Assembly: GCF_001029285.1 (NCBI RefSeq)
Contig: NZ_LDZY01000009.1
Span: 1 to 64,000 of the forward strand
Direction: 5' to 3'
Length of the DNA stretch: 64,000 bases
Origin: Desulfosporosinus acididurans
GTDB taxonomy: Bacteria > Bacillota > Desulfitobacteriia > Desulfitobacteriales > Desulfitobacteriaceae
The notes below the pieces were generated by a model. It ran no database searches. It had not been told where the DNA came from and saw nothing but the letters and a program-made list of their open reading frames with translations. This document shows, one piece after another, positions 1 through 64,000 of this stretch (position 1 is its first letter; every line of letters begins with the position of its first letter). The position numbers and the translations under genes are program-made.

Positions 1-401
1 CTTCATACGTTCGCCCCGAAAGCTGTTGATGGTTTTAAATCCGGACTATTTCCTCCGCACAACCACATATACATGATGTTTTCGCGGGCTGCCTTTTCTA
101 TGCGGCGGCTAGAAAACGTTTTATCAGCATAGGCATAAACGATCAGTTTGGTCATCATGACGGGATGATAACTCGAACGTCCACCTCCCGGATATTTAGC
201 TAAAAGAGGTTCCAGATTCATTTGATCGATAGCAGAGTTTACCACTCTGACCATATGATTGGGAGGAATAAGACATTCCAAATCTATTGGTAAGCTCAGT
301 TGATTCTGATTATACTCTTTAAAAACAACTTGGTTATGTACTTTTTTTACCCGGTTTTGACAAGGAGAAAACACCTGCCTCATTCGTTCTTTCCTTGTCA
401 T
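1..401 (-). pseudogene. IS1182-family transposase, N-terminal part, cut by window edge and out of frame
   Basis: This is the N-terminal region of an IS1182-type (DDE) transposase. The recognisable part includes a Pro/Leu-rich start, a GGRSSYHPVMMTKLIVYAY block and an MYMWLCGGNSPD block. The open frame ends after 132 residues because the family-typical continuation (KTINSFRGERMK) lies in the -1 frame and runs out of the window at base 1. The switch point reads T TTA AAA C on the minus strand, which has the form of a -1 slippery heptamer, so either a one-base deletion or programmed frameshifting is possible. Start is the ATG at 401. The rest of the gene lies outside the window, so whether the copy is active cannot be judged. 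Confidence 0.8.
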
Positions 402-571
402 AATTATACCATTTTTCTTCCGAATACGCGGAGAAACCGCCGAAATCTAATGATTTCTAGCGGTTTCTCTCGGCTGTGTTTTCACACAGCCCCTGTGTTT
501 ATGGAAGAAATGAAAGATGTTGGGTCCCACACTGCAGGAGAAGGCGTTACGGGACGCAATGTGAGAGCTTT
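402..571. mobile_element. Non-coding end of the IS1182-like element with two hairpins
   Basis: The stretch upstream of the transposase start carries two clear inverted repeats. GAGAAACCGC (431-440) pairs with GCGGTTTCTC (460-469), with an inner GAAATC/GATTTC pair. GGCTGTGT (472-479) pairs with ACACAGCC (484-491) around a 4-base loop. They probably belong to the end of the insertion sequence and may insulate the transposase from outside transcription. The exact terminal repeat and target duplication could not be fixed without the other end, so the right limit given here is approximate. Confidence 0.45.
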
Positions 572-663
572 TTGACACGGCACAAATTCTGAATCTTTTG
601 ACAAGGAATTTAGAGATTTGTGGCGAATTCTTATTTATTAAGGATCGTTGAGGAGTTTGATGG

Positions 664-1842
664 ATGAAAAAGAAGTTATTTTTATATAAGACAGCAGTTG
701 TAACAACAATCGGTACCGTTCTTCTCGTATCTTCGGTTATTCCAGCTCAAGCAGATGATTTGCACCAACAGTTAATTCAATCACAGAAGCAAGTTGAGTC
801 ATTAAATGGGACATTGAGTGCACAAAAGGATAAAGTTTCCAAAGCAACGACACAAGTCTTAGGCTTAAAGCAATCTGTTCAAGTTTTAAATGACAGTATT
901 GCTCAACAACAAAAGTTATTAAAGCAGGAGCAGAGTCATCTTCAGGATTTAGAAAAACAACAACAGAAACTTGAAGATCAACGTCAGGAACATGTAAAAG
1001 CTTTGGGGCAGTACGTAAAAAGTAATTATGAAGACGGCGTAACGTCTTACGTTGCAGTTTTGCTTAATGCTACCAGTCTATCGGATTTCATCGACAGGGC
1101 AGAGCAGGTTAAAATGATCGTAGGATCTTATAGTAAAATTCAAAGTGAAATAGCCACTCTGAATAAGTCCTTAGATGGCCAAAAGCAATTAATAAATCAA
1201 AAGAAAATGTCTATTCAATCAACAATCCAAGAAAAAACACAGTCGCAGCAGACTGTTCAAGTGGCTTTAGCCAAGCAGCAGCAAATTCTTTCACAGTTAA
1301 GTTCAGAGGAAAAAGCAACGCTTACCCAATCCGTAAATGCAAAAGCAAAAGTTAACAGGATTCAACAATTAATACAACAACAAGAGATCGAAGCTGCCAA
1401 TGCTGCGAGAGACCCAGGGGCTATTGGGCGGGGTGATACCGGTGGGGTATCAGAGACAGTTGCTGTTTCCGGCGGCGCAGGGCAAATCATAAGCTACGCT
1501 TCTCAATTCATGGGCATTCCTTACGTCTGGGGAGGGACATCTCCGTCTCCGGGATTTGATTGTTCGGGATATGTTCAATATGTATATCGTCATTTTGGCA
1601 TTTCCTTAAGTCGTACTTCTGAAGGACAGTTTACAAATGGAGTAGCCGTTTCCAGATCCGATTTGCGTCCGGGGGATTTAGTGTTTTTCCATACTTATGC
1701 CTCTGATGCATCACACGTTGGGATCTATGTTGGAAATAATACAATGCTTAATTCTTCTAACGGCGGTGTTTCTTACGATGATATGACAAATTCATATTGG
1801 TCTGTACGTTACTTAGGAGCTCGACGAGTTATCGCTCAATAA
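664..1842 (+). CDS. Secreted NlpC/P60 peptidoglycan endopeptidase with coiled-coil N-terminus (CwlO-like)
   Basis: Predicted exported cell-wall hydrolase of 392 residues. Residues 1-30 form a signal peptide with a likely cut after AQA. Residues 31-255 are rich in Gln/Lys/Leu heptads and should form a long coiled coil as in CwlO/PcsB-type proteins. A short Gly-rich linker leads to an NlpC/P60 domain (about 273-390) with catalytic Cys300 in DCSGY and His351 in SHVGIYVG, so the active site looks intact. In the family this domain cleaves D-Glu-diamino acid bonds in stem peptides. The start follows GAGGAG with 8-base spacing. The gene stands alone and is closed by a hairpin terminator. Confidence 0.9.
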   Translation: MKKKLFLYKTAVVTTIGTVLLVSSVIPAQADDLHQQLIQSQKQVESLNGTLSAQKDKVSKATTQVLGLKQSVQVLNDSIAQQQKLLKQEQSHLQDLEKQQQKLEDQRQEHVKALGQYVKSNYEDGVTSYVAVLLNATSLSDFIDRAEQVKMIVGSYSKIQSEIATLNKSLDGQKQLINQKKMSIQSTIQEKTQSQQTVQVALAKQQQILSQLSSEEKATLTQSVNAKAKVNRIQQLIQQQEIEAANAARDPGAIGRGDTGGVSETVAVSGGAGQIISYASQFMGIPYVWGGTSPSPGFDCSGYVQYVYRHFGISLSRTSEGQFTNGVAVSRSDLRPGDLVFFHTYASDASHVGIYVGNNTMLNSSNGGVSYDDMTNSYWSVRYLGARRVIAQ

Positions 1843-1849
1843 ATAATGT

Positions 1850-1914
1850 AACACGCCTTAAAATTCAATGAGATCGTTAATACTAATTTGAATTTTGATG
1901 GCGTGTTGTTTTAT
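1850..1914 (+). terminator. Intrinsic terminator of the NlpC/P60 gene
   Basis: AACACGCC (1850-1857) pairs with GGCGTGTT (1900-1907), and an inner AAATTCAA/TTGAATTT pair extends the stem. A short T-rich tail follows. It sits just after the stop codon. Confidence 0.75.
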
Positions 1915-1918
1915 ATAA

Positions 1919-1958
1919 TCATAAGACTTCCACTTCTTAAGTGGGAGCGGGAGTTGAA
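1919..1958 (-). repeat. Partial copy (right end) of the dispersed palindromic repeat
   Basis: Read on the minus strand this piece gives CTCCCACTTAAGAAGTGG followed by AAGTCTTAT, closely matching the right-end hairpin of the fuller copies at 25189-25311 and 55572-55687. Only the right part of the unit is present. Confidence 0.55.
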
Positions 1959-2141
1959 CAAATTTGAAATAATATTTGTTGCAGCTCCTTTCCTATAATT
2001 GTGACAATAATAGGAAGCATGTCTTTTCTGCGATTTATGTTATAATTAAGCTTATACTTAATATTTAGTTAATAGTTGAGTTGGTCATTATTAGTTGTCA
2101 ATCAATAGGCTGATAGGATTAATTATCGAAGGGGGATACGT

Positions 2142-3206
2142 TTGAGAGTACTCGTTATAAATCCAGGGTCGACATCGACGAAAATTGCGGCTTTTGAAAA
2201 CGAAACATGTCTCTGGAAAACGGGAATTGATCATCCGGCTCAAGAAATTGAAGGTTTTGCTCGGGTTGGAGACCAATATGAATATCGAATTGCAGCTGTT
2301 TTGAAAACTCTGGCCTTAAAAGGTGATGCCCTGGAAACGTTTAACGCTATAGCGGGACGAGGGGGCTTGCTTGCTCCCCTAATAGGCGGCACTTATTTTG
2401 TAGATGATAACCTTGTTCGCGTCTTACAGGATGCACCGGGCGGAGAACACGCATCGAATCTCGGAGGAATTATTGCTTACCATCTTGGTCGGCGGATTAA
2501 TGTACCAGCTTTTATTGTTGACCCAGTTGCTGTTGATGAAATGGAGCCTCTTGCACGTTTTTCCGGGCTGCCGGAATTACCTCGTATAAGTCTGTCACAT
2601 GCCTTGAACATGAAAGCTGTTGCCCGTAAGGTTGCTCGTCAGATAGGAAAAACTTATCAGGAAGTCAATTTTATTGTCGTCCATTTAGGTGGAGGAATTT
2701 CTGTAGCCGCTCATTATAAAGGCAGGATGATTGATGTTAATAACGCCAATAGTGAAGGCCCCTTTTCTGTGGATAGATGCGGTACTTTACCTGCTTATCA
2801 ACTTGTAAAACTCTGTTATTCAGGTAACTATAGTGAACAGGAAATGCTGAACAAAATTACTAAAGAAGGCGGCATGTTTGCGTATCTTAAGACAAAAGAT
2901 GCCCGTGCGGCGGAAAAGCGGATGAGCGAAGGTGACTCTCAGGCAAAATTGGTATTAGAAGCACTTTGTTATCAAGTTTCTAAGGAAATCGGAGCTATGG
3001 CCGCTGTAATGGCTGGTGACGTGGATCGAATCGTATTAACCGGAGGGCTTGCTCATTCACAATTCATCACTTGTGAAATCAGTCGACGAATAGCTTTTAT
3101 TGCCAAGGTAGAAGTGGTTCCTGGCGAAGAAGAAATGGAGGCCCTGGCTTCAGGAGCTTTGAGAGTTTTAAAGGGTGAAGAACAGGCGCTGGTTTATCAG
3201 GCATAA
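2142..3206 (+). CDS. buk: Butyrate kinase (branched-chain acyl kinase likely)
   Basis: Acetate/butyrate kinase family (ASKHA fold) of 354 residues, the usual length for Buk. It interconverts (iso)butyryl phosphate plus ADP with (iso)butyrate plus ATP. Visible signatures are NPGSTSTK at residues 7-14 and the HLGGGISVA nucleotide-binding loop near residue 185. The start is TTG at 2142 behind GGGGGA. It heads a run of genes (ptb, P-loop ATPase, then, beyond an IS110 insertion, ferredoxin and Vor subunits). This suggests the physiological substrate is isobutyryl/isovaleryl phosphate made from branched-chain 2-oxoacids. Substrate preference is inferred from neighbours, not from the sequence. Confidence 0.9.
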   Translation: MRVLVINPGSTSTKIAAFENETCLWKTGIDHPAQEIEGFARVGDQYEYRIAAVLKTLALKGDALETFNAIAGRGGLLAPLIGGTYFVDDNLVRVLQDAPGGEHASNLGGIIAYHLGRRINVPAFIVDPVAVDEMEPLARFSGLPELPRISLSHALNMKAVARKVARQIGKTYQEVNFIVVHLGGGISVAAHYKGRMIDVNNANSEGPFSVDRCGTLPAYQLVKLCYSGNYSEQEMLNKITKEGGMFAYLKTKDARAAEKRMSEGDSQAKLVLEALCYQVSKEIGAMAAVMAGDVDRIVLTGGLAHSQFITCEISRRIAFIAKVEVVPGEEEMEALASGALRVLKGEEQALVYQA

Positions 3207-3248
3207 ATTTATGGCATGAACCTTTGGACTGAAAATGGAGTGATAACA

Positions 3249-4166
3249 TTGCGGTATTCCGGGTTTGAGTCCCTGCTTGAAAAAGCAAAAAGTATGGGGC
3301 GGACGAAAGTTGCTGTTGCTGCCGCTGCTGATAAAGACGTTTTAGAAGCAATTAAACTTGCCGAAATAGAAGGCCTTATTTCTCCTCTTCTGATCGGGGA
3401 CGCAGAAGTCATTAAACAATATGCCGCGGAAATAGAATTCAGGTTAGACCAGATAGAGCTAATCCATGAACCAAATCCTATTAATGCGGCCCATAGGGCA
3501 GTAGATGCTGTCATTGACGGACAAGCTAGTTTTTTAATGAAAGGCTTAATTAATAGTTCTGATTTTCTTCGGGCAGTTTTAAGACCGGAAAGGGGGCTGA
3601 GAACAGGCCGTCTGCTCAGTCATATGGCTGCCTTTCAAATACCGGGTTATACCCGCTTGCTTTTTGTAACGGATGGCGGAATGAATATTGCTCCGGATTT
3701 AAAACAAAAGAAAGAAATTTTGGAAAATAGCCTATTGTATTTACATGGGATTGGAATGGAATTGGTCAATGTTATTGTTTTAACAGCCAATGAAGTTGTA
3801 AATCCTAAAATGCCGGCAACCGTTGATGCTAAGACATTAGAAGAAATGAACCTAAACGGAGAGTTTCCTAATGCTGTGGTGGAAGGTCCTCTTGCCCTCG
3901 ATGGTGCAGTCAGCGCAGCTGCCTTAAAGCATAAAGGAATTTCTAGTAGGATTAATGGTAATGTTGACTTGTTTTTAGTACCATCGATTGAAGTTGGAAA
4001 TGTCTTGGGAAAGTCTCTGGTCTATTTCGCAGGCGCAACGATGGCCGGAATTATCCTGGGCGCTCAAGTTCCCATAGTTTTAACGTCACGAAATGATACT
4101 CCAAGAAGTAAACTAATGGCCTTGACGATGGCTGCCTTAAGTCAAAAAGGACAGAGGTTGTCCTGA
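3249..4166 (+). CDS. ptb: Phosphate butyryltransferase
   Basis: Phosphate acetyl/butyryltransferase family. It exchanges CoA of (iso)butyryl-CoA for phosphate, feeding the kinase encoded just upstream. The stretch KVAVAAAADKDVLEAI, the motif GLINSSDFLRAVL and the C-terminal GAQVPIVLTSR block are typical. An ATG at 3216 is in frame, but the TTG at 3249 is preferred: it follows TGGAGTG by about 7 bases and yields a 305-residue protein beginning like other Ptb proteins. The gap to buk is about 40 bases, so the two are co-transcribed. The preferred acyl chain cannot be read from the sequence. Confidence 0.88.
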   Translation: MRYSGFESLLEKAKSMGRTKVAVAAAADKDVLEAIKLAEIEGLISPLLIGDAEVIKQYAAEIEFRLDQIELIHEPNPINAAHRAVDAVIDGQASFLMKGLINSSDFLRAVLRPERGLRTGRLLSHMAAFQIPGYTRLLFVTDGGMNIAPDLKQKKEILENSLLYLHGIGMELVNVIVLTANEVVNPKMPATVDAKTLEEMNLNGEFPNAVVEGPLALDGAVSAAALKHKGISSRINGNVDLFLVPSIEVGNVLGKSLVYFAGATMAGIILGAQVPIVLTSRNDTPRSKLMALTMAALSQKGQRLS

Positions 4167-4248
4167 CTAAGATCAGTCGACTAACTTTAACTGGGAGGGT
4201 AAGAGTACGTCAGAAATAAACCTACTTGATCGCAGGATTGTAGTTTTA

Positions 4249-4917
4249 ATGGGAGGATATGGTGCCGGCAAAACTCAGTTGGCCATAAATTTGGCGTCCC
4301 AATGGGCAAAAAAGAATCAACGAGTATCTTTGGTAGATCTTGATTTGATTAATCCTTATTTTCGTTCGCGGGAAGCTGCAATTCCTTTAGAAAAAGATGG
4401 GGTTGAAGTGATCCGTCCACAAGGTGATTTAGCGTTGGCTGAAAATCCCTCTCTAACTCCCCAAATTGAAGGCTCCTTAAGAGATACAAAAAAAAGGGTT
4501 CTCCTTGATGTTGGGGGGAATGAAACCGGTGCAACAGTAGTTGGACGATATCATACCTTTCTGGAGAAAGAGGATGTCACTGTTCTTCAGGTCGTAAACG
4601 TGTTTCGCCCCTTTAGCAGTACTCTGGAGGAAATTGAGAACTTGAGACGAGACATGGAATTAAAATCGCACCTGAAGGTTCAAGGTTGGATCAATAATTC
4701 TAACCTGCAAGAATGGACGACAGTAGAAGATTGGCGTCAATCTGAAGAACTTATTCACGAACTGGAGGCTCAAACTAAGATTCCAAAGGTTGCCTGCGGT
4801 ATGAATCCGCAATGGGCTGAGAAAGTGGGCCTTCCATGGGAATCTGATTGGATTCCGGTTCAGCGGTTCTTAAACCTTGGTTGGAAAACTTCAGGGAAAC
4901 GTTCATCTACCGAGTAA
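4249..4917 (+). CDS. P-loop ATPase of unknown role, CobQ/MinD-like
   Basis: Nucleotide-binding protein of at least 222 residues. The Walker A motif GGYGAGKT lies at the very start, followed by VDLDLINPYFRSREA (switch-like) and VLLDVGGNETG (Walker B-like), as in SIMIBI-class ATPases. The first ATG (4249) would remove the beta strand that normally precedes the P-loop. That strand (RRIVVL) is encoded in frame upstream, starting near an ACG codon at 4207 that lies 7 bases after GGGAGGG. A non-ATG start or a damaged start codon is therefore likely. Position between ptb and the Vor genes suggests a helper role in 2-oxoacid metabolism, which is inference only. Confidence 0.7.
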   Translation: MGGYGAGKTQLAINLASQWAKKNQRVSLVDLDLINPYFRSREAAIPLEKDGVEVIRPQGDLALAENPSLTPQIEGSLRDTKKRVLLDVGGNETGATVVGRYHTFLEKEDVTVLQVVNVFRPFSSTLEEIENLRRDMELKSHLKVQGWINNSNLQEWTTVEDWRQSEELIHELEAQTKIPKVACGMNPQWAEKVGLPWESDWIPVQRFLNLGWKTSGKRSSTE

Positions 4918-5032
4918 AGGAGCATTCCTGTAGTAGGAAAAAATGAGCTTTGTCAAAAAGAAGACCTCACGTTACAATTTGAAAGGACTGTTGGCCAACA
5001 GAATCCAATCAAAATAACGGAGGTCATCCCAA

Positions 5033-6316
5033 ATGAATTTTACACAAAACGAGAAACTAAAGCAACTTTCTGAAAGAAGTATTGTTATCGGAGTGGACAT
5101 CGCCAGCGAGCTTCATTACGCCAGGGCTTTCGACTGGCGAGGAGTAGAGCTGGGCAAAGTATTCAAGTTTGAAAACAGTGCTGAAGGATTCAGGGATTTC
5201 TATGCATGGATTGAACGTTTAAAAGGTCAAGCACAAAAGGACTGCATAGTGGTAGGCGCAGAGCCAACCGGCCATTACTGGTTCGGCCTGGCATCATATC
5301 TAAAAGAGCAAAGCATTAAGCTAGTCCTCGTAAACCCATTCCATGTAAAGCGTAGTAAGGAGCTTGATGACAACCACCCCAGCAAAACGGATGCTAAGGA
5401 CCCCAAAACAATTGCTAAGCTGGTCATCGAGGGGAGATACAATGAGCCCTATATCCCGGAGGGGATCTATGCAGAACTGCGAATAGCGATGGCTTGCAGA
5501 ATGCGCATCCAAAAGGAAATGAGCAGTATAAAAAATCGCATTCAGAGGTGGCTGAAAATCTACTTTCCCGAGCATGAAACGGTGTTTGGAAAGTTTGATG
5601 CGACAAGTAGCATGCTGGTTCTGCAAGTTGCCCCGCAACCTAGGGATATCAAAAGACTTGGAGTAGAAGGAATAAACCGAATTTGGAGAGACAACAAGTT
5701 GAGAGCAGTCGGAATGAAAAGGGCTAAGAGCCTGTATGAAGCTGCTCAGAAGAGCATTGGTTGCACCGAAGGAGAGTCTTGTTCCCGAATGGAAATTCAG
5801 CTATTACTCCAAGACTATCACACTAAAACAGCACAATATCAGGCAGTCATAGAAACCATCGATGAGTTGTGCCGTCAGATACCAGAAGTAGCGAAGTTAC
5901 TTGAAATTAAAGGTGTTGGCCTTGTTACCGTGGCAGGCTTTCTCTCCGAAGTTGGAGATATTAGACGCTTTAATTCTCCAAAGCAGATCCAAAAGCTTGC
6001 GGGCTTAGCCTTACGAGAAAGCAGCTCAGGTAAGCACAAGGGACAGACCACGATCAGTAAGCGCGGCCGCGCACGACTGAGGGCAATCCTATTTCAAGCA
6101 GTGATGCCGCTAGTCGCAAAAAACGCAGAGTTTGCAGAGATACACAACTACTACACAACAAGGATCAAGAATCCCCTGAAGAAGAAACAATCACTAATTG
6201 CCTTAAGCTGTAAACTAATTCGGGTGTTCTATGCAATATTAACAAAAGGTACAGAATACGATCCAGAAAAGCTAATTAAGGACATTCATCGTCCAGTTGA
6301 GCATTTAGCAGCGTAA
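5033..6316 (+). CDS. IS110-family transposase (DEDD recombinase)
   Basis: Transposase of 427 residues. The N-terminal RuvC-like domain carries the acidic set D22 (IGVDIAS), E77 (GAEPTGHYW), D120 and D123 (KTDAKDPKTIAKL). A central coiled region follows, then the Transposase_20 domain from about residue 285 (IKGVGLVTVAGFLSE, then LAGLALRESSSGKHKG with the Ser-rich loop that holds the catalytic serine in this family). No frame break is visible, so the copy may be active. The start has GGAGG about 8 bases upstream. Family members are guided by an RNA from the element's own non-coding end. Confidence 0.93.
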   Translation: MNFTQNEKLKQLSERSIVIGVDIASELHYARAFDWRGVELGKVFKFENSAEGFRDFYAWIERLKGQAQKDCIVVGAEPTGHYWFGLASYLKEQSIKLVLVNPFHVKRSKELDDNHPSKTDAKDPKTIAKLVIEGRYNEPYIPEGIYAELRIAMACRMRIQKEMSSIKNRIQRWLKIYFPEHETVFGKFDATSSMLVLQVAPQPRDIKRLGVEGINRIWRDNKLRAVGMKRAKSLYEAAQKSIGCTEGESCSRMEIQLLLQDYHTKTAQYQAVIETIDELCRQIPEVAKLLEIKGVGLVTVAGFLSEVGDIRRFNSPKQIQKLAGLALRESSSGKHKGQTTISKRGRARLRAILFQAVMPLVAKNAEFAEIHNYYTTRIKNPLKKKQSLIALSCKLIRVFYAILTKGTEYDPEKLIKDIHRPVEHLAA

Positions 6317-6319
6317 TTA

Positions 6320-6600
6320 GAATAGCAGCGAAACCATAAGAAACAAACGATCTGTGGGTTAAAGCGTCACCACAGAAGCGAGCAATCCAGGTAACCTAGC
6401 AAAACAAAAGAGCTGGTAGTCAGTCGCATATTTTTCCATTAGAGCAAGGACTCGGTAGAGGAGCATAACTGACACCCAATCATGGATAGGTGGAACGAAG
6501 GAATTTAGGGCAGATTTATAATCTTGACCCTGTTAGACATGGGAGGTTTACCACCGTGAGAATCATGGGTTTACAACGGCCAACATATCCACAAATAGTA
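6320..6600 (+). ncRNA. Candidate bridge (guide) RNA region of the IS110-family element
   Basis: The 430-base gap after the transposase contains no supported gene. The first 280 bases probably lie inside the element. A TCTGTGG/CCACAGA stem (6351-6357 with 6370-6376) and several G-rich loops are visible. IS110-family elements are known to transcribe a structured guide RNA from a non-coding end, which in the IS1111-like layout is the 3' end. Exact RNA ends and the two guide loops were not resolved. Confidence 0.4.
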
Positions 6601-6746
6601 GACGTTGGCTTTGCCATATCCAATTTCTCCGAATTAGACATTTTATGCGAATTCTATCCGTGGTGAGCTAATTTGGTTAGCTAGGAATTCTATGAAAATA
6701 CGAGATATCTAAAGAAAATATCAAGATATTATAGGGAGGAGAGTTT
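6600..6746 (+). other. Gap between the IS110 element and the Vor genes
   Basis: No gene is visible. An AGCTAA/TTAGCT hairpin (6666-6682) lies between two GAATTC sites. AGGGAGGAG just before 6747 is the ribosome site of the ferredoxin gene. Whether the Vor genes have a promoter here or are read from the element is not clear from the sequence. Confidence 0.4.
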
Positions 6747-6968
6747 ATGAAGAATGTCGTTAAAATTAACGTGGAACGCTGCAAGAGTTGTGGCCTTTGT
6801 GTCCATACTTGTCCTAAGAAAATTTTAAAGATCGGTGACAAGGCAAACAGTAAGGGCTTTTATGCTGTAGAAATGACCGATCAAAGCCTATGTATAGGTT
6901 GTGCTTTTTGTGGTTTAATCTGTCCTGATTTGGCTTTGGAAATTTATCGTGAGGAGAAAGGAGAGTGA
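6747..6968 (+). CDS. 2[4Fe-4S] ferredoxin-type delta subunit of 2-oxoacid:ferredoxin oxidoreductase
   Basis: Small iron-sulfur protein of 73 residues with two CxxCxxCxxxCP clusters (CKSCGLCVHTCP and CIGCAFCGLICP). It is the typical separate delta subunit (VorD/KorD) that accepts electrons from the TPP enzyme. A GGGAGGAG ribosome site precedes the ATG. The gene comes directly before the alpha, beta and gamma subunit genes with tight spacing. The subunit role is inferred from this order; by itself it could be any bacterial-type ferredoxin. Confidence 0.85.
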   Translation: MKNVVKINVERCKSCGLCVHTCPKKILKIGDKANSKGFYAVEMTDQSLCIGCAFCGLICPDLALEIYREEKGE

Positions 6969-6975
6969 GTCTGGT

Positions 6976-8037
6976 ATGGCAATGTTAATGAAGGGAAATG
7001 AAGCAATCGCCGAAGCGGCGATTCAAGCGGGCTGCCGTTTGTTTTATGGGTACCCGATCACTCCTTCAACAGAAATTCCGGAATACATGTCCAAAAAAAT
7101 GAAAAGCTCAGGAGGAACCTATTTACAGGCTGAGAGTGAAGTGGCAGCCATAAATATGGTCTATGGGGCAGGAGCGGTCGGTGAACGAGTCATGACAGGA
7201 ACCTCAAGCCCTGGCTTTAGTTTAATGCAAGAAGGGCTTTCCTATTTGTTTGCAGCAGAAATCCCTTGTGTTATTGTCGATGTTATGAGAAGCGGACCGG
7301 GATTAGGCGGCCTAGGCCCTACACAAGCAGACTATTTTCAACTAACAAAAGGCGGCGGTCATGGAGATTACCACAGCATCGTTTTAGCCCCCGCATCCGT
7401 TCAGGAAATGGTGGATTTAACGAAAGAAGCTTTTGATATCGCAGACTATTATCGGAATTTAGTGATTGTCGCTGTCGATGGAATTTTGGGACAAATGATG
7501 GAACCGGTGGAGTTTCCCCCTTATCAAGGCAGAAAGCTAAGTCCGAAAACCTGGGCAGCCAGCGGGGCTGAAGGGCGGCCTAAAAATAATGTAATCAGTT
7601 ATTATCTTACTCCGGATCTGGGAGAATCGGAAAATCTTCGCTGGGGCCAAAAAATATCTCTGATGAAAGAATCTGAACAACGATTTTCTGAGTATCTCAT
7701 GGATGATGCCGAATTTGCATTTGTGGCCTTTGGGACAAGTGCCCGCATCACGGAAACAGCTGTGGACATGTTGCGCGAAGAGGGCTTAAAAGTTGGTCTC
7801 TTTCGGCCCGTTTCTTTGTGGCCTTTCCCGGAAAAAGGTCTTTCAGCACGATTACCTCAAATTAAAGGCTGGATGAGTGTAGAACTCAGTTCTGGTCAAA
7901 TGGTGGAAGACGTAAAGCTGATCGTAAACGGTCAAGCTCCAGTTGGCTTATGCAAACGTCAAGGGGGTATGACTCCCGAGCCGGAAGAGGTTGTTGATGC
8001 CTTTAAGAAACAAATGTTAGGGAGGGGACAGGGATGA
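6976..8037 (+). CDS. vorB: 2-oxoacid:ferredoxin oxidoreductase alpha subunit (VorB-like)
   Basis: Pyrimidine-binding/core subunit of a TPP-dependent oxidoreductase that converts a 2-oxoacid plus CoA to acyl-CoA, CO2 and reduced ferredoxin. Typical stretches are MKGNEAIAEAAIQAGC, GYPITPSTEI, and TGTSSPGFSLMQEGLSYL with GGLGPTQAD. The ATG at 6976 is chosen because it follows AAAGGAGAG by about 10 bases and starts just before the conserved MKGNEA; an in-frame ATG at 6949 lies inside the ferredoxin gene. The protein is 353 residues. Co-location with Ptb and Buk favours a branched-chain (2-oxoisovalerate) substrate over 2-oxoglutarate; the two classes are hard to separate by eye. Confidence 0.85.
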   Translation: MAMLMKGNEAIAEAAIQAGCRLFYGYPITPSTEIPEYMSKKMKSSGGTYLQAESEVAAINMVYGAGAVGERVMTGTSSPGFSLMQEGLSYLFAAEIPCVIVDVMRSGPGLGGLGPTQADYFQLTKGGGHGDYHSIVLAPASVQEMVDLTKEAFDIADYYRNLVIVAVDGILGQMMEPVEFPPYQGRKLSPKTWAASGAEGRPKNNVISYYLTPDLGESENLRWGQKISLMKESEQRFSEYLMDDAEFAFVAFGTSARITETAVDMLREEGLKVGLFRPVSLWPFPEKGLSARLPQIKGWMSVELSSGQMVEDVKLIVNGQAPVGLCKRQGGMTPEPEEVVDAFKKQMLGRGQG

Positions 8038-8792
8038 AAACGATTTTTGCTAAGACCTCAGGTCTAACCGAACGACCCTTTCATTATTGTCCAGGATGTA
8101 CTCATGGGATTATTCATCGCCTGATCGGTGAATTATTGGAAGAAATGAATCTAATTGAAAAGGCGATAGGCGTAGCTCCTGTGGGCTGTGCCGGTTTTTG
8201 TGAAAACTACTTTTCTTGTGATATGATCGGTGCTGCGCACGGGCGTGCAGTTGCGGTAGCGACAGGAGCCAAAAGAGCCCGTCCTGATCGTTTTGTCTTT
8301 ACCTATCAGGGAGATGGTGACGGTGCCTCCATTGGACTTGCTGAAACGGTATCTGCAGCCGCCCGCGGCGAAAAGATAAGTTCCATTTTTGTCAATAATG
8401 CCATCTATGGAATGACAGGAGGGCAAATGGCCCCAACTTCTCTGGTAGGACAGAGAACTTCAACTTCTCCGTATGGTCGAGATGCGGTAACGATGGGTTT
8501 CCCTTTGGATCTTCCTAAGATTTTGACCCAAGTTGAAGGAGCAGTTTATGTAGCCTCGGTCTCTGTGGAAAGTCCGCAAGCCATTAAAGAAGCCAAAAAA
8601 GCTCTTCGAAAAGCCTTTCAAATTCAGCTGGATGGTTTGGGATACTCTTTTGTCAGTATACTTTCCACCTGTCCTACGAACTGGGGTGTCGATCCGGTCG
8701 AAGCCTTAGATTGGTTAACGACAAAAATGAAACCCCATTTTGCCTTGGGTGAGCTGAAAACTCCAGCACTGGAAGGGGGGAGCAATCCATGA
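8034..8792 (+). CDS. vorA: 2-oxoacid:ferredoxin oxidoreductase beta subunit, TPP-binding (VorA-like)
   Basis: Beta subunit of 252 residues holding thiamine diphosphate. YCPGCTHGI near the N-terminus, GDGDGASIGLAE and NNAIYGMTGGQ form the usual TPP/Mg signature. It overlaps the alpha gene by 4 bases (ATGA), which implies translational coupling and equal amounts. It is short compared with pyruvate:ferredoxin oxidoreductase beta subunits, as expected for Vor/Kor types. Confidence 0.88.
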   Translation: MKTIFAKTSGLTERPFHYCPGCTHGIIHRLIGELLEEMNLIEKAIGVAPVGCAGFCENYFSCDMIGAAHGRAVAVATGAKRARPDRFVFTYQGDGDGASIGLAETVSAAARGEKISSIFVNNAIYGMTGGQMAPTSLVGQRTSTSPYGRDAVTMGFPLDLPKILTQVEGAVYVASVSVESPQAIKEAKKALRKAFQIQLDGLGYSFVSILSTCPTNWGVDPVEALDWLTTKMKPHFALGELKTPALEGGSNP

Positions 8793-9340
8793 CTTCTGGA
8801 ATAACAAAATATTTATTCGCGGGATTTGGAGGTCAAGGGGTTTTATTTATCGGTAAAGTTATGGCTCAGGCCGCTATGCTCGCAAAGCGTCAAGTTACCT
8901 GGATTCCTGCTTATGGACCGGAAATGCGCGGCGGGACTGCTAACTGTTCGGTAATTATCTCCAATAAGCGGATTGGTTCTCCGACTGTGGGTAAACCTGA
9001 TATAGCTCTAGTTATGAATGAAGCGTCCTATCAAAAATTTATTGCCAGCGTGGTCCCTGGCGGAACCTTATATGTAAATTCCTCAATCGTGCCGGATTTG
9101 CAGGGCAGAGACGATATTAAAATTGTTCGCGTTCCGGTTAATGATATTGCTCATGAAATAGGAGAGGCGAAGGTCGCCAACATTGTGATGCTGGGAGTTA
9201 TACAAGCCTTGACTCCAACTCTTGAGGATGAGATTCTAATTAAGGCACTGGTTGAATTGGCGGGTAAAAAACCCGAGCTAGCCGACTTGAATTCCAGAGC
9301 TTTCAAAGCTGGGATTGAGTATGCTCAAAAACATTTTTAA
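8789..9340 (+). CDS. 2-oxoacid:ferredoxin oxidoreductase gamma subunit (VorC-like)
   Basis: Gamma subunit of 183 residues with the family start FAGFGGQGVLFIGKVMAQAA and the block YGPEMRGGTANCSVIIS. It completes a four-subunit enzyme with the three genes upstream and overlaps the beta gene by 4 bases. A strong terminator follows, so it ends the operon. Confidence 0.88.
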   Translation: MTSGITKYLFAGFGGQGVLFIGKVMAQAAMLAKRQVTWIPAYGPEMRGGTANCSVIISNKRIGSPTVGKPDIALVMNEASYQKFIASVVPGGTLYVNSSIVPDLQGRDDIKIVRVPVNDIAHEIGEAKVANIVMLGVIQALTPTLEDEILIKALVELAGKKPELADLNSRAFKAGIEYAQKHF

Positions 9341-9387
9341 ATGATGACTTTTTAAAATTAAACAAATTACAAGTAAAACAAAAAATT

Positions 9388-9437
9388 AAGCAAGTCCTCC
9401 AATTGTATCAGTAGTTAAATTGGAAGGCTTGCTTTTT
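9388..9437 (+). terminator. Terminator of the Vor operon
   Basis: AAGCAAG and TCCAATT on the left arm pair with AATTGGA and CTTGCTT on the right, followed by TTTTT. The stem is long and the loop about 12 bases. It lies about 50 bases after the stop codon. Confidence 0.85.
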
Positions 9438-9503
9438 AAGTTGCTTTGTATTTTCTTTATACAATAATCCAGATCAAATATTTTAAATACGGTCTCGCTT
9501 TTA

Positions 9504-9695
9504 TTATGATTCTTGTTCCTTGGGATTGGCAGTAATCTCTTTTAGACGACCCGTTTTGCGGGCTGCGTCACGGAGCAAATATTCCATATGGGCATTGACA
9601 CTTCGAAATTCGTCAGCAGCCCATCGCTCTAGGACGGCATAGAGTTTAGGATCTATGCGAAGCAGAAATTGTTTCTTACTCATGGTTATCCACAT
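9504..9695 (-). CDS. Small ribbon-helix-helix (Arc/MetJ-type) protein
   Basis: Protein of 63 residues. The pattern [20 protein letters not shown] followed by [13 protein letters not shown] matches the beta-strand, helix, helix layout of Arc-type DNA-binding proteins and HicB-like antitoxin tails. The start at 9695 is preferred over the ATG at 9683 because AGGAG lies 6 bases before it. It directly follows the SPFH gene on the same strand (28-base gap), so the two are probably one operon. No toxin partner is visible. DNA-binding or autoregulatory function is inferred from the fold only. Confidence 0.7.
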
Positions 9696-9723
9696 CCGAT
9701 GCTCCTAAATTAACACGCAAGGA

Positions 9724-10566
9724 TTAAGAATACACTGTTCCGGTATTTACGACGGGTTGAATAGAACGTTCAGAAACTATGGATACTAGGAGATTGTTAA
9801 CCATTGATGCTTTGCGCTCATCATCAAGATTTATGACGCCTTCTTTTTCAATTCGTTCGATAGCCAGCTGCACTAAGCCAACAGCCCCTTCAACAATGAT
9901 TTGGCGAGCTGAAAGAATCGCAGAAGCTTGTTGACGCTGTAACATTGCCCCAGCTATTTCTGTGGCATAAGCCAGATGGGTTAGACGAGTTTCGCTGACT
10001 TCAACTCCAGCGAGGATGAGCCGCTGTTGAAGTTCTTTCATTAATTCATCGGATACCTCCTCCGGATTCCCGCGTAAGGAGATATCATCACTTTCGAAAT
10101 TATCATAAGCATAGCGAGTTGCGATATGGCGTAAGGCGGTTTCACTTTGGATTTCCACAAATTGTTCATATTTTTCCACGTCGAAGATGGCCTTTGCAGT
10201 ATCAACTACTCGAAAAACAACAACGGCTGCGATTTCAATCGGGTTCCCTTGGATATCATTTACTTTTAAAGTTTTACTGTTAAAGTTGCGAACCTTTAAG
10301 GAAATGCCTTTGCGTGAGGCCAAGGGAATACTTAGCCAAAGCCCTGGTTTACGAATAGTGCCAAGGTAATTCCCGAAAAATACGAGGGCATAGGCTTTAT
10401 TTGGTTGTACGACAATAATCCCTGTTCCCAATATAAGAGCTGCGATAAGGAGCACAGTCCCAATAAAGTTTTTTTGGATTATTAGGGCGATTCCTCCAAT
10501 TAAAAGGGCAAGCATACAAATTAGCGCCAGATACCCGTTGACAGCCCAAGCCTTTTTCTCAAACAT
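9724..10566 (-). CDS. SPFH/Band-7 domain membrane protein (slipin-like)
   Basis: Membrane-anchored SPFH-domain protein of 280 residues. Two closely spaced hydrophobic segments (about residues 10-30 and 35-55) precede the SPFH domain (VQPNKAYALVFFGNYLGTI to ERIEKEGVI). The stretch EIAAVVVFRVVDTAKAIFDVEKYEQFV is typical. Family members scaffold membrane microdomains and often pair with proteases. The start at 10566 follows GGAGG with about 8-base spacing; an in-frame ATG at 10617 would add 17 poorly supported residues. It is co-oriented with the RHH gene downstream. The partner protein and role are unknown. Confidence 0.82.
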   Translation of the reverse strand: MFEKKAWAVNGYLALICMLALLIGGIALIIQKNFIGTVLLIAALILGTGIIVVQPNKAYALVFFGNYLGTIRKPGLWLSIPLASRKGISLKVRNFNSKTLKVNDIQGNPIEIAAVVVFRVVDTAKAIFDVEKYEQFVEIQSETALRHIATRYAYDNFESDDISLRGNPEEVSDELMKELQQRLILAGVEVSETRLTHLAYATEIAGAMLQRQQASAILSARQIIVEGAVGLVQLAIERIEKEGVINLDDERKASMVNNLLVSIVSERSIQPVVNTGTVYS

Positions 10567-10737
10567 AGTGATAAACCTCCTTAAACTAGGTATGGATACC
10601 TTAGAATCTTTTTGCATCGAATGTCTCTCGATACCAATATGATATCACTTTTATATAACAAGATAAAGCCTTAATTTTATTCACTCTAATAAATGGAAGA
10701 ATTTAAGCGAGAGATAGTCCAGAGAAAGAGGATTAAT

Positions 10738-10757
10738 AATGACCATAATTGGTCATT
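10738..10757. promoter_or_regulatory. Palindromic operator candidate upstream of the SDR gene
   Basis: AATGACCA-N4-TGGTCATT is a perfect 8+8 inverted repeat 53 bases upstream of the SDR start. It lies in the gap between divergently transcribed genes (SPFH and SDR), a common place for a dimeric repressor site. The regulator is unknown. Confidence 0.45.
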
Positions 10758-10809
10758 TTATTATCGTTCAATCAATGGGAAAACGAACAAGAAGAAAGGA
10801 GTCATTTAA

Positions 10810-11679
10810 ATGACCCAGGCTAAATCGCCAAAACCGACCTTTCCGGCTCAGCAACAAGAACAGCAACCTGGCCTCGAAACGTTAATGAATCCATTACCTT
10901 TGGCTGAAGACCCGGCTTATAAAGGCAATGGCAAATTAAAAGGAAAGATAGCTATTATAACAGGCGGAGACAGTGGCATTGGAAGGGCAGTCTCTATAGC
11001 CTTTGCCAAGGAAGGCGCTGATATTGTCATTGTTTATTACAATGAACATCTGGACGCGAATATTACGAAAGCCCGAATCGAAGAATTAGGAAAACGCTGC
11101 TTGCTTTTAGCCGGCGACATTGGCGATGAATCGTTTTGTCAAGGGGTTGTAAATACTACACTTCAGACCTTTGCTCAAATAGACATTTTGATAAATAATG
11201 CCGGAGAACAACATCCTCAAAATAGTTTGCTTGATATAACAAGCAGTCAGCTGGAGCGTACATTTCGCACAAATATATTTGGCTGCTTTTATTTAACTAA
11301 GTCAGTATTGCCTCATCTTAAGCCTGGAAGCAGTATTATCAATACGACTTCGATTACGGCTTATGAAGGGCATGATCAACTCATTGATTACTCCGCTAGT
11401 AAAGGAGCCGTGATTTCTTTTACTCGTTCGCTTTCGGAGTCTCTTTGCAAATTGGGAATCCGAGTTAATGGCATCGCCCCGGGTCCAATCTGGACTCCCT
11501 TAATTCCTTCTACGTTTCAAGAGGAACAAGTAGCCGTCTTCGGCAGTACGGTGCCGATGCAGCGAGCAGGTCAGCCGAAGGAATTAGCTCCAGCCTATGT
11601 GTTTTTAGCATCTGAAGACTCTTCATACATTTCTGAGCAAATTATACATATTAATGGCGGTACTATAATAAATTCTTAA
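10810..11679 (+). CDS. SDR-family oxidoreductase (YhxC/YdaD-like)
   Basis: Short-chain dehydrogenase of 289 residues with a 45-residue N-terminal extension rich in Pro/Gln. The Rossmann motif TGGDSGIGRA, the NNAGE motif and the catalytic YSASK are all present, with a Ser in NTTSITAYEG upstream. This long subgroup is linked to general stress in Bacillus relatives; the substrate is unknown. The start follows AAGGAG. It is a single gene closed by a terminator. Confidence 0.88.
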   Translation: MTQAKSPKPTFPAQQQEQQPGLETLMNPLPLAEDPAYKGNGKLKGKIAIITGGDSGIGRAVSIAFAKEGADIVIVYYNEHLDANITKARIEELGKRCLLLAGDIGDESFCQGVVNTTLQTFAQIDILINNAGEQHPQNSLLDITSSQLERTFRTNIFGCFYLTKSVLPHLKPGSSIINTTSITAYEGHDQLIDYSASKGAVISFTRSLSESLCKLGIRVNGIAPGPIWTPLIPSTFQEEQVAVFGSTVPMQRAGQPKELAPAYVFLASEDSSYISEQIIHINGGTIINS

Positions 11680-11692
11680 TTTTAGTTTAATT

Positions 11693-11757
11693 ATCATCCG
11701 GATAAGGCTAACCAGTGATGATCTGGCGATACAGCTTATCTTCGGATGATTTTTTTG
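11693..11757 (+). terminator. Terminator of the SDR gene
   Basis: ATCATCCGGATAAG (11693-11706) pairs with CTTATC and CGGATGAT (11734-11750) and is followed by a run of T. Confidence 0.85.
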
Positions 11758-11776
11758 TGACAAAATGAGCTTAAAA

Positions 11777-11821
11777 TTGTGACTTAAATCACATAACGTT
11801 TAAACTTTTATTTGCTATAAT
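11777..11821 (+). promoter_or_regulatory. CRP/FNR-type site with class II spacing to a TATAAT box
   Basis: TGTGA-N6-TCACA (11778-11793) is a perfect match to the general CRP/FNR-type half-sites. TATAAT lies at 11816-11821. With a start point about 7 bases after it, the site is centred near -42, the classic class II activator position. No good -35 box is seen, which fits activator dependence. Confidence 0.6.
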
Positions 11822-11834
11822 AGTCTAAGATGTT

Positions 11835-11884
11835 CACAGGACACTGATCACCGAAGCTCCGTTCAGCTTGAGCTGAACGAGTTT
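11835..11884 (-). repeat. Partial dispersed repeat (left end) in the polyferredoxin leader
   Basis: The minus strand reads GTTCAGCTCAAGCTGAAC then GAGCTTCGGTGA and AGTGTCCTGTG, matching the left part of the dispersed repeat, especially the degenerate copy at 15212. On the plus strand it puts a GTTCAGCT/AGCTGAAC hairpin (11861-11878) in the leader about 28 bases before the start codon. Confidence 0.5.
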
Positions 11885-11905
11885 AGTTTAGAAATGAGGG
11901 GTTCC

Positions 11906-12889
11906 ATGTTTTCAAAACTAAAAAACCTAATATCATGGAGACATGGTGTTCAATTGTTCTTTGCGCTTGTAGTTGCTTATATTGGTATTGACTTTATCCT
12001 GTTTGTAAATCAGTTAACAAAGAAGTCATTGGCAGTTATAAATAGACCGCCGGGAGTAGAGGCCTTTTTGCCTTTAAGTGCTTTGGTTGGACTGAGGGCA
12101 TGGTTGGCAACCGGAAGATTCGATCCTGTCCATCCGGCAGGGTTAGTAATTTTTCTGATAATCCTTGTAACTTCCCTTTTGTTTAAAAGAACCTTTTGTT
12201 CCTGGATCTGTCCAATAGGAACCCTTTCTGAGGGACTGGGAAAGATAGGACGAGCTCTATTCGGCCGAAATTTTAAAACACCAATTTGGCTTGATTTTAT
12301 CTTGCGTTTTTTGAAATATATTCTCCTTCTCTTTTTTCTGCTGGCCATTTTTTGGGGAATGAGTGGGACAGATGCCGCTTCCTTTGTTCAATCACCGTAC
12401 AATAGAATATCAGATATCATGATGCTCGAATTTATGGAACATTTATCTATTGTTGGCTTGTCAGTTTTTGGAGTTTTGGCATTGCTTTCGGTTATGATTG
12501 AAAATTTTTGGTGTCGGTATCTTTGTCCTTATGGCGCTCTTCTGGGGTTGATTAGTTTTCTGAGTCCAGTCAAAATTACTCGAAATCAAAATACTTGTAT
12601 CGAATGTGGAAAATGTTCGAAAAGTTGTCCGAGTCGGATAGATGTTGCCCATGAAAGTCGTGTCTTTTCTCCTGAATGCACGGGCTGCCTTAATTGTGTT
12701 CAACAATGTCCCGTTAAAGATACATTAACCTTGAAGACATCTTGGGGAAAGAAAACCCTTGCCATTCCTTTGCTCACAATAGCTATCCTTTGCCTTTGGT
12801 TTTTAGGCATCGTTGTTGCTAAACTGACAGGTCATTGGGGCTCTGATATGACTGTAGAAACCTATAGGCAATTGTTGTTTATGCTTTAA
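11906..12889 (+). CDS. Membrane-bound 4Fe-4S polyferredoxin, NapH/NosR-like
   Basis: Integral membrane iron-sulfur protein of about 327 residues. At least four or five hydrophobic segments are visible, with CSWICPIG and CRYLCPYG motifs at membrane borders, as in NapH/NosR/CcoG relatives. A cytoplasmic pair of 4Fe-4S clusters follows (CIECGKCSKSCP and CTGCLNCVQQCP), then a final membrane segment. Such proteins pass electrons between quinol and soluble or exported partners. The ATG at 11906 has GAGGGG before it; an ATG at 11894 is in frame but lacks a site. The CRP/FNR-like site upstream suggests redox control. The electron partner is unknown. Confidence 0.85.
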   Translation: MFSKLKNLISWRHGVQLFFALVVAYIGIDFILFVNQLTKKSLAVINRPPGVEAFLPLSALVGLRAWLATGRFDPVHPAGLVIFLIILVTSLLFKRTFCSWICPIGTLSEGLGKIGRALFGRNFKTPIWLDFILRFLKYILLLFFLLAIFWGMSGTDAASFVQSPYNRISDIMMLEFMEHLSIVGLSVFGVLALLSVMIENFWCRYLCPYGALLGLISFLSPVKITRNQNTCIECGKCSKSCPSRIDVAHESRVFSPECTGCLNCVQQCPVKDTLTLKTSWGKKTLAIPLLTIAILCLWFLGIVVAKLTGHWGSDMTVETYRQLLFML

Positions 12890-12945
12890 ACAATCCATTG
12901 TATTATCTAGGCAGATTATAATATAATCATAATAAAGGATTAGGC

Positions 12946-12989
12946 AATGCTCGACAGTACCGCACCTTGACTGTTGAGCATTATTTTTT
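12946..12989 (+). terminator. Terminator of the polyferredoxin gene
   Basis: AATGCTC and ACAGT pair with ACTGT and GAGCATT around a short loop, followed by ATTTTTT. The rest of the gap to 13196 holds a possible TATAAT box (13133-13138) for the next gene and nothing else that I can support. Confidence 0.85.
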
Positions 12990-13196
12990 AGTATTCATCC
13001 TATTCATATTTTGAGGAATTCCTGAATAGTATTTTTGTTATAAGACTAGCTGATAACGACGGCTTCGACAGAATAAATAGAATGTTATCTAAAGACTGAA
13101 AATTGAGGCTTAATTTCTTGTCCAAAAAGAGGTATAATATGATTTAAGTGGCAAAGTATGTACATGAATATCGAGGAAAGGGAGAGGAACTAGGAG

Positions 13197-14771
13197 ATGG
13201 AAAATAAGTTCAAAGAATCACTACTCGACAAAAATACATTGTCAGTAACTTGGGAGCTTGTCCCGGGAAGAGGTGCCAATGAAAAGCCCCAGGAAGTTGC
13301 TATTGCCTCAGCTGAACAAGCTGCTAAGGGAGGGAGGGTACATGCTCTAACTATCACAGATAATCCAGGGGGTAATCCGGCAATCCTAGCTGATTATTTG
13401 GGAATGGATATTCTGAAACTTGGGATAGAGCCTCTTGTACACTTTACTTGCAAGGATAAGAATCGAAATCAAATGGAAAGCCAACTTTATGCTTTAGATA
13501 GAGCTAATATCCGTAATCTCTTAGTTATGACTGGTGATTATCCGGTATCCGGATTTAAAGGACGCCCGAAACCTGTCTTTGACCTTGATCCTATAAATGC
13601 ACTTCAACTTATTACGGATATGAATAAGGGCTTAGAAATTCAAGGCATGAAAGTACCAATTTATCACAAAGCAAGTGATTTTTTTGCCGGAGCGGCAGTT
13701 TCTCCTTTTAAAGCTACCGAGGCTGAACAAATGGTTCAATATTATAAAATGAAAAAGAAAATTGCCGGTGGAGCGCAGTTTATTGTCTGTCAGCTTGGTT
13801 ATGATGCCCGAAAGTTCCATGAAGTTTTGCAGTTTTTAAAGGTTAACAACTATGATATTCCTGTAGTCGGTAATATCTATATCTTACCCTATGGTGCTGC
13901 GCGAATTATGAATCAAAACCAATTACCGGGATGTGTTGTAACCGATAAATTGTTAGCTGAGCTTGAGGCCGAAAAAGGTGCCCCGGATAAAGGGGTTGGA
14001 GCACGTATGCTGAGAGCGGCCAAAATGTATGCTGTTATGAAGGGAATGGGCTTTGGCGGTGTGCATATTGGAGGACATAATATCAAATATGAACAGGTGG
14101 AGTATATCATTGATCAAGGGGAAGAACTAAGCAAAAATTGGCAGGATTATATTCGTGAATTCGACTATCCACAAAAGAATGGTTTCTATTGTTTCGAAAA
14201 AGACGAGAAGACAGGTTTAAATAGCGATCGTCCAACGAATCGTGCTAACCTGCCCCTGGATGCGCCTGTGAATTTTGGTTATACCATGATGCGTGGTATG
14301 CATGCCTTGATGTTTACTCCCAACAAAAAGTTATTCCCTGTCATGCGAAGTTTTTACCGTGCAGCAGAAGGAAAGAAAAAGAGAGAGAAACGTCTGCATG
14401 CTCTTGAGCATATTGCCAAAGTTGTTATGCTTGATTGCAAGGACTGCGGAGATTGTGCAATGTTTGATATAGCCTATTTGTGCCCGATGTCACAGTGCCC
14501 TAAAAATCAGCGTAATGGTGCATGTGGAGGAAGTTTAAATGGTTGGTGCGAAGTATTCCCAAATGAGAAAAAATGTATTTGGGTAAGAGCTTATGCCAGA
14601 CTTAAAAAGTATGGGGAAGAAGCCAATATTGATGTTCCTCCGGTTCCCCCAGCCAATTGGGATCTGTATCAGACTTCTTCTTGGTCTAATTTCTATTTAG
14701 GGAAAGATCACTCTGCACCTATTTTAGGAATAAAGCGCCCGGAAAGTAAGGTTCCACAGACAAAGAAATAA
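13197..14771 (+). CDS. Methylenetetrahydrofolate reductase-type protein, MetF fused to a Cys-rich C-terminal (MetV-like) domain
   Basis: Protein of 524 residues. Residues 1 to about 310 form a MetF-type barrel (WELVPGRG, ITDNPGGNPA, LLVMTGDYP, ADYLGMDILK), expected to interconvert methylene- and methyl-tetrahydrofolate. The C-terminal third carries a Cys-rich set (DCKDCGDCAMFDIAYLCP, CPKNQRNGACGG, WCEVFP, CIWVRAY) like the MetV/MTHFR C-terminal domain, which in acetogens is a separate subunit with a metal or Fe-S site. This points to a Wood-Ljungdahl-type reductase in fused form. The start follows AGGAG with close spacing. The gene is followed after 25 bases by a small conserved gene. Confidence 0.82.
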   Translation: MENKFKESLLDKNTLSVTWELVPGRGANEKPQEVAIASAEQAAKGGRVHALTITDNPGGNPAILADYLGMDILKLGIEPLVHFTCKDKNRNQMESQLYALDRANIRNLLVMTGDYPVSGFKGRPKPVFDLDPINALQLITDMNKGLEIQGMKVPIYHKASDFFAGAAVSPFKATEAEQMVQYYKMKKKIAGGAQFIVCQLGYDARKFHEVLQFLKVNNYDIPVVGNIYILPYGAARIMNQNQLPGCVVTDKLLAELEAEKGAPDKGVGARMLRAAKMYAVMKGMGFGGVHIGGHNIKYEQVEYIIDQGEELSKNWQDYIREFDYPQKNGFYCFEKDEKTGLNSDRPTNRANLPLDAPVNFGYTMMRGMHALMFTPNKKLFPVMRSFYRAAEGKKKREKRLHALEHIAKVVMLDCKDCGDCAMFDIAYLCPMSQCPKNQRNGACGGSLNGWCEVFPNEKKCIWVRAYARLKKYGEEANIDVPPVPPANWDLYQTSSWSNFYLGKDHSAPILGIKRPESKVPQTKK

Positions 14772-14796
14772 TTCTGGCAACGTATGGAGGGTGTTT

Positions 14797-15117
14797 ATGG
14801 CAACGGGAGTCATAAAAAGCGGCATTTGCGGCTTTACAATAACCGTTAAAGCAGTGAGCGGGGGCGATGAGCATGTAAAATTGGAAATAACGAGTGATTG
14901 CCCAAATTTCCAAAAAATAGCCCCTGAATTAACAGAAGTCGATGCTTATCAAGAAATGTTTCATAAACTTCACACTGGGAAAGTTTATGAAGTGTTTGCC
15001 AAATACAGCCCACACCCCAGCTGTCCTGGGCTTTCGGGGATTCTTAAGACAATTGAGGTTGCTTCCGGTTTAGCTCTTCAACAAACTGTAAGCATAACTA
15101 TTTCCAAAGAAGAATAA
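14797..15117 (+). CDS. Conserved small protein of unknown function
   Basis: Protein of 106 residues that I do not recognise with certainty. It begins ATGVIKSGICGFTITVKAV and contains three cysteines (SGICGF, TSDCPNF, HPSCPGLSG) spread over an alpha/beta pattern, which might bind a metal. GTG at 14791 is in frame, but the ATG at 14797 has GGAGG 6 bases before it. It follows the MetF-type gene by 25 bases and is followed by a terminator, so both probably form one transcript. A link to folate or Wood-Ljungdahl metabolism is only suggested by position. Confidence 0.65.
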   Translation: MATGVIKSGICGFTITVKAVSGGDEHVKLEITSDCPNFQKIAPELTEVDAYQEMFHKLHTGKVYEVFAKYSPHPSCPGLSGILKTIEVASGLALQQTVSITISKEE

Positions 15118-15174
15118 AAAGCGCGCTCCTTACTTGTAGTTTGATAATCATAGTAGGGAGCGCTTTTATTTTAA
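15117..15174 (+). terminator. Terminator after the MetF-type operon
   Basis: AAAAGCGCGCTCC pairs with GGAGCGCTTTT, then ATTTT follows. The stem is strong and lies right after the stop codon. Confidence 0.85.
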
Positions 15175-15211
15175 AGAGTCTTTAACGAACTGAATCTAAA
15201 AAAATGAATCG

Positions 15212-15300
15212 TAAACTTGTCCAGTTAAAGCTGAACATCGGTGCTCCGGTGACGAAAGTGTCCTGTGGATAGTTTCGCCGAAAGCGCCTATCCAATAACA
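15212..15300 (+). repeat. Degenerate copy of the dispersed repeat between convergent genes
   Basis: GTAAACTTGTCCAGTTAAAG then CTGAACATCGGTG matches the left end of the copy at 25181 with a few changes; the right part has drifted. The rest of the 371-base gap (15118-15488) holds only two terminators facing each other. Confidence 0.5.
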
Positions 15301-15420
15301 AATGCCATCGCGCTGAAGGATGGATTCTACCTTCACCGAAAAATACGAAGGAATAGTAACCGTCATTATAGAGGTGAGGGTCTTAGAAGGGGATAAAAAC
15401 TGAACTATAACTTTGAGAAA

Positions 15421-15464
15421 CAAAAAAAGAGGGATTATGATGCATCTAAGCAGATAATCCCTCT
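15421..15464 (-). terminator. Terminator of glnN
   Basis: On the minus strand AGAGGGATTAT pairs with ATAATCCCTCT and is followed by a run of seven T. It lies about 25 bases after the glnN stop codon. Confidence 0.85.
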
Positions 15465-15488
15465 CTAGAATTTAAATTGTTGTTATAA

Positions 15489-17582
15489 TTAGAGCATGAA
15501 CAACATTTGAGAGTAGGTAGGCATTGGCCAGAGATCTCCATCAATCATGGTTTCAAGCAGGTCTCCGTCTTGACGCAGGTCATTCATAGCTTTGAAAACA
15601 ACATCGCGATAGAAAGCGGCTTGTTCATAAGCTTCTTCAGTCTTGTCTGCTGCTTCTTGGGTTCTTTTTTCCAGAACGTTTAATTTTGCTTGGAAGGATG
15701 CAAGCGTAGAGGAGACATTGTTAAGCAGAGATTCTTGGACTGAAACATCGGCGGCAGCGGAGGCTGATTTAATCGCATTAATAGAGTTCGCCAATTGAGT
15801 GGAGTATTTTACTCCCGCGGGAATAATTTGATGTTTAGCCATGTCAATCATGGTTAGTGCTTCGATATTGATCTGTTTGATATATTGTTCCATATTAATT
15901 TCGAAGCGAGATTCAATCTCGGTTTTATTCAGAACCTTGTGTTTTTCGTACAAGTCAATCGTTGATTGACGCTTGAGAATGAGTGAGGCATCAACGGTAG
16001 ACGTAATATTGGGCAATCCGCGGCGTTTTGCTTCTTCAACCCACTCATCGGAATAACCATTGCCGTCGAAGAGAATCCGTTTGTGGTTTGTTGCTGTCTC
16101 GCGGAGAATTTGTTTAAGTTCTGCGTTAAAGTCAGAAGCCTTTTCGAGACGATCTGCAAATTGGGAGAGAACTTCAGCCACAATCAAATTAAGAACAACG
16201 TTTGGCCCAGAAATTGATTGAGAAGAGGCCACCATACGGAACTCGAATTTGTTTCCGGTGAAGGCGAAAGGCGAAGTGCGGTTGCGGTCGGTTGAATCTT
16301 TACGGAAAGAAGGAAGAGTCTCAACACCACTTAATAGTTTATCACCCTGAAGAGATCTCTTGAGACCGCCGTTTTGCAGCTGATTAAAGATATCGGTAAG
16401 TTGATCCCCTAAGAAAATTGAGATAATGGCAGGAGGAGCTTCATTCGCACCTAGACGATGGTCATTTCCAGGAATTGCAGCAGATAATCTTAAGAGTTCA
16501 GCATAATCATCTACGGCTTTAATGACTGCAGAAACAAAGGTGAGGAATTGGTAATTTTCATGCGGGTTTTTACCAGGGTCAAGAAGGTTGCTTCCATCAT
16601 TGGTAGACATTGACCAGTTGTTATGTTTGCCTGAGCCATTGACGCCGGCAAAGGGCTTTTCATGGAGCAAGCAGACCAAGTCATGCTTAAGAGCAATTTT
16701 TTTCATGGTATCCATGATAATTTGATTATGGTCGGTGGCAATGTTTGTGGTTGTAAAGAGCGGGGCAATTTCAAACTGTCCGGGGGCAACTTCATTATGT
16801 TGTGTTTTAGAAAGAACACCCAACTTCCATAGTTCTACATTGACTTCACGCATGAAAGCGGCGACTCGTGTTTTAAGGCTGCCAAAGTAGTGATCTTCAA
16901 GTTCTTGTCCCTTTGGAGCCATGGCGCCGAATAAAGTACGACCTGTTAAAACTAGATCAAGTCGTTTATCAAAAAAATTTTTATCGACAAGGAAATACTC
17001 TTGTTCAGCACCAACTGTACTGGTGACTTGGGTAGAAGTAGTATTGCCGAAAAGCTTTAATATACGAAGAGCTTGTTTGGAAAGTGCTTGCATGGAGCGC
17101 AAAAGAGGTGTTTTTTTGTCAAGTGCTTCTCCGGTGTAAGAGCAAAAGGCAGTAGGAATACATAGTGTTAATCCCCCGCCGTCCTCTTTAAGAAAGGCCG
17201 GTGAGGTGCAATCCCAAGCCGTGTACCCTCTAGCTTCAAAGGTAGCCCGAATTCCGCCGCTGGGAAAGGAGGAAGCATCAGGTTCACCTTGGATGAGTTC
17301 TTTACCGGAAAACTCCATTACAACTCGTCCGTCACTTGTCGGAGAAATAAATGAATCATGCTTTTCAGCGGTTATGCCAGTCAGCGGTTGAAACCAGTGG
17401 GTAAAATGGGTAGCGCCTTTTTCAATAGCCCAATCTTTCATGGCATTAGCAACAACATCAGCGATGCCAGGGTCCAGGGGCAGTCCTTCTTCAATGGTTT
17501 TACGTAAGGATTTATAAGCGGCCTTCGGTAGACGTGCTTTCATAACTGTGTCATTAAAAACGTTTTCCCCAAAAATATCCAT
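15489..17582 (-). CDS. glnN: Glutamine synthetase type III
   Basis: GSIII-type enzyme of 697 residues, the usual length and clearly longer than GSI. It makes glutamine from glutamate, ammonia and ATP. Visible blocks are [11 protein letters not shown] (active-site glutamates), [12 protein letters not shown] and [13 protein letters not shown]. The start at 17582 follows AAGGGG. It lies divergently from a GlnL-like response regulator and near a glutamate-type symporter and a GlnK-like kinase, so the locus looks dedicated to glutamine/glutamate balance. A structured leader ending in a U-run lies upstream and may control it. Confidence 0.95.
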
Positions 17583-17628
17583 ATCTGTCTTTTCCCCTTC
17601 CTAAACTATCAAAATTTCCTCAGATAAA

Positions 17629-17702
17629 CAAAAAGACTCCCCCCTAAAGATTGTATTTCAAATCTTTAAGAAGAGCGTCATTGCTCCATCCAATATAGTC
17701 TT
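17629..17702 (-). promoter_or_regulatory. Structured glnN leader with U-run (candidate attenuator)
   Basis: On the minus strand AAGACT (17702-17697) can pair with AGTCTT (17638-17633), enclosing two hairpins, and TTTTTG follows at once. Hairpin 1 is GAGC-AATGAC-GCTC (17686-17673), whose six-base loop has A at position 1 and G at position 4, the pattern known for ANTAR-protein targets. Hairpin 2 is AAAGATT/AATCTTT (17667-17646); its loop does not fit that pattern. Candidate promoter boxes TTGTCA (17731-17726) and TAAATT (17708-17703) lie just upstream. Confidence 0.45.
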
Positions 17703-17754
17703 AATTTATCACGTTACATAGGATCTGACAAGAGAGAAATCGAAATAATACTGT

Positions 17755-17802
17755 ATCCCCACCGAAGACCTGATGTTCAGCTATAGGCGAACGAGTTCAC
17801 TG
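17755..17802 (-). repeat. Partial dispersed repeat (left end)
   Basis: The minus strand reads AACTCGTTCGCCTATAGC then TGAACATCAGG and TCTTCGGTGGGG, matching the left half of the copy at 55572. The right half is missing. Confidence 0.5.
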
Positions 17803-17889
17803 ATACTGATTTCATTCATTAGTTTAGCACTTTTTTAATAAGAAGAAAGTAGGGGAGTTTGTCGATGATGATAAATTTATGCTAATGTT

Positions 17890-17918
17890 TTGCACCAATC
17901 TGCACACTTCGTTATAAT
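17890..17918 (+). promoter_or_regulatory. Promoter of the GlnL-like regulator gene
   Basis: TTGCAC (17890-17895), a 17-base spacer and TATAAT (17913-17918) form a good housekeeping promoter about 40 bases before the start codon. Confidence 0.65.
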
Positions 17919-17956
17919 GAGTGAGTGTGAGAATGAGAGCGAGAGGGGCTGGGTAG

Positions 17957-18820
17957 ATGGCCGCAACGTTTGCCGTCGTAGATGATGATCTGGCGTCCCA
18001 ACGTATGCTTGCGGATATATTAAATACCAAAGGAGACGTAATTGCAGAATTTTCTTCTGGGCATGAGGCTTTAAGATTTTTTGAGAGCGGTCGCAGAGTT
18101 GATGTTTGTTTTATTGATCTCTTGATGCCGGATATCTCAGGAATTGAAGTTGTAGAAAAAGTTCTCTCTATGTTTCCAGAGACTCTGTTTGTTATGATAT
18201 CCCAGGTGGAAGCAAAGACCTTAATGGCTAAAGCTTATACAGCAGGAATTGAGTTTTTTATTCATAAACCTATTAATCGCAATGAAATATTAGCCATTGC
18301 TGAACGCGTATTAGAAAAACAGCGTTTGAAATCCACCCTTGAGCAGATCGAGAAATCGCTGGCGGAAATACGCGCTCTTAAACCAGTTAAAGACTATCAG
18401 CCGAACGAGCAGGTGATAAAGAAGAGGTTTCAAGGCATCTTTGCAGATTTAGGGATTGTTGGTGAGACAGGAAGCCGAGAATTACAGGCCATTGTTTTAC
18501 GCTTTAAAGATCATGAAGAAGAGCTGATAAATCTGCCTTTACGCTCGATTTATCAAGCAATTGCTGGAAATGAAGAAGAGATACAAAGCATTGAACAAAG
18601 GATCCGCAGAGTAATAAAACAAGCACTAGAAAACATAGCTTTACGGGGTTTGGAGGATTTCTATGACGAATATTTTGAACGGTATGCCTCGAAATATTTT
18701 GATTATGCTGAAGTCCGCGACCGTGTGCTGGAGTTACGTCAGAAGCGAACAAGTTCGGCAAGAATAAATATCCGCAAATTTATAATAGCTTTATACATGG
18801 ACGTGCTTCATGATATCTAA
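17957..18820 (+). CDS. GlnL (YcbB)-like response regulator
   Basis: Response regulator of 287 residues. The receiver domain (1-120) has the acidic pocket DDD (9-11), phospho-acceptor D54 (FIDLLMPD), S82 and K104 (HKPI). The C-terminal half (about 155-285) resembles the YcbB DNA-binding domain of Bacillus subtilis GlnL rather than common OmpR or NarL domains. GlnK-GlnL in Bacillus senses glutamine and activates a glutaminase/transporter operon. Here the gene sits between glnN and a glutamate-type symporter, and a matching kinase follows the symporter. The start follows GAGGGG by about 9 bases. Confidence 0.8.
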   Translation: MAATFAVVDDDLASQRMLADILNTKGDVIAEFSSGHEALRFFESGRRVDVCFIDLLMPDISGIEVVEKVLSMFPETLFVMISQVEAKTLMAKAYTAGIEFFIHKPINRNEILAIAERVLEKQRLKSTLEQIEKSLAEIRALKPVKDYQPNEQVIKKRFQGIFADLGIVGETGSRELQAIVLRFKDHEEELINLPLRSIYQAIAGNEEEIQSIEQRIRRVIKQALENIALRGLEDFYDEYFERYASKYFDYAEVRDRVLELRQKRTSSARINIRKFIIALYMDVLHDI

Positions 18821-18840
18821 ACCTTATGCCTCCAGGAATG

Positions 18841-18870
18841 CTTGTCAGTTCCTGTAGGATTCTGTAGTCC
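18841..18870. promoter_or_regulatory. Three tandem 10-bp repeats upstream of the symporter gene
   Basis: CTTGTCAGTT, CCTGTAGGAT and TCTGTAGTCC follow each other without gaps; each carries YTGT at the same place, exactly one helical turn apart. Bacillus GlnL is described as binding direct repeats with a 10-bp period. The array lies about 56 bases before the symporter start, so it is a candidate binding site for the regulator next door. Confidence 0.4.
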
Positions 18871-18925
18871 TCATTGTATAGTGTTATCAGAAACTTTCGC
18901 AAAATTATGAACAGGGGGGGTTCTG

Positions 18926-20248
18926 ATGACGGAACGAAAAAAAATGGGGCTGGCAACAAAAATTATTATTGGTTTGGCTCTGGGTATTCTCTATGGATAT
19001 TTTTTCCGAAACTATTCTGGATGGCTCAAACCCGTTGGAGACATGTTCATTCGCTCCATTAAAATGATCGTAGTCCCGATTGTCTTTTCTACGATTGTTA
19101 TTGGCATCGCAGGTGTGGGTGACCTGAAGAAAGTTGGAAAGCTTGGCGGCAAAACTCTTATTTATTTTGAGATTATCACAACGATTGCTATTTTACTTGG
19201 AGTAACTGTAGCCAATGTAACGAAACCAGGAGTCGGTATTAACTTAAGCAGCATAACCAAAGTTGATATTAGCGCTTACACCAGCACAGCAACTCATCAC
19301 ACGACAACGGACTTATTTGTAAACCTGATCCCTACGAACATTGTAGATTCCTTAGCCCGTGCAGATTTGCTGCAAGTTATCTTTTTCGCTGTTCTTTTTG
19401 GTGTGGCTTTGGCCGGAGTTGGAGAAATCGGCAAACCTGTTCTTCATTTTTTCCAGGGTGTTGCCGAAACGATGTTTAAATTGACAAATATCATTATGAC
19501 TGCTGCGCCCTACGGAGTTTTTGCCTTAATGGGATTCACTGTCTCCCAGTTTGGGTTAGCAGTGCTTCTTCCTTTAGGTAAATTGGTGGGAATTCTCTAT
19601 CTGACCATGGCCTTTTTCGTGGTTGTGGTTTTCGGACTAGTTGCTAAGCTTGCGGGTATTAATTTATTCACAATGCTTAGAAACCTTAGCGCCGAGATGT
19701 TGATCGCTTTCTCAACCGACAGCTCCGAATCTGTCTTCCCAAGAATCCTCAAAAAAATGGAGCAATTCGGCGTTCCTAAATCCATCGTTACGTTTGTTGT
19801 TCCGACAGGATATACCTTTAATTTAGATGGCAGTGCTCTTTATCAAGGATTAGCTGTACCGTTTATTGCGCAAATGTACGGGATTCATTTGACTTTTCTC
19901 CATACGTTAACGATTATTGCCGTATTGATGATTACTTCAAAAGGAATGGCTGGAGTTCCTGGAGTATCCTTTGTCGTTTTAGCATCAACATTGGCCTCGA
20001 CAGGTCTCCCGGTGGAAGGGTTAGCTCTAATTGCCGGAGTCGACAGAATTATGGACATGGGGCGTACCGTGGTGAATGTTATCGGAGTTTCTCTAGCCTC
20101 AGTCGTTATGGCGAGACTTGAAGGAGTCTTTGATCGTTCAAGAGCAACTTATCCGTTACAACCCTTACCAGAAGATGTAGAAAGTAATCTTGGAGATCTT
20201 GATCAGCTTAAGGAAAACTCAGTGATGACAGAATCATTTGCCAAGTAA
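18926..20248 (+). CDS. Cation:dicarboxylate (glutamate/aspartate) symporter, GltP/DctA family
   Basis: Secondary transporter of 440 residues with eight or more hydrophobic segments. The typical motifs are present: IKMIVVPIVFSTIVIGIAGV, a serine-rich re-entrant loop in LIAFSTDSSESVFPRIL, GYTFNLDGSALYQ and AGVDRIMDMGRTVVNV. Family members import glutamate, aspartate or C4-dicarboxylates with H+ or Na+. The start has GGGGGG about 6 bases upstream. Placement between a GlnL-like regulator and a GlnK-like kinase favours glutamate or a related amino acid as substrate, by analogy with Bacillus; the exact substrate cannot be read. Confidence 0.88.
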   Translation: MTERKKMGLATKIIIGLALGILYGYFFRNYSGWLKPVGDMFIRSIKMIVVPIVFSTIVIGIAGVGDLKKVGKLGGKTLIYFEIITTIAILLGVTVANVTKPGVGINLSSITKVDISAYTSTATHHTTTDLFVNLIPTNIVDSLARADLLQVIFFAVLFGVALAGVGEIGKPVLHFFQGVAETMFKLTNIIMTAAPYGVFALMGFTVSQFGLAVLLPLGKLVGILYLTMAFFVVVVFGLVAKLAGINLFTMLRNLSAEMLIAFSTDSSESVFPRILKKMEQFGVPKSIVTFVVPTGYTFNLDGSALYQGLAVPFIAQMYGIHLTFLHTLTIIAVLMITSKGMAGVPGVSFVVLASTLASTGLPVEGLALIAGVDRIMDMGRTVVNVIGVSLASVVMARLEGVFDRSRATYPLQPLPEDVESNLGDLDQLKENSVMTESFAK

Positions 20249-20334
20249 TCATTAAAAGTATAAAGTTATAATTGCACATTAAATTTCTTTCAAAGCCTAT
20301 ACTATAAACAATTTAAATATTGCCGTTCTTTTGG

Positions 20335-20364
20335 GGATGTAGACTGGGGTTGCCGGCTGCATCC
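20335..20364 (+). other. Hairpin in the leader of the GlnK-like kinase gene
   Basis: GGATGTAG pairs with CTGCATCC (one G-U pair) around a 14-base loop, 23 bases before the start codon and without a T-run, so it is not a plain terminator. Its role is unknown. Confidence 0.35.
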
Positions 20365-20386
20365 TCTTGCATCTGGAGGGTGTTAA

Positions 20387-21682
20387 ATGAATTTGGAGAA
20401 ATGGATGAACTGGCTATCTGACATACAAAAGAAGATGCCGTTTGATACTCTGCGAGCAGCCCTAATCGTGGGAACGTATATTTTGGGTGAAATAGGTTTT
20501 TTTCCTTTTGGATCAACATTTCGCTTAGGATTAGGCAGTGTATTTTATGTTTTATGTCTTTATACTTTCCCAAGATTAGCAACTCTCGTTAACGGCTGTT
20601 TAACAGGTGCTGTCGTTGTATTTATTAGAGTTATAGCCGATCGTTTCATCTATGTTCGCCCATTATCCTGGCATAATCTTATCCTGGAAAATGCGCCCGC
20701 TCTGATTTATTATCTAGCTTTGACGGGCGGAATTCTTGTTTCAAAAGTAAGGTATTGGAAAACAAATACCATAAAAACTAGTTTGTATTTTATGGTATTT
20801 GATTTGATTGCTAATCTGTTAGAATTCGCCTTTACGGCGAATGTTCACACGACCTGGCATAGTATTTATGTCTTAGTCTTAGGAGCGGGCGTTAAAGGAC
20901 TATTTTTTCTAGCCTTTATCGCTACTACAGAGTTGTTTCGTCAAAGAATTTTGCAGGAAAAGGAACGAGAAAAGTTCCAAGGGCAGCTTCTTATGGGAGC
21001 AACTCTTTATGCCGAAGGATTTTTTTTAAAAAAAATTATGAAGGAAATTGAAGAAGCAACGGAAAAAAGCTTTCAACTTTATCAAGAATACTTACCGGAA
21101 TCGGCTAGTCTTAGCCAGCAGAATGAGCTTTTGAAATTAGCTGAGAAAATTCACGAAATCAAAAAAGATACGCAACGCGTTTTCAGCAGTTTAGAATCGT
21201 TGATAGAGCCTAACGATTACACAAGAATAGACCTTGGAGAGGCCCTGGACCTTGTTGTTGAGAGTCAGCAGCGTTATGCTTTTGCTCATCATAAAGAGGT
21301 ACAATGGCTGCGTTCATCGGGGTCTAATCATTACTTTGTTGAAAATTTCTTTCCTATATTAGTAGTTGTTAACAATATCTTGGCTAATGGGATAGATGCT
21401 ATTGCAAGGTCGGGAGAAATTGCTGTTGTCTGGCATGTACGTGAGGAGACCCTATATCTGCATCTTGGCAATACTGGAAAACCAATTTCACCGGACGATC
21501 GAGAACTAATATTTTTGCCGGGATTTACTACGAAATACTCAGATTCGGGAACCGCATCGACAGGAATTGGACTTACCCATGTGCTTCATGTTTTGGCCGA
21601 AGTAAAGGGTACGGTGAGCATTAGTCAAACTGAAGGCAGACAAATCTGGACTTGGTTTCATGTACAGCTGCCAATAGTTTAG
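20387..21682 (+). CDS. GlnK (YcbA)-like sensor histidine kinase
   Basis: Membrane sensor of 431 residues. About five or six hydrophobic segments fill residues 20-190, with no large outside domain. A linker with Glu/Lys-rich helices follows, then a GHKL ATPase domain with an N box (VVNNILANGIDAIA) and a G box (TASTGIGL). It is the natural partner of the GlnL-like regulator two genes upstream. The kinase family is clear; glutamine sensing is inferred from Bacillus GlnK and the neighbours. Confidence 0.8.
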   Translation: MNLEKWMNWLSDIQKKMPFDTLRAALIVGTYILGEIGFFPFGSTFRLGLGSVFYVLCLYTFPRLATLVNGCLTGAVVVFIRVIADRFIYVRPLSWHNLILENAPALIYYLALTGGILVSKVRYWKTNTIKTSLYFMVFDLIANLLEFAFTANVHTTWHSIYVLVLGAGVKGLFFLAFIATTELFRQRILQEKEREKFQGQLLMGATLYAEGFFLKKIMKEIEEATEKSFQLYQEYLPESASLSQQNELLKLAEKIHEIKKDTQRVFSSLESLIEPNDYTRIDLGEALDLVVESQQRYAFAHHKEVQWLRSSGSNHYFVENFFPILVVVNNILANGIDAIARSGEIAVVWHVREETLYLHLGNTGKPISPDDRELIFLPGFTTKYSDSGTASTGIGLTHVLHVLAEVKGTVSISQTEGRQIWTWFHVQLPIV

Positions 21683-21808
21683 AACGTTGAAAAAGATAAT
21701 AATTTGTATTCTTGCAATTTATGCGGATATAATTATAATAAGCTAAAATAGTATACAAGGTTATTAATAGTTTACGACCTTGTGTACTCATGTAAAGGAG
21801 TATCTGTT

Positions 21809-22651
21809 GTGCTGGAAATTGGTAAGTATTATAAACTCAAAATTAATAATTTTACGTCGTTTGGGGCTTATTTGGACGCCGGAACAGGGGAAAGGAAAGA
21901 TAATATCCTTTTGCCGCTGAAACAGGTTCCTGAGGGGGCCAAAGAGGGTGATGTCCTTGAAGTTTTTATTTATAGGGATTCTGAAGAGCGGATGATCGCA
22001 ACACGGCAAAAACCTTATGCTCAATTAGGGGATCTAGCCTATTTAAGGGTCAGCGCCAGAACTAAAATTGGAGCGTTTCTGGATATTGGGCTGGAACGAG
22101 GGTTGCTTTTACCCTTTCATGAGCAGAAATTTTCGGTCCAAGTCGATAAATACTATTTAGTTAAGGTATACTTGGATAAAAGTCAGCGCTTATGTGCTAC
22201 AACAGAAATTTATGAGTATTTAACTGCAGATTCTCCTTATCAAAAAAATGACAAGGTTACAGGGACTGTTTACAGAATCAATCTTCCAATAGGTATATTT
22301 GTAGCCGTAGACAATAAATATTGTGGCTTAATACCAAGTTCGGAGTGTTATACTGACATAAAGGAGGGCGATCAAGTAGAAGGACGAGTAATCAGAGTTC
22401 GCGACGATGGAAAATTGGATCTTTCTCTTCGAGACCTTTCTTATCTGCAACTTGATAAAGATGGTATGAAAATATTAGAACAAATCCGTCAAGGCGATGG
22501 TTTTCTGCCGTTACATGATAAAAGCAGCCCTTTAGAAATTGAAAGTCGGCTTCAAATGAGCAAAGCTGCCTTTAAGAGGGCTGTAGGCAGGCTGCTCAAA
22601 GAAAATAAGGTGGTAAAGTCAGAGCATGGTTTAAAGGAGAAATTGCTTTGA
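21809..22651 (+). CDS. cvfB: CvfB-family S1-domain RNA-binding protein
   Basis: Protein of about 280 residues built of three S1-like beta barrels (starting near [23 protein letters not shown] and KVTGTVYRI) and a C-terminal winged helix ([21 protein letters not shown]). This is the CvfB/YitL layout. Family members bind RNA and affect virulence or regulatory genes. GTG at 21809 is chosen because AAAGGAG lies 8 bases before it; a GTG at 21782 is in frame but without a site. The next gene starts inside its stop codon, so they are coupled. Confidence 0.88.
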
Positions 22652-23142
22652 GTCCAACCAGTGAAGAAGGACGTTCAGCGAAAATACTTGTTGATGCGGA
22701 TGCTTGTCCGAGATCAGTTTTGCAAATCTGTCTCAGGCTTGCTAAAATATATTCTATTCAGGTCTGGACAATTGCTAGTTTCAACCATAAGATTGAATCG
22801 GATTTTCATGTTGTTGTAGGGAATGCTTCTCAAGAAGCAGATATACGCCTGATGAATCTTGCACATGCTGGTGATGTGGCTGTGACTCAAGACTGGGGGT
22901 TAGCAGCCATGTTATTAGGCAAAGGGGTACGGTGTCTGAATCCTACGGGCAGAGAATTCAGCAATGACACAATTGAGTTTTTGCTTGAAGAACGTGAAAC
23001 TAAAGCAAAGTTTCGCAGGGGCGGCGGGAGGACAAAAGGTCCTCAAAAAAGGAAACTGGAAGACGATCAATTTTTCGAAGACAGTTTACGACGTATATTA
23101 CAGGATATATATGGAATAAAAAGCGGCCACGAAAAGATATAA
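22648..23142 (+). CDS. YaiI/YqxD family protein (DUF188, PIN-like)
   Basis: Protein of 164 residues with the family motifs [29 protein letters not shown] and [16 protein letters not shown], a PIN-like nuclease fold of unknown function. The start is a TTG whose last two bases belong to the TGA stop of cvfB, with AAAGGAG 8 bases before. The basic tail ([15 protein letters not shown]) is typical of the family. Confidence 0.88.
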
Positions 23143-23333
23143 CGCTGATCACCATGCGCCACATAAGTCAAAGAAATTATGTGAGGACAAGAGAGATTTC
23201 TAAATAAAAGGATGTAAAAACACCTAAAAGGCTTTGCACTTTTGGACAAAGTTGATTAAACTATTGAAGGAGACTGCAAATCAATCTTAGTCTGCCTTAT
23301 TTAATGCATTTAATTTTAATTGGAGGGTTTGTA

Positions 23334-25184
23334 GTGAGCACAACAGTGGAAACCAAAGAATTTCAAACGGAAATTCGTCAGTTATTGGACATTGTCATTC
23401 ACTCTCTTTATACTGAGAGAGAAATCTTTTTGCGGGAACTCATCTCGAACTCCGCAGATGCTATGGAGAAACTTCGGTATACCCAGCTGACGGGGCAAGA
23501 CGTTTATCAAAAAGACTTGCCGTTAGAAATTAATATTGATACTTCTGAAGAGGCACATACACTCACAATTACGGATAACGGTGTAGGTTTGACTCGCGAA
23601 GAACTTGCTGAGAACCTTGGAACCATTGCTCATTCGGGTTCCAAAGAATTTATTAAACATTTAAGTGAGAAAGGGAATCAAAAAGATTTAAATCTCATTG
23701 GTCAGTTTGGAGTTGGGTTTTATTCTGCCTTTATGGTTGCAGAGCGAGTAACAATTTATACTCGGACCTTTTTACCGGAAGGAGAAAGTCTGATTTGGGA
23801 ATCAGACGGGACAGGCAGCTATACTATAAAACCTGGGGATGACTATCAGCGTGGTACGAAAATGGTCCTTCATTTAAAAGAGGATGCCTATGATTTTGCT
23901 AAAGTTGAAACAATACAGCGAATTATTAAGCAGTATTCAAGTTTTGTTCCTTATCCAGTGACCGTTAACGGGCAGAAAGTCAACACCGTTGATGCCCTAT
24001 GGACTAAAAACAAGAGTGAAATTAGCGATGATCAGTATAATGAGTTTTATAAGTTTATCGCTAATGCTCATGATGAGCCTCTTTATCGCTTACATTTTTC
24101 CTCGGATGCACCTTTAAATATCAATACGCTGCTTTTTGTTCCCCAAGAGAACTTTGAACAATTTGGATTTGGACGAATGGAACCGGGTGTTAATTTATAT
24201 TGTAAAAAGGTCCTGATTCAAGAGAAATCCACTGCAATTTTACCAGAATGGCTGCGCTTTTTAAGAGGTGTTATCGATAGCGAAGAGCTTCCTTTAAATA
24301 TTTCCCGGGAAACGATGCAAGATAGCGCCTTGGTTGGTAAACTTAATAAAGTAGTCACGACCCGATTTATAAAATTCCTCGAAGGCCAGATTACTTCGGA
24401 ACCGGAAAAGTATAAAACATTTTGGGAGAAATTCAACTTATTTATTAAAGAAGGTGCAGCCAATGACTTTACACATCGCAACGACCTTCTTAAGCTCTTA
24501 CAATTTGAATCGTCGAATACCCAAGTGGGTGAACTTATTACCCTAAGCCAATATGTCTCAAGGATGAAAGAGGGTCAAACGGCAATCTATTATGTTAATG
24601 GACCTTCCCGCGAGACGATTGAAACTGGTCCGTATTTAGAAATATTCCGGGACAAAGGCTTAGAAGTTATCTACACTTATGCGGCCATTGACGATTATAT
24701 CTTTGGAACAATTGGGGAATTCGAAGGTAAACGGCTTGTATCCGCTGATGAAGCCAATCTGGATCTGATCGACAAAGAACCGAAAGATCGAAGCGAAGAA
24801 GCTTTACCTGAAGAACAAGTCGCAGCTCTGACTGCTTGGCTAAAAGAGGTATTGGGAGCAAAGGTTACAGATGTAAGGGAATCGAAACGTTTAATTGACA
24901 GTCCGGCCGTTGTGCTAAGCCCTTATGGAACGAACAGTATGCAAAGAATGATGCAGCTTATGAATAAGGACTTCGACAGCGTTGGTCCTAGTGTTCTGGA
25001 AATTAATGCTGCTCATCCAATGATCAAACAGTTGGATACGGCACGGATTAATGAAGATTCTTTTGCGAAAGTCGCCGCTGAACAAATTTTCGAAAATGCA
25101 CAGATTGCAGCAGGGCTAATCTTAGATCCTCGAGGTATGGTCAACAGGCTTAATCAAATTATTGAGCGAGCGCTCGCAAAGTAA
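23334..25184 (+). CDS. htpG: Chaperone HtpG (Hsp90)
   Basis: Hsp90-family ATP-dependent chaperone of 616 residues. The N-terminal ATPase carries ELISNSADAMEKLRY, ITDNGVGLTREEL and GQFGVGFYSAFMVA. Middle and C-terminal domains are complete through the dimerisation region. GTG at 23334 is chosen because GGAGGG lies 7 bases before and MSTTVETKEFQTE is the normal start; an in-frame ATG at 23304 adds ten unlikely residues. No CIRCE or other heat-shock element was seen upstream. Confidence 0.95.
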   Translation: MSTTVETKEFQTEIRQLLDIVIHSLYTEREIFLRELISNSADAMEKLRYTQLTGQDVYQKDLPLEINIDTSEEAHTLTITDNGVGLTREELAENLGTIAHSGSKEFIKHLSEKGNQKDLNLIGQFGVGFYSAFMVAERVTIYTRTFLPEGESLIWESDGTGSYTIKPGDDYQRGTKMVLHLKEDAYDFAKVETIQRIIKQYSSFVPYPVTVNGQKVNTVDALWTKNKSEISDDQYNEFYKFIANAHDEPLYRLHFSSDAPLNINTLLFVPQENFEQFGFGRMEPGVNLYCKKVLIQEKSTAILPEWLRFLRGVIDSEELPLNISRETMQDSALVGKLNKVVTTRFIKFLEGQITSEPEKYKTFWEKFNLFIKEGAANDFTHRNDLLKLLQFESSNTQVGELITLSQYVSRMKEGQTAIYYVNGPSRETIETGPYLEIFRDKGLEVIYTYAAIDDYIFGTIGEFEGKRLVSADEANLDLIDKEPKDRSEEALPEEQVAALTAWLKEVLGAKVTDVRESKRLIDSPAVVLSPYGTNSMQRMMQLMNKDFDSVGPSVLEINAAHPMIKQLDTARINEDSFAKVAAEQIFENAQIAAGLILDPRGMVNRLNQIIERALAK

Positions 25185-25188
25185 ACTT

Positions 25189-25311
25189 GTTCAGCTAAAG
25201 CTGAACATCAAGACTTCGGTGGGGGACCCTACCCCCACTCTAACCCCACCGAAGCAGAGTGCGGGGGACACCACTCCTACTTATAGAAGTGGGAGTCTTA
25301 CGATTGGATAA
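25189..25311 (+). repeat. Near-complete copy A of the dispersed palindromic repeat
   Basis: The unit begins GTTCAGCTAAAGCTGAAC, continues with GACTTCGGTGGGGG facing CCCCACCGAAG, and ends with a CTCC-TACTT / AAGTGGGAG hairpin and TCTTACGATTGGATAAA. About 110 bases align with copy B (55572-55687). The three nested palindromes and lack of coding capacity suggest a non-autonomous mobile element; the end hairpin recalls IS200/IS605-type ends, which is an inference. Confidence 0.65.
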
Positions 25312-25385
25312 ATGCATTTACACTGAAGTGAAGGATGAACTCTCTTCCCACCGAAGCGAGGTATGAGAACCACTTGTAAGAATAG

Positions 25386-25419
25386 GAGAAAGAACGAGCA
25401 ATAATATTCGTTCTTTCTC
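25386..25419. other. Long perfect hairpin between htpG and the dsr genes
   Basis: GAGAAAGAACGA pairs perfectly with TCGTTCTTTCTC around a 10-base loop. No T-run follows on the plus strand, so termination is uncertain. The rest of the 604-base gap (25185-25788) holds repeat copy A, a weaker repeat fragment near 25345-25390, AT-rich sequence and the small ORF at 25712. Confidence 0.5.
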
Positions 25420-25711
25420 TACGGGTAATATAAAAATTATATGCAAAACAACCTTATAACTATCGAATTTTATCGGAATTTCCAGTTAATCCTTGGGTTA
25501 TGCTATGCTTAAACTTATATTGCTATGGGATTATCTAATAGTACAATTAGGAATAAGAATTTTACAAGCAGGACAAAAATCCTTAAACTGAAAGTGATAA
25601 TAAGAACAAACACAATCCGAATAGTTGAAAATCTCCTAATTTTAATTGGCAAAATCACTTTTTACCCCTGGTAATTGCCTGGAGATCAAATATTAGTTAA
25701 GGGGAAAGTCG

Positions 25712-25804
25712 GTGTTGGATGGAGAACATGACGCCATTCGGCATCGACTCAGTTGTCTTAAAGAAATTATTGACAAGGAGTGGTCATCGTGGACTCAAAG
25801 TTAA
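25712..25804 (+). CDS. Candidate 30-residue ORF ahead of the dsr operon
   Basis: GTG start with AAGGGG about 8 bases upstream; the reading frame gives 30 residues (MLDGEHDAIRHRLSCLKE then IIDKEWSSWTQS) and overlaps the next start codon (25789) by 16 bases, as coupled genes do. The peptide is charged, could form an amphipathic helix and has one Cys. I do not recognise it. It may be a real leader peptide or small protein, or just a chance frame. Confidence 0.4.
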   Translation: MLDGEHDAIRHRLSCLKEIIDKEWSSWTQS

Positions 25805-26343
25805 AAGACCTTCTCGAGAAAAAGAGATCAGAACTTGTCTCAAAATGGATTGATGCAATAATCAGCACCTATCCCAAAGATCCATCAGGCATGTTGAAAA
25901 ACAAAAAAGACAGATTCGAAAATCCTATAGGGCATACGATCACGAATGTAACGCAGAATCTGTTTCAAGCTCTCTTAGACGAAAAAAGTTTTACTGATTG
26001 CAAGCAGCTTTTGGATGATATTATACGAGTAAGAGCTGTACAAGATTTTGCCCCTTCAAAAGCAGTAAGCTTTATTTTTATGCTTAAAAATGTGGTTAGA
26101 GAAGAACTCGGTAAGGAAATCAGGCAGAACCAGATCTACGAAGAAATTTTTAAATTTGAATCTCAACTTGATGATCTGGCTCTTTTTGCCTTTGATATAT
26201 ATTCGGGTTGTCGGGAACAACTCAACCAGCTTAAAACGGACGAACTTAAACGAATGACATTCACACTACTCAAAAAGGCTAATTTGATGTCCGAGATCCC
26301 AGCTCAAGAGTTTGAGCACAAAGAATTAAAATTTAATTTGTAA
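25789..26343 (+). CDS. RsbRD-like N-terminal domain protein at the head of the dsr operon
   Basis: Mostly helical soluble protein of about 184 residues. The opening (LLEKKRSELVSKWIDAI) and helix pattern match the RsbRD/RsbT co-antagonist N-terminal sensor domain (globin-like fold); no STAS domain is attached. GTG at 25789 follows AAGGAG by 8 bases; an in-frame GTG at 25780 overlaps that site. It lies 17 bases before dsrM, so it is probably co-transcribed with the whole dsr operon and may sense a redox or stress signal. Its function is unproven. Confidence 0.7.
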   Translation: MDSKLKDLLEKKRSELVSKWIDAIISTYPKDPSGMLKNKKDRFENPIGHTITNVTQNLFQALLDEKSFTDCKQLLDDIIRVRAVQDFAPSKAVSFIFMLKNVVREELGKEIRQNQIYEEIFKFESQLDDLALFAFDIYSGCREQLNQLKTDELKRMTFTLLKKANLMSEIPAQEFEHKELKFNL

Positions 26344-26360
26344 AGGAAGGAGGTCGTAGA

Positions 26361-27362
26361 GTGAAAGCCTTTTATTCTTTCCTCGCAGTAATCGTTCTTA
26401 TCCTTGTTGCCGTTATTGGAGGCAGTATCGCAAATTTACATTTCTTTTTTGGTATCATAATACCGTATGTGGCCTTTGTGTTGTTTGTGGGTGGGTTTAT
26501 TTATCGTATTATTAAGTGGGGTCGTTCGCCGGTTCCCTACCGCATTCCAACAACTTGTGGCCAACAAAAATCCTTACCTTGGATCAAACAAGCGAAGATT
26601 GAAAATCCGACATCAGCCCTTGGCGTTATAGTGAGGATGGCTTCAGAAGTACTCTTGTTTCGCTCGCTGTTTCGAAACACTAAGACCGAATTAAGGGAAG
26701 GGGAAAATGGGCCGCAATTAGCGTATGGCTCTGCAAAGTGGCTTTGGTTAGGAAGCTTGGTGTTTCACTGGTCGTTTCTGATTATTATTATAAGGCACTT
26801 AAGATTCTTCTTAGAACCAATCCCGGTTGCCTTGCAGTTGGTTGACAGCGTTGACAGCATGCTTCAAATTGGATTGCCGCAAATTTATATTACAGACTTA
26901 TTATTCCTTGCAGCAATTACATTCCTCTTCCTAAGAAGAGTTTGTGTTCCAAGAATCAAATACATTTCTCTTCCTGCCGATTATTTCCCTCTTTTATTGA
27001 TTTTCGGTATAGCGGTTTCTGGAATTCTCATGCGTTATTTCGATAAAGTGGATTTAATTTCGGTTAAGGAATTAGCTTTGGGGATAGCTACCTTACATCC
27101 TGTGTTACCTTCGGATATCGGCGCTATTTTCTATGTGCATTTATTCTTAATATGCTGCCTCTTTGTGTATTTCCCAACAAGCAAGCTGATGCACATGGGT
27201 GGAATTTTCATGAGTCCGACTCGTAATATGATCAGTAATAATCGCATGGTTCGGCATATTAATCCTTGGAATCATGCTGTAGAAGTTCATAGCTATGCTG
27301 AGTATGAAGATGAATTTAGAGAGAAAATGAAAAAAGCTGGTATACCGGTGGAAAAGGAGTGA
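26361..27362 (+). CDS. dsrM: DsrM, membrane cytochrome b subunit of the DsrMKJOP complex
   Basis: NarI/HdrE-like membrane protein of 333 residues with about five or six hydrophobic segments (residues 5-50, 120-145, 170-195, 210-230, 255-275) and conserved histidines for haem b (FHWSFL, RHLRF, HLFLICC). In sulfate reducers it takes electrons from menaquinol and passes them to DsrK. The start is GTG at 26361 behind AAGGAGG. The tail is followed 6 bases later by dsrK. Confidence 0.9.
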   Translation: MKAFYSFLAVIVLILVAVIGGSIANLHFFFGIIIPYVAFVLFVGGFIYRIIKWGRSPVPYRIPTTCGQQKSLPWIKQAKIENPTSALGVIVRMASEVLLFRSLFRNTKTELREGENGPQLAYGSAKWLWLGSLVFHWSFLIIIIRHLRFFLEPIPVALQLVDSVDSMLQIGLPQIYITDLLFLAAITFLFLRRVCVPRIKYISLPADYFPLLLIFGIAVSGILMRYFDKVDLISVKELALGIATLHPVLPSDIGAIFYVHLFLICCLFVYFPTSKLMHMGGIFMSPTRNMISNNRMVRHINPWNHAVEVHSYAEYEDEFREKMKKAGIPVEKE

Positions 27363-27368
27363 TCACGG

Positions 27369-28988
27369 ATGGCGAAATATAAGCTTCCTAAACCTGGAGA
27401 ACTATCATCAAGCATCAACTATAATCCTCCGGCAAAGGATTGGATGGATATTCCGGTTGAGTTTAAACCAGCTACCTATCCTGCGGCTGCAAAAGAGAAA
27501 GATTTGTTAACTGTAGGCTTTCCCAATGCTCATCAGTGGACGCCGGAAGACGAAGATTGGAACCTGCCGGATGGCTGGGAAGATACTGTTATCAAGGGTA
27601 TTGAAGAGAGACTAAGTAAATATCGTTCTTTTAAGTTGTTTATGGATGTCTGTGTAAGATGCGGTGCTTGTGCCGATAAATGCCATTTCTATATCGGTAC
27701 AGGCGATCCTAAGAATATGCCGGTTGTCAGAGCAGAATTATTAAGATCTGTTTACAAAAGGTATTTTACGAAAGCCGGGAAAGTTTTAGGACGATTGGCT
27801 GGGGCACGCGATCTCGATGCTGATGTTTTAAAAGAATGGTGGTACTATTTCTTTCAATGTACTGAATGCCGACGTTGTTCTGTCTTTTGCCCTTATGGGA
27901 TTGACACAGCTGAGTTAACAATCATGGGCAGAGAACTGCTCAATTTGTTAGGCTTGAATATCAACTGGATTGCCGGACCGGTAGCGGCTTGCTACAGCAA
28001 GGGAAATCACTTGGGTATCGAGCCACACGCCTTAAAAAGTAATATTGAACTCATGATTGATGATATTGAGGATATAACAGGAATCAGAGTCAATCCAACC
28101 TTTAATCGGAAGGGCGCTGAGATTTTGTTTGTTACTCCCTCAGGTGACTACATGGGCGAGCCGGGGATTTATACCTGTATGGGCTATCTAATGCTTTTCC
28201 ATGAGCTCGGTTTGGATTATACCTGGAGTACCTATGCTTCAGAGGGGGGGAACTTCGGATTTTTCACCTCTAATGACATGGCTAAGAGATTGAACTCTAA
28301 GATTTATGCCGAAGCTAAACGTCTAGGAGTAAAATGGATTTTAGGCGGAGAATGCGGTCATATGTGGCGTGTTTTGAACCAATATATGGATACTTGGAAT
28401 GGTCCTGCCGATTTCCTTGAAGTGCCAGTTTCCCCAATCACCGGTACGAGATTTGAAAACGCTAAATCTACCAAGATGGTTCATATTACAGAGTTTACCG
28501 CAGATTTAATCAAACACAATAAACTCAAATTAGATCCAAGCAGAAATGATCATTTGAGAGTGACTTTCCATGACTCTTGTAATCCAGCTCGTGGTATGGG
28601 ATTATTTGATGAACCGAGATACGTAATCAAATCAGTCTGCAATAATTTCTTTGAGATGCCAGAAAATACAATCCGTGAAAAAACCTTTTGCTGCGGCAGC
28701 GGTTCGGGATTAAATGCAACCGAAAATATGGAAGAACGAATGAGGGGCGGGTTCCCTCGAGCCAATGCAGTAAAATATGTCCATGATAAACATGGTGTCA
28801 ATATGCTGGCAAATATATGTGCAGTTGACAGGGCAGCTTTTCCTGCATTGATGGATTACTGGGTTCCAGGTGTAGGTGTTACAGGTACGCATGAATTAGT
28901 AGCCAATGCTTTAGTTATGAAGGGCGAAAAAGAACGGACAACTAATTTACGTGGTGAGGATCTACCTGGAAAGGAGGGCAATGAATAA
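27369..28988 (+). CDS. dsrK: DsrK, HdrD-like iron-sulfur subunit
   Basis: Cytoplasmic iron-sulfur protein of 539 residues. Two 4Fe-4S motifs (CVRCGACADKCHF near residue 95 and CTECRRCSVFCPYG near 165) precede a CCG-type cysteine domain (GGECGHMW, HDSCNPARG, FCCGSGSG) that holds the special catalytic cluster in HdrD/DsrK. It is thought to reduce the DsrC trisulfide. The stop codon overlaps the dsrJ start by one base. Confidence 0.93.
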   Translation: MAKYKLPKPGELSSSINYNPPAKDWMDIPVEFKPATYPAAAKEKDLLTVGFPNAHQWTPEDEDWNLPDGWEDTVIKGIEERLSKYRSFKLFMDVCVRCGACADKCHFYIGTGDPKNMPVVRAELLRSVYKRYFTKAGKVLGRLAGARDLDADVLKEWWYYFFQCTECRRCSVFCPYGIDTAELTIMGRELLNLLGLNINWIAGPVAACYSKGNHLGIEPHALKSNIELMIDDIEDITGIRVNPTFNRKGAEILFVTPSGDYMGEPGIYTCMGYLMLFHELGLDYTWSTYASEGGNFGFFTSNDMAKRLNSKIYAEAKRLGVKWILGGECGHMWRVLNQYMDTWNGPADFLEVPVSPITGTRFENAKSTKMVHITEFTADLIKHNKLKLDPSRNDHLRVTFHDSCNPARGMGLFDEPRYVIKSVCNNFFEMPENTIREKTFCCGSGSGLNATENMEERMRGGFPRANAVKYVHDKHGVNMLANICAVDRAAFPALMDYWVPGVGVTGTHELVANALVMKGEKERTTNLRGEDLPGKEGNE

Positions 28989-29470
28989 TGTATAAAGGCG
29001 GAAGAATTATTGCTTCGCTGATAGTTTTTGTTGCTGTTCTCGCATTTCCTTTCTTCTATAATTTGGGTAAAGCAAACGCTGGCCCAGTCATTAATGTTCC
29101 ATCAGGCACTCAGTGTGTAGAACCAGTAGCATATATGAGAGCTAATCATATGCAGCTGCTTAATCAATGGAGAGATGAATATGTACGCCAAGGCAAGACG
29201 GTGTATGTAAATAGTCAAGGTAAATCCTTTAATATTAATATTGACACCTGTCTGCAGTGCCACTATTCTAATTCAGCGACGAGTAGTTCACCAGCTGCAA
29301 CTCACCCTGCGGTGAGCACAACTGGTGCTAGTAACCCTGCGGCTACTACTGAAGCGAGTAACTCCGTAGTAAATCCGTCCGATCAATTCTGTGTTACATG
29401 CCATAAATATGCATCAGTAGAGCCGACCTGCTGGAGTTGCCACAATCTACCAGAGGGGGCGAATCAATGA
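28988..29470 (+). CDS. dsrJ: DsrJ, exported triheme cytochrome c
   Basis: Protein of 160 residues with an N-terminal membrane anchor/signal (about residues 5-30) and three CxxCH haem sites: CLQCH (88-92), CVTCH (135-139) and CWSCH (148-152). Cys43 in TQCVEP may be the unusual Cys ligand known from DsrJ of Allochromatium. A Ser/Ala/Thr-rich spacer separates haem sites 1 and 2. It faces the outside and joins DsrO and DsrP in the complex. No cytochrome c maturation genes are in the window. Confidence 0.92.
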   Translation: MYKGGRIIASLIVFVAVLAFPFFYNLGKANAGPVINVPSGTQCVEPVAYMRANHMQLLNQWRDEYVRQGKTVYVNSQGKSFNINIDTCLQCHYSNSATSSSPAATHPAVSTTGASNPAATTEASNSVVNPSDQFCVTCHKYASVEPTCWSCHNLPEGANQ

Positions 29471-30267
29471 GCATCAATAGACGTCAATTCTTAAAAAGAG
29501 CTGGGGTTGTAACAGCACTCGGACTCGGAAGTTCGTTTGCAACCATAGGAATCGGTGATCGTTTGGCTTCGGCGGCTTCTGAGTATGAGGAAGCACCTAA
29601 CGCTGATAAAATCAAACATTGGGCCATGGTCGTCGATATGAGTAAGTTTAAAACTGAGGAAGATATTAATAGAGTTATCCAATCATGTGACAAGATTCAT
29701 AATATACCACAGATGGACAGTTCTAAGGATGAAATCAAATGGATTTGGTATGATGATTACGAACACACGTTCGCAGATTCTGAGAACGAGTATCTCGATG
29801 AAACTATGAAAAAAATGCCATTTATTGTAATGTGTAATCATTGCGAAAATCCAGCGTGCGTTCGTGCATGTCCGACAGGTGCAACTTTCAAACGAGAAGA
29901 TGGTATAGTAACGATGGATTTTCATCGCTGCATCGGATGTCGTTTCTGTATGGGTGCATGTCCTTTCGGAGCCAGAAGTTTCAACTTTAGAGATCCCAGA
30001 CCTTTCATTAAAGATTTCAACCCGAATTTTCCAACCAGGACCCAAGGTGTTGTAGAAAAATGTTTGGGTTGTTATGAGAGATTGGAAAAAGGGGAACAAC
30101 CTGCTTGTGCTGAGGCTTCGAATGGCGGATTAATTTTCGGCGATTTAAGTGATCAAAATTCAGAGGTTTATAAAATTGTCAGTACAAAATTTACGATTCG
30201 CCGTAAGACACAATTTGGAACCCAACCTAATGTCTATTACTTGGTAGGAGGTGGGGACCATGCTTGA
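29467..30267 (+). CDS. dsrO: DsrO, Tat-exported ferredoxin-like subunit
   Basis: Iron-sulfur protein of about 266 residues with a Tat signal (NRRQFLKRAG then a hydrophobic run ending near ASA). Cysteine groups CNHCENPACVRACP, CIGCRFCMGACP and CLGCYERLEKGEQPAC bind the [4Fe-4S] clusters. It is the outside electron carrier between DsrJ and DsrP. The start at 29467 overlaps the dsrJ stop and follows GAGGGGG; upstream in-frame ATG at 29437 would spoil the Tat signal. Confidence 0.92.
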   Translation: MSINRRQFLKRAGVVTALGLGSSFATIGIGDRLASAASEYEEAPNADKIKHWAMVVDMSKFKTEEDINRVIQSCDKIHNIPQMDSSKDEIKWIWYDDYEHTFADSENEYLDETMKKMPFIVMCNHCENPACVRACPTGATFKREDGIVTMDFHRCIGCRFCMGACPFGARSFNFRDPRPFIKDFNPNFPTRTQGVVEKCLGCYERLEKGEQPACAEASNGGLIFGDLSDQNSEVYKIVSTKFTIRRKTQFGTQPNVYYLVGGGDHA

Positions 30268-31420
30268 AAAAGCTTTGTCAGGCAGTAAAAAATATTGGAC
30301 TTGGATTATTTTTCTGCTAGCTGTTATCGTCGTTGGTTTCTTTTCCTATATGAGACAGTATAATTATGGTCTCGGGCTCACAGGTATGAGCCGCGATGTT
30401 TCCTGGGGCCTGTATATTGCACAGTTTACCTTTCTTGTTGGTGTCGCAGCAGCTGCTGTTATGCTGGTAACACCCTATTATCTGCACGATTTCAAACGTT
30501 TTGGCAAAATGGTAATCTTAGCTGAATTTTTAGCTATTGGTGCCGTGATCATGTGTATCCTATTCATCTTTGTTGACGTTGGTCAGCCAATGCGTATCCT
30601 CAACGTACTATTGTATCCGCAGCTTCACTCAGTAATGTTTTATGATATGTGTGTTTTGTGTGGATATCTGGCAATTAACTTGATCGTAGGCTGGACTACT
30701 TTAGGTGCAGAACGCAAAGGAGTTCACTATCCGAACTGGGTTAAACCAATTATATATTTGTCAATCCCTTGGGCCTTCAGCATTCACACGGTGACAGCGT
30801 TCTTGTATGCTGGTTTGCCAGGCAGAAGTTTCTGGATGAGTGCAATTATGGCAGCCCGGTTCTTGGCATCTGCTTTTGCAGCTGGTCCTTCGCTTTTAAT
30901 TATCTTGGCGTTAATTGTGCGTAAAGTTAGCAAGTTTGATCCTGATCCGGATCGCAATGCAATACCCTCTCTTGTTAAAATTATTCGCTACGCAATGATC
31001 GCCAATGTGTTCTTTTATCTTTGTGAAGTATTTACTGCGTTTTATAGTAATGTTCCTGAGGAAATGGCTTCATTTAAGTATATATTTGTTGGAATTGACG
31101 GACATGCTACTCTCGTGCCTTGGATGTGGACAGCAGCATTTCTGGCGTTTCTCGGTATTGCTTTGCTAGTCTTCCCGACCAGGAAAAATCCAGTTTTACT
31201 GCCAATTGCCCTTTTATCCATCTATTTCGCAAACTGGATTGATAAAGGTGTTGTCTTGATACTTGCCGGATTCGTCCCTAATTCATTCGATAGAGTTGTG
31301 GATTATATTCCTACAGCTAACGAAATATCAATCGTCCTTGCCGTTTATGCGATAGGAGCATTAATCGTAACAGTTCTTTATAAAGTTGCTATCTCTGTTC
31401 GAGAAGAACAGCAGGCATAA
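30260..31420 (+). CDS. dsrP: DsrP, NrfD-family membrane subunit
   Basis: Polytopic membrane protein of about 386 residues with roughly ten hydrophobic segments and the NrfD/PsrC family look. It is the quinone-interacting partner of DsrO in DsrMKJOP. ATG at 30260 follows GGAGG by about 8 bases and overlaps dsrO by 8 bases. It ends the closely packed dsr run; dsrC follows after a 107-base gap. Confidence 0.92.
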   Translation: MLEKALSGSKKYWTWIIFLLAVIVVGFFSYMRQYNYGLGLTGMSRDVSWGLYIAQFTFLVGVAAAAVMLVTPYYLHDFKRFGKMVILAEFLAIGAVIMCILFIFVDVGQPMRILNVLLYPQLHSVMFYDMCVLCGYLAINLIVGWTTLGAERKGVHYPNWVKPIIYLSIPWAFSIHTVTAFLYAGLPGRSFWMSAIMAARFLASAFAAGPSLLIILALIVRKVSKFDPDPDRNAIPSLVKIIRYAMIANVFFYLCEVFTAFYSNVPEEMASFKYIFVGIDGHATLVPWMWTAAFLAFLGIALLVFPTRKNPVLLPIALLSIYFANWIDKGVVLILAGFVPNSFDRVVDYIPTANEISIVLAVYAIGALIVTVLYKVAISVREEQQA

Positions 31421-31449
31421 GTTTTAGTTTTTTGTTTATGTTATTTTTG

Positions 31450-31478
31450 TTGATAATGATTGAGTTAACCATTAAAAT
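31450..31478 (+). promoter_or_regulatory. Candidate promoter of dsrC
   Basis: TTGATA (31450-31455), 17-base spacer, TAAAAT (31473-31478), about 50 bases before the dsrC start. It would allow dsrC to be expressed more strongly than the membrane complex. Confidence 0.5.
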
Positions 31479-31527
31479 AAACTCATCAATATCAATTTTA
31501 TAAACTCATTAAAGGAGGATATTTAAA

Positions 31528-31845
31528 ATGTCACAAATTACTGTGGGGGATTTAGTCGTAGAATTGGATGAAGACGGTTTCTTAGAGGATCATAAACAAT
31601 GGACCGTTGACGTAGCAAATTACCTTGCCAAAACTGAAGAAATCGAAGAATTAGGTGAAGAGCACTGGAAAATGATCAATTACCTCAGAGAATACTTTGA
31701 TCAATTCGGTGTTGCTCCAATGGTTCGTAAAATGTGCAAAGACACCGGTTTTGACCAAAAGAAAATCTATGAATTATTCCCAGCTGGCCCTGGAAAGGGA
31801 GCTTGCAAAATCGCTGGCTTACCGAAACCGACCGGTTGCGTGTAA
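31528..31845 (+). CDS. dsrC: DsrC, sulfur-carrier protein of sulfite reduction
   Basis: Small protein of 105 residues (TusE/DsrC family) with the flexible C-terminal arm carrying both redox cysteines: Cys93 (KGACKIAG) and the penultimate Cys104 (PTGCV), 11 residues apart as in true DsrC. It accepts the sulfur from DsrAB as a trisulfide, which DsrMKJOP then reduces. The start follows AAAGGAGG. dsrAB itself is not in the window. Confidence 0.95.
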   Translation: MSQITVGDLVVELDEDGFLEDHKQWTVDVANYLAKTEEIEELGEEHWKMINYLREYFDQFGVAPMVRKMCKDTGFDQKKIYELFPAGPGKGACKIAGLPKPTGCV

Positions 31846-31898
31846 AAACTGCTTAATCCAGTTCATCAGTCCTTGGGTTATAATGAATTTAGAAGTTT

Positions 31899-31930
31899 GG
31901 AGTCGATCGCTAAAGATCGGCTCCTTTCCA
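31899..31930 (+). terminator. Terminator after dsrC
   Basis: GGAGTCGATC pairs with GATCGGCTCC (one G-T pair) around a 6-base loop, followed by a short TTTCC. The rest of the gap to 32128 shows nothing I can support. Confidence 0.65.
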
Positions 31931-32128
31931 TTTATAGCCCAAAGTATAGGCAGGGATTTGAAAAGTTGACGTAGAACACATACAATGGTAAAAGGAATTC
32001 TGCTTATTACGCATTTGAGTTAGATAATTTCCATTAAGGTATATCCTAATTTATAAATAGTTCAAACACGTAAGAAATTGAATAAATAGACGTAAAAGTA
32101 TTAATCAACTCAGTAAGGGGTGTTATAT

Positions 32129-32719
32129 ATGCAAAATAAACGGTTAGAAGATCAAGTTAAGTTTATTGTAGAGATAGATCGTTTAAAAAGAATTTTTAGG
32201 CAGAATGTTGTGATAGGAACTACTGAACAGGAAAATGATGCAGAGCATTCCTGGCATATGGCAGTTATGGCCATACTATTGTCTGAATATGCTTCTGAGG
32301 AAATTAATATCTTAAGAGTTCTAAAAATGATTCTTATCCACGATCTCGTTGAGATACATGCTGGTGATACATTTTGCTATGATGAAAAAGGAAATATTGA
32401 TAAGTTTGAGCGTGAACAGAAGTCTGCTAATCAATTGTTTTATCTTCTGCCTTCTGATCAGGCTGAAGAAATCATGGATTTATGGCATGAATTTGAGGCT
32501 ATGCATACACCCGAGTCACAATTTGCTGCCAGTTTAGATAGACTTCAACCCTTGCTCTTGAACTATAATACTAATGGACATACCTGGAAAAAACCTGGTG
32601 TTACAAGTGAAAAAGTGCTGAAACGAAATTCCGTTCTCGAGAATCCGGTTCCGCAACTATGGGAGTTAGCAAAAGAAATCATCGAAGACTCAATCAATAA
32701 AGGCTATTTAAAGAAATAA
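32129..32719 (+). CDS. HD-domain hydrolase (YfbR-like)
   Basis: Metal-dependent phosphohydrolase of about 196 residues. The HD signature is seen as DAEHSWHMAVMA, MILIHDLVEIHAGD and a downstream LDRLQPLL Asp. It resembles 5'-nucleotidase YfbR and related HD_3 proteins, but the substrate is not known. ATG at 32129 follows AAGGGG by 8 bases; a GTG at 32120 lies inside the site. Confidence 0.8.
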   Translation: MQNKRLEDQVKFIVEIDRLKRIFRQNVVIGTTEQENDAEHSWHMAVMAILLSEYASEEINILRVLKMILIHDLVEIHAGDTFCYDEKGNIDKFEREQKSANQLFYLLPSDQAEEIMDLWHEFEAMHTPESQFAASLDRLQPLLLNYNTNGHTWKKPGVTSEKVLKRNSVLENPVPQLWELAKEIIEDSINKGYLKK

Positions 32720-32758
32720 TAGGATGATTTCCATCTTCGTGACATAATGGAGGTAAAC

Positions 32759-33433
32759 ATGGACATGATAAACGATCGGGTAATGGATCAAATATTAATA
32801 TCCCGTCAGAACGTTGTTGCCAAAGGAAAGGAAATCCTTACTTCAAAGCTTACCATTGGAACATGGGGAAATATTAGTTGCCGCGTACCGGGAACCGATT
32901 GGTTTGCCATTACGCCTACGGGAATGAGCTATGACACATTGATTCCCGATGATATTGTAGTTCTTGACTATAATGGAGTATGCGTTAATGGAGCACGCTT
33001 ACCATCTATAGAATTACCACTACATTTGGCGGTCTATCACGGTCGGAAGGATGTACAAGCTATCATCCATACCCATAGCACTTATGCCACTGCCATGGCC
33101 GCCGCGCGTAAAGAAATCCCGGGTGCTGTTGAAGATTTGGTTCAGATTGTGGGAGGAAATGTTCGGGTTAACGAATACGCCCTGCCGGGTTCCCAGCAAT
33201 TGGGCCTTAATACCTTAAAGGCACTTGAAGATCGAAATGCTGTATTGCTGGCCAATCATGGTATGTTGGGTGTGGGAAGTTCTTTAGAAGAGGCACTTAA
33301 AGTCTGTCAGATTGTTGAGAAAGCTGCTGAAATAACGATAGTTGCTCAGCTCATGGGCGGAGTCGTAGAATTGTCGCCAACAGACGTTGAGGGAATGCGG
33401 AATTTCTATCTTCACGGCTATGGCCAGAGATAA
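32759..33433 (+). CDS. Class II aldolase/adducin family protein
   Basis: Zinc-dependent aldolase of about 224 residues, similar to L-fuculose-phosphate aldolase and to methylthioribulose-phosphate dehydratase. Zinc ligands are visible in HTHSTYATAMA and ANHGMLGVG, with GTWGNISCRV near the start. ATG at 32759 follows GGAGG; an ATG at 32747 is in frame. It directly precedes S-adenosylhomocysteinase, so a role in salvage of nucleoside-derived sugar phosphates is possible. The substrate is unproven. Confidence 0.82.
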   Translation: MDMINDRVMDQILISRQNVVAKGKEILTSKLTIGTWGNISCRVPGTDWFAITPTGMSYDTLIPDDIVVLDYNGVCVNGARLPSIELPLHLAVYHGRKDVQAIIHTHSTYATAMAAARKEIPGAVEDLVQIVGGNVRVNEYALPGSQQLGLNTLKALEDRNAVLLANHGMLGVGSSLEEALKVCQIVEKAAEITIVAQLMGGVVELSPTDVEGMRNFYLHGYGQR

Positions 33434-33517
33434 TTTACGATTATAGATCAGCTATGGAGAAAAGTTCAGGAATTAGTGTATAATTAAACTCTAGAAAGAG
33501 AAAGAAGGTATCAGTTT

Positions 33518-34774
33518 ATGAAATCAACGATTCGTGATATATCCCTAGCACCTTTAGGACAGAGCAAAATTGATTGGGTCGCACCAAGAATGCAAGTCCT
33601 TAATATTGTTCGTCAAGAGTTTGAAAAAACTCAGCCTTTTGCTGGTAAGAATGTTGTTATTTGTCTGCATTTAGAAGCCAAAACCGCCTATCTTGCTCAT
33701 GTGGTTCGAGCAGGCGGCGCTAATGTAACAGTAGTTGCCAGCAACCCGCTTTCTACGCAGGATGATGTTGTTGCGGCCCTCGTTCAACAAGGAATCCAAG
33801 CTCATGCCTGGTATAATGCCACCGATGAGGAATATAAACATCATCTCCAATTGGCTCTTGATACAGAGCCTGACTTTATCATAGATGATGGAGGAGATCT
33901 TGTCTCAACCATACATACTACGCGTCCTGAATTATTAAAAAAAGTTAAAGGCGGAGCGGAAGAAACAACGACAGGTGTTTTAAGGCTGCATTCAATGGCC
34001 AAGGACGGAGTGCTCAAGTTTCCAATGATCGCTGTTAATGACGCTCAATGTAAGTATTTATTTGATAATCGCTATGGGACTGGTCAATCGGTATGGGATG
34101 GTATTATGCGGACAACAAATCTAGTTGTTGCCGGAAAGACTGCTGTTATCGCAGGATATGGCTGGTGTGGCAAGGGTGTTGCCATGAGGGCTAAAGGTCT
34201 GGGCGCAAAGGTTATTATTTGCGAAATTAATCCTATCAAAGCTAATGAAGCATTAATGGATGGTTTTGAGGTTATGCCTATGGTCGAGGCAGCTAAATTT
34301 GGAGACTTTTTTATTACGGTTACCGGAAATACCAATATCATTAACAAGGAACATTTTGGGCATATGAAGTCTGGAGCTATTCTTTGCAATGCCGGTCATT
34401 TTGATGTGGAGGTTAATGTTGCCCAGCTTAAAGAGATCGCGCTCTCAGAAAGAACTGCTCGCAATAATATTACAGAATATACGCTGCCGACGGGCCAAAA
34501 GCTATACGTGTTGGCAGAAGGGCGTCTTGTAAATTTGGCTGCCGGTGATGGGCATCCTGCAGAAGTTATGGATATGACCTTTGCTCTCCAAGCTTTGTCT
34601 TTGGAATATGTGGCGGTAAATCATCATAAATTGTCACCTGGGGTTTACCAAGTGAACAGTGAAATAGATGAAACGGTGGCTCAGTTAAAGCTTCAGTCTT
34701 TAGGTTTATCCATCGATACTTTGACTCAAGAACAACGGACTTATCTCGCTTCTTGGAGTCCTGAAGCTGATTAA
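33518..34774 (+). CDS. ahcY: S-adenosylhomocysteinase
   Basis: SAH hydrolase of 418 residues, the short class found in Thermotoga and archaea. It splits S-adenosylhomocysteine into adenosine and homocysteine. NAD-binding GYGWCGKGVAMRAKGLGAKV is clear, as are HLEAKTAYL, NDAQCKYLFDNRYGTGQS and GDGHPAEVMDMTFALQ. The start follows AGAAGG. A terminator follows at once. Confidence 0.95.
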   Translation: MKSTIRDISLAPLGQSKIDWVAPRMQVLNIVRQEFEKTQPFAGKNVVICLHLEAKTAYLAHVVRAGGANVTVVASNPLSTQDDVVAALVQQGIQAHAWYNATDEEYKHHLQLALDTEPDFIIDDGGDLVSTIHTTRPELLKKVKGGAEETTTGVLRLHSMAKDGVLKFPMIAVNDAQCKYLFDNRYGTGQSVWDGIMRTTNLVVAGKTAVIAGYGWCGKGVAMRAKGLGAKVIICEINPIKANEALMDGFEVMPMVEAAKFGDFFITVTGNTNIINKEHFGHMKSGAILCNAGHFDVEVNVAQLKEIALSERTARNNITEYTLPTGQKLYVLAEGRLVNLAAGDGHPAEVMDMTFALQALSLEYVAVNHHKLSPGVYQVNSEIDETVAQLKLQSLGLSIDTLTQEQRTYLASWSPEAD

Positions 34775-34801
34775 CCTGAAATAATTGCGCACGTATAAAC
34801 G

Positions 34802-34833
34802 AAAACACCGTTTACGAAAACGGTGTTTTTTTA
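34802..34833 (+). terminator. Terminator after ahcY
   Basis: AAACACCGTTT pairs with AAACGGTGTTT across a short loop and is followed by TTTT. Confidence 0.9.
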
Positions 34834-34858
34834 AAATTATTTAGTAGGAGGCTAAGGT

Positions 34859-37111
34859 GTGGGGAGAAAACTCATTATTGCGGAAAAACCTTCTCAAGCT
34901 CGTGAATATGCCAATGCCTTAGGCGTTAGAAGCAGAGCTGACGGTTATCTGGAAAATGAGGCGTATATAATCACTTGGTGTTATGGCCATTTATTAGAAT
35001 TAGAACGACCTGAGACCTATATGGATTTAGATCGTGTTGGTAAACGGTGGAGTTTAAACCGTTTACCGGTACTTCCTAAGACGGCGGAATTTCGCAGAGT
35101 TGTTAAATCAGGAGCTGAAAAGCAGTACCAGATTGTCTTGCATTTGCTTAGGTCTTCGGAGATAGAAGAGGTGATTTGTGGTACAGATGCTGATCGAGAA
35201 GGGCAGTTGCTTTTCCAGGAAATTTGGGAGGCTTCCAAATGCCAAAAACCTTTAAAACGACTTTGGATCTCATCCTTAACTGCATCCTCAATTCTGGAAG
35301 GAATGAATAATCTTCAACCGGCCCAATCCGTTGCAGGCTTGGCCGCAGCTGGTCATGGAAGAGCTTATGCTGATTGGGATTTTGGTATGAATTTAACTGA
35401 AGGATTCACGTCTCTCTTTGGAAGTTATGACACGTTAAGAAAAAAGCCAAATGTTATTTCTATTGGACGAGTGCAAACCCCGACGCTGGCTCTCATCGTT
35501 GAACGAGAATGGGAGATACTTTCCTTTAACCCTCAGCCGTTCTTTGAAATACGGGCCGAGTTTGCAACAAGCAAGGGAAACTATATCGCTAAATGGTACG
35601 ATATAACCAATGAAACCAAACGAATAGCAAAGCGCGGCGAGGCTGAGGAAATTATCCAAAGAATTCAGGGAAAACCTGCTTTTATCCAGAAGCTCACGAA
35701 AAAGGACCTTCAAGAACCACCGCCTTTGCTCTTTGATTTAACCTCACTAACCGTTGCTGCATCGAAAAAATATGGATTTAGTGCCGAGAAGGTGTTAAAG
35801 ATCGCCCAATCCCTTTATGAAAAAAAGGGGATTACCTATCCTCGTACTGATTGTCCATACCTTTCTAAAGACCTAATTCCTAAGCTGGCAAATCATTTGG
35901 AGGCAGTTAACCAGGAACCTTACCGAAAATTAGTGGCAGAAGCGATTCGTTACGGAGTACCTCAAGGGAAACGGGTGATCAATACAATTAGCGCGCATCA
36001 TGCTATAATTCCGACAACCGAAAAGACTGCTAGAGACAGACTTACACGAGACGAACAAAATCTTTACGATTTGATTGTACGACGTTTTATCGCTGTATGG
36101 TATCCTCCGGCGAAGTATAGCCAGACTGATGTGGACACAGTAATCGAAGGTGAACATTTTGCTGTCAAAGGAAAGATCTTGAAAAATCCTGGCTGGAAAG
36201 TTGTTTACGATTACGACAAGGACGAAATCGAGGATGGAACGACGACCGTCTTACCTCCTTTGGATCAAGGTCAAGAGGTCGAAACAAAAGCTCTTTCAAT
36301 TGAGGAGAAAACCACGAAGCCTCCTAAACGCTATTCCCAGGGAGACTTGCTAAAAGCTATGGAAGGAGCGGGAAAACAAGTTGACGATGAGATACTTCGG
36401 CAACAATTAAAAGGGAAAGGGTTGGGAACCGTTGCCACCCGGCCGGCAATTATCGAGAGCTTAATTGATCGTGGATACATTTATCAAGAACAGAAGGCGT
36501 TGAAGCCTACTGTCAAGGGAACCGAACTTATTCAACTTATCAAGAAACGGCTCGCTAAAGCTCAGCTTCTGATAAGCGCCGAAATGACAGGACAAATGGA
36601 ATTCAACCTTTCTAAAGTTGAAAAAGGGAAATTAACCTTGGAAGCTTATATTTCTGATGTCGAAATGGCTATCCGTCAGATTATTGAGGAGCTGCGTACA
36701 TTTGAACAAACTAATGGGAAGATGCCCATAGCAGTGGGTTCTAAACCATTGGCGCCGAAATCTATAACGGGAGGTGTCCATAGAACCCTTGCTAAGAAGG
36801 ATAAATCAGGATCTAAAATCGCGGATGAAGGATTGACCTTGCTCGGAAAATGTCCAAGGTGCGGGCACGAGGTGATCGAGGGTCAGAAAGGGTTCGGCTG
36901 CTCAAATTGGAAAAATGGGTGTCATTTTGTAATTTGGAAGAAACAGCTCTGTGGCAAAACTATAACTCCTAATCAAGTCAAAAGTCTGCTTAAAAAGGGC
37001 AGGACTCCTCTCATCAAAGGTTTTAAATCAAATACCGGTAAAAAATTTTCAGCCTATTTGGTTTGGGACAAACCAGAAGAGGGTAAATTGAAATTTGAGT
37101 TTGAACAGTAA
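34859..37111 (+). CDS. topB: DNA topoisomerase III
   Basis: Type IA topoisomerase of 750 residues. An N-terminal Toprim domain (KLIIAEKPSQAREYANALG, then CGTDADREGQLLFQEI) is followed by the strand-passage domain with the active Tyr327 in ITYPRTDCPYLS and SIGRVQTPTLAL. The C-terminus has one zinc ribbon (CPRCGHEVIEGQKGFGCSN) and a basic tail. It removes negative supercoils and decatenates. Start is GTG with TAGGAGG 7 bases before. Confidence 0.95.
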   Translation: MGRKLIIAEKPSQAREYANALGVRSRADGYLENEAYIITWCYGHLLELERPETYMDLDRVGKRWSLNRLPVLPKTAEFRRVVKSGAEKQYQIVLHLLRSSEIEEVICGTDADREGQLLFQEIWEASKCQKPLKRLWISSLTASSILEGMNNLQPAQSVAGLAAAGHGRAYADWDFGMNLTEGFTSLFGSYDTLRKKPNVISIGRVQTPTLALIVEREWEILSFNPQPFFEIRAEFATSKGNYIAKWYDITNETKRIAKRGEAEEIIQRIQGKPAFIQKLTKKDLQEPPPLLFDLTSLTVAASKKYGFSAEKVLKIAQSLYEKKGITYPRTDCPYLSKDLIPKLANHLEAVNQEPYRKLVAEAIRYGVPQGKRVINTISAHHAIIPTTEKTARDRLTRDEQNLYDLIVRRFIAVWYPPAKYSQTDVDTVIEGEHFAVKGKILKNPGWKVVYDYDKDEIEDGTTTVLPPLDQGQEVETKALSIEEKTTKPPKRYSQGDLLKAMEGAGKQVDDEILRQQLKGKGLGTVATRPAIIESLIDRGYIYQEQKALKPTVKGTELIQLIKKRLAKAQLLISAEMTGQMEFNLSKVEKGKLTLEAYISDVEMAIRQIIEELRTFEQTNGKMPIAVGSKPLAPKSITGGVHRTLAKKDKSGSKIADEGLTLLGKCPRCGHEVIEGQKGFGCSNWKNGCHFVIWKKQLCGKTITPNQVKSLLKKGRTPLIKGFKSNTGKKFSAYLVWDKPEEGKLKFEFEQ

Positions 37112-37190
37112 GCAACTATAATTGTCGTAAAAATACGGTCTTATGCTTGACCAGTGAATGAAAATATTAGCGGATAGGACGGAGAATAAA

Positions 37191-38381
37191 ATGCCAACAT
37201 CCTTTGCCCAACTCGGAGTAGAAGAAAAGTTAGTTCTTGCCTTGAATCAACAAGGAATCAATGAGCCAACAGCTATTCAAGAACAAGCAATCCCCTTAGT
37301 TTTAGAGCGTCATGATGTTGTAGGACAATCTGAAACAGGAACTGGTAAAACCTTGGCCTATTTGCTGCCGATTTTTCAGAAAATAGATCGTTTAAAAAGA
37401 GAGAATCAAGCCTTAATTCTCACTCCAACTCATGAATTAGCATTGCAAATTAATGCTGAGATAGGGATACTTGCTAAAAATTCCGGCCTGCCGGTTACTG
37501 CGGCTGCAATAATTGGGAATGTGAATATCACTAGGCAAATTGAAAAGTTAAAAGAAAAACCACATATTCTTGTAGGCTCAAGCGGCCGAATTTTAGAGCT
37601 CATAAAGAAAAGAAAGATATCAGCTCAAAGTCTTAAAACAATTGTTCTTGATGAAGCAGATCGTTTATTAGATGAAGATAATGTCCATGACGTTGCGGCT
37701 GTTGTCAAAACTGCTTTGAGGGATACCCAACTTCTTTTATTTTCAGCAACGCTTCCTGAAACAACAACTCAGCGCGCTATGGAATTTTTGAAAAATCCTC
37801 AAGTTCTGCGAGTGACTAAGACAATAAAGATTAACCCGACAATTTCTCATGACTATATTGTTGCAGAACAAAGGGATAAATTTGAAGTTTTAAGAAAGCT
37901 CATCCGTAGTATATCCCCAAAAAGAGCTCTAATCTTTGTCAATAAAAGTGAGGAAATTGAAAAAACCGTTGAGAAACTTAACTATCATGGAATAGAAGCG
38001 GAAGGAATTTATGGGGGAGCAAGCAAAATAAACCGTCACAAAGCAATGGATGAGTTTAGATCGGGGAAACTACGTATATTGGTAGCTTCCGATTTAGCAT
38101 CCCGGGGTTTAGACATAAAAGGGATAAGCCATATTTTTAATCTTGATTTGCCGGAAGATCATCAAATTTACCTTCATAGGGTAGGACGGGCCGGCAGGGC
38201 AGGGGAAGGCGGAAAAGCCATATCACTTGTTACAAAATCTGAAATTTCTTACTTAAAAAAGTTAGAAAATGTATATGGAATTAACATTAATCCGAAAGAG
38301 ATGGCCTTTGGGAAAATTGTTGATCCACAGAAAAGACAATTTTATGGGAGAGCAAAAACTCGAACCAAAAATCCAAGCTAA
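37191..38381 (+). CDS. DEAD-box RNA helicase
   Basis: ATP-dependent RNA helicase of about 396 residues containing only the two RecA-like domains and a short basic tail. Motifs: Q motif near TAIQEQAIP, GQSETGTGKT, TPTHELALQ, VLDEADRLLDE, SATLP, VASDLASRGLDIKGI and HRVGRAGRAG. It lacks the C-terminal RNA-binding domain of DbpA and is closest in size to CshB-type helicases. ATG at 37191 follows CGGAG; an ATG at 37158 is in frame. The RNA target is unknown. Confidence 0.9.
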   Translation: MPTSFAQLGVEEKLVLALNQQGINEPTAIQEQAIPLVLERHDVVGQSETGTGKTLAYLLPIFQKIDRLKRENQALILTPTHELALQINAEIGILAKNSGLPVTAAAIIGNVNITRQIEKLKEKPHILVGSSGRILELIKKRKISAQSLKTIVLDEADRLLDEDNVHDVAAVVKTALRDTQLLLFSATLPETTTQRAMEFLKNPQVLRVTKTIKINPTISHDYIVAEQRDKFEVLRKLIRSISPKRALIFVNKSEEIEKTVEKLNYHGIEAEGIYGGASKINRHKAMDEFRSGKLRILVASDLASRGLDIKGISHIFNLDLPEDHQIYLHRVGRAGRAGEGGKAISLVTKSEISYLKKLENVYGININPKEMAFGKIVDPQKRQFYGRAKTRTKNPS

Positions 38382-38540
38382 ATATGACTATTTTTGTTTG
38401 GGTCTGAGATCTACTTCGATTATATAAAGGTCTTTGTACATATAAATGACAATTGATATAATTTTCTGTGATCATAGAGAGTTCTCAAGAGTTATGAATT
38501 ATATGGGACGATGGTAAGACTTTTATTTAGGAGGTAAGCA

Positions 38541-39419
38541 ATGCATACATCTCCAGGTGAATTAGCCCAGGCATTAAAACAAGAAGGCTATATGATTGAT
38601 CTAGAAACAGCAACAACTTTATTTTTAGGCCTTTATTTAAAAAAGCCTTGCCTTATTGAAGGACCGGCCGGTGTTGGAAAAACGCATCTAGCTATAGCCT
38701 TGGCTAAGGCAGAGCGCCGAAAATTAATACGGCTGCAATGTTATGAAGGATTGGATATCACAAAAGCACTTTATGATTGGAATTATGCGAAGCAGCTTTT
38801 GCGTCTTCAGCTTGCTAAAACAGATGATTGGGAAAAAATTAAGCTTAATTTGTTTTCAGAGGAATTTTTACTGGCCCGTCCACTCCTGGAATCAATTCGT
38901 TCTGAGGAGCCTGTCCTGTTATTAATTGATGAACTGGATAAAAGCGATGAAGAATTCGAAAGTTTTCTTTTAGAGCTGCTTGCGGAGCAACAAGTTACAA
39001 TTCCGGAATTAGGAACCATAACTTCAAAAGCCAATCCTATTGTAATTTTAACAAGTAATAATAGTCGGGATTTCAGCGATGCCTTAAGAAGGCGATGTAT
39101 CCATATCTACCTGACATATCCAACCCTTGAACGAGAAATGTCCATCTTGAGCTCACAGGTTCCCGATCTTACTGAACAACTCGTTCAAGAGGTCTGTGAA
39201 TTTGTTGCTAAAGTTCGTAAGCTTCCTTTGCAAAAATTACCGAGCGTTTCGGAATCCATCGATTTTGCCTGTGCTTTAAAAGCACTTCAAAAAGACAAGG
39301 TAAATTATAGTAACTTGATGGGGTTACTTAATGTCTTGTTGAAATACCCTAAGGACATCGTCAAGTTGGAGGAACGTCTAAAAAAATGGGATTCTGAGCT
39401 TAAGGTTAGGATGGACTAA
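38541..39419 (+). CDS. MoxR-type AAA+ ATPase
   Basis: ATPase of 292 residues with Walker A GPAGVGKT, Walker B LLLIDELDKSDEE, a sensor region (VILTSNNSRDFSDALRRR) and the family sequence KLIRLQCYEGLD. MoxR proteins work with VWA-domain partners as chaperones that insert metals or assemble enzymes. The VWA gene starts 3 bases after the stop codon. The start follows AGGAGG. The client complex is not in view. Confidence 0.9.
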   Translation: MHTSPGELAQALKQEGYMIDLETATTLFLGLYLKKPCLIEGPAGVGKTHLAIALAKAERRKLIRLQCYEGLDITKALYDWNYAKQLLRLQLAKTDDWEKIKLNLFSEEFLLARPLLESIRSEEPVLLLIDELDKSDEEFESFLLELLAEQQVTIPELGTITSKANPIVILTSNNSRDFSDALRRRCIHIYLTYPTLEREMSILSSQVPDLTEQLVQEVCEFVAKVRKLPLQKLPSVSESIDFACALKALQKDKVNYSNLMGLLNVLLKYPKDIVKLEERLKKWDSELKVRMD

Positions 39420-39422
39420 ACG

Positions 39423-40781
39423 ATGAACGGGTGGGATTTTCTTAGATTAATTAATGGCCTGAGACAAGCTTCGATTATGATTTCATCTGAAGATGTTCGT
39501 GATGTTCAAATCTGTCTCGATCGATTTCCGATGATAGCGGAAAAACAGATAATGAAGGCACTTTTAATTCGCAGACCTCAAGACCTAATCATGTTTGAAA
39601 GTGTTTGGAGAATCATTTTTGCTGCAAATTTGCTGGGTACAGCTGATGATGCTGAAGATTCAACGAGGGTTATTAACATTGAGGATAAGAACAGCCCCAG
39701 TATAGGCGGACAAGGTGTCGGACGAGGATTTGGCGGTATTAGTCTATCGAATTCAGAAGGGCATGATGTTTCTAAAGATCTTACTCTAAAAATTAATCCG
39801 GCGAAACTTGAAGTATTAATGAATAAGATAGGGGCATTCGATGATCTTGTTAAAGCTGTTTTAGCAGATATGAACTATTATACCTGGATTAATTCCTATG
39901 AATTAGATTACCAACGAGGATCACTTACCGAAGAGGAATGGTACGCTCATTTAAACTTACGCTCATCGATAATTGATGAAATCAGACATCAGGTATTGGC
40001 ACTTCAAGTGCATAAAGAAAACAGCTGGCAGCCTTTGGCCCGGCAACATTTTTTGGTTAAACCACTGAGCAATCTTACAGATCTAGAAAAGAGTTTAGTA
40101 AAATCGAGTATTCGAAAATGGACCCGAAAATTAGCCGTCCGGCCTGGACAACGCTGGAAACCAACTACTAGAAGAGGGCTGATCGACATTGCCCGAATTG
40201 TACGCCAAAGCGTTCAGTGTAACGGACTAATTTTTAAGTTGAGTTTTCACCAGCGGATCCCTCGTGCACCCGAGTTAATCGTTCTCTGTGACGTTTCAAA
40301 TTCAATGGCACCATTTGTAGAATTTCTTATCTTTTTAATTTCTTGTTTTAAACGGTGTTACCGAAAAATTAGGGTTTGTTTTTTTATTGAAACTGTTTGG
40401 GATGTTTCGGATTTCATTTGGGATGAAGATTTTGAGGATATCAGACAAAAGATAACGAGTTGGGGGCATAAGATTAGTCTTGGGTACTCAGATTACGGAG
40501 CAGCTTTTAAAGAACTGGCCGAGAATTATTTAGTTAACGTGTCTGCCAGGGGAACGATTGTGATATTAGGTGATGGTAAGAATAATTATCGTTCACCACA
40601 AAAAGAGTATATTGCCCAAATTTCTGAACGAGTTAAACAGATCTTCTGGCTGAATCCTTTAAATGCTGAGGAGTGGAATGATCCTGATAATATCATGAAA
40701 CATTATCAGCCTTTCTATAGGAAAGCTTATCGTTGCCGTTCTGCAGAAGACTTGCTAAAAATAGTTAGAGATGTTTTTTAA
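39423..40781 (+). CDS. VWA-domain protein (CoxE-like), partner of the MoxR ATPase
   Basis: Protein of 452 residues; the C-terminal half is a von Willebrand A domain with a MIDAS motif (DVSNSM, then a downstream Asp in LGDGKNNY). The N-terminal part is helical with a Gly-rich stretch (about 90-110). It pairs with the MoxR ATPase gene directly upstream, as in many CoxD/CoxE-type modules. No CO dehydrogenase genes are nearby, so the client is unknown. Confidence 0.85.
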   Translation: MNGWDFLRLINGLRQASIMISSEDVRDVQICLDRFPMIAEKQIMKALLIRRPQDLIMFESVWRIIFAANLLGTADDAEDSTRVINIEDKNSPSIGGQGVGRGFGGISLSNSEGHDVSKDLTLKINPAKLEVLMNKIGAFDDLVKAVLADMNYYTWINSYELDYQRGSLTEEEWYAHLNLRSSIIDEIRHQVLALQVHKENSWQPLARQHFLVKPLSNLTDLEKSLVKSSIRKWTRKLAVRPGQRWKPTTRRGLIDIARIVRQSVQCNGLIFKLSFHQRIPRAPELIVLCDVSNSMAPFVEFLIFLISCFKRCYRKIRVCFFIETVWDVSDFIWDEDFEDIRQKITSWGHKISLGYSDYGAAFKELAENYLVNVSARGTIVILGDGKNNYRSPQKEYIAQISERVKQIFWLNPLNAEEWNDPDNIMKHYQPFYRKAYRCRSAEDLLKIVRDVF

Positions 40782-40789
40782 GGAGGGTC

Positions 40790-42232
40790 TTGCCTATTTC
40801 CATTCTAGTAATAACTATAGCCTTAATTACCATAGCCCAATTGATTATTCTCGGGTCCGTCGTATTTCTAGAAAACAGAGACCCTACAAAGACCATTATT
40901 TGGCTATTAATTCTTGGTGCTTTGCCTATTTTAGGTGCTCTAATATATCTCATGTTAGGCAGATTGGTACGTAAACATCAACTTTCACATCATACTCAGC
41001 TTTTGCAGGGACCTACGGAAGAACTTTTAATGGAACGACAGGCAATTCAAGCTGAAGACGATGATGATCAGACCACAAGTATTCCAATCAATCGCAAACT
41101 CGCAAATATTTTAATGAATGATGCCTCTGCCCCCATAACCTTTAATAATCGTTCACAAGTGCTTACCAATGGTATCGACACATTTAAAGCGATCTTTGAC
41201 GCCATCGAAAGCGCCAAGAATCATATTCATTTGGAATTCTTTATATTTCACAATGACAGCATTGGACGGGATATTCTAAATTTATTGATGCGCAAAGTAT
41301 CTGAAGGTGTCAAAGTCCGAGTTCTGGTCGATGGTTTGGTTAATCGTTCTTTGCGAAAACATTTTGGCGAATTACGAGCAGCAGGAGTTGAGGCGGAAGT
41401 ATTTTATCCGGTCCGCTTTCCATTTCTATCGCGGCGTCTTAACTTGCGCAATCACCGTAAAATTGTTGTCATTGATGGCCGAATCGGTTTTCTGGGAGGA
41501 CTAAACGTCGGAGATGAATATTTATCTCTCAATCAAAGAATCGGTTTCTGGCGAGACACTTTTCTGAAACTTGAGGGGGATTCTGTTAATTTTCTGCAAG
41601 CGGTGTTCTTAAATGACTGGAATGGAACCACTCGACAAAAACTATTTGATGTGGACTACTATCCTAAGGCGAACCAACTAGATGTTCAAATGACACAAAT
41701 TGCTGCTACCGGCCCTGATTCTGATTGGGGTTCGATGCTGGAAATCTTCTTTGTAGCTTTGACCAGTGCTGAAAAAGCGATTTATATTGAAACACCTTAT
41801 TTTATACCCGATGAAGGTTCAATAATGGCGTTAAAAACCGCAGCCTTAAGCGGCATAGATGTACGAGTTATTCTACAAGGTGTGGCTGATCATAAAATTA
41901 CCTATTGGGCCTCTCTTTCCTACGTTGAAGAGTTATTGGAAGCTGGAGTCCGAATATATCAATATAAAAAGGGAGTTCTACACGCCAAAATCTTAATCCT
42001 GGATGGAGAAATCGGGGTTGTTGGCTCGACTAATTTTGATATTCGAAGTTTTAGTTTAAATTTTGAAATTAGTGCTTTTATATACGATGAACCTTTGGCT
42101 CATCGTTTAGAACGAGACTTTTATCAAGATCTTCAAGACAGTAAGGAATTAATTCTCACTGAATATAAAAATCGTCCTTTCTCCAATCGTCTGAAAGAAT
42201 CAAGTGCTCGCTTGTTCTCCCCGCTTCTATAA
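40790..42232 (+). CDS. cls: Cardiolipin synthase
   Basis: Phospholipase D-family enzyme of 480 residues. Two N-terminal membrane helices (about 5-25 and 37-58) anchor it; the two HKD active sites are NHRKIVVIDGRIGFLGG and HAKILILDGEIGVVGSTN. It joins two phosphatidylglycerols into cardiolipin. Start is TTG at 40790 with AAGGAGGG before it, 8 bases after the VWA gene, so it may be co-transcribed. A CCCGCTT/AAGCGGG hairpin (42220-42237) overlaps the stop codon. Confidence 0.93.
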   Translation: MPISILVITIALITIAQLIILGSVVFLENRDPTKTIIWLLILGALPILGALIYLMLGRLVRKHQLSHHTQLLQGPTEELLMERQAIQAEDDDDQTTSIPINRKLANILMNDASAPITFNNRSQVLTNGIDTFKAIFDAIESAKNHIHLEFFIFHNDSIGRDILNLLMRKVSEGVKVRVLVDGLVNRSLRKHFGELRAAGVEAEVFYPVRFPFLSRRLNLRNHRKIVVIDGRIGFLGGLNVGDEYLSLNQRIGFWRDTFLKLEGDSVNFLQAVFLNDWNGTTRQKLFDVDYYPKANQLDVQMTQIAATGPDSDWGSMLEIFFVALTSAEKAIYIETPYFIPDEGSIMALKTAALSGIDVRVILQGVADHKITYWASLSYVEELLEAGVRIYQYKKGVLHAKILILDGEIGVVGSTNFDIRSFSLNFEISAFIYDEPLAHRLERDFYQDLQDSKELILTEYKNRPFSNRLKESSARLFSPLL

Positions 42233-42328
42233 GCGGGAGTGTCGAAGTCGAATAAATAATGAAGAAATTCTTATAAGGAGGAAATTCCCGGTTTCTAGAG
42301 AATATTGTAGTAGGACGCTAGGTAATGC

Positions 42329-42381
42329 CTAATCAAAAGGAAGAGTGATGATACTCTTTAACGATATGCATTTTTGATTAG
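42329..42381 (+). other. Structured leader before the 3-hydroxyisobutyrate dehydrogenase-like gene
   Basis: CTAATCAAAA (42329-42338) pairs perfectly with TTTTGATTAG (42372-42381) and encloses a second hairpin AAGAGT-gatgat-ACTCTT (42341-42358). It lies about 58 bases before the start codon. I do not recognise it as a known riboswitch. Confidence 0.45.
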
Positions 42382-42439
42382 CTTTAACCAACTGCAGACG
42401 ATCGATTTAACCTTAGAAATAGAAAGGAGTATGAAGATC

Positions 42440-43342
42440 TTGTTAACAATAAAACAAAATTCCAGGATTGGCTTCGTTGGCACAGGGGTTATGGGCAAAA
42501 GCATGGCGGGACATTTATTATCGGCTGGCTATGAAGTGAATATTTACACCAGAACTAAAAGTAAAGCAGAATCACTCCTATCTGCCGGAGCCGTTTGGCA
42601 AGAAACGGTCGAAAAGCTGGCACAAAATAGTGATATTATCATTACTATGGTAGGTTATCCTAAGGATGTCGAAGAAATCTATTTAGGAGAACATGGAATT
42701 GTTAATTATGCTCAAAGCGGAAGTTATCTAATTGATATGACTACTTCGTCGCCATCATTAGCTAAAAAAATATATGAGGAAGCGCTTGCAAAGGAAATGT
42801 TCGCCTTAGATGCACCGGTTTCCGGAGGAGATGTGGGCGCTAAGGAAGCGCGTTTGGCGATTATGGTAGGTGGTGATGAGGAAGTCTTTAACGTATTAGT
42901 CCCGGTTTTGAGTTATTTAGGTAAAAACATTGTTTATCAAGGGAAGGCTGGAGCGGGTCAACATACTAAAATGTGCAATCAAATTGCTATTGCGACTAAT
43001 ATGATTGGCGTGTGTGAAGCAATGGCCTATGCTTCTAAATCGGGCTTAGATCCTGACACGGTTCTTAAGAGCATTGCTACTGGTGCAGCAGGAAGTTGGT
43101 CATTAAGCAACTTGGCGCCTCGTATGCTTGCGAATGATTTTGCTCCTGGTTTTTATGTCAAGCATTTTATTAAAGATATGACAATTGCCTTGAATGCTGC
43201 TGATGAAATGGGACTATTGACTCCAGGCTTGAAGCTTGCAAAATCCTTATATGACAAATTAGCCGCTGCCGGTGAAGAAAACAGCGGTACACAAAGTCTA
43301 TATAAGTTATACACTTCTTTGACATCTGTAGTTAACCAGTAA
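42440..43342 (+). CDS. NAD(P)-dependent oxidoreductase, 3-hydroxyisobutyrate dehydrogenase family
   Basis: Beta-hydroxyacid dehydrogenase of about 300 residues. The Rossmann motif GFVGTGVMGKSMAGHLL is near the start, followed by substrate signature DAPVSGGDVGAKEARLAIMVGG and the catalytic Lys in GAGQHTKMCNQI. TTG at 42440 is preferred: AAAGGAG lies 10 bases before it, whereas the ATG at 42431 is almost on top of the site. Substrate may be 3-hydroxyisobutyrate, tartronate semialdehyde or a related acid; the sequence does not decide. Confidence 0.85.
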   Translation: MLTIKQNSRIGFVGTGVMGKSMAGHLLSAGYEVNIYTRTKSKAESLLSAGAVWQETVEKLAQNSDIIITMVGYPKDVEEIYLGEHGIVNYAQSGSYLIDMTTSSPSLAKKIYEEALAKEMFALDAPVSGGDVGAKEARLAIMVGGDEEVFNVLVPVLSYLGKNIVYQGKAGAGQHTKMCNQIAIATNMIGVCEAMAYASKSGLDPDTVLKSIATGAAGSWSLSNLAPRMLANDFAPGFYVKHFIKDMTIALNAADEMGLLTPGLKLAKSLYDKLAAAGEENSGTQSLYKLYTSLTSVVNQ

Positions 43343-43389
43343 TTATATGTTGCTAAAGCGCACAAATTAGTCATTAAGCACTATAGATA

Positions 43390-43433
43390 AGGACCATGGA
43401 GGAATAGTAATAAGTTTCTTTCATGGTCTTTTA
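43390..43433 (+). terminator. Terminator after the dehydrogenase gene
   Basis: GGACCATG pairs with CATGGTC(T) around a 23-base loop, followed by TTTTAT. Confidence 0.7.
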
Positions 43434-43677
43434 TAACGGGGTTTATTAATTCCATAATTCATTATTCATATGGCCAAATAAGACGTGTTCATTTGCTCGC
43501 TGAGGCATTTAAATATTAAGTTTAAAAAGCAATTATCCTATCATAAAATATATAGGATTCGATTCAGCTCGACAAATAATTTTGGGCATCAATTTATATG
43601 AGAAATTTGCTATTTGAATTCCCAATAGAATTATCGATTTAATTAATTCACTATATAATATATTAATTATAGTAATA

Positions 43678-43706
43678 TTGACTTCTAGTAACCTCAGTGC
43701 TAATCT
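43678..43706 (+). promoter_or_regulatory. Promoter of qmo copy 1
   Basis: TTGACT (43678-43683), 17-base spacer, TAATCT (43701-43706). The segment around the -10 box (TCAGTGCTAATCT) is also found, with the same spacing, before qmo copy 2 (56752-56780), although the sequences around differ. The start point would be near 43713, giving a leader of about 350 bases. Confidence 0.65.
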
Positions 43707-43781
43707 TAAATACGTAAGCTAACTAACTACGACATTAAAAGTTGTATATTATTTTTTGTACATGTATTATTTTGCTTAGAA

Positions 43782-43813
43782 GAGAGGCCTTTCGGGTCTA
43801 CTTATTTTTTTTA
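43782..43813 (+). terminator. Terminator-like hairpin in the leader of qmo copy 1
   Basis: AGGCC pairs with GGTCT across TTTCG, with outer AAG/CTT pairing, followed by ATTTTTTTT. It lies about 70 bases after the predicted start point, so it could act as an attenuator. The remainder of the gap 43343-44061 is AT-rich with no other gene. Confidence 0.5.
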
Positions 43814-43985
43814 GTTCTTTATGTGAAAGTATTCATATTCCCTGCTTATGATATAAACGTCAAGGGATTAATGTTAACGTGTAAATAGTCTTAATAATCC
43901 AAATTTATATTATTTTATACAATATAAATTGAATTCGTTATAGGAGAAAGCAAATACCTCCATAATCATCTTGGAGGAGTGCTAT

Positions 43986-44015
43986 ATGGTTGGTCCGGGA
44001 AACCGGACTGACTAG
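43986..44015 (+). CDS. Candidate 9-codon leader ORF before qmoA copy 1
   Basis: TTGGAGGAGT (43971-43980) is an excellent ribosome site 6 bases before an ATG that encodes MVGPGNRTD and a TAG stop. The coding part overlaps a perfect hairpin GTCCGG-GAAA-CCGGAC (43993-44008), and a second stem CTCG/CGAG follows. CCTCC (43957-43961) upstream can mask the ribosome site GGAGG. None of this exists before copy 2. It may be a regulatory leader peptide or a remnant of inserted DNA. Confidence 0.35.
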   Translation: MVGPGNRTD

Positions 44016-44061
44016 CTCGGCGTTCGTCGAGATTTTACTGGCATATAAGGGAGGTAAAAGG

Positions 44062-45309
44062 ATGGCTTATAAGAGTATTCTGGTGGTTGGAGGGGGAATC
44101 AGCGGACTTACCGCCGCTGTAGAAGCTTCCGAAGCAGGAAGTGAGGTCTATCTGGTCGAAGAGAAATCTTATCTCGGTGGCCGAGTAGCCCAGATGAACC
44201 AGTATTTTCCTAAGTTATGCCCTCCGAACTGCGGATTAGAGATTAACTTCCGCAGAATAAAACAGAATCCGAGGATCAAGTTTTTCACATTGTCAGAGAT
44301 CGAATCCATTGAAGGAGAAGAAGGAGATTTCACCGTTACGGTAACCGCGAAACCGCGTTATGTAAATCAGAACTGCACGGCATGCGGGAAATGCACGGAG
44401 GTATGTCCGGCAGAGAGGTCCAACGAGTTCAACTATGGCATGGATAAAACGAAAGCAATTTATAGAGCCCATGCTTTTGCGTTTCCAATGAAGTACGTTC
44501 TTGACCGGGAAGCATGCCTGGGAGCAGAATGTGGGAAGTGTGTCAGCGTTTGTGAGTACGGTGCTATTGAACTGGATATGGAACCGAAAAGTTTCAAACT
44601 CAATGTAGGTTCCATCGTTTGGGCAACAGGCTGGGAGCCGTATGATGCCACGAAGATCTCCTATTACGGCTATGGCCGACATCAAAATGTGCTAACGAAC
44701 GTTATGCTGGAGCGCATGGCTGCACATAACGGACCAACCGGCGGAAAAATTGTCCGGCCATCTGACGGCAAAGAAGTAAAGACGATCGCCTTCGTACAAT
44801 GCGCGGGATCACGGGATGAAAATCATCTGGCGTATTGTTCCGGCATTTGCTGCATGGCCTCATTAAAACAAGCAACATACGTCTTAAAACAAGCTCCGGA
44901 TGCTAAGGTATCGATGTTTTACATTGATGTACGGGCGATGGGGAAATATGAAGACTTTTATAACAACGTTAAAGATAAGATCAACCTCATTAAAGGCAAA
45001 GTTGGGGAGATCTCGGAAGATGCCGAGACAAAAGATCTGATCGTCCAAGTGGAGAATCAAGAGACCGGAGAAATCATGAGAGAACGAGTGGACATGGTGG
45101 TCTTGGCCACAGGGATGGTGCCGTCCACAGCAGGATCAAAAGTACCGGCTGGTATAGTGTATGATGAGGATGGATTTATTGCTTCTGAAACAGGGAAACC
45201 GGGGATATACGGCGCAGGAAGCGTGAAGAAACCCTTGGATGTAGCCTCATCGGCAAAAGATGCTACAGCTGCAGCACTAAAAGCTCTACAATCTACGGTG
45301 AGGAGGTAG
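44062..45309 (+). CDS. qmoA: QmoA-like HdrA-family flavoprotein, copy 1
   Basis: FAD protein of 415 residues related to HdrA. The N-terminal FAD motif VVGGGISGLTAAVEASEAG and YLGGRVAQMNQYFPKLCPP are typical, followed by a 4Fe-4S-like group CTACGKCTEVCPAE and CLGAECGKCVSVCEYG. It forms the core of the complex that carries electrons to APS reductase. ATG at 44062 follows GGGAGG by about 7 bases; in-frame sequence upstream differs between the two copies, which supports this start. Confidence 0.92.
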   Translation: MAYKSILVVGGGISGLTAAVEASEAGSEVYLVEEKSYLGGRVAQMNQYFPKLCPPNCGLEINFRRIKQNPRIKFFTLSEIESIEGEEGDFTVTVTAKPRYVNQNCTACGKCTEVCPAERSNEFNYGMDKTKAIYRAHAFAFPMKYVLDREACLGAECGKCVSVCEYGAIELDMEPKSFKLNVGSIVWATGWEPYDATKISYYGYGRHQNVLTNVMLERMAAHNGPTGGKIVRPSDGKEVKTIAFVQCAGSRDENHLAYCSGICCMASLKQATYVLKQAPDAKVSMFYIDVRAMGKYEDFYNNVKDKINLIKGKVGEISEDAETKDLIVQVENQETGEIMRERVDMVVLATGMVPSTAGSKVPAGIVYDEDGFIASETGKPGIYGAGSVKKPLDVASSAKDATAAALKALQSTVRR

Positions 45310-45313
45310 CTCA

Positions 45314-47530
45314 ATGGATAAAAAGACAGGGGTATATATCTGCAGCGGCTGTGGAATTGGAGACGCCTTAGACATAGCAGCTTTGTCCAAGGTTGCCACC
45401 AAAGAAAGTAAAGTACCCGTATGTAAGACCCACGCATTTTTGTGCGGAGCAGAAGGCGTGGCGCAAATTAAAAGTGACATCGAAAACGAAGGGGTAAACA
45501 CGGTGGTCATCGCCGGATGTTCCTCACGCGTAAATTATGATGTCTTTGACTTTGGACCTTCAGTTATCTTGGAACGTGCCAATATACGGGAGCAAGTCAT
45601 TTGGTGTCATCCGGCAGAGGATGAAGACACGCAAATGATGGCAGAAGACAACCTGCGGATGAGTCTGGCCAAAGCAGGACATATTGAAATTCCCGAAGGA
45701 TACCATGGTGAAAACATGGTTAAGACCATTCTCGTCGTAGGCGGCGGACTGACAGGGATCACGGCAGCAATTGAAGGAGCAAAAGCCGGGTACAAGACGG
45801 TTCTCGTGGAGAAGAGTCCGGTGCTGGGCGGCTGGATGAACAATCTGTTCAAACAAGCCCCCTTAAAAGCTCCCTACAGCGATCCGGAAGAGGTAGACAT
45901 CGCAGTTCGGATCCAAGAAGTAGAAGCCAATCCGGATGTCACAGTCTATACAAGTGCAGAAATTAAAGAGATCGCCGGGGCGCCTGGAATGTTTGATGTC
46001 AAGATCGAACAGAATGGCCAGGAAATTAATGAACGAATCGGGTCAGTTGTGCTGGCCACCGGTGCCGTACCCTATGACGCATCGAAATTAGAGCACTTGG
46101 GCTATGGCAAATATGCTAACGTCATAACCAGTCAAGCCTTCGAAGAACTGGCGAAGAACGGAAAGATCGTACGCCCGGGAGACGGCAAAGAAGTACAAAG
46201 CATCGCCTTCCTGCAATGTGCAGGGTCACGGGATGCTGAGCACCTGCCGTATTGCTCGTCTGTATGTTGTGTAGAATCCTTGAAACAAGCAACCTACCTG
46301 AAAGAGCAAAACCCAGAAGCCGCGATCTACGTTTTCCATAAAGATATCCGAACTCCCGGACAATATGAAAAGCTGTACAAACGGGTTCAGAAAGATGGAG
46401 CCGTTTTCGTACGAGGCGATGTGACGGGGATCACAGAAGACGACGATAAGAACCTGCTCATCGAAGCAGCCGACGTTCTCACCGGCGCAACCATTGGAAC
46501 AGAAGGTGTAGACTTAGTTGTCTTAGCCACAGGGATGGTACCGACGACAGCGTTCGGAGAAAGCTTAGACGCGAAGAGCGAAAACGAAGAAAAAGAAGAG
46601 AAACCACAAGGTGACACGATTATACGGTCGAACCTCTTAAACCTGGCGTATCGCCAAGGACCAGAGATGCCGACATTAAAATATGGATTTTCGGATTCCC
46701 ACTTTGTATGTTTCCCATATGAAACACGACGAACAGGGATTTATGCAGCAGGAAGTGTAAGAGCACCGATGGATGCGCTGTCAAGCATCGAAGATGCGAC
46801 AGGAGCAGCCATGAAAGCCATCCAATGCATAGAATTGAGCGAACTCGGTTCTGCAGTGCATCCCAGAGTGGGGGATCTGTCCTTCCCGAGTTTTGCGATG
46901 CAGCGTTGTACGCAATGTAAACGTTGTACCGTGGAATGTCCGTTCGGAGCGATCAACGAAGATGATAAATTCAATCCGCTGCCGAATCCAACCCGTTGCC
47001 GACGGTGCGGAATCTGTATGGGAGCCTGCCCGGAACGGATCATATCCTTCAAAAACTACTCCGTGCCGATGATCGGCAACATGATCAAAGCCATCGAAGT
47101 TCCGGAAGAGGATGAAGAAAAACCAAGAATTGTGGTATTTGCCTGTGAAAATGATGCCATACCGTGCTTAGACATGGCGGGAATCAATCGCCTAAGTTAC
47201 AACGCTTGGGTACGGGTGATACCGGTAAGATGCTTAGGTTCCATGAGCCTGGTGTGGATCGCGGATACGTTATCCAAAGGAATTGATGGCATACTTCTCC
47301 TCGGATGTAAGCATGGTGATGATTACCAATGCCACTTCATCAAAGGAAGTGAATTGGCAGAAACCCGACTCTCCAAAGTGGCAGAAACGTTAGACCGATT
47401 GTCCTTAGAGTCGGAACGCGTACGGATGGAACAAGTATCCATTATGGATTACGATCAAATACCAGGAATTTTGGACGGCTTTGCCGAGAGACTAGAAGAA
47501 CTGGGTCCTAACCCCTATAAAGGGTTCTAA
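45314..47530 (+). CDS. qmoB: QmoB-like HdrA/MvhD fusion, copy 1
   Basis: Protein of 738 residues. The N-terminal part has cysteines (YICSGCGIGDALD, GCSSRVNYDVF), then an FAD domain (VVGGGLTGITAAIEGAKAG), two 4Fe-4S clusters (CTQCKRCTVECPFG, CRRCGICMGACPE) and a C-terminal MvhD-like domain (VFACENDAIPCLD, VRCLGSM, GCKHGDDYQC). This is the QmoB layout. The start is 4 bases after the qmoA stop with AGGAGG before it. Confidence 0.92.
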   Translation: MDKKTGVYICSGCGIGDALDIAALSKVATKESKVPVCKTHAFLCGAEGVAQIKSDIENEGVNTVVIAGCSSRVNYDVFDFGPSVILERANIREQVIWCHPAEDEDTQMMAEDNLRMSLAKAGHIEIPEGYHGENMVKTILVVGGGLTGITAAIEGAKAGYKTVLVEKSPVLGGWMNNLFKQAPLKAPYSDPEEVDIAVRIQEVEANPDVTVYTSAEIKEIAGAPGMFDVKIEQNGQEINERIGSVVLATGAVPYDASKLEHLGYGKYANVITSQAFEELAKNGKIVRPGDGKEVQSIAFLQCAGSRDAEHLPYCSSVCCVESLKQATYLKEQNPEAAIYVFHKDIRTPGQYEKLYKRVQKDGAVFVRGDVTGITEDDDKNLLIEAADVLTGATIGTEGVDLVVLATGMVPTTAFGESLDAKSENEEKEEKPQGDTIIRSNLLNLAYRQGPEMPTLKYGFSDSHFVCFPYETRRTGIYAAGSVRAPMDALSSIEDATGAAMKAIQCIELSELGSAVHPRVGDLSFPSFAMQRCTQCKRCTVECPFGAINEDDKFNPLPNPTRCRRCGICMGACPERIISFKNYSVPMIGNMIKAIEVPEEDEEKPRIVVFACENDAIPCLDMAGINRLSYNAWVRVIPVRCLGSMSLVWIADTLSKGIDGILLLGCKHGDDYQCHFIKGSELAETRLSKVAETLDRLSLESERVRMEQVSIMDYDQIPGILDGFAERLEELGPNPYKGF

Positions 47531-47557
47531 GTCCTTGAATAGCAAAGGAGCATTAGT

Positions 47558-48727
47558 ATGGAAGAAATAAAAAGTGTATCTCTGGAGATGAAAGATTATA
47601 TTGTTTCTTCAGGGGCGGAGACGCTCAGCTGGTGTATGCAATGCGGACTCTGCACCAACCTTTGTCCTTGGCGGTTAGTCCCCGGAGAAGTAAGCGAAGC
47701 ATTTAACATTCGGAAAATGCAGCGCTTGGGACAATTGGGATTAGAAGGATTTGAAGACGAAGAAATATTGTTTGCCTGCGCAACCTGCGGGATGTGCCAA
47801 TCTAATTGCCCGCGAAAAGTTGAGATCATCAACAATGTACGGTCAATGCGAAACACGACAGTAGGTGCAGGATTTTTGCCGGCGCACCTGCGGCCGATTG
47901 CCGGAAGCATTCATGCTAACGGAAATCCATGGTCAGGAGAGAAAGAAAAGCGTGCGGAATGGCAAGAAGGATTGGATATACCGGCCTTTAGTGAGGATAC
48001 AGAATACTTGCTGTATGTTTGCTGCACGTCCTGCTACGATACCCGAAGCAAAAAGATTGCCAAAAGCATCGTAAGCTTGTTAAAAGAAGCAGGGGTAAGC
48101 TTTGGAGTATTGACGGCGGAAGAAAACTGTTGTGGAGAGACAATCCGCAAACTGGGCGATGAGGAATTGTTCCAAAAGTTAGCGGAGTCCAATATAAAGT
48201 TGTTTAACAGTAAAGGGGTCAAAAAGATCATAACGACATCGCCGCACTGCCTATATGCCTTTAAGAAGGATTATCCAGACTACGGCGGCGAGTATGAAGT
48301 CGTGCATTATTCAGAAGTGCTAAGTAAGCTGATGAAAGAAGGAAAATTAACCTTCAAGGGAGAAGTAGGGAAGAAAGTAACATTCCATGATCCCTGTTAC
48401 TTAGGACGACATAATGAAGTGTACGATGCTCCACGTGAACTAATCCAAGCGATCCCAGGAGTAGAATTCGTGGAACTGGAGAGAAACAAGAGCAAAAGCC
48501 TCTGCTGTGCAGGCGGAGGAGGAAGAGTCTGGGCAGAAGTGCCAATGGGCCAGCGCTTTGGAGAACTGAGAATAACCGATGCGGTGGAAAAACAGGCTGA
48601 TGTCTTGGTAACAGCGTGTCCCTATTGCATCCTGATGCTTGACGATGCCTGCGCAGGACTGGAAAAGAATGATGTCTTGGAAGTTATGGAAATGTCCGAA
48701 CTCCTTTGTTCAGCTAGCAAGCCTTAA
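47558..48727 (+). CDS. Soluble HdrC-HdrB-like protein in the qmo cluster, copy 1
   Basis: Iron-sulfur protein of 389 residues with no membrane segment. Two 4Fe-4S motifs (CMQCGLCTNLCPW, CATCGMCQSNCPR) make an HdrC-like part; two CCG domains follow (VCCTSC ... ENCCGE ... SPHC; HDPCYLGR ... SLCCAGGGG ... TACPYC), the HdrB-like part. True QmoC has an HdrC part plus a cytochrome b membrane part, which is missing here. Gram-positive sulfate reducers are known to replace QmoC with Hdr-type proteins. How the complex reaches menaquinone is therefore open. Confidence 0.88.
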   Translation: MEEIKSVSLEMKDYIVSSGAETLSWCMQCGLCTNLCPWRLVPGEVSEAFNIRKMQRLGQLGLEGFEDEEILFACATCGMCQSNCPRKVEIINNVRSMRNTTVGAGFLPAHLRPIAGSIHANGNPWSGEKEKRAEWQEGLDIPAFSEDTEYLLYVCCTSCYDTRSKKIAKSIVSLLKEAGVSFGVLTAEENCCGETIRKLGDEELFQKLAESNIKLFNSKGVKKIITTSPHCLYAFKKDYPDYGGEYEVVHYSEVLSKLMKEGKLTFKGEVGKKVTFHDPCYLGRHNEVYDAPRELIQAIPGVEFVELERNKSKSLCCAGGGGRVWAEVPMGQRFGELRITDAVEKQADVLVTACPYCILMLDDACAGLEKNDVLEVMEMSELLCSASKP

Positions 48728-48831
48728 TATCTCGTAGGTGATGCCATTTCCCCATATAGGGGAGGTGTCCAATATATACAATTATACCCAATAAGCCGTT
48801 GACAAAATAGGAAAAGTTAGGAGGAGAAAGC

Positions 48832-49605
48832 ATGAACATCATCGTTTGCATCAAACAAACATTTGATACCGAGGCTAAAATTGTTCTTGATGGTAATGGC
48901 AAAATCGATCCCAACGGGGTCAACCTAATTATTAATCCTTACGATGAGTACGCTATTGAAGAGGGAATTCGTCTGAAGGAGAAATTTGGTGGCGATGTTA
49001 CGATCGTTACTATGGGAGGTCCGCGTGCTCAAGAGGCTGTTCGTACAGCTTTGGCAATGGGGGCTGATAAAGGTGTCGTCGTGAATGATCCTATTTTAGA
49101 GGGTACGGATGAATGGGCTAATGCAGAAATTCTTGCTAAAGCAGTAGCACAACTCCCTTATGATATCATCTTATCCGGCCGTATTGCCATTGATGACGGA
49201 GCAAGTCAAATTAGCGTACGTTTAGCAGAAGCCTTAAATATTCCTTCGGTAACCAGCGTTCTTAAGCTTGAAGTTGCTGGAACTCAAGTTACTGCAACCC
49301 GTGAAATTGACGGCGGAACAGAAACCATTGAAGTTGCATTACCTGCTGTATTCACAGCCCAAAAAGGCCTCAATGAACCCCGTTATCCATCCGTAGCTGG
49401 AATCATGAAGGCTAAAAAGAAACCTTTAAAATCAATGGCTGTTGCTGACCTCGGGTTAGCTGCCGGCGACTTAGCATCTAAAATGAGTGTTCAGAAATAC
49501 ACCTTGCCTACTGCTCGCCAAGCAGGACAAAAGATCCCTGGAGATGCACCTCAAGCCGCCAAAGAATTAGCACGACTATTGCATGAAGAAGCTAAAGTTC
49601 TGTAG
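48832..49605 (+). CDS. etfB: Electron transfer flavoprotein beta subunit
   Basis: EtfB/FixA-type subunit of 257 residues (MNIIVCIKQTFDTEAKI, NPYDEYAIEEGIRLKEKFGG, ISGRIAIDDGASQ-like AMP-binding region, AVFTAQKGLNEPRYPS). It binds AMP or FAD together with EtfA and takes electrons from acyl-CoA or similar dehydrogenases. AGGAGGAG lies 8 bases before the start. It begins an etfB-etfA-membrane oxidoreductase operon between the two qmo copies. Confidence 0.93.
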   Translation: MNIIVCIKQTFDTEAKIVLDGNGKIDPNGVNLIINPYDEYAIEEGIRLKEKFGGDVTIVTMGGPRAQEAVRTALAMGADKGVVVNDPILEGTDEWANAEILAKAVAQLPYDIILSGRIAIDDGASQISVRLAEALNIPSVTSVLKLEVAGTQVTATREIDGGTETIEVALPAVFTAQKGLNEPRYPSVAGIMKAKKKPLKSMAVADLGLAAGDLASKMSVQKYTLPTARQAGQKIPGDAPQAAKELARLLHEEAKVL

Positions 49606-49619
49606 AAGGAGGAATAAAC

Positions 49620-50609
49620 ATGGCAAAAGGAATATGGGTTGTTGTTGAACAACGCGAACAACAAATTCGTAAAGTTTCATTAGAACTTCTTGGACAAGGA
49701 CGGAAAATGGCCGATGAGACTGGCGAACCCTTAGTCGCTGTTGTACTTGGTCAAGGAATAGAAGGACTTGCACAAACTCTTGCTGCTAATGGAGCAGACA
49801 AAGTTATCGTTGTTGAAAATGAGAAATTGGCAGAGTATACAACAGGTGCCTATACTTCGGCATTGAACCAATTGATTCGTAAAGAGGAACCACAAGCTGT
49901 CCTTATGGGTAATACAGCTGTTGGAAAGGACCTCGCTCCTCGTTTAGCTCAACGTTTAGGTGTTGGTCTTGCTTCTGACTGCACGGGTATTGAACTCGAT
50001 GCCAGCAGCTTCATGACCTTCAAACGTCCTATTTATGCTGGTAAAGCCTTTGAATATCTTGCTTCCAGCGTTCGTCCTATCCTGGCTACAATTCGTCCCA
50101 ATACGTTTAACTTGCCTGCCGCTGATGATTCCCGCAAGGCAGACGTTGTTAAAGAAAGTGCGGAAATTGATGCAGCGGATTTACGCGCAATCCTTAAAGA
50201 AGTTGCTATTGCCGCTTCTAAACGTCCTGAATTAACTGAAGCTAACATCATTGTTTCTGGTGGACGCGGCATGAAAGGCCCTGAAAACTATGTTATCTTA
50301 GAAAACCTGGCTGATGTTATTGGCGCAGCAGTTGGTGCATCACGCGCCGCTGTTGATGCAGGTTGGAGAGAGCAAAAGTTCCAAGTTGGACAAACAGGTA
50401 AAACTGTTGCTCCTACCCTCTATATCGCCTGTGGGATTTCTGGAGCTATCCAGCACCTTGCAGGAATGGGTTCTTCTAAATTTATTGTTGCAATCAATAA
50501 AGATCCTGAAGCTAATATTTTCAACGTTGCAGACTATGGAATTGTTGGCGATCTCTTCGAAGTAGTTCCAGTTCTGACCGAAGAATTTAAAAAGATTGTT
50601 AGTGCTTAA
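49620..50609 (+). CDS. etfA: Electron transfer flavoprotein alpha subunit
   Basis: EtfA/FixB-type subunit of 329 residues. The C-terminal FAD domain shows [45 protein letters not shown] and [20 protein letters not shown]. It pairs with EtfB, whose gene ends 14 bases upstream. No extra ferredoxin domain is present, so it is not of the large bifurcating CarE kind. Confidence 0.94.
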
Positions 50610-50677
50610 CAACATGTTATTGCTTTAATGATTGTTCTAGGATTTAATGTTGATATTTGATAATTGAATAAATATAA

Positions 50678-50713
50678 TTTAGCGGAGCGCCTCCATAAAG
50701 GTGCTTCGCTAAA
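50678..50713 (+). other. 15-bp hairpin between etfA and the membrane oxidoreductase gene
   Basis: TTTAGCGGAGCGCCT pairs with AGGTGCTTCGCTAAA, with two G-T pairs, around a 6-base loop. No T-run follows. It sits 20 bases before the next start codon and may adjust expression or mRNA stability within the operon. Confidence 0.5.
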
Positions 50714-50732
50714 TGAATAAGGAGAGATGAGA

Positions 50733-52772
50733 ATGGCCACACGTCAAGTGTATTGGAACATTGAAGGAGAGCATTGGCTTTATTTATTCTTCATCATTGC
50801 ACTGATTTTCTTCGGTTACGGAGTGTACAAACGTTTGTCACTTTGGAAATCGGGAAAACCTGAGAATCGCTGGAAAGACGTATGGCAAGGCATAAAAGAT
50901 ATTCTTGTATATGGATTCGGTCATAAACGAATCCTTAAAGATTCTTATCCGGGTATTATGCACTTTTGCATTTTTTGGGGATTTGTATTTTTAGCGTTTG
51001 CTACTGCTATGATTACACTTCAAGCAGACTTTGGCTTACATATCTTCCATGGATGGCTATATTTGTTCATTAAATTGACAGCTAATCTTTTTGGTTTGTT
51101 AGCAATCCTGGGAATCATAACAGCAGCCTTTCGCCGGTATATACAAAGACCGGATCGCCTAGATAATAAAACTGATGATGCAATTACTCTAGCTTTAATA
51201 TTTGCAATTCTTTTAACGGGCTTTGTAATTGAAGGAGTCCGTATCGCTGCAACACCTGATCCTTGGGCCGGATGGGGATTTATAGGACAGTGGATATCTA
51301 TTCCTCTTAAAGCATCTCTCAACGAAGCACAATTACTCTCGCTGCACAGATTCCTGTGGTGGTTTCATCTTCTTTTAGCCATGACATTTATCGGGTATTT
51401 TCCATATTCAAAATTGTTTCATGTAATACTTGGTCCTTTGAATATGTTTTTCCGTCATCGGGGACCAATAGGCATTCCTGAACTTATCGATTTTGAAGAT
51501 GAAAATCTTGAAACATTTGGAAAAAGTCAACTGCGTGAGTTTAGCTGGAAAGCTCTGTTTAATACTGATGCTTGCTTGCGTTGCGGACGTTGTCAGGATA
51601 ATTGTCCTGCTTATTTAAGCGGGAAACATTTGAGTCCCAAAAGGATAATTCAAGATATGCGCATTCTAATGGAAGAAACAGGTGAAGCTCTTAAGGCGTC
51701 TCAAAAATTGGCTCTGTCAAAGCAAAGTGCCGATTTGGAAAGTGCTGCAGCTGAAGAGCCTGTCGAACTTCCTGTACCAGCTCTCATTGGTGAAGTTATT
51801 CCTGAAGAAGACTTGTGGTCCTGTACAACGTGTCGTTCTTGTGAACAACAATGCCCTGTTTTCGTTGAACATGTTGACAAAACTATAGACATGCGGCGAA
51901 ATTTAGTTCTTATGGAAACTCGATTCCCGGCTGAAGCACAGTTAGCCTTCAGAAATATGGAGAACAATGGTAACCCATGGGGGATTGGCTGGACGACTCG
52001 TGCTGATTTCATCAAGGGATTAGGAGTGAAGACCTTCGAAGAAGATCCTAGTGCTGAATATTTATATTGGCCCGGATGTTCAGGAGCATTTGATGCACGT
52101 AATCAAAAAGTTTCTGCAGCACTCGTGAAGTTACTCCAAGCTGCTGGTGTTCATTTCGCAATTTTAGGCAACGATGAAAAGTGTTGTGGTGACTCAGCTC
52201 GTAAACTTGGAAATGAATATTTGTTTTATTCTTTAGCTTCGGAAAACATTGAGGTTATGAAGGGCTATGGAATCAAGAAAATTATAACTCAATGCCCGCA
52301 TTGCTTTAATATTCTAAAGAATGAGTATCCACAATTAGGCGGAGACTACGAAGTCATTCATCATTCGGTCTTTTTACTGGAGCTTGCTAAAGCCGGAAAA
52401 CTTAAATTTAAAAATATTGCTGGGAAATCTATTACCTATCATGATTCTTGCTATTTGGGACGTTACAATCAGATCTATAACCAACCGCGAGAGTTGCTCA
52501 AAATGGTGGGTCTGGAAATCAAGGAAATGTCTCATACCGGTGAAAAGAGTTTTTGCTGCGGTGCTGGCGGCGGACGTATGTGGCTTGAGGAACACGAAGG
52601 AGAACGCATTAATGTCATGCGTACCGATGAAGCAATCGCTGTTAAAACTGATTATGTAGGTACTGCTTGCCCATTCTGTTTAACCATGATTGTTGATGGA
52701 ATTGCTATGCGTGAAGTCGGAGAAGAATTAACAGCTTTAGATATTTCAGAAATTTTAGAAATGGTCATTTAA
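50733..52772 (+). CDS. Membrane Etf:menaquinone oxidoreductase-like protein (NarI/HdrC/HdrB fusion)
   Basis: Protein of about 679 residues. Residues 15-245 hold five or six membrane helices like NarI cytochrome b; then two 4Fe-4S motifs (CLRCGRCQDNCPAY, CTTCRSCEQQCPVF) and two CCG domains (WPGCSGAF ... EKCCGD ... CPHC; HDSCYLGR ... SFCCGAGGG ... TACPFC). This is the layout of the Etf-linked menaquinone reductase often found next to etfBA. Its C-terminal half is closely similar to the soluble HdrCB-like protein of the qmo block. ATG at 50733 follows AAGGAGAG by 7 bases; an ATG at 50727 lies too close. Confidence 0.88.
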   Translation: MATRQVYWNIEGEHWLYLFFIIALIFFGYGVYKRLSLWKSGKPENRWKDVWQGIKDILVYGFGHKRILKDSYPGIMHFCIFWGFVFLAFATAMITLQADFGLHIFHGWLYLFIKLTANLFGLLAILGIITAAFRRYIQRPDRLDNKTDDAITLALIFAILLTGFVIEGVRIAATPDPWAGWGFIGQWISIPLKASLNEAQLLSLHRFLWWFHLLLAMTFIGYFPYSKLFHVILGPLNMFFRHRGPIGIPELIDFEDENLETFGKSQLREFSWKALFNTDACLRCGRCQDNCPAYLSGKHLSPKRIIQDMRILMEETGEALKASQKLALSKQSADLESAAAEEPVELPVPALIGEVIPEEDLWSCTTCRSCEQQCPVFVEHVDKTIDMRRNLVLMETRFPAEAQLAFRNMENNGNPWGIGWTTRADFIKGLGVKTFEEDPSAEYLYWPGCSGAFDARNQKVSAALVKLLQAAGVHFAILGNDEKCCGDSARKLGNEYLFYSLASENIEVMKGYGIKKIITQCPHCFNILKNEYPQLGGDYEVIHHSVFLLELAKAGKLKFKNIAGKSITYHDSCYLGRYNQIYNQPRELLKMVGLEIKEMSHTGEKSFCCGAGGGRMWLEEHEGERINVMRTDEAIAVKTDYVGTACPFCLTMIVDGIAMREVGEELTALDISEILEMVI

Positions 52773-52860
52773 ATTTAGAATTCAGAACATTTATTTTAAT
52801 CTGTACAGATAAAATATTCACCAAATATAAATAATTAATGATTACGTCTTGTTCATAAAA

Positions 52861-53076
52861 TTGAATTCAAAAATTGAATTCAAAATCGATTCAATAAATG
52901 ATTAAATACTTTAATCTAAGTTTTCTCTTAAATTAACTGGAGTTAATGTGGATTCTAGGGAGGGATGTGATTGTAAATAACCTTAAAAAAAATTTCTAAT
53001 AAATAATTCCAATATTCAAAATAGTACTTTGCCACTCATATTTTTATCGTTAATTATTATGTTTTTTAAAAAACAT
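52861..53076. promoter_or_regulatory. Cluster of palindromes upstream of aprBA copy 1
   Basis: Within the 362-base gap (52773-53134) lie TTGAATTCAA twice (52861-52870, 52874-52883), ATTAACtggaGTTAAT (52932-52947) and an 18-bp perfect palindrome ATGTTTTTTAAAAAACAT (53059-53076) about 59 bases before aprB. A weak TTGCCA-N17-AATTAT promoter (53029-53057) abuts the last one. No such array precedes aprBA copy 2. The sites may bind regulators; AT-rich palindromes also occur by chance. Confidence 0.35.
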
Positions 53077-53134
53077 TAACCAATTTATCTTTAAACTAAA
53101 TCATATTTACGTATTATTAAGGGAGGTTTAACAA

Positions 53135-53578
53135 ATGCCAAGTTTTGTAATTGCAGAAAAGTGTGACGGATGCAAAGGGCAGGATAAAACAGCTTGTATG
53201 TATGCATGCCCAAATGACCTGATGTTTTTAGACAAGGAAAGAATGAAAGCTGTAAATCTAGATCCTAGTCAATGCTGGGAGTGCTTGTGCTGTGTTAAAG
53301 CTTGCCCGCAGCAAGCTATGGACCTTCGTGGTTATGCAGATTTCGTTCCCCTCGGCGCTTCTTGTGTACCTCTCCGTGGTTCGGACAGCATCATGTGGAC
53401 TGTTAAATTCCGCAATGGCATGACTAAACGCTTTAAATTCCCCATCCGTACAACTGAAGAAGGCTCCGCTGTTCCTGATGGTGGTTTCGTTGAAGAAAAC
53501 ACTGATATCAACAGTTTAAATCTGTTCAGTGAACCGTCATCCTTGAAATTACCAGCTGTTTGGACCTATAAAAAATAA
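53135..53578 (+). CDS. aprB: APS reductase beta subunit, copy 1
   Basis: Iron-sulfur subunit of adenylylsulfate reductase, 147 residues. Clusters: CDGCKGQDKTACMYACP and CWECLCCVKACPQQAMD; the tail wraps around the alpha subunit. It hands electrons to the FAD of AprA. The start follows GGGAGG by about 9 bases. Compared with copy 2 (63037) it differs at many silent sites and in the last 25 residues. Confidence 0.95.
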   Translation: MPSFVIAEKCDGCKGQDKTACMYACPNDLMFLDKERMKAVNLDPSQCWECLCCVKACPQQAMDLRGYADFVPLGASCVPLRGSDSIMWTVKFRNGMTKRFKFPIRTTEEGSAVPDGGFVEENTDINSLNLFSEPSSLKLPAVWTYKK

Positions 53579-53628
53579 CTATTGAATTTGAATACTGGCG
53601 ATAAGAATAAATAGGGAGGTTAAAATCA

Positions 53629-55521
53629 ATGCCAATGAACTTTGAAACGGTAGAAGTAACAACCGACCTTCTCATCATCGGAGGCGGAATGGGAGCCTGC
53701 GGTGCAGCTGTAGAAGCAGCTTACTGGGGCAAAAAACACGGACTTAAAGTAACCTTAGTTGATAAAGCATCAATGCCGCGTTCCGGTGCTGTCGGAATGG
53801 GATTGTCCGCAATCAACCTTTATGTTGGACTTGCTGAAGGCAGAAATACAGTCCAAGACTATGTTCGCTATGTTAAAGGCGATATGATGGGAATTGCCCG
53901 TGATGACTTGGTCGCTAACATCGCTCGTCACGTAGACAGCTCCGTGCATATGTTTGAAAAATGGGGCCTTCCTTTATGGAAAGATGAAGAAGGCAACTAT
54001 GTGCACGAAGGTAAATGGCAACTGATGATCAGCGGTGAATCTTATAAAGTAATCGTAGCTGAAGCTGCTAAGAATGCTTTAGGCGAAGAAAACATTTATG
54101 AGAGAGTCTTCATCACCGAGCCGCTGTTAAAAGACGGCAAATGCGTAGGAGCCGTAGGTTTCAGTGTACGTGAGAATAAATTCTATGTCTTCAAAGCAAA
54201 AGCTACCTTGTGTGCAATGGGTGGAACCGTTGGTGTCTTCAAACCGAAATCCACAGGTGAAGGTGCCGGACGTTCATGGTATCCTCCATTCTCCACTGGA
54301 TCATCTGCTTACTTCACCATGAAGGCTGGAGCAGAGATGAGCAGCCAAGAAGTACGTTTCGTACCGATTCGTTTCAAAGACGCTTATGGACCAGTAGGAG
54401 CATGGTTCTTACTCTTTAAATCCCGTGCAACCAATGCTATGGGCGAAAACTATATGGAAACCCGTGCCGATGAATTGAAGAAGTTCGGTGTCTACGGTTC
54501 CATTAAACCGATTCCTGCAAACCTGCGTAACCATCTCGGCTTATTAGACGTCCAAGAAGGTAAAGGACCTCTCTTCATGCGCACAGAAGAAGCTATTGCC
54601 AATCTGGCTAAAGCGTATGAAGGAGACGAAAAAGCCTTCAAGAAGAAAATGAAATCCTTAGAAAATGAAGCTTGGGAAGACTTCCTCGATATGACGATTG
54701 CCCAAGCCTTATTATGGGCTGCAACCAACGTACAACCGGAAGAAAGATCTTCTGAAATCGCGGCAGCAGAGCCTTACTTCATCAGTTCACACTCCGGTTC
54801 ATCAGGAGCATGGATCTCTGGTCCGGAAGACCTTTCCGCTGGAAGCGATTACTTCTGGGGTTATGCTAACATGACCACCGTACCTGGACTCTTTGCTGCA
54901 GGTGACGCTTCAGGAAACTGCCCGCACAAATTTTCTTCAGGAACACACGCTGAAGGACGTATTGCAGGGAAATCTGCCTGCAAATATATCTTAGAGAACA
55001 ATACGCTTCTCGAAGTAGAACCTTCAGTAGTCGAAGAAATGAAAGCTATCACCTACAAGCCACTGGAAATCTATGAGCAATACAGCGGCTTCAGCACCGA
55101 TCCACAAGTCAACCCGAACTATATTCTTCCGAAACAATTTATGTTCCGTTTACAAAAATTGATGGACGAGTATGTCGGAGGAGCCAACGTATACTTCTGC
55201 ATGAACAGTGCATCCTTAGAAAGAGCAGCGGAACTCTTCGAGTTCCTGAAAGAAGACTCGGAAAAACTGGCTGCTAAAGATATTTATGAATTGCTGAGAG
55301 TCTGGGAAAACAAACACAGAATGTGGCAAGCTGAATCCCACCTTAGAGCAGTAACCTTCCGTGATGAAACTCGTTGGCCTGGATATTATATCAGAACAGA
55401 CAAACCAGTAATTGACGAAGAGAACTGGCATTGTTTCGTTAATATGAAATGGGATCCACAAACCAAAGAATGGTCAGTCTTCAAACGTCCTGTCATCGAT
55501 ATGTTCGACGTTAAATTCTAA
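53629..55521 (+). CDS. aprA: APS reductase alpha subunit, copy 1
   Basis: FAD subunit of 630 residues that reduces APS to sulfite and AMP. The FAD site is LLIIGGGMGACGAAVEAAYW; further typical regions are SYKVIVAEAAK, GWFLL-type GAWFLLFKSRATNA and AAGDASGNCPHKFSSGTHAEGR. Length is as usual for Gram-positive sulfate reducers. GGGAGG lies before the start. A long gap with repeats follows; the expected qmo genes come only after a YlbF-family gene. Confidence 0.95.
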   Translation: MPMNFETVEVTTDLLIIGGGMGACGAAVEAAYWGKKHGLKVTLVDKASMPRSGAVGMGLSAINLYVGLAEGRNTVQDYVRYVKGDMMGIARDDLVANIARHVDSSVHMFEKWGLPLWKDEEGNYVHEGKWQLMISGESYKVIVAEAAKNALGEENIYERVFITEPLLKDGKCVGAVGFSVRENKFYVFKAKATLCAMGGTVGVFKPKSTGEGAGRSWYPPFSTGSSAYFTMKAGAEMSSQEVRFVPIRFKDAYGPVGAWFLLFKSRATNAMGENYMETRADELKKFGVYGSIKPIPANLRNHLGLLDVQEGKGPLFMRTEEAIANLAKAYEGDEKAFKKKMKSLENEAWEDFLDMTIAQALLWAATNVQPEERSSEIAAAEPYFISSHSGSSGAWISGPEDLSAGSDYFWGYANMTTVPGLFAAGDASGNCPHKFSSGTHAEGRIAGKSACKYILENNTLLEVEPSVVEEMKAITYKPLEIYEQYSGFSTDPQVNPNYILPKQFMFRLQKLMDEYVGGANVYFCMNSASLERAAELFEFLKEDSEKLAAKDIYELLRVWENKHRMWQAESHLRAVTFRDETRWPGYYIRTDKPVIDEENWHCFVNMKWDPQTKEWSVFKRPVIDMFDVKF

Positions 55522-55571
55522 GGAAAATTTAAAATTATTTTTTGAAGATTAGCCTGAGATTAAACATTGAA

Positions 55572-55687
55572 CTCGCTTACGCTAAAGCTGAACATCGAGA
55601 CTTCGGTGGGGGACTCCACCCCCACCGAAGCATAGTACGGGGGACCCACTCCCACTTATAGAAGTGGGAGTCTTACAATTGGATAAA
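55572..55687 (+). repeat. Near-complete copy B of the dispersed palindromic repeat
   Basis: From CTCGCTTACGCTAAAGCTGA through GACTTCGGTGGGGG / CCCCCACCGAAG to CTCCCACTTATAGAAGTGG and TCTTACAATTGGATAAA, this copy closely matches copy A at 25189-25311. It lies in the 554-base gap after aprA copy 1. Confidence 0.65.
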
Positions 55688-55705
55688 CAGAAGAAGTAAA
55701 CTGAA

Positions 55706-55809
55706 GACGTAAACTAGAACGACGCAAACTTAAGTCTAAAGACGTAAACTAGAACGACGCAAACTCAAGTCTAAAGACGAAACTAGAGTGACGGGAACTT
55801 GAATCTAAA
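55706..55809. repeat. Tandem repeat of three 35/35/34-bp units
   Basis: Units begin GACGTAAACTAGAACGACG and end in AAGTCTAAA. Units 1 (55706-55740) and 2 (55741-55775) differ at one base; unit 3 (55776-55809) has several changes and lacks one base. Each junction makes GTCTAAAGAC, a small inverted repeat. It follows copy B of the dispersed repeat directly. Confidence 0.8.
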
Positions 55810-56075
55810 GATTTAAACTTAGAAAATGAGTTGTTTTACAGGGTAGTCAATAAGGATTCTTCGTATTACAATAGGATTAACTAGCAGATCGGGGGTGAGT
55901 ACAATTTTCTGGGAAGTCAGAAAACATGTACTCATCCCCAGATTAAATATCGTAAGTATGCTTAGTAACAAATTAAGGTATATTTACGATGTTTAGCTCA
56001 GGATTCATTCCTCTGCTATCATCACACTAATAGTCATTTCAAAGATCTTGAAACGAACGAAGGAGGACTTTAAAA

Positions 56076-56420
56076 ATGGATCAAAAATATGAAGAAATCA
56101 TCGAAAAATGTCTTAATCTTGGGAAGCTAATAGCAGATACCCCTGTATATCAAGAATTCAAAAAAGCGGAGTACAATCTAATGCATAATCCGGAGGCACG
56201 TAAACTTGTAGAAGATTTACAAACATTGAAAAAAGAGCATTATCTCAAAAAGATGGCTGGAACTGAGATTTCGAAAGAAGACGAAGAAAAAATGAAGGAA
56301 TTGGAAAACGTCTGCTTATCAAATAATCAAGTTTATGCTTCCAACAATGCCAATAATAATTTTCAAAAGCTAATGGAGACAATATCTGGTAAAATTAGAG
56401 AAGGAATTCAAAGTATTTAA
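56076..56420 (+). CDS. YlbF/YmcA-family protein
   Basis: Helical protein of 114 residues (YEEIIEKCLNLGKLIADTPVYQEFKKAE, NPEARKLVEDLQ) that matches the YlbF/YmcA family. In Bacillus such proteins form a complex with YaaT that works with RNase Y and carries Fe-S clusters. Two cysteines (Cys12 and the one in ENVCLSNN) are present. It stands alone between aprA copy 1 and qmo copy 2. AGGAGG lies before the start. Its role here is unknown. Confidence 0.75.
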   Translation: MDQKYEEIIEKCLNLGKLIADTPVYQEFKKAEYNLMHNPEARKLVEDLQTLKKEHYLKKMAGTEISKEDEEKMKELENVCLSNNQVYASNNANNNFQKLMETISGKIREGIQSI

Positions 56421-56514
56421 AAATAATTTTGACAATTGTTTTTGCTTTTGACTTTGTTAATACATTATTATTATGGCTAGATAGTCTTTTGTTTTGGAAT
56501 ATCTTTACTCCTTT

Positions 56515-56560
56515 CACTAAATCTTTACTTGTCCTTTTGAGCAAGCAGTAAGATTTAGTG
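56515..56560. other. Long hairpin after the YlbF-family gene
   Basis: CACTAAATCTTTACT pairs with AGTAAGATTTAGTG with one bulged T, and CTTG/CAAG may extend it inward. No T-run follows. The rest of the gap 56421-56912 is AT-rich and holds the promoter of qmo copy 2. Confidence 0.45.
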
Positions 56561-56751
56561 AGGGGATGTCTACCATAAAAGTATTTGTTGCGTTAATTAG
56601 TGCAAAATAGTTCAATATCCTAATCAATGGTTAGTGTTTTGGCTGCTTTTAAGGTGCTATTATGGACCAAAGTAGGGTTTGGATTACGCTATTTACAAAT
56701 GATTCAAAAGGATCAATAGTTTGGCTATATAAGATATTAATCGTATTCATA

Positions 56752-56780
56752 TTGACGTATTATGACTTCAGTGCTAATCT
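56752..56780 (+). promoter_or_regulatory. Promoter of qmo copy 2
   Basis: TTGACG (56752-56757), 17-base spacer, TAATCT (56775-56780), with the TTCAGTGCTAATCT segment shared with the copy 1 promoter. The leader would be only about 125 bases and lacks the hairpins of copy 1. Confidence 0.65.
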
Positions 56781-56912
56781 AATTTGTGAGAAAATTAATT
56801 AAGTCGAGTTATTTTAATATACTTAGTCGAAATTTTTTTTAATATAGTTTGTGTAATTTGTTACGATTTAAATAATAAAGTCTTGCTTTTAAGGAAGAAA
56901 AGAGGTAAAAGG

Positions 56913-58160
56913 ATGGCTTATAAGAGTATTCTGGTGGTTGGAGGGGGAATCAGCGGACTTACCGCCGCTGTAGAAGCTTCCGAAGCAGGAAGTGAGGTCT
57001 ATCTGGTCGAAGAGAAATCTTATCTCGGTGGCCGAGTAGCCCAGATGAACCAGTATTTTCCTAAGTTATGCCCTCCGAACTGCGGATTAGAGATTAACTT
57101 CCGCAGAATAAAACAGAATCCGAGGATCAAGTTTTTCACATTGTCAGAGATCGAATCCATTGAAGGAGAAGAAGGAGATTTCACCGTTACGGTAACCGCG
57201 AAACCGCGTTATGTAAATCAGAACTGCACGGCATGCGGGAAATGCACGGAGGTATGTCCGGCAGAGAGGTCCAACGAGTTCAACTATGGCATGGATAAAA
57301 CGAAAGCAATTTATAGAGCCCATGCTTTTGCGTTTCCAATGAAGTACGTTCTTGACCGGGAAGCATGCCTGGGAGCAGAATGTGGGAAGTGTGTCAGCGT
57401 TTGTGAGTACGGTGCTATTGAACTGGATATGGAACCGAAAAGTTTCAAACTCAATGTAGGTTCCATCGTTTGGGCAACAGGCTGGGAGCCGTATGATGCC
57501 ACGAAGATCTCCTATTACGGCTATGGCCGACATCAAAATGTGCTAACGAACGTTATGCTGGAGCGCATGGCTGCACATAACGGACCAACCGGCGGAAAAA
57601 TTGTCCGGCCATCTGACGGCAAAGAAGTAAAGACGATCGCCTTCGTACAATGCGCGGGATCACGGGATGAAAATCATCTGGCGTATTGTTCCGGCATTTG
57701 CTGCATGGCCTCATTAAAACAAGCAACATACGTCTTAAAACAAGCTCCGGATGCTAAGGTATCGATGTTTTACATTGATGTACGGGCGATGGGGAAATAT
57801 GAAGACTTTTATAACAACGTTAAAGATAAGATCAACCTCATTAAAGGCAAAGTTGGGGAGATCTCGGAAGATGCCGAGACAAAAGATCTGATCGTCCAAG
57901 TGGAGAATCAAGAGACCGGAGAAATCATGAGAGAACGAGTGGACATGGTGGTCTTGGCCACAGGGATGGTGCCGTCCACAGCAGGATCAAAAGTACCGGC
58001 TGGTATAGTGTATGATGAGGATGGATTTATTGCTTCTGAAACAGGGAAACCGGGGATATACGGCGCAGGAAGCGTGAAGAAACCCTTGGATGTAGCCTCA
58101 TCGGCAAAAGATGCTACAGCTGCAGCACTAAAAGCTCTACAATCTACGGTGAGGAGGTAG
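56913..58160 (+). CDS. qmoA: QmoA-like HdrA-family flavoprotein, copy 2
   Basis: Same 415-residue protein as at 44062; no amino-acid difference seen. The ribosome site GAGGT is shared, but the sequence before it (AAGGAAGAAAAG) is unique to this copy, so translation strength might differ. It is preceded by a short leader and followed 4 bases later by qmoB. Confidence 0.92.
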   Translation: MAYKSILVVGGGISGLTAAVEASEAGSEVYLVEEKSYLGGRVAQMNQYFPKLCPPNCGLEINFRRIKQNPRIKFFTLSEIESIEGEEGDFTVTVTAKPRYVNQNCTACGKCTEVCPAERSNEFNYGMDKTKAIYRAHAFAFPMKYVLDREACLGAECGKCVSVCEYGAIELDMEPKSFKLNVGSIVWATGWEPYDATKISYYGYGRHQNVLTNVMLERMAAHNGPTGGKIVRPSDGKEVKTIAFVQCAGSRDENHLAYCSGICCMASLKQATYVLKQAPDAKVSMFYIDVRAMGKYEDFYNNVKDKINLIKGKVGEISEDAETKDLIVQVENQETGEIMRERVDMVVLATGMVPSTAGSKVPAGIVYDEDGFIASETGKPGIYGAGSVKKPLDVASSAKDATAAALKALQSTVRR

Positions 58161-58164
58161 CTCA

Positions 58165-60381
58165 ATGGATAAAAAGACAGGGGTATATATCTGCAGCGGC
58201 TGTGGAATTGGAGACGCCTTAGACATAGCAGCTTTGTCCAAGGTTGCCACCAAAGAAAGTAAAGTACCCGTATGTAAGACCCACGCATTTTTGTGCGGAG
58301 CAGAAGGCGTGGCGCAAATTAAAAGTGACATCGAAAACGAAGGGGTAAACACGGTGGTCATCGCCGGATGTTCCTCACGCGTAAATTATGATGTCTTTGA
58401 CTTTGGACCTTCAGTTATCTTGGAACGTGCCAATATACGGGAGCAAGTCATTTGGTGTCATCCGGCAGAGGATGAAGACACGCAAATGATGGCAGAAGAC
58501 AACCTGCGGATGAGTCTGGCCAAAGCAGGACATATTGAAATTCCCGAAGGATACCATGGTGAAAACATGGTTAAGACCATTCTCGTCGTAGGCGGCGGAC
58601 TGACAGGGATCACGGCAGCAATTGAAGGAGCAAAAGCCGGGTACAAGACGGTTCTCGTGGAGAAGAGTCCGGTGCTGGGCGGCTGGATGAACAATCTGTT
58701 CAAACAAGCCCCCTTAAAAGCTCCCTACAGCGATCCGGAAGAGGTAGACATCGCAGTTCGGATCCAAGAAGTAGAAGCCAATCCGGATGTCACAGTCTAT
58801 ACAAGTGCAGAAATTAAAGAGATCGCCGGGGCGCCTGGAATGTTTGATGTCAAGATCGAACAGAATGGCCAGGAAATTAATGAACGAATCGGGTCAGTTG
58901 TGCTGGCCACCGGTGCCGTACCCTATGACGCATCGAAATTAGAGCACTTGGGCTATGGCAAATATGCTAACGTCATAACCAGTCAAGCCTTCGAAGAACT
59001 GGCGAAGAACGGAAAGATCGTACGCCCGGGAGACGGCAAAGAAGTACAAAGCATCGCCTTCCTGCAATGTGCAGGGTCACGGGATGCTGAGCACCTGCCG
59101 TATTGCTCGTCTGTATGTTGTGTAGAATCCTTGAAACAAGCAACCTACCTGAAAGAGCAAAACCCAGAAGCCGCGATCTACGTTTTCCATAAAGATATCC
59201 GAACTCCCGGACAATATGAAAAGCTGTACAAACGGGTTCAGAAAGATGGAGCCGTTTTCGTACGAGGCGATGTGACGGGGATCACAGAAGACGACGATAA
59301 GAACCTGCTCATCGAAGCAGCCGACGTTCTCACCGGCGCAACCATTGGAACAGAAGGTGTAGACTTAGTTGTCTTAGCCACAGGGATGGTACCGACGACA
59401 GCGTTCGGAGAAAGCTTAGACGCGAAGAGCGAAAACGAAGAAAAAGAAGAGAAACCACAAGGTGACACGATTATACGGTCGAACCTCTTAAACCTGGCGT
59501 ATCGCCAAGGACCAGAGATGCCGACATTAAAATATGGATTTTCGGATTCCCACTTTGTATGTTTCCCATATGAAACACGACGAACAGGGATTTATGCAGC
59601 AGGAAGTGTAAGAGCACCGATGGATGCGCTGTCAAGCATCGAAGATGCGACAGGAGCAGCCATGAAAGCCATCCAATGCATAGAATTGAGCGAACTCGGT
59701 TCTGCAGTGCATCCCAGAGTGGGGGATCTGTCCTTCCCGAGTTTTGCGATGCAGCGTTGTACGCAATGTAAACGTTGTACCGTGGAATGTCCGTTCGGAG
59801 CGATCAACGAAGATGATAAATTCAATCCGCTGCCGAATCCAACCCGTTGCCGACGGTGCGGAATCTGTATGGGAGCCTGCCCGGAACGGATCATATCCTT
59901 CAAAAACTACTCCGTGCCGATGATCGGCAACATGATCAAAGCCATCGAAGTTCCGGAAGAGGATGAAGAAAAACCAAGAATTGTGGTATTTGCCTGTGAA
60001 AATGATGCCATACCGTGCTTAGACATGGCGGGAATCAATCGCCTAAGTTACAACGCTTGGGTACGGGTGATACCGGTAAGATGCTTAGGTTCCATGAGCC
60101 TGGTGTGGATCGCGGATACGTTATCCAAAGGAATTGATGGCATACTTCTCCTCGGATGTAAGCATGGTGATGATTACCAATGCCACTTCATCAAAGGAAG
60201 TGAATTGGCAGAAACCCGACTCTCCAAAGTGGCAGAAACGTTAGACCGATTGTCCTTAGAGTCGGAACGCGTACGGATGGAACAAGTATCCATTATGGAT
60301 TACGATCAAATACCAGGAATTTTGGACGGCTTTGCCGAGAGACTAGAAGAACTGGGTCCTAACCCCTATAAAGGGTTCTAA
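58165..60381 (+). CDS. qmoB: QmoB-like HdrA/MvhD fusion, copy 2
   Basis: Same 738-residue protein as at 45314, without visible change. See that entry for domains. Here the cluster leads directly to sat and aprBA copy 2, which restores the usual neighbourhood of sulfate-activation genes. Confidence 0.92.
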   Translation: MDKKTGVYICSGCGIGDALDIAALSKVATKESKVPVCKTHAFLCGAEGVAQIKSDIENEGVNTVVIAGCSSRVNYDVFDFGPSVILERANIREQVIWCHPAEDEDTQMMAEDNLRMSLAKAGHIEIPEGYHGENMVKTILVVGGGLTGITAAIEGAKAGYKTVLVEKSPVLGGWMNNLFKQAPLKAPYSDPEEVDIAVRIQEVEANPDVTVYTSAEIKEIAGAPGMFDVKIEQNGQEINERIGSVVLATGAVPYDASKLEHLGYGKYANVITSQAFEELAKNGKIVRPGDGKEVQSIAFLQCAGSRDAEHLPYCSSVCCVESLKQATYLKEQNPEAAIYVFHKDIRTPGQYEKLYKRVQKDGAVFVRGDVTGITEDDDKNLLIEAADVLTGATIGTEGVDLVVLATGMVPTTAFGESLDAKSENEEKEEKPQGDTIIRSNLLNLAYRQGPEMPTLKYGFSDSHFVCFPYETRRTGIYAAGSVRAPMDALSSIEDATGAAMKAIQCIELSELGSAVHPRVGDLSFPSFAMQRCTQCKRCTVECPFGAINEDDKFNPLPNPTRCRRCGICMGACPERIISFKNYSVPMIGNMIKAIEVPEEDEEKPRIVVFACENDAIPCLDMAGINRLSYNAWVRVIPVRCLGSMSLVWIADTLSKGIDGILLLGCKHGDDYQCHFIKGSELAETRLSKVAETLDRLSLESERVRMEQVSIMDYDQIPGILDGFAERLEELGPNPYKGF

Positions 60382-60408
60382 GTCCTTGAATAGCAAAGGA
60401 GCATTAGT

Positions 60409-61578
60409 ATGGAAGAAATAAAAAGTGTATCTCTGGAGATGAAAGATTATATTGTTTCTTCAGGGGCGGAGACGCTCAGCTGGTGTATGCAATGCGGACT
60501 CTGCACCAACCTTTGTCCTTGGCGGTTAGTCCCCGGAGAAGTAAGCGAAGCATTTAACATTCGGAAAATGCAGCGCTTGGGACAATTGGGATTAGAAGGA
60601 TTTGAAGACGAAGAAATATTGTTTGCCTGCGCAACCTGCGGGATGTGCCAATCTAATTGCCCGCGAAAAGTTGAGATCATCAACAATGTACGGTCAATGC
60701 GAAACACGACAGTAGGTGCAGGATTTTTGCCGGCGCACCTGCGGCCGATTGCCGGAAGCATTCATGCTAACGGAAATCCATGGTCAGGAGAGAAAGAAAA
60801 GCGTGCGGAATGGCAAGAAGGATTGGATATACCGGCCTTTAGTGAGGATACAGAATACTTGCTGTATGTTTGCTGCACGTCCTGCTACGATACCCGAAGC
60901 AAAAAGATTGCCAAAAGCATCGTAAGCTTGTTAAAAGAAGCAGGGGTAAGCTTTGGAGTATTGACGGCGGAAGAAAACTGTTGTGGAGAGACAATCCGCA
61001 AACTGGGCGATGAGGAATTGTTCCAAAAGTTAGCGGAGTCCAATATAAAGTTGTTTAACAGTAAAGGGGTCAAAAAGATCATAACGACATCGCCGCACTG
61101 CCTATATGCCTTTAAGAAGGATTATCCAGACTACGGCGGCGAGTATGAAGTCGTGCATTATTCAGAAGTGCTAAGTAAGCTGATGAAAGAAGGAAAATTA
61201 ACCTTCAAGGGAGAAGTAGGGAAGAAAGTAACATTCCATGATCCCTGTTACTTAGGACGACATAATGAAGTGTACGATGCTCCACGTGAACTAATCCAAG
61301 CGATCCCAGGAGTAGAATTCGTGGAACTGGAGAGAAACAAGAGCAAAAGCCTCTGCTGTGCAGGCGGAGGAGGAAGAGTCTGGGCAGAAGTGCCAATGGG
61401 CCAGCGCTTTGGAGAACTGAGAATAACCGATGCGGTGGAAAAACAGGCTGATGTCTTGGTAACAGCGTGTCCCTATTGCATCCTGATGCTTGACGATGCC
61501 TGCGCAGGACTGGAAAAGAATGATGTCTTGGAAGTTATGGAAATGTCCGAACTCCTTTGTTCAGCTAGCAAGCCTTAA
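60409..61578 (+). CDS. Soluble HdrC-HdrB-like protein in the qmo cluster, copy 2
   Basis: Same 389-residue protein as at 47558. The repeat ends 15 bases after its stop codon. With sat about 200 bases downstream, qmo copy 2, sat and aprBA copy 2 may be read in one transcript. Confidence 0.88.
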   Translation: MEEIKSVSLEMKDYIVSSGAETLSWCMQCGLCTNLCPWRLVPGEVSEAFNIRKMQRLGQLGLEGFEDEEILFACATCGMCQSNCPRKVEIINNVRSMRNTTVGAGFLPAHLRPIAGSIHANGNPWSGEKEKRAEWQEGLDIPAFSEDTEYLLYVCCTSCYDTRSKKIAKSIVSLLKEAGVSFGVLTAEENCCGETIRKLGDEELFQKLAESNIKLFNSKGVKKIITTSPHCLYAFKKDYPDYGGEYEVVHYSEVLSKLMKEGKLTFKGEVGKKVTFHDPCYLGRHNEVYDAPRELIQAIPGVEFVELERNKSKSLCCAGGGGRVWAEVPMGQRFGELRITDAVEKQADVLVTACPYCILMLDDACAGLEKNDVLEVMEMSELLCSASKP

Positions 61579-61689
61579 TATCTCGTAGGTGATTAAGAGT
61601 TGATGAAAGTCTACCGGATAATGGGTTCAGCTTAGTGATATTGTCTAGACGATAATATTCGAGGGGGGGGATGCCGGTAATCCTTCGAA

Positions 61690-61704
61690 GCTGTCATCGA
61701 CAGC
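61690..61704. other. Small hairpin in the sat leader
   Basis: GCTGTC-atc-GACAGC, followed by AAAATTT, about 80 bases before the sat start. An imperfect palindrome around GTCTAGAC lies near 61646. Either could be part of a regulatory leader; no known riboswitch pattern was recognised. Confidence 0.35.
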
Positions 61705-61784
61705 AAAATTTGTGGACTCTGGCGAATACAAAACACACGAATTCGTAGGCTCTAATGAAGAAAATAGATAGAGGAGGACTAATG

Positions 61785-62957
61785 ATGTCAAAGTTAGTAC
61801 AACCCCATGGCGGGAAATTAACACCAGTATTACTTCCAGAAACACAACGTGCTGAGGCCCTTGCCAAAGCTAAAACATTACCTGTAATTCGTATGACATC
61901 CAGAGAAACATCTGACGTTTTGATGATTGGCATGGGTGCTTTCAGCCCGTTAACTGGATTTATGGATAAAGCTAATTATGAAAGTGTTGTTGAAACCAAA
62001 CACTTAACCAATGGCTTAGCATGGCCTCTTCCTATTACTCTTTCAGTTACCAAAGAACAAGCTGGTTCACTGAAAATTGGTCAAGAAGTTGCTTTAGTCG
62101 ATGATGAAACTGATACTTATGTTGGTATCTTAACCGTCGGCGATATGTATGAGTATAACAAAACAAAAGAATGCAAAGCAGTTTTCTTCACTGATGATCC
62201 TGAGCATAATGGTGTTCAAAAAGTTATGGCTCAAGGAGATGTCAATGTTGGTGGTTCGATCATTACCTTCAGTCAATTAGGCTATGCCTCCAAATATGGT
62301 GACTATTATGCTACTCCTGAACAAACCAGAAAAATCTTCGACGAAAAAGGCTGGGCAACTGTTGCAGCTTTCCAAACCCGTAACCCATTGCATCGTTCGC
62401 ATGAATTCCTCTGCAAAATGGGTAATGAAGTTTGTGATGGACTCTTCATTCATCCAATCGTAGGAAAACTGAAAGCTGGAGATATTCCTGCTGAAGTTCG
62501 TTTAGAGTGCTACGAAGTTCTCTTAAAGAACTATTTTAATCCTAAAAATGTTGTAATGAAAGTTTATCCGATGGAAATGCGTTATGCAGGACCTAGCGAA
62601 GCAATTCTCCACGCTATCTTCCGTCAAAACTTCGGCTGCAGCCATATCTTAATTGGCCGTGACCATGCTGGTGTTGGCGACTACTATACCGCATATCAAG
62701 CTCAAGAAATTTTTGACCAATTCAAACCTGGTGAAATTCTCTGTCAACCACTCAAAGTAACAGCTGCTATGTACTGCAATAAGTGTGAAGGCATGACTAC
62801 AGAAAAAACTTGCCCACACGGAAAAGAAGATCATCTCAAAATTAGCGGTACTAAACTGAGAGCTATGTTAGGCGCAGGAGAAGTACCACCCAGTAACTTC
62901 AGTCGTCCAGAAGTTCTGCAAATCTTACTCAAATATTACGGCTCATTAAATAAGTAA
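61785..62957 (+). CDS. sat: Sulfate adenylyltransferase (ATP sulfurylase)
   Basis: Homo-oligomeric ATP sulfurylase of about 390 residues that makes APS and pyrophosphate from sulfate and ATP. QTRNPLHRSHEFLCK and GRDHAGVGDYYTAYQAQEIFD are the ATP/sulfate site; a Cys cluster CNKCEGMTTEKTCPHG marks the metal-binding type found in sulfate reducers. ATG at 61785 has GAGGAGG 7 bases before; ATG at 61782 is a close alternative. It precedes aprBA copy 2 by 79 bases, so they are likely one operon. Confidence 0.95.
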   Translation: MSKLVQPHGGKLTPVLLPETQRAEALAKAKTLPVIRMTSRETSDVLMIGMGAFSPLTGFMDKANYESVVETKHLTNGLAWPLPITLSVTKEQAGSLKIGQEVALVDDETDTYVGILTVGDMYEYNKTKECKAVFFTDDPEHNGVQKVMAQGDVNVGGSIITFSQLGYASKYGDYYATPEQTRKIFDEKGWATVAAFQTRNPLHRSHEFLCKMGNEVCDGLFIHPIVGKLKAGDIPAEVRLECYEVLLKNYFNPKNVVMKVYPMEMRYAGPSEAILHAIFRQNFGCSHILIGRDHAGVGDYYTAYQAQEIFDQFKPGEILCQPLKVTAAMYCNKCEGMTTEKTCPHGKEDHLKISGTKLRAMLGAGEVPPSNFSRPEVLQILLKYYGSLNK

Positions 62958-63036
62958 AACTTTGGTTTGTAAATTAAACAAGAGAGTAATTCTTACGTTT
63001 AATTTCAAAAATATAAGAATGATGGAGGTTTAACAA

Positions 63037-63477
63037 ATGCCAAGTTTTGTAATTGCAGAAAAGTGTGACGGATGCAAAGGGCAAGATAAAACAGCTTGCA
63101 TGTATGCATGCCCAAATGACCTGATGTTTTTAGACAAAGAAAGAATGAAAGCTGTAAACCTAGACCCTAGCCAATGCTGGGAGTGCTTATGCTGCGTTAA
63201 AGCTTGCCCGCAGCAAGCTATGGACCTTCGTGGTTATGCAGATTTCGTTCCCCTCGGCGCTTCTTGTGTACCTCTCCGTGGTTCGGACAGCATCATGTGG
63301 ACAGTTAAATTCCGTAATGGCATGACCAAACGCTTTAAATTCCCCATCCGTACAACTGAAGAAGGCTCCGCTGTTCCTGATGGCGGTTTCGTTGAAGATA
63401 ACACCGATATCAACAGCATCGAACTCTTCACCGAACCTTCATCCATGAAAATGCCGGTTTGGACTTATAAGAAATAA
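63037..63477 (+). CDS. aprB: APS reductase beta subunit, copy 2
   Basis: Protein of 146 residues with the same two cluster motifs as copy 1. About 14 mostly silent base changes are scattered before codon 125, but a stretch of some 130 bases in the middle is unchanged, and the last 25 codons are clearly diverged (IELFTEPSSMKMPVWTYKK against LNLFSEPSSLKLPAVWTYKK). This mosaic suggests partial gene conversion. GGAGG lies before the start. Confidence 0.95.
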   Translation: MPSFVIAEKCDGCKGQDKTACMYACPNDLMFLDKERMKAVNLDPSQCWECLCCVKACPQQAMDLRGYADFVPLGASCVPLRGSDSIMWTVKFRNGMTKRFKFPIRTTEEGSAVPDGGFVEDNTDINSIELFTEPSSMKMPVWTYKK

Positions 63478-63515
63478 GCTCTTGCAATAAGGAATAAATA
63501 GGGAGGTTAAAATCA

Positions 63516-64000
63516 ATGCCAATGAACTTTGAAACAGTAGAAGTAACAACCGACCTTCTCATCATCGGAGGCGGAATGGGAGCCTGCGGCGCAGCTGTAG
63601 AAGCAGCTTACTGGGGCAAAAAACACGGACTTAAAGTAACCTTAGTTGATAAAGCATCAATGCCGCGTTCCGGTGCTGTCGGAATGGGATTGTCCGCAAT
63701 CAACCTTTATGTTGGACTTGCTGAAGGCAGAAATACAGTCCAAGACTATGTTCGCTATGTTAAAGGCGATATGATGGGAATTGCCCGTGATGACTTGGTC
63801 GCTAACATCGCTCGTCACGTAGACAGCTCCGTGCATATGTTTGAAAAATGGGGCCTTCCTTTATGGAAAGATGAAGAAGGCAACTATGTGCACGAAGGCA
63901 AATGGCAACTGATGATCAGCGGTGAATCTTATAAAGTAATCGTAGCTGAAGCTGCTAAGACTGCTTTAGGCGAAGAAAACATTTATGAGAGAGTCTTCAT
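63516..64000 (+). CDS. aprA: APS reductase alpha subunit, copy 2 (cut by window end)
   Basis: The first 485 bases of a second aprA. I count four base differences from copy 1 in this stretch, one of which changes Asn to Thr (AAKNALGEE to AAKTALGEE). The ribosome site and the bases just before the start are the same as in copy 1. The remaining three quarters of the gene and whatever follows are outside the window. Confidence 0.93.
   Translation, partial: MPMNFETVEVTTDLLIIGGGMGACGAAVEAAYWGKKHGLKVTLVDKASMPRSGAVGMGLSAINLYVGLAEGRNTVQDYVRYVKGDMMGIARDDLVANIARHVDSSVHMFEKWGLPLWKDEEGNYVHEGKWQLMISGESYKVIVAEAAKTALGEENIYERVF

Follow-up and report, generated by a model that had tools for sequence, protein, structure and literature searches.

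Recurrent concerted evolution of amoCAB, haoAB and cycAB in the Nitrosomonadales was reported by Wang and Chen (2018; PMC6053082). The accessible part of that paper lists 26 prokaryotic genes, including amo, hao, cyc, psbA, psbD, tuf and the etfAB genes of Burkholderiales; qmo, hdr and apr are absent from its two tables of these genes. The locus described here lies on a window of 64,000 nucleotides of Desulfosporosinus acididurans (contig NZ_LDZY01000009.1, positions 1 to 64,000). As far as the accessible text of PMC6053082 allows a comparison, it resembles the amo/hao/cyc case: core respiratory genes are near-identical within a genome, the duplication is old by synteny, and several genes of one pathway appear to convert together. 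It differs in that the genes serve sulfate respiration (qmoAB, an HdrD-like gene and aprBA), a single locus contains both repeats at a spacing of about 12.9 kb, and the intervening genes are divided between the two units. As for tufA/tufB in the same source, one protein would be encoded in two genomic contexts that are homogenised over long times, but each block comprises several whole genes instead of a single one. Partial conversion, with one segment staying diverged, is described in the available part of PMC4632066 for the methanogen pair mtrA-1/mtrA-2; in that pair the differing part is a membrane domain, in the present case a short C-terminal tail encoded at the 3' end of aprB. The duplication is mentioned neither in the accessible parts of PMC6372793, PMC11771766, PMC8982180, PMC5099947 and PMC6639609 nor in PMC4541271. 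A literature search, which left most subscription journals uncovered, returned no earlier report of it and no paper for qmoA with gene conversion or for Desulfosporosinus with concerted evolution. The qmo/apr case is new; concerted evolution of respiratory genes is already known as a kind.

Gene content and extent of the repeats

The repeats and genes of the locus are located as follows (copy 1 belongs to unit 1, copy 2 to unit 2):

44051-48742, + strand: repeat copy 1 with qmoA, qmoB and the HdrD-like gene, an exact 4692-base match to copy 2
56902-61593, + strand: repeat copy 2 with the same three genes, an exact 4692-base match to copy 1
44062-45309, + strand: qmoA copy 1, an open reading frame for an HdrA-like FAD/FeS protein; copy 2 at 56913-58160
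45314-47530, + strand: qmoB copy 1, an open reading frame for an HdrA/FlpD-like protein with an FlpD domain above the cut-off; copy 2 at 58165-60381
47558-48727, + strand: copy 1 of the gene for an HdrD-like FeS/CCG protein (alias hdrX) with Fer4 and two CCG stretches; copy 2 at 60409-61578
48832-52772, + strand: etfB-etfA-etfM, an Etf pair and a NarI/FeS/CCG membrane protein by Pfam; unit 1 only
53122-55525, + strand: aprBA copy 1, the second homogenised segment, 97.2 % identical to C9:63024-65412; TIGR02060 and TIGR02061 above cut-off
53515-53572, + strand: 3' tail of aprB, in which old paralogue divergence survives; it holds all 11 by-position columns of aprBA
56076-56420, + strand: YlbF/YmcA-like open reading frame between the units (PF06133)
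61755-62957, + strand: sat, ATP sulfurylase, unit 2 only and single in the genome
63024-64000, + strand: aprBA copy 2, continuing past the window to C9:65412

The gene order is hibD-[qmoA qmoB hdrD]-etfB etfA etfM-[aprB aprA]-YlbF-like ORF-[qmoA qmoB hdrD]-sat-[aprB aprA]-chrA, repeated segments being bracketed. Unit 1 thus reads qmoAB-hdrD-etfBAM-aprBA and unit 2 qmoAB-hdrD-sat-aprBA. Ten proteins, from QmoA through Sat and including that of the YlbF-like ORF, were scanned with profiles, while hibD, chrA, usp and pld are labels assigned by reading the sequences. The start of qmoA at 44062 is our choice among starts that include upstream TTG codons in the list of open reading frames. For QmoA the top NCBIfam match was HdrA2 with 394 bits, far under the cut-off of 1100, and the HdrA2 match of QmoB was likewise under its cut-off; models for QmoA or QmoB were not among the best 25 matches of each protein. 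The name qmoA rests on the gene context and on the Desulfosporosinus form of QmoAB with an Fe-S/HdrD protein, which is described in the accessible part of PMC4148979. HdrA-like QmoA and QmoB followed by the HdrD-like protein (the X in qmoABX, for hdrX), next to sat and apr, suggest a Qmo-type complex of this form. Among the matches listed for the D. acididurans genome (10 of 32 candidates scored), an etfBA of comparable size and similarity occurred in unit 1 only, and sat had one match there and one in the related genome G001. The spacer 5' of etfB (48743-48831) is hairpin-like and conserved on the etfBAM contigs of G001, G002, G004, G009, G016 and G026. A dispersed repeat of about 115 bases is found at 55568-55687 and 25194-25312, at several places in locus L111, at other loci of the genome and in many relatives.

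Base-by-base comparison of 44051-48742 with 56902-61593 gave 4692 of 4692 identical bases at an offset of 12851, a maximal exact match. The identity claimed in the first-pass annotation is therefore borne out, and the edges lie where it had placed them: the left edge in the ribosome site of qmoA, 11 bases before the ATG at 44062, and the right edge 15 bases past the third stop codon. Zero differences correspond to an upper bound of about 0.06 % by the rule of three. Directly outside the edges, 20 adjacent blocks of 30 bases (10 per side) match at only 2-13 of 30 bases. The whole genome (G000; 4,637,866 bases, 47 contigs) contains two copies of the block and no third.

The same annotation had set the aprBA pair against the block as diverged, which is mostly wrong. 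The two copies are 97.2 % identical over 2405 columns with 51 mismatches and 12 gap openings; identity is 99.0 % for aprA alone and 96.3 % in the 5' part of aprB. Divergence is strongest at the 3' end of aprB and in the aprB-aprA spacer.

Homogenisation within genomes

The genome G001 of the same genus (three contigs, one of 4,926,837 bases) also carries both copies, at a distance of 12.9 kb and in the gene order of G000. Its copies differ from each other by three substitutions and one gap over 4689 columns (99.9 % alike); between the two genomes the block is 87 % identical, a difference of about 12.5 %. Together with their unique flanks, copy 1 (43608-52798) is 86.7 % and copy 2 (56893-65408) 88.8 % identical between G000 and G001, and the repeat edges of both genomes nearly coincide. 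The comparison with related genomes, which the first-pass annotation had proposed, thus revealed both copies with the same unique flanks in G001. Of its two explanations, a very recent duplication or ongoing gene conversion, the second is supported and the first is rejected, the flanked two-copy locus being common to both genomes while the copies agree within each of them.

In the four-copy alignment of the qmo block, 584 gap-free columns group the copies by genome, none by position and none crosswise (600 : 0 : 0 with gap columns counted). The control was a dispersed pair that both genomes possess, etfM of the locus and a distant paralogue. It yielded the opposite pattern: 12 columns grouped by genome as against 150 by position, and 16 were crossed; homogenisation hence acts on the repeated locus and not on that other paralogue pair. 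In the tree of the block the G001 copies pair with 100/100, the G000 copies are identical and all four form a 100/100 clade. The aprBA genes follow the repeat with 161 gap-free columns by genome, 8 by position and 2 crossed. With gap columns the ratio is 170 : 11 : 2, and all 11 by-position columns fall within 53515-53572 at the end of aprB, a tail that is a remnant of the old divergence between the paralogues. Zero differences over 4692 bases in G000 and four in G001, compared with about 12.5 % between the species, indicate that both pairs were homogenised late, if the bases are trusted. Two marks of concerted evolution, likeness within the genome and an old duplication by synteny, were found, as was the contrast with a non-converting pair, which we added as a control of our own. 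They support gene conversion acting on a duplication older than the species split, each copy being closer to its partner in the genome than to its orthologue. With high probability, an ancestral locus for sulfate activation and APS reduction was duplicated before G000 and G001 separated, its shared segments were homogenised in each genome and both units were kept.

One alternative is an assembly artefact. A collapsed repeat may have been pasted twice into G000, and then the zero differences, or even the second copy, would be false. The genome report of D. acididurans M1 (PMC4541271; 47 contigs and 4.64 Mb, figures that fit this assembly) states 454 and Illumina 2x112 shotgun reads and assembly by Newbler/MIRA. 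Reads of these types would not span 4.7 kb, thus the exact identity in this draft is provisional, and the G001 copies do differ at four places. However, the same arrangement is present on the large contig of G001, the G000 copies are flanked by different unique genes and the aprBA copies of G000 were resolved with their 51 mismatches. We consider the artefact improbable as an explanation of the locus, while in its weak form the G000 copies may have a few hidden differences. The caution about an artefact in the first-pass annotation consequently keeps its force for the exact count of zero and loses most of it for the existence of two copies.

The sequence of G001 has its own ambiguities. One extra base in qmoB of copy 1 relative to copy 2 (L112 with L113, merged near 12832) causes a frameshift, and so does one extra base in the 5' part of aprA of unit 1. 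Both adjoin single-base runs, so residual sequencing error is possible; unit 1 of G001 may be decaying, or the frameshifts may be sequencing errors. Each of the three substitutions that separate the G001 copies alters an amino acid; error or relaxed selection would explain this as well as any other cause.

Independent, very recent duplications at the same place in each species would also produce the near-total identity within genomes. They are rejected as very improbable on account of synteny and the aprB tail: the unique flanks of both copies are conserved between G000 and G001, and the 11 columns of the tail retain position-specific differences common to both species. Moreover, the left edge nearly coincides with the contig ends of six draft genomes of the genus, and the edges are near those of G001. 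Strong purifying selection without conversion has a negligible probability: the proteins are conserved (amino-acid difference between G000 and G001 of 7.5 % for QmoA and 3.6 % for the HdrD-like protein), but fourfold sites differ by 44 % in qmoA and 31 % in hdrD between the species and nowhere within G000, in a codon comparison in which the qmoB values are invalid due to the frame-shifted G001 copy 1 and aprA copy 1 is not included, and a difference at silent sites between species but not within G000 cannot be caused by selection on the protein level.

Occurrence in the genus and family

Twenty-nine genomes of the genus were examined. Two had both copies, 15 had one unbroken copy (G003, G005, G006, G007, G008, G010, G011, G012, G014, G018, G020, G021, G022, G024 and G028), ten had contigs ending inside the block and two were uninformative (G013, G019). 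A single copy in a draft could hide a collapsed pair, but should not do so in the one-contig genomes G006, G010 and G028. Contigs ended exactly 141 bases past the position of 44051 in G009, G016, G025, G026 and G027 and exactly 127 bases past it in G017. Both numbers are k-mer sizes that assemblers commonly use as their largest. Such ends are as expected of collapsed repeats, and we infer a second copy in these six drafts. The other contig ends inside the block were at 96 (G002), 80 (G004), 529 (G015) and 185 bases (G023). Measured against recurrence in at least five species, the yardstick in the accessible part of PMC6053082, two genomes are resolved and six more would be added by contig ends at the repeat edge. 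In an rpoB tree the genomes with exact ends belong to three groups: G009 and G017 with G000 and G001 (100/100), G016, G025 and G026 with G004 (100/99), and G027 as the third.

The etfBAM contigs of G004, G009 and G026 extend from within hdrD to the start of aprB; for that of G016 only the hdrD end was found. In G027 the repeat edge was present and an etfBAM of comparable similarity was not found. The corresponding contig of G002 starts in qmoB and ends in aprB. In this genome the block is preceded by hibD in one context and by the YlbF-like ORF in another, and its right neighbour is sat in one and etfB in another, which speaks for two copies there. In G002, however, sat-aprBA stands before a qmoA, opposite to the arrangement in G000; hence a single event followed by a single pattern of loss does not account for the genus as a whole. 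The order hibD-qmoABX-etfBAM-sat-aprBA, distributed over two contigs in G024, is a candidate for the state before the duplication. Twelve of the 15 single-copy genomes show qmoABX-sat-aprBA without etfBAM in between and have etfBA matches elsewhere; the order in G011 was taken from locus L013, whose contig is equally long. Two qmo sets were not seen in the 28 of 80 loci that were read for gene order (L003-L030), several of which are short. In G021 (C12; L138 with L214, merged 15698-18103 and +4041) aprBA is duplicated as an exact repeat of 2406 bases and qmo is not.

Outside the genus, a QmoB match at E 1e-100 was obtained in two of 16 other genomes of the family, one each. Within the genus, QmoB was not found at this threshold in G009, G017 (both listed as 100 % complete), G025, G026, G013, G015 and G019. 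In G009, G017, G025 and G026 it is perhaps missing because collapsed repeats were dropped from the assembly. The listed completeness of these four genomes is 92-100 %.

Control regions and retention of both units

Three further elements lie 5' of the two qmoA copies:

43940-44061, + strand: putative structured RNA leader of qmoA copy 1, from a 25-sequence alignment; the model extends 11 bases into the repeat, over the ribosome site
43678-43706, + strand: promoter-like element of unit 1 with the sequence TTGACT-17-TAATCT, conserved across an alignment of 14 rows
56752-56780, + strand: promoter-like element of unit 2 with the sequence TTGACG-17-TAATCT, conserved across the same kind of alignment of 14 rows

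The leader stands directly 5' of copy 1, so that the repeat begins where the control region ends. Its alignment of 25 sequences of the genus contains three hairpin regions, with standard pairs in 95.8 % of the pair cells. Changes on both sides were observed for 15 of 25 pairs, and 0 of 500 shuffles reached the observed values; as the structure was read off the same sequences, it should exceed slid versions to some degree in any case, and relatedness can let sequences outperform shuffles even without structure. The model scores 106.6 bits for copy 1 versus 12.2 bits for copy 2, and by this search copy 2 has no such leader. The model detects the leader 5' of qmoA in 26 of the 29 genomes of the genus, 25 of these sequences having been used to build it. 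Before genes of any kind, and with E 0.01 or better, the leader is recovered from 39 of the 73 genomes of the order, namely 28 of the 29 in the genus and 11 of the remaining 44. Among 65 leader matches, 40 of them outside the model set and found by the model, 21 of 25 pairs had two-sided changes in an alignment that was fitted to the structure. The 43940-44061 type is a candidate cis-regulatory RNA without a match in Rfam 15; nothing in the window or in loci L111, L112 and L113 reached an Rfam gathering score. Sub-threshold matches to SAM-II (52951-53009, the sole Rfam match at E up to 5 over 43000-64000) and to ohsC (in L274 outside the element, the sole match in 11 other leader loci) were treated as chance. 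Leaders of this type also precede unrelated genes, named from translations as acyl-CoA dehydrogenase, leuC, ftsW, a nickel/cobalt transporter and others, and another copy is present in the D. acididurans genome at L270 (G000:C14:46236-46349). Inspected by eye, the leaders of copy 2 in G000, G001 and G002 resemble one another and that of G018 near the ribosome site.

A simple promoter scan listed 38 sites against 37.5 expected from shuffles and included neither promoter-like element; without an excess in the scan, the assignment as promoters rests on conservation only. In G021, the second aprBA copy is also preceded by the shared promoter-like element.

RecA-type gene conversion between the direct repeats is the probable agent of the homogenisation; it would stop at the ribosome site and shortly past the third gene because homology ends there. 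Reciprocal loss may have left unit 1 without sat and unit 2 without etfBAM. Both units would then be kept because a crossover between the qmo copies would delete etfBAM and one between the apr copies would remove the sole sat gene. The first-pass annotation had suggested that expansion or deletion by recombination could tune gene dose; judged by the gene order, a deletion of this kind would come at the price of either etfBAM or sat. Two transcription units would supply the same Qmo complex and APS reductase, with conversion keeping the subunits matched. The benefit may lie in a larger supply of the Qmo and Apr enzymes, expressed from two promoters whose 5' leaders differ; such a use has been proposed for other duplicated respiratory complexes. 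The frameshifts in copy 1 of G001 count against a simple benefit of dose. Tentatively, and with less than even confidence, we suggest a locked duplication: the losses of sat and etfBAM would make both units indispensable, conversion would keep Qmo and Apr identical, the boundary at the ribosome site would leave each unit its own control and the separate leaders would place one set of enzymes under two signals.

With this locus, sulfate reduction, a central energy pathway, would join the few cases in which respiratory genes of bacteria evolve in concert over long times. The repeats also suggest why qmo seems absent or broken in several draft genomes of Desulfosporosinus. The edge at the ribosome site and the division of sat and etfBAM between the units provide a testable model for the survival of large direct repeats.
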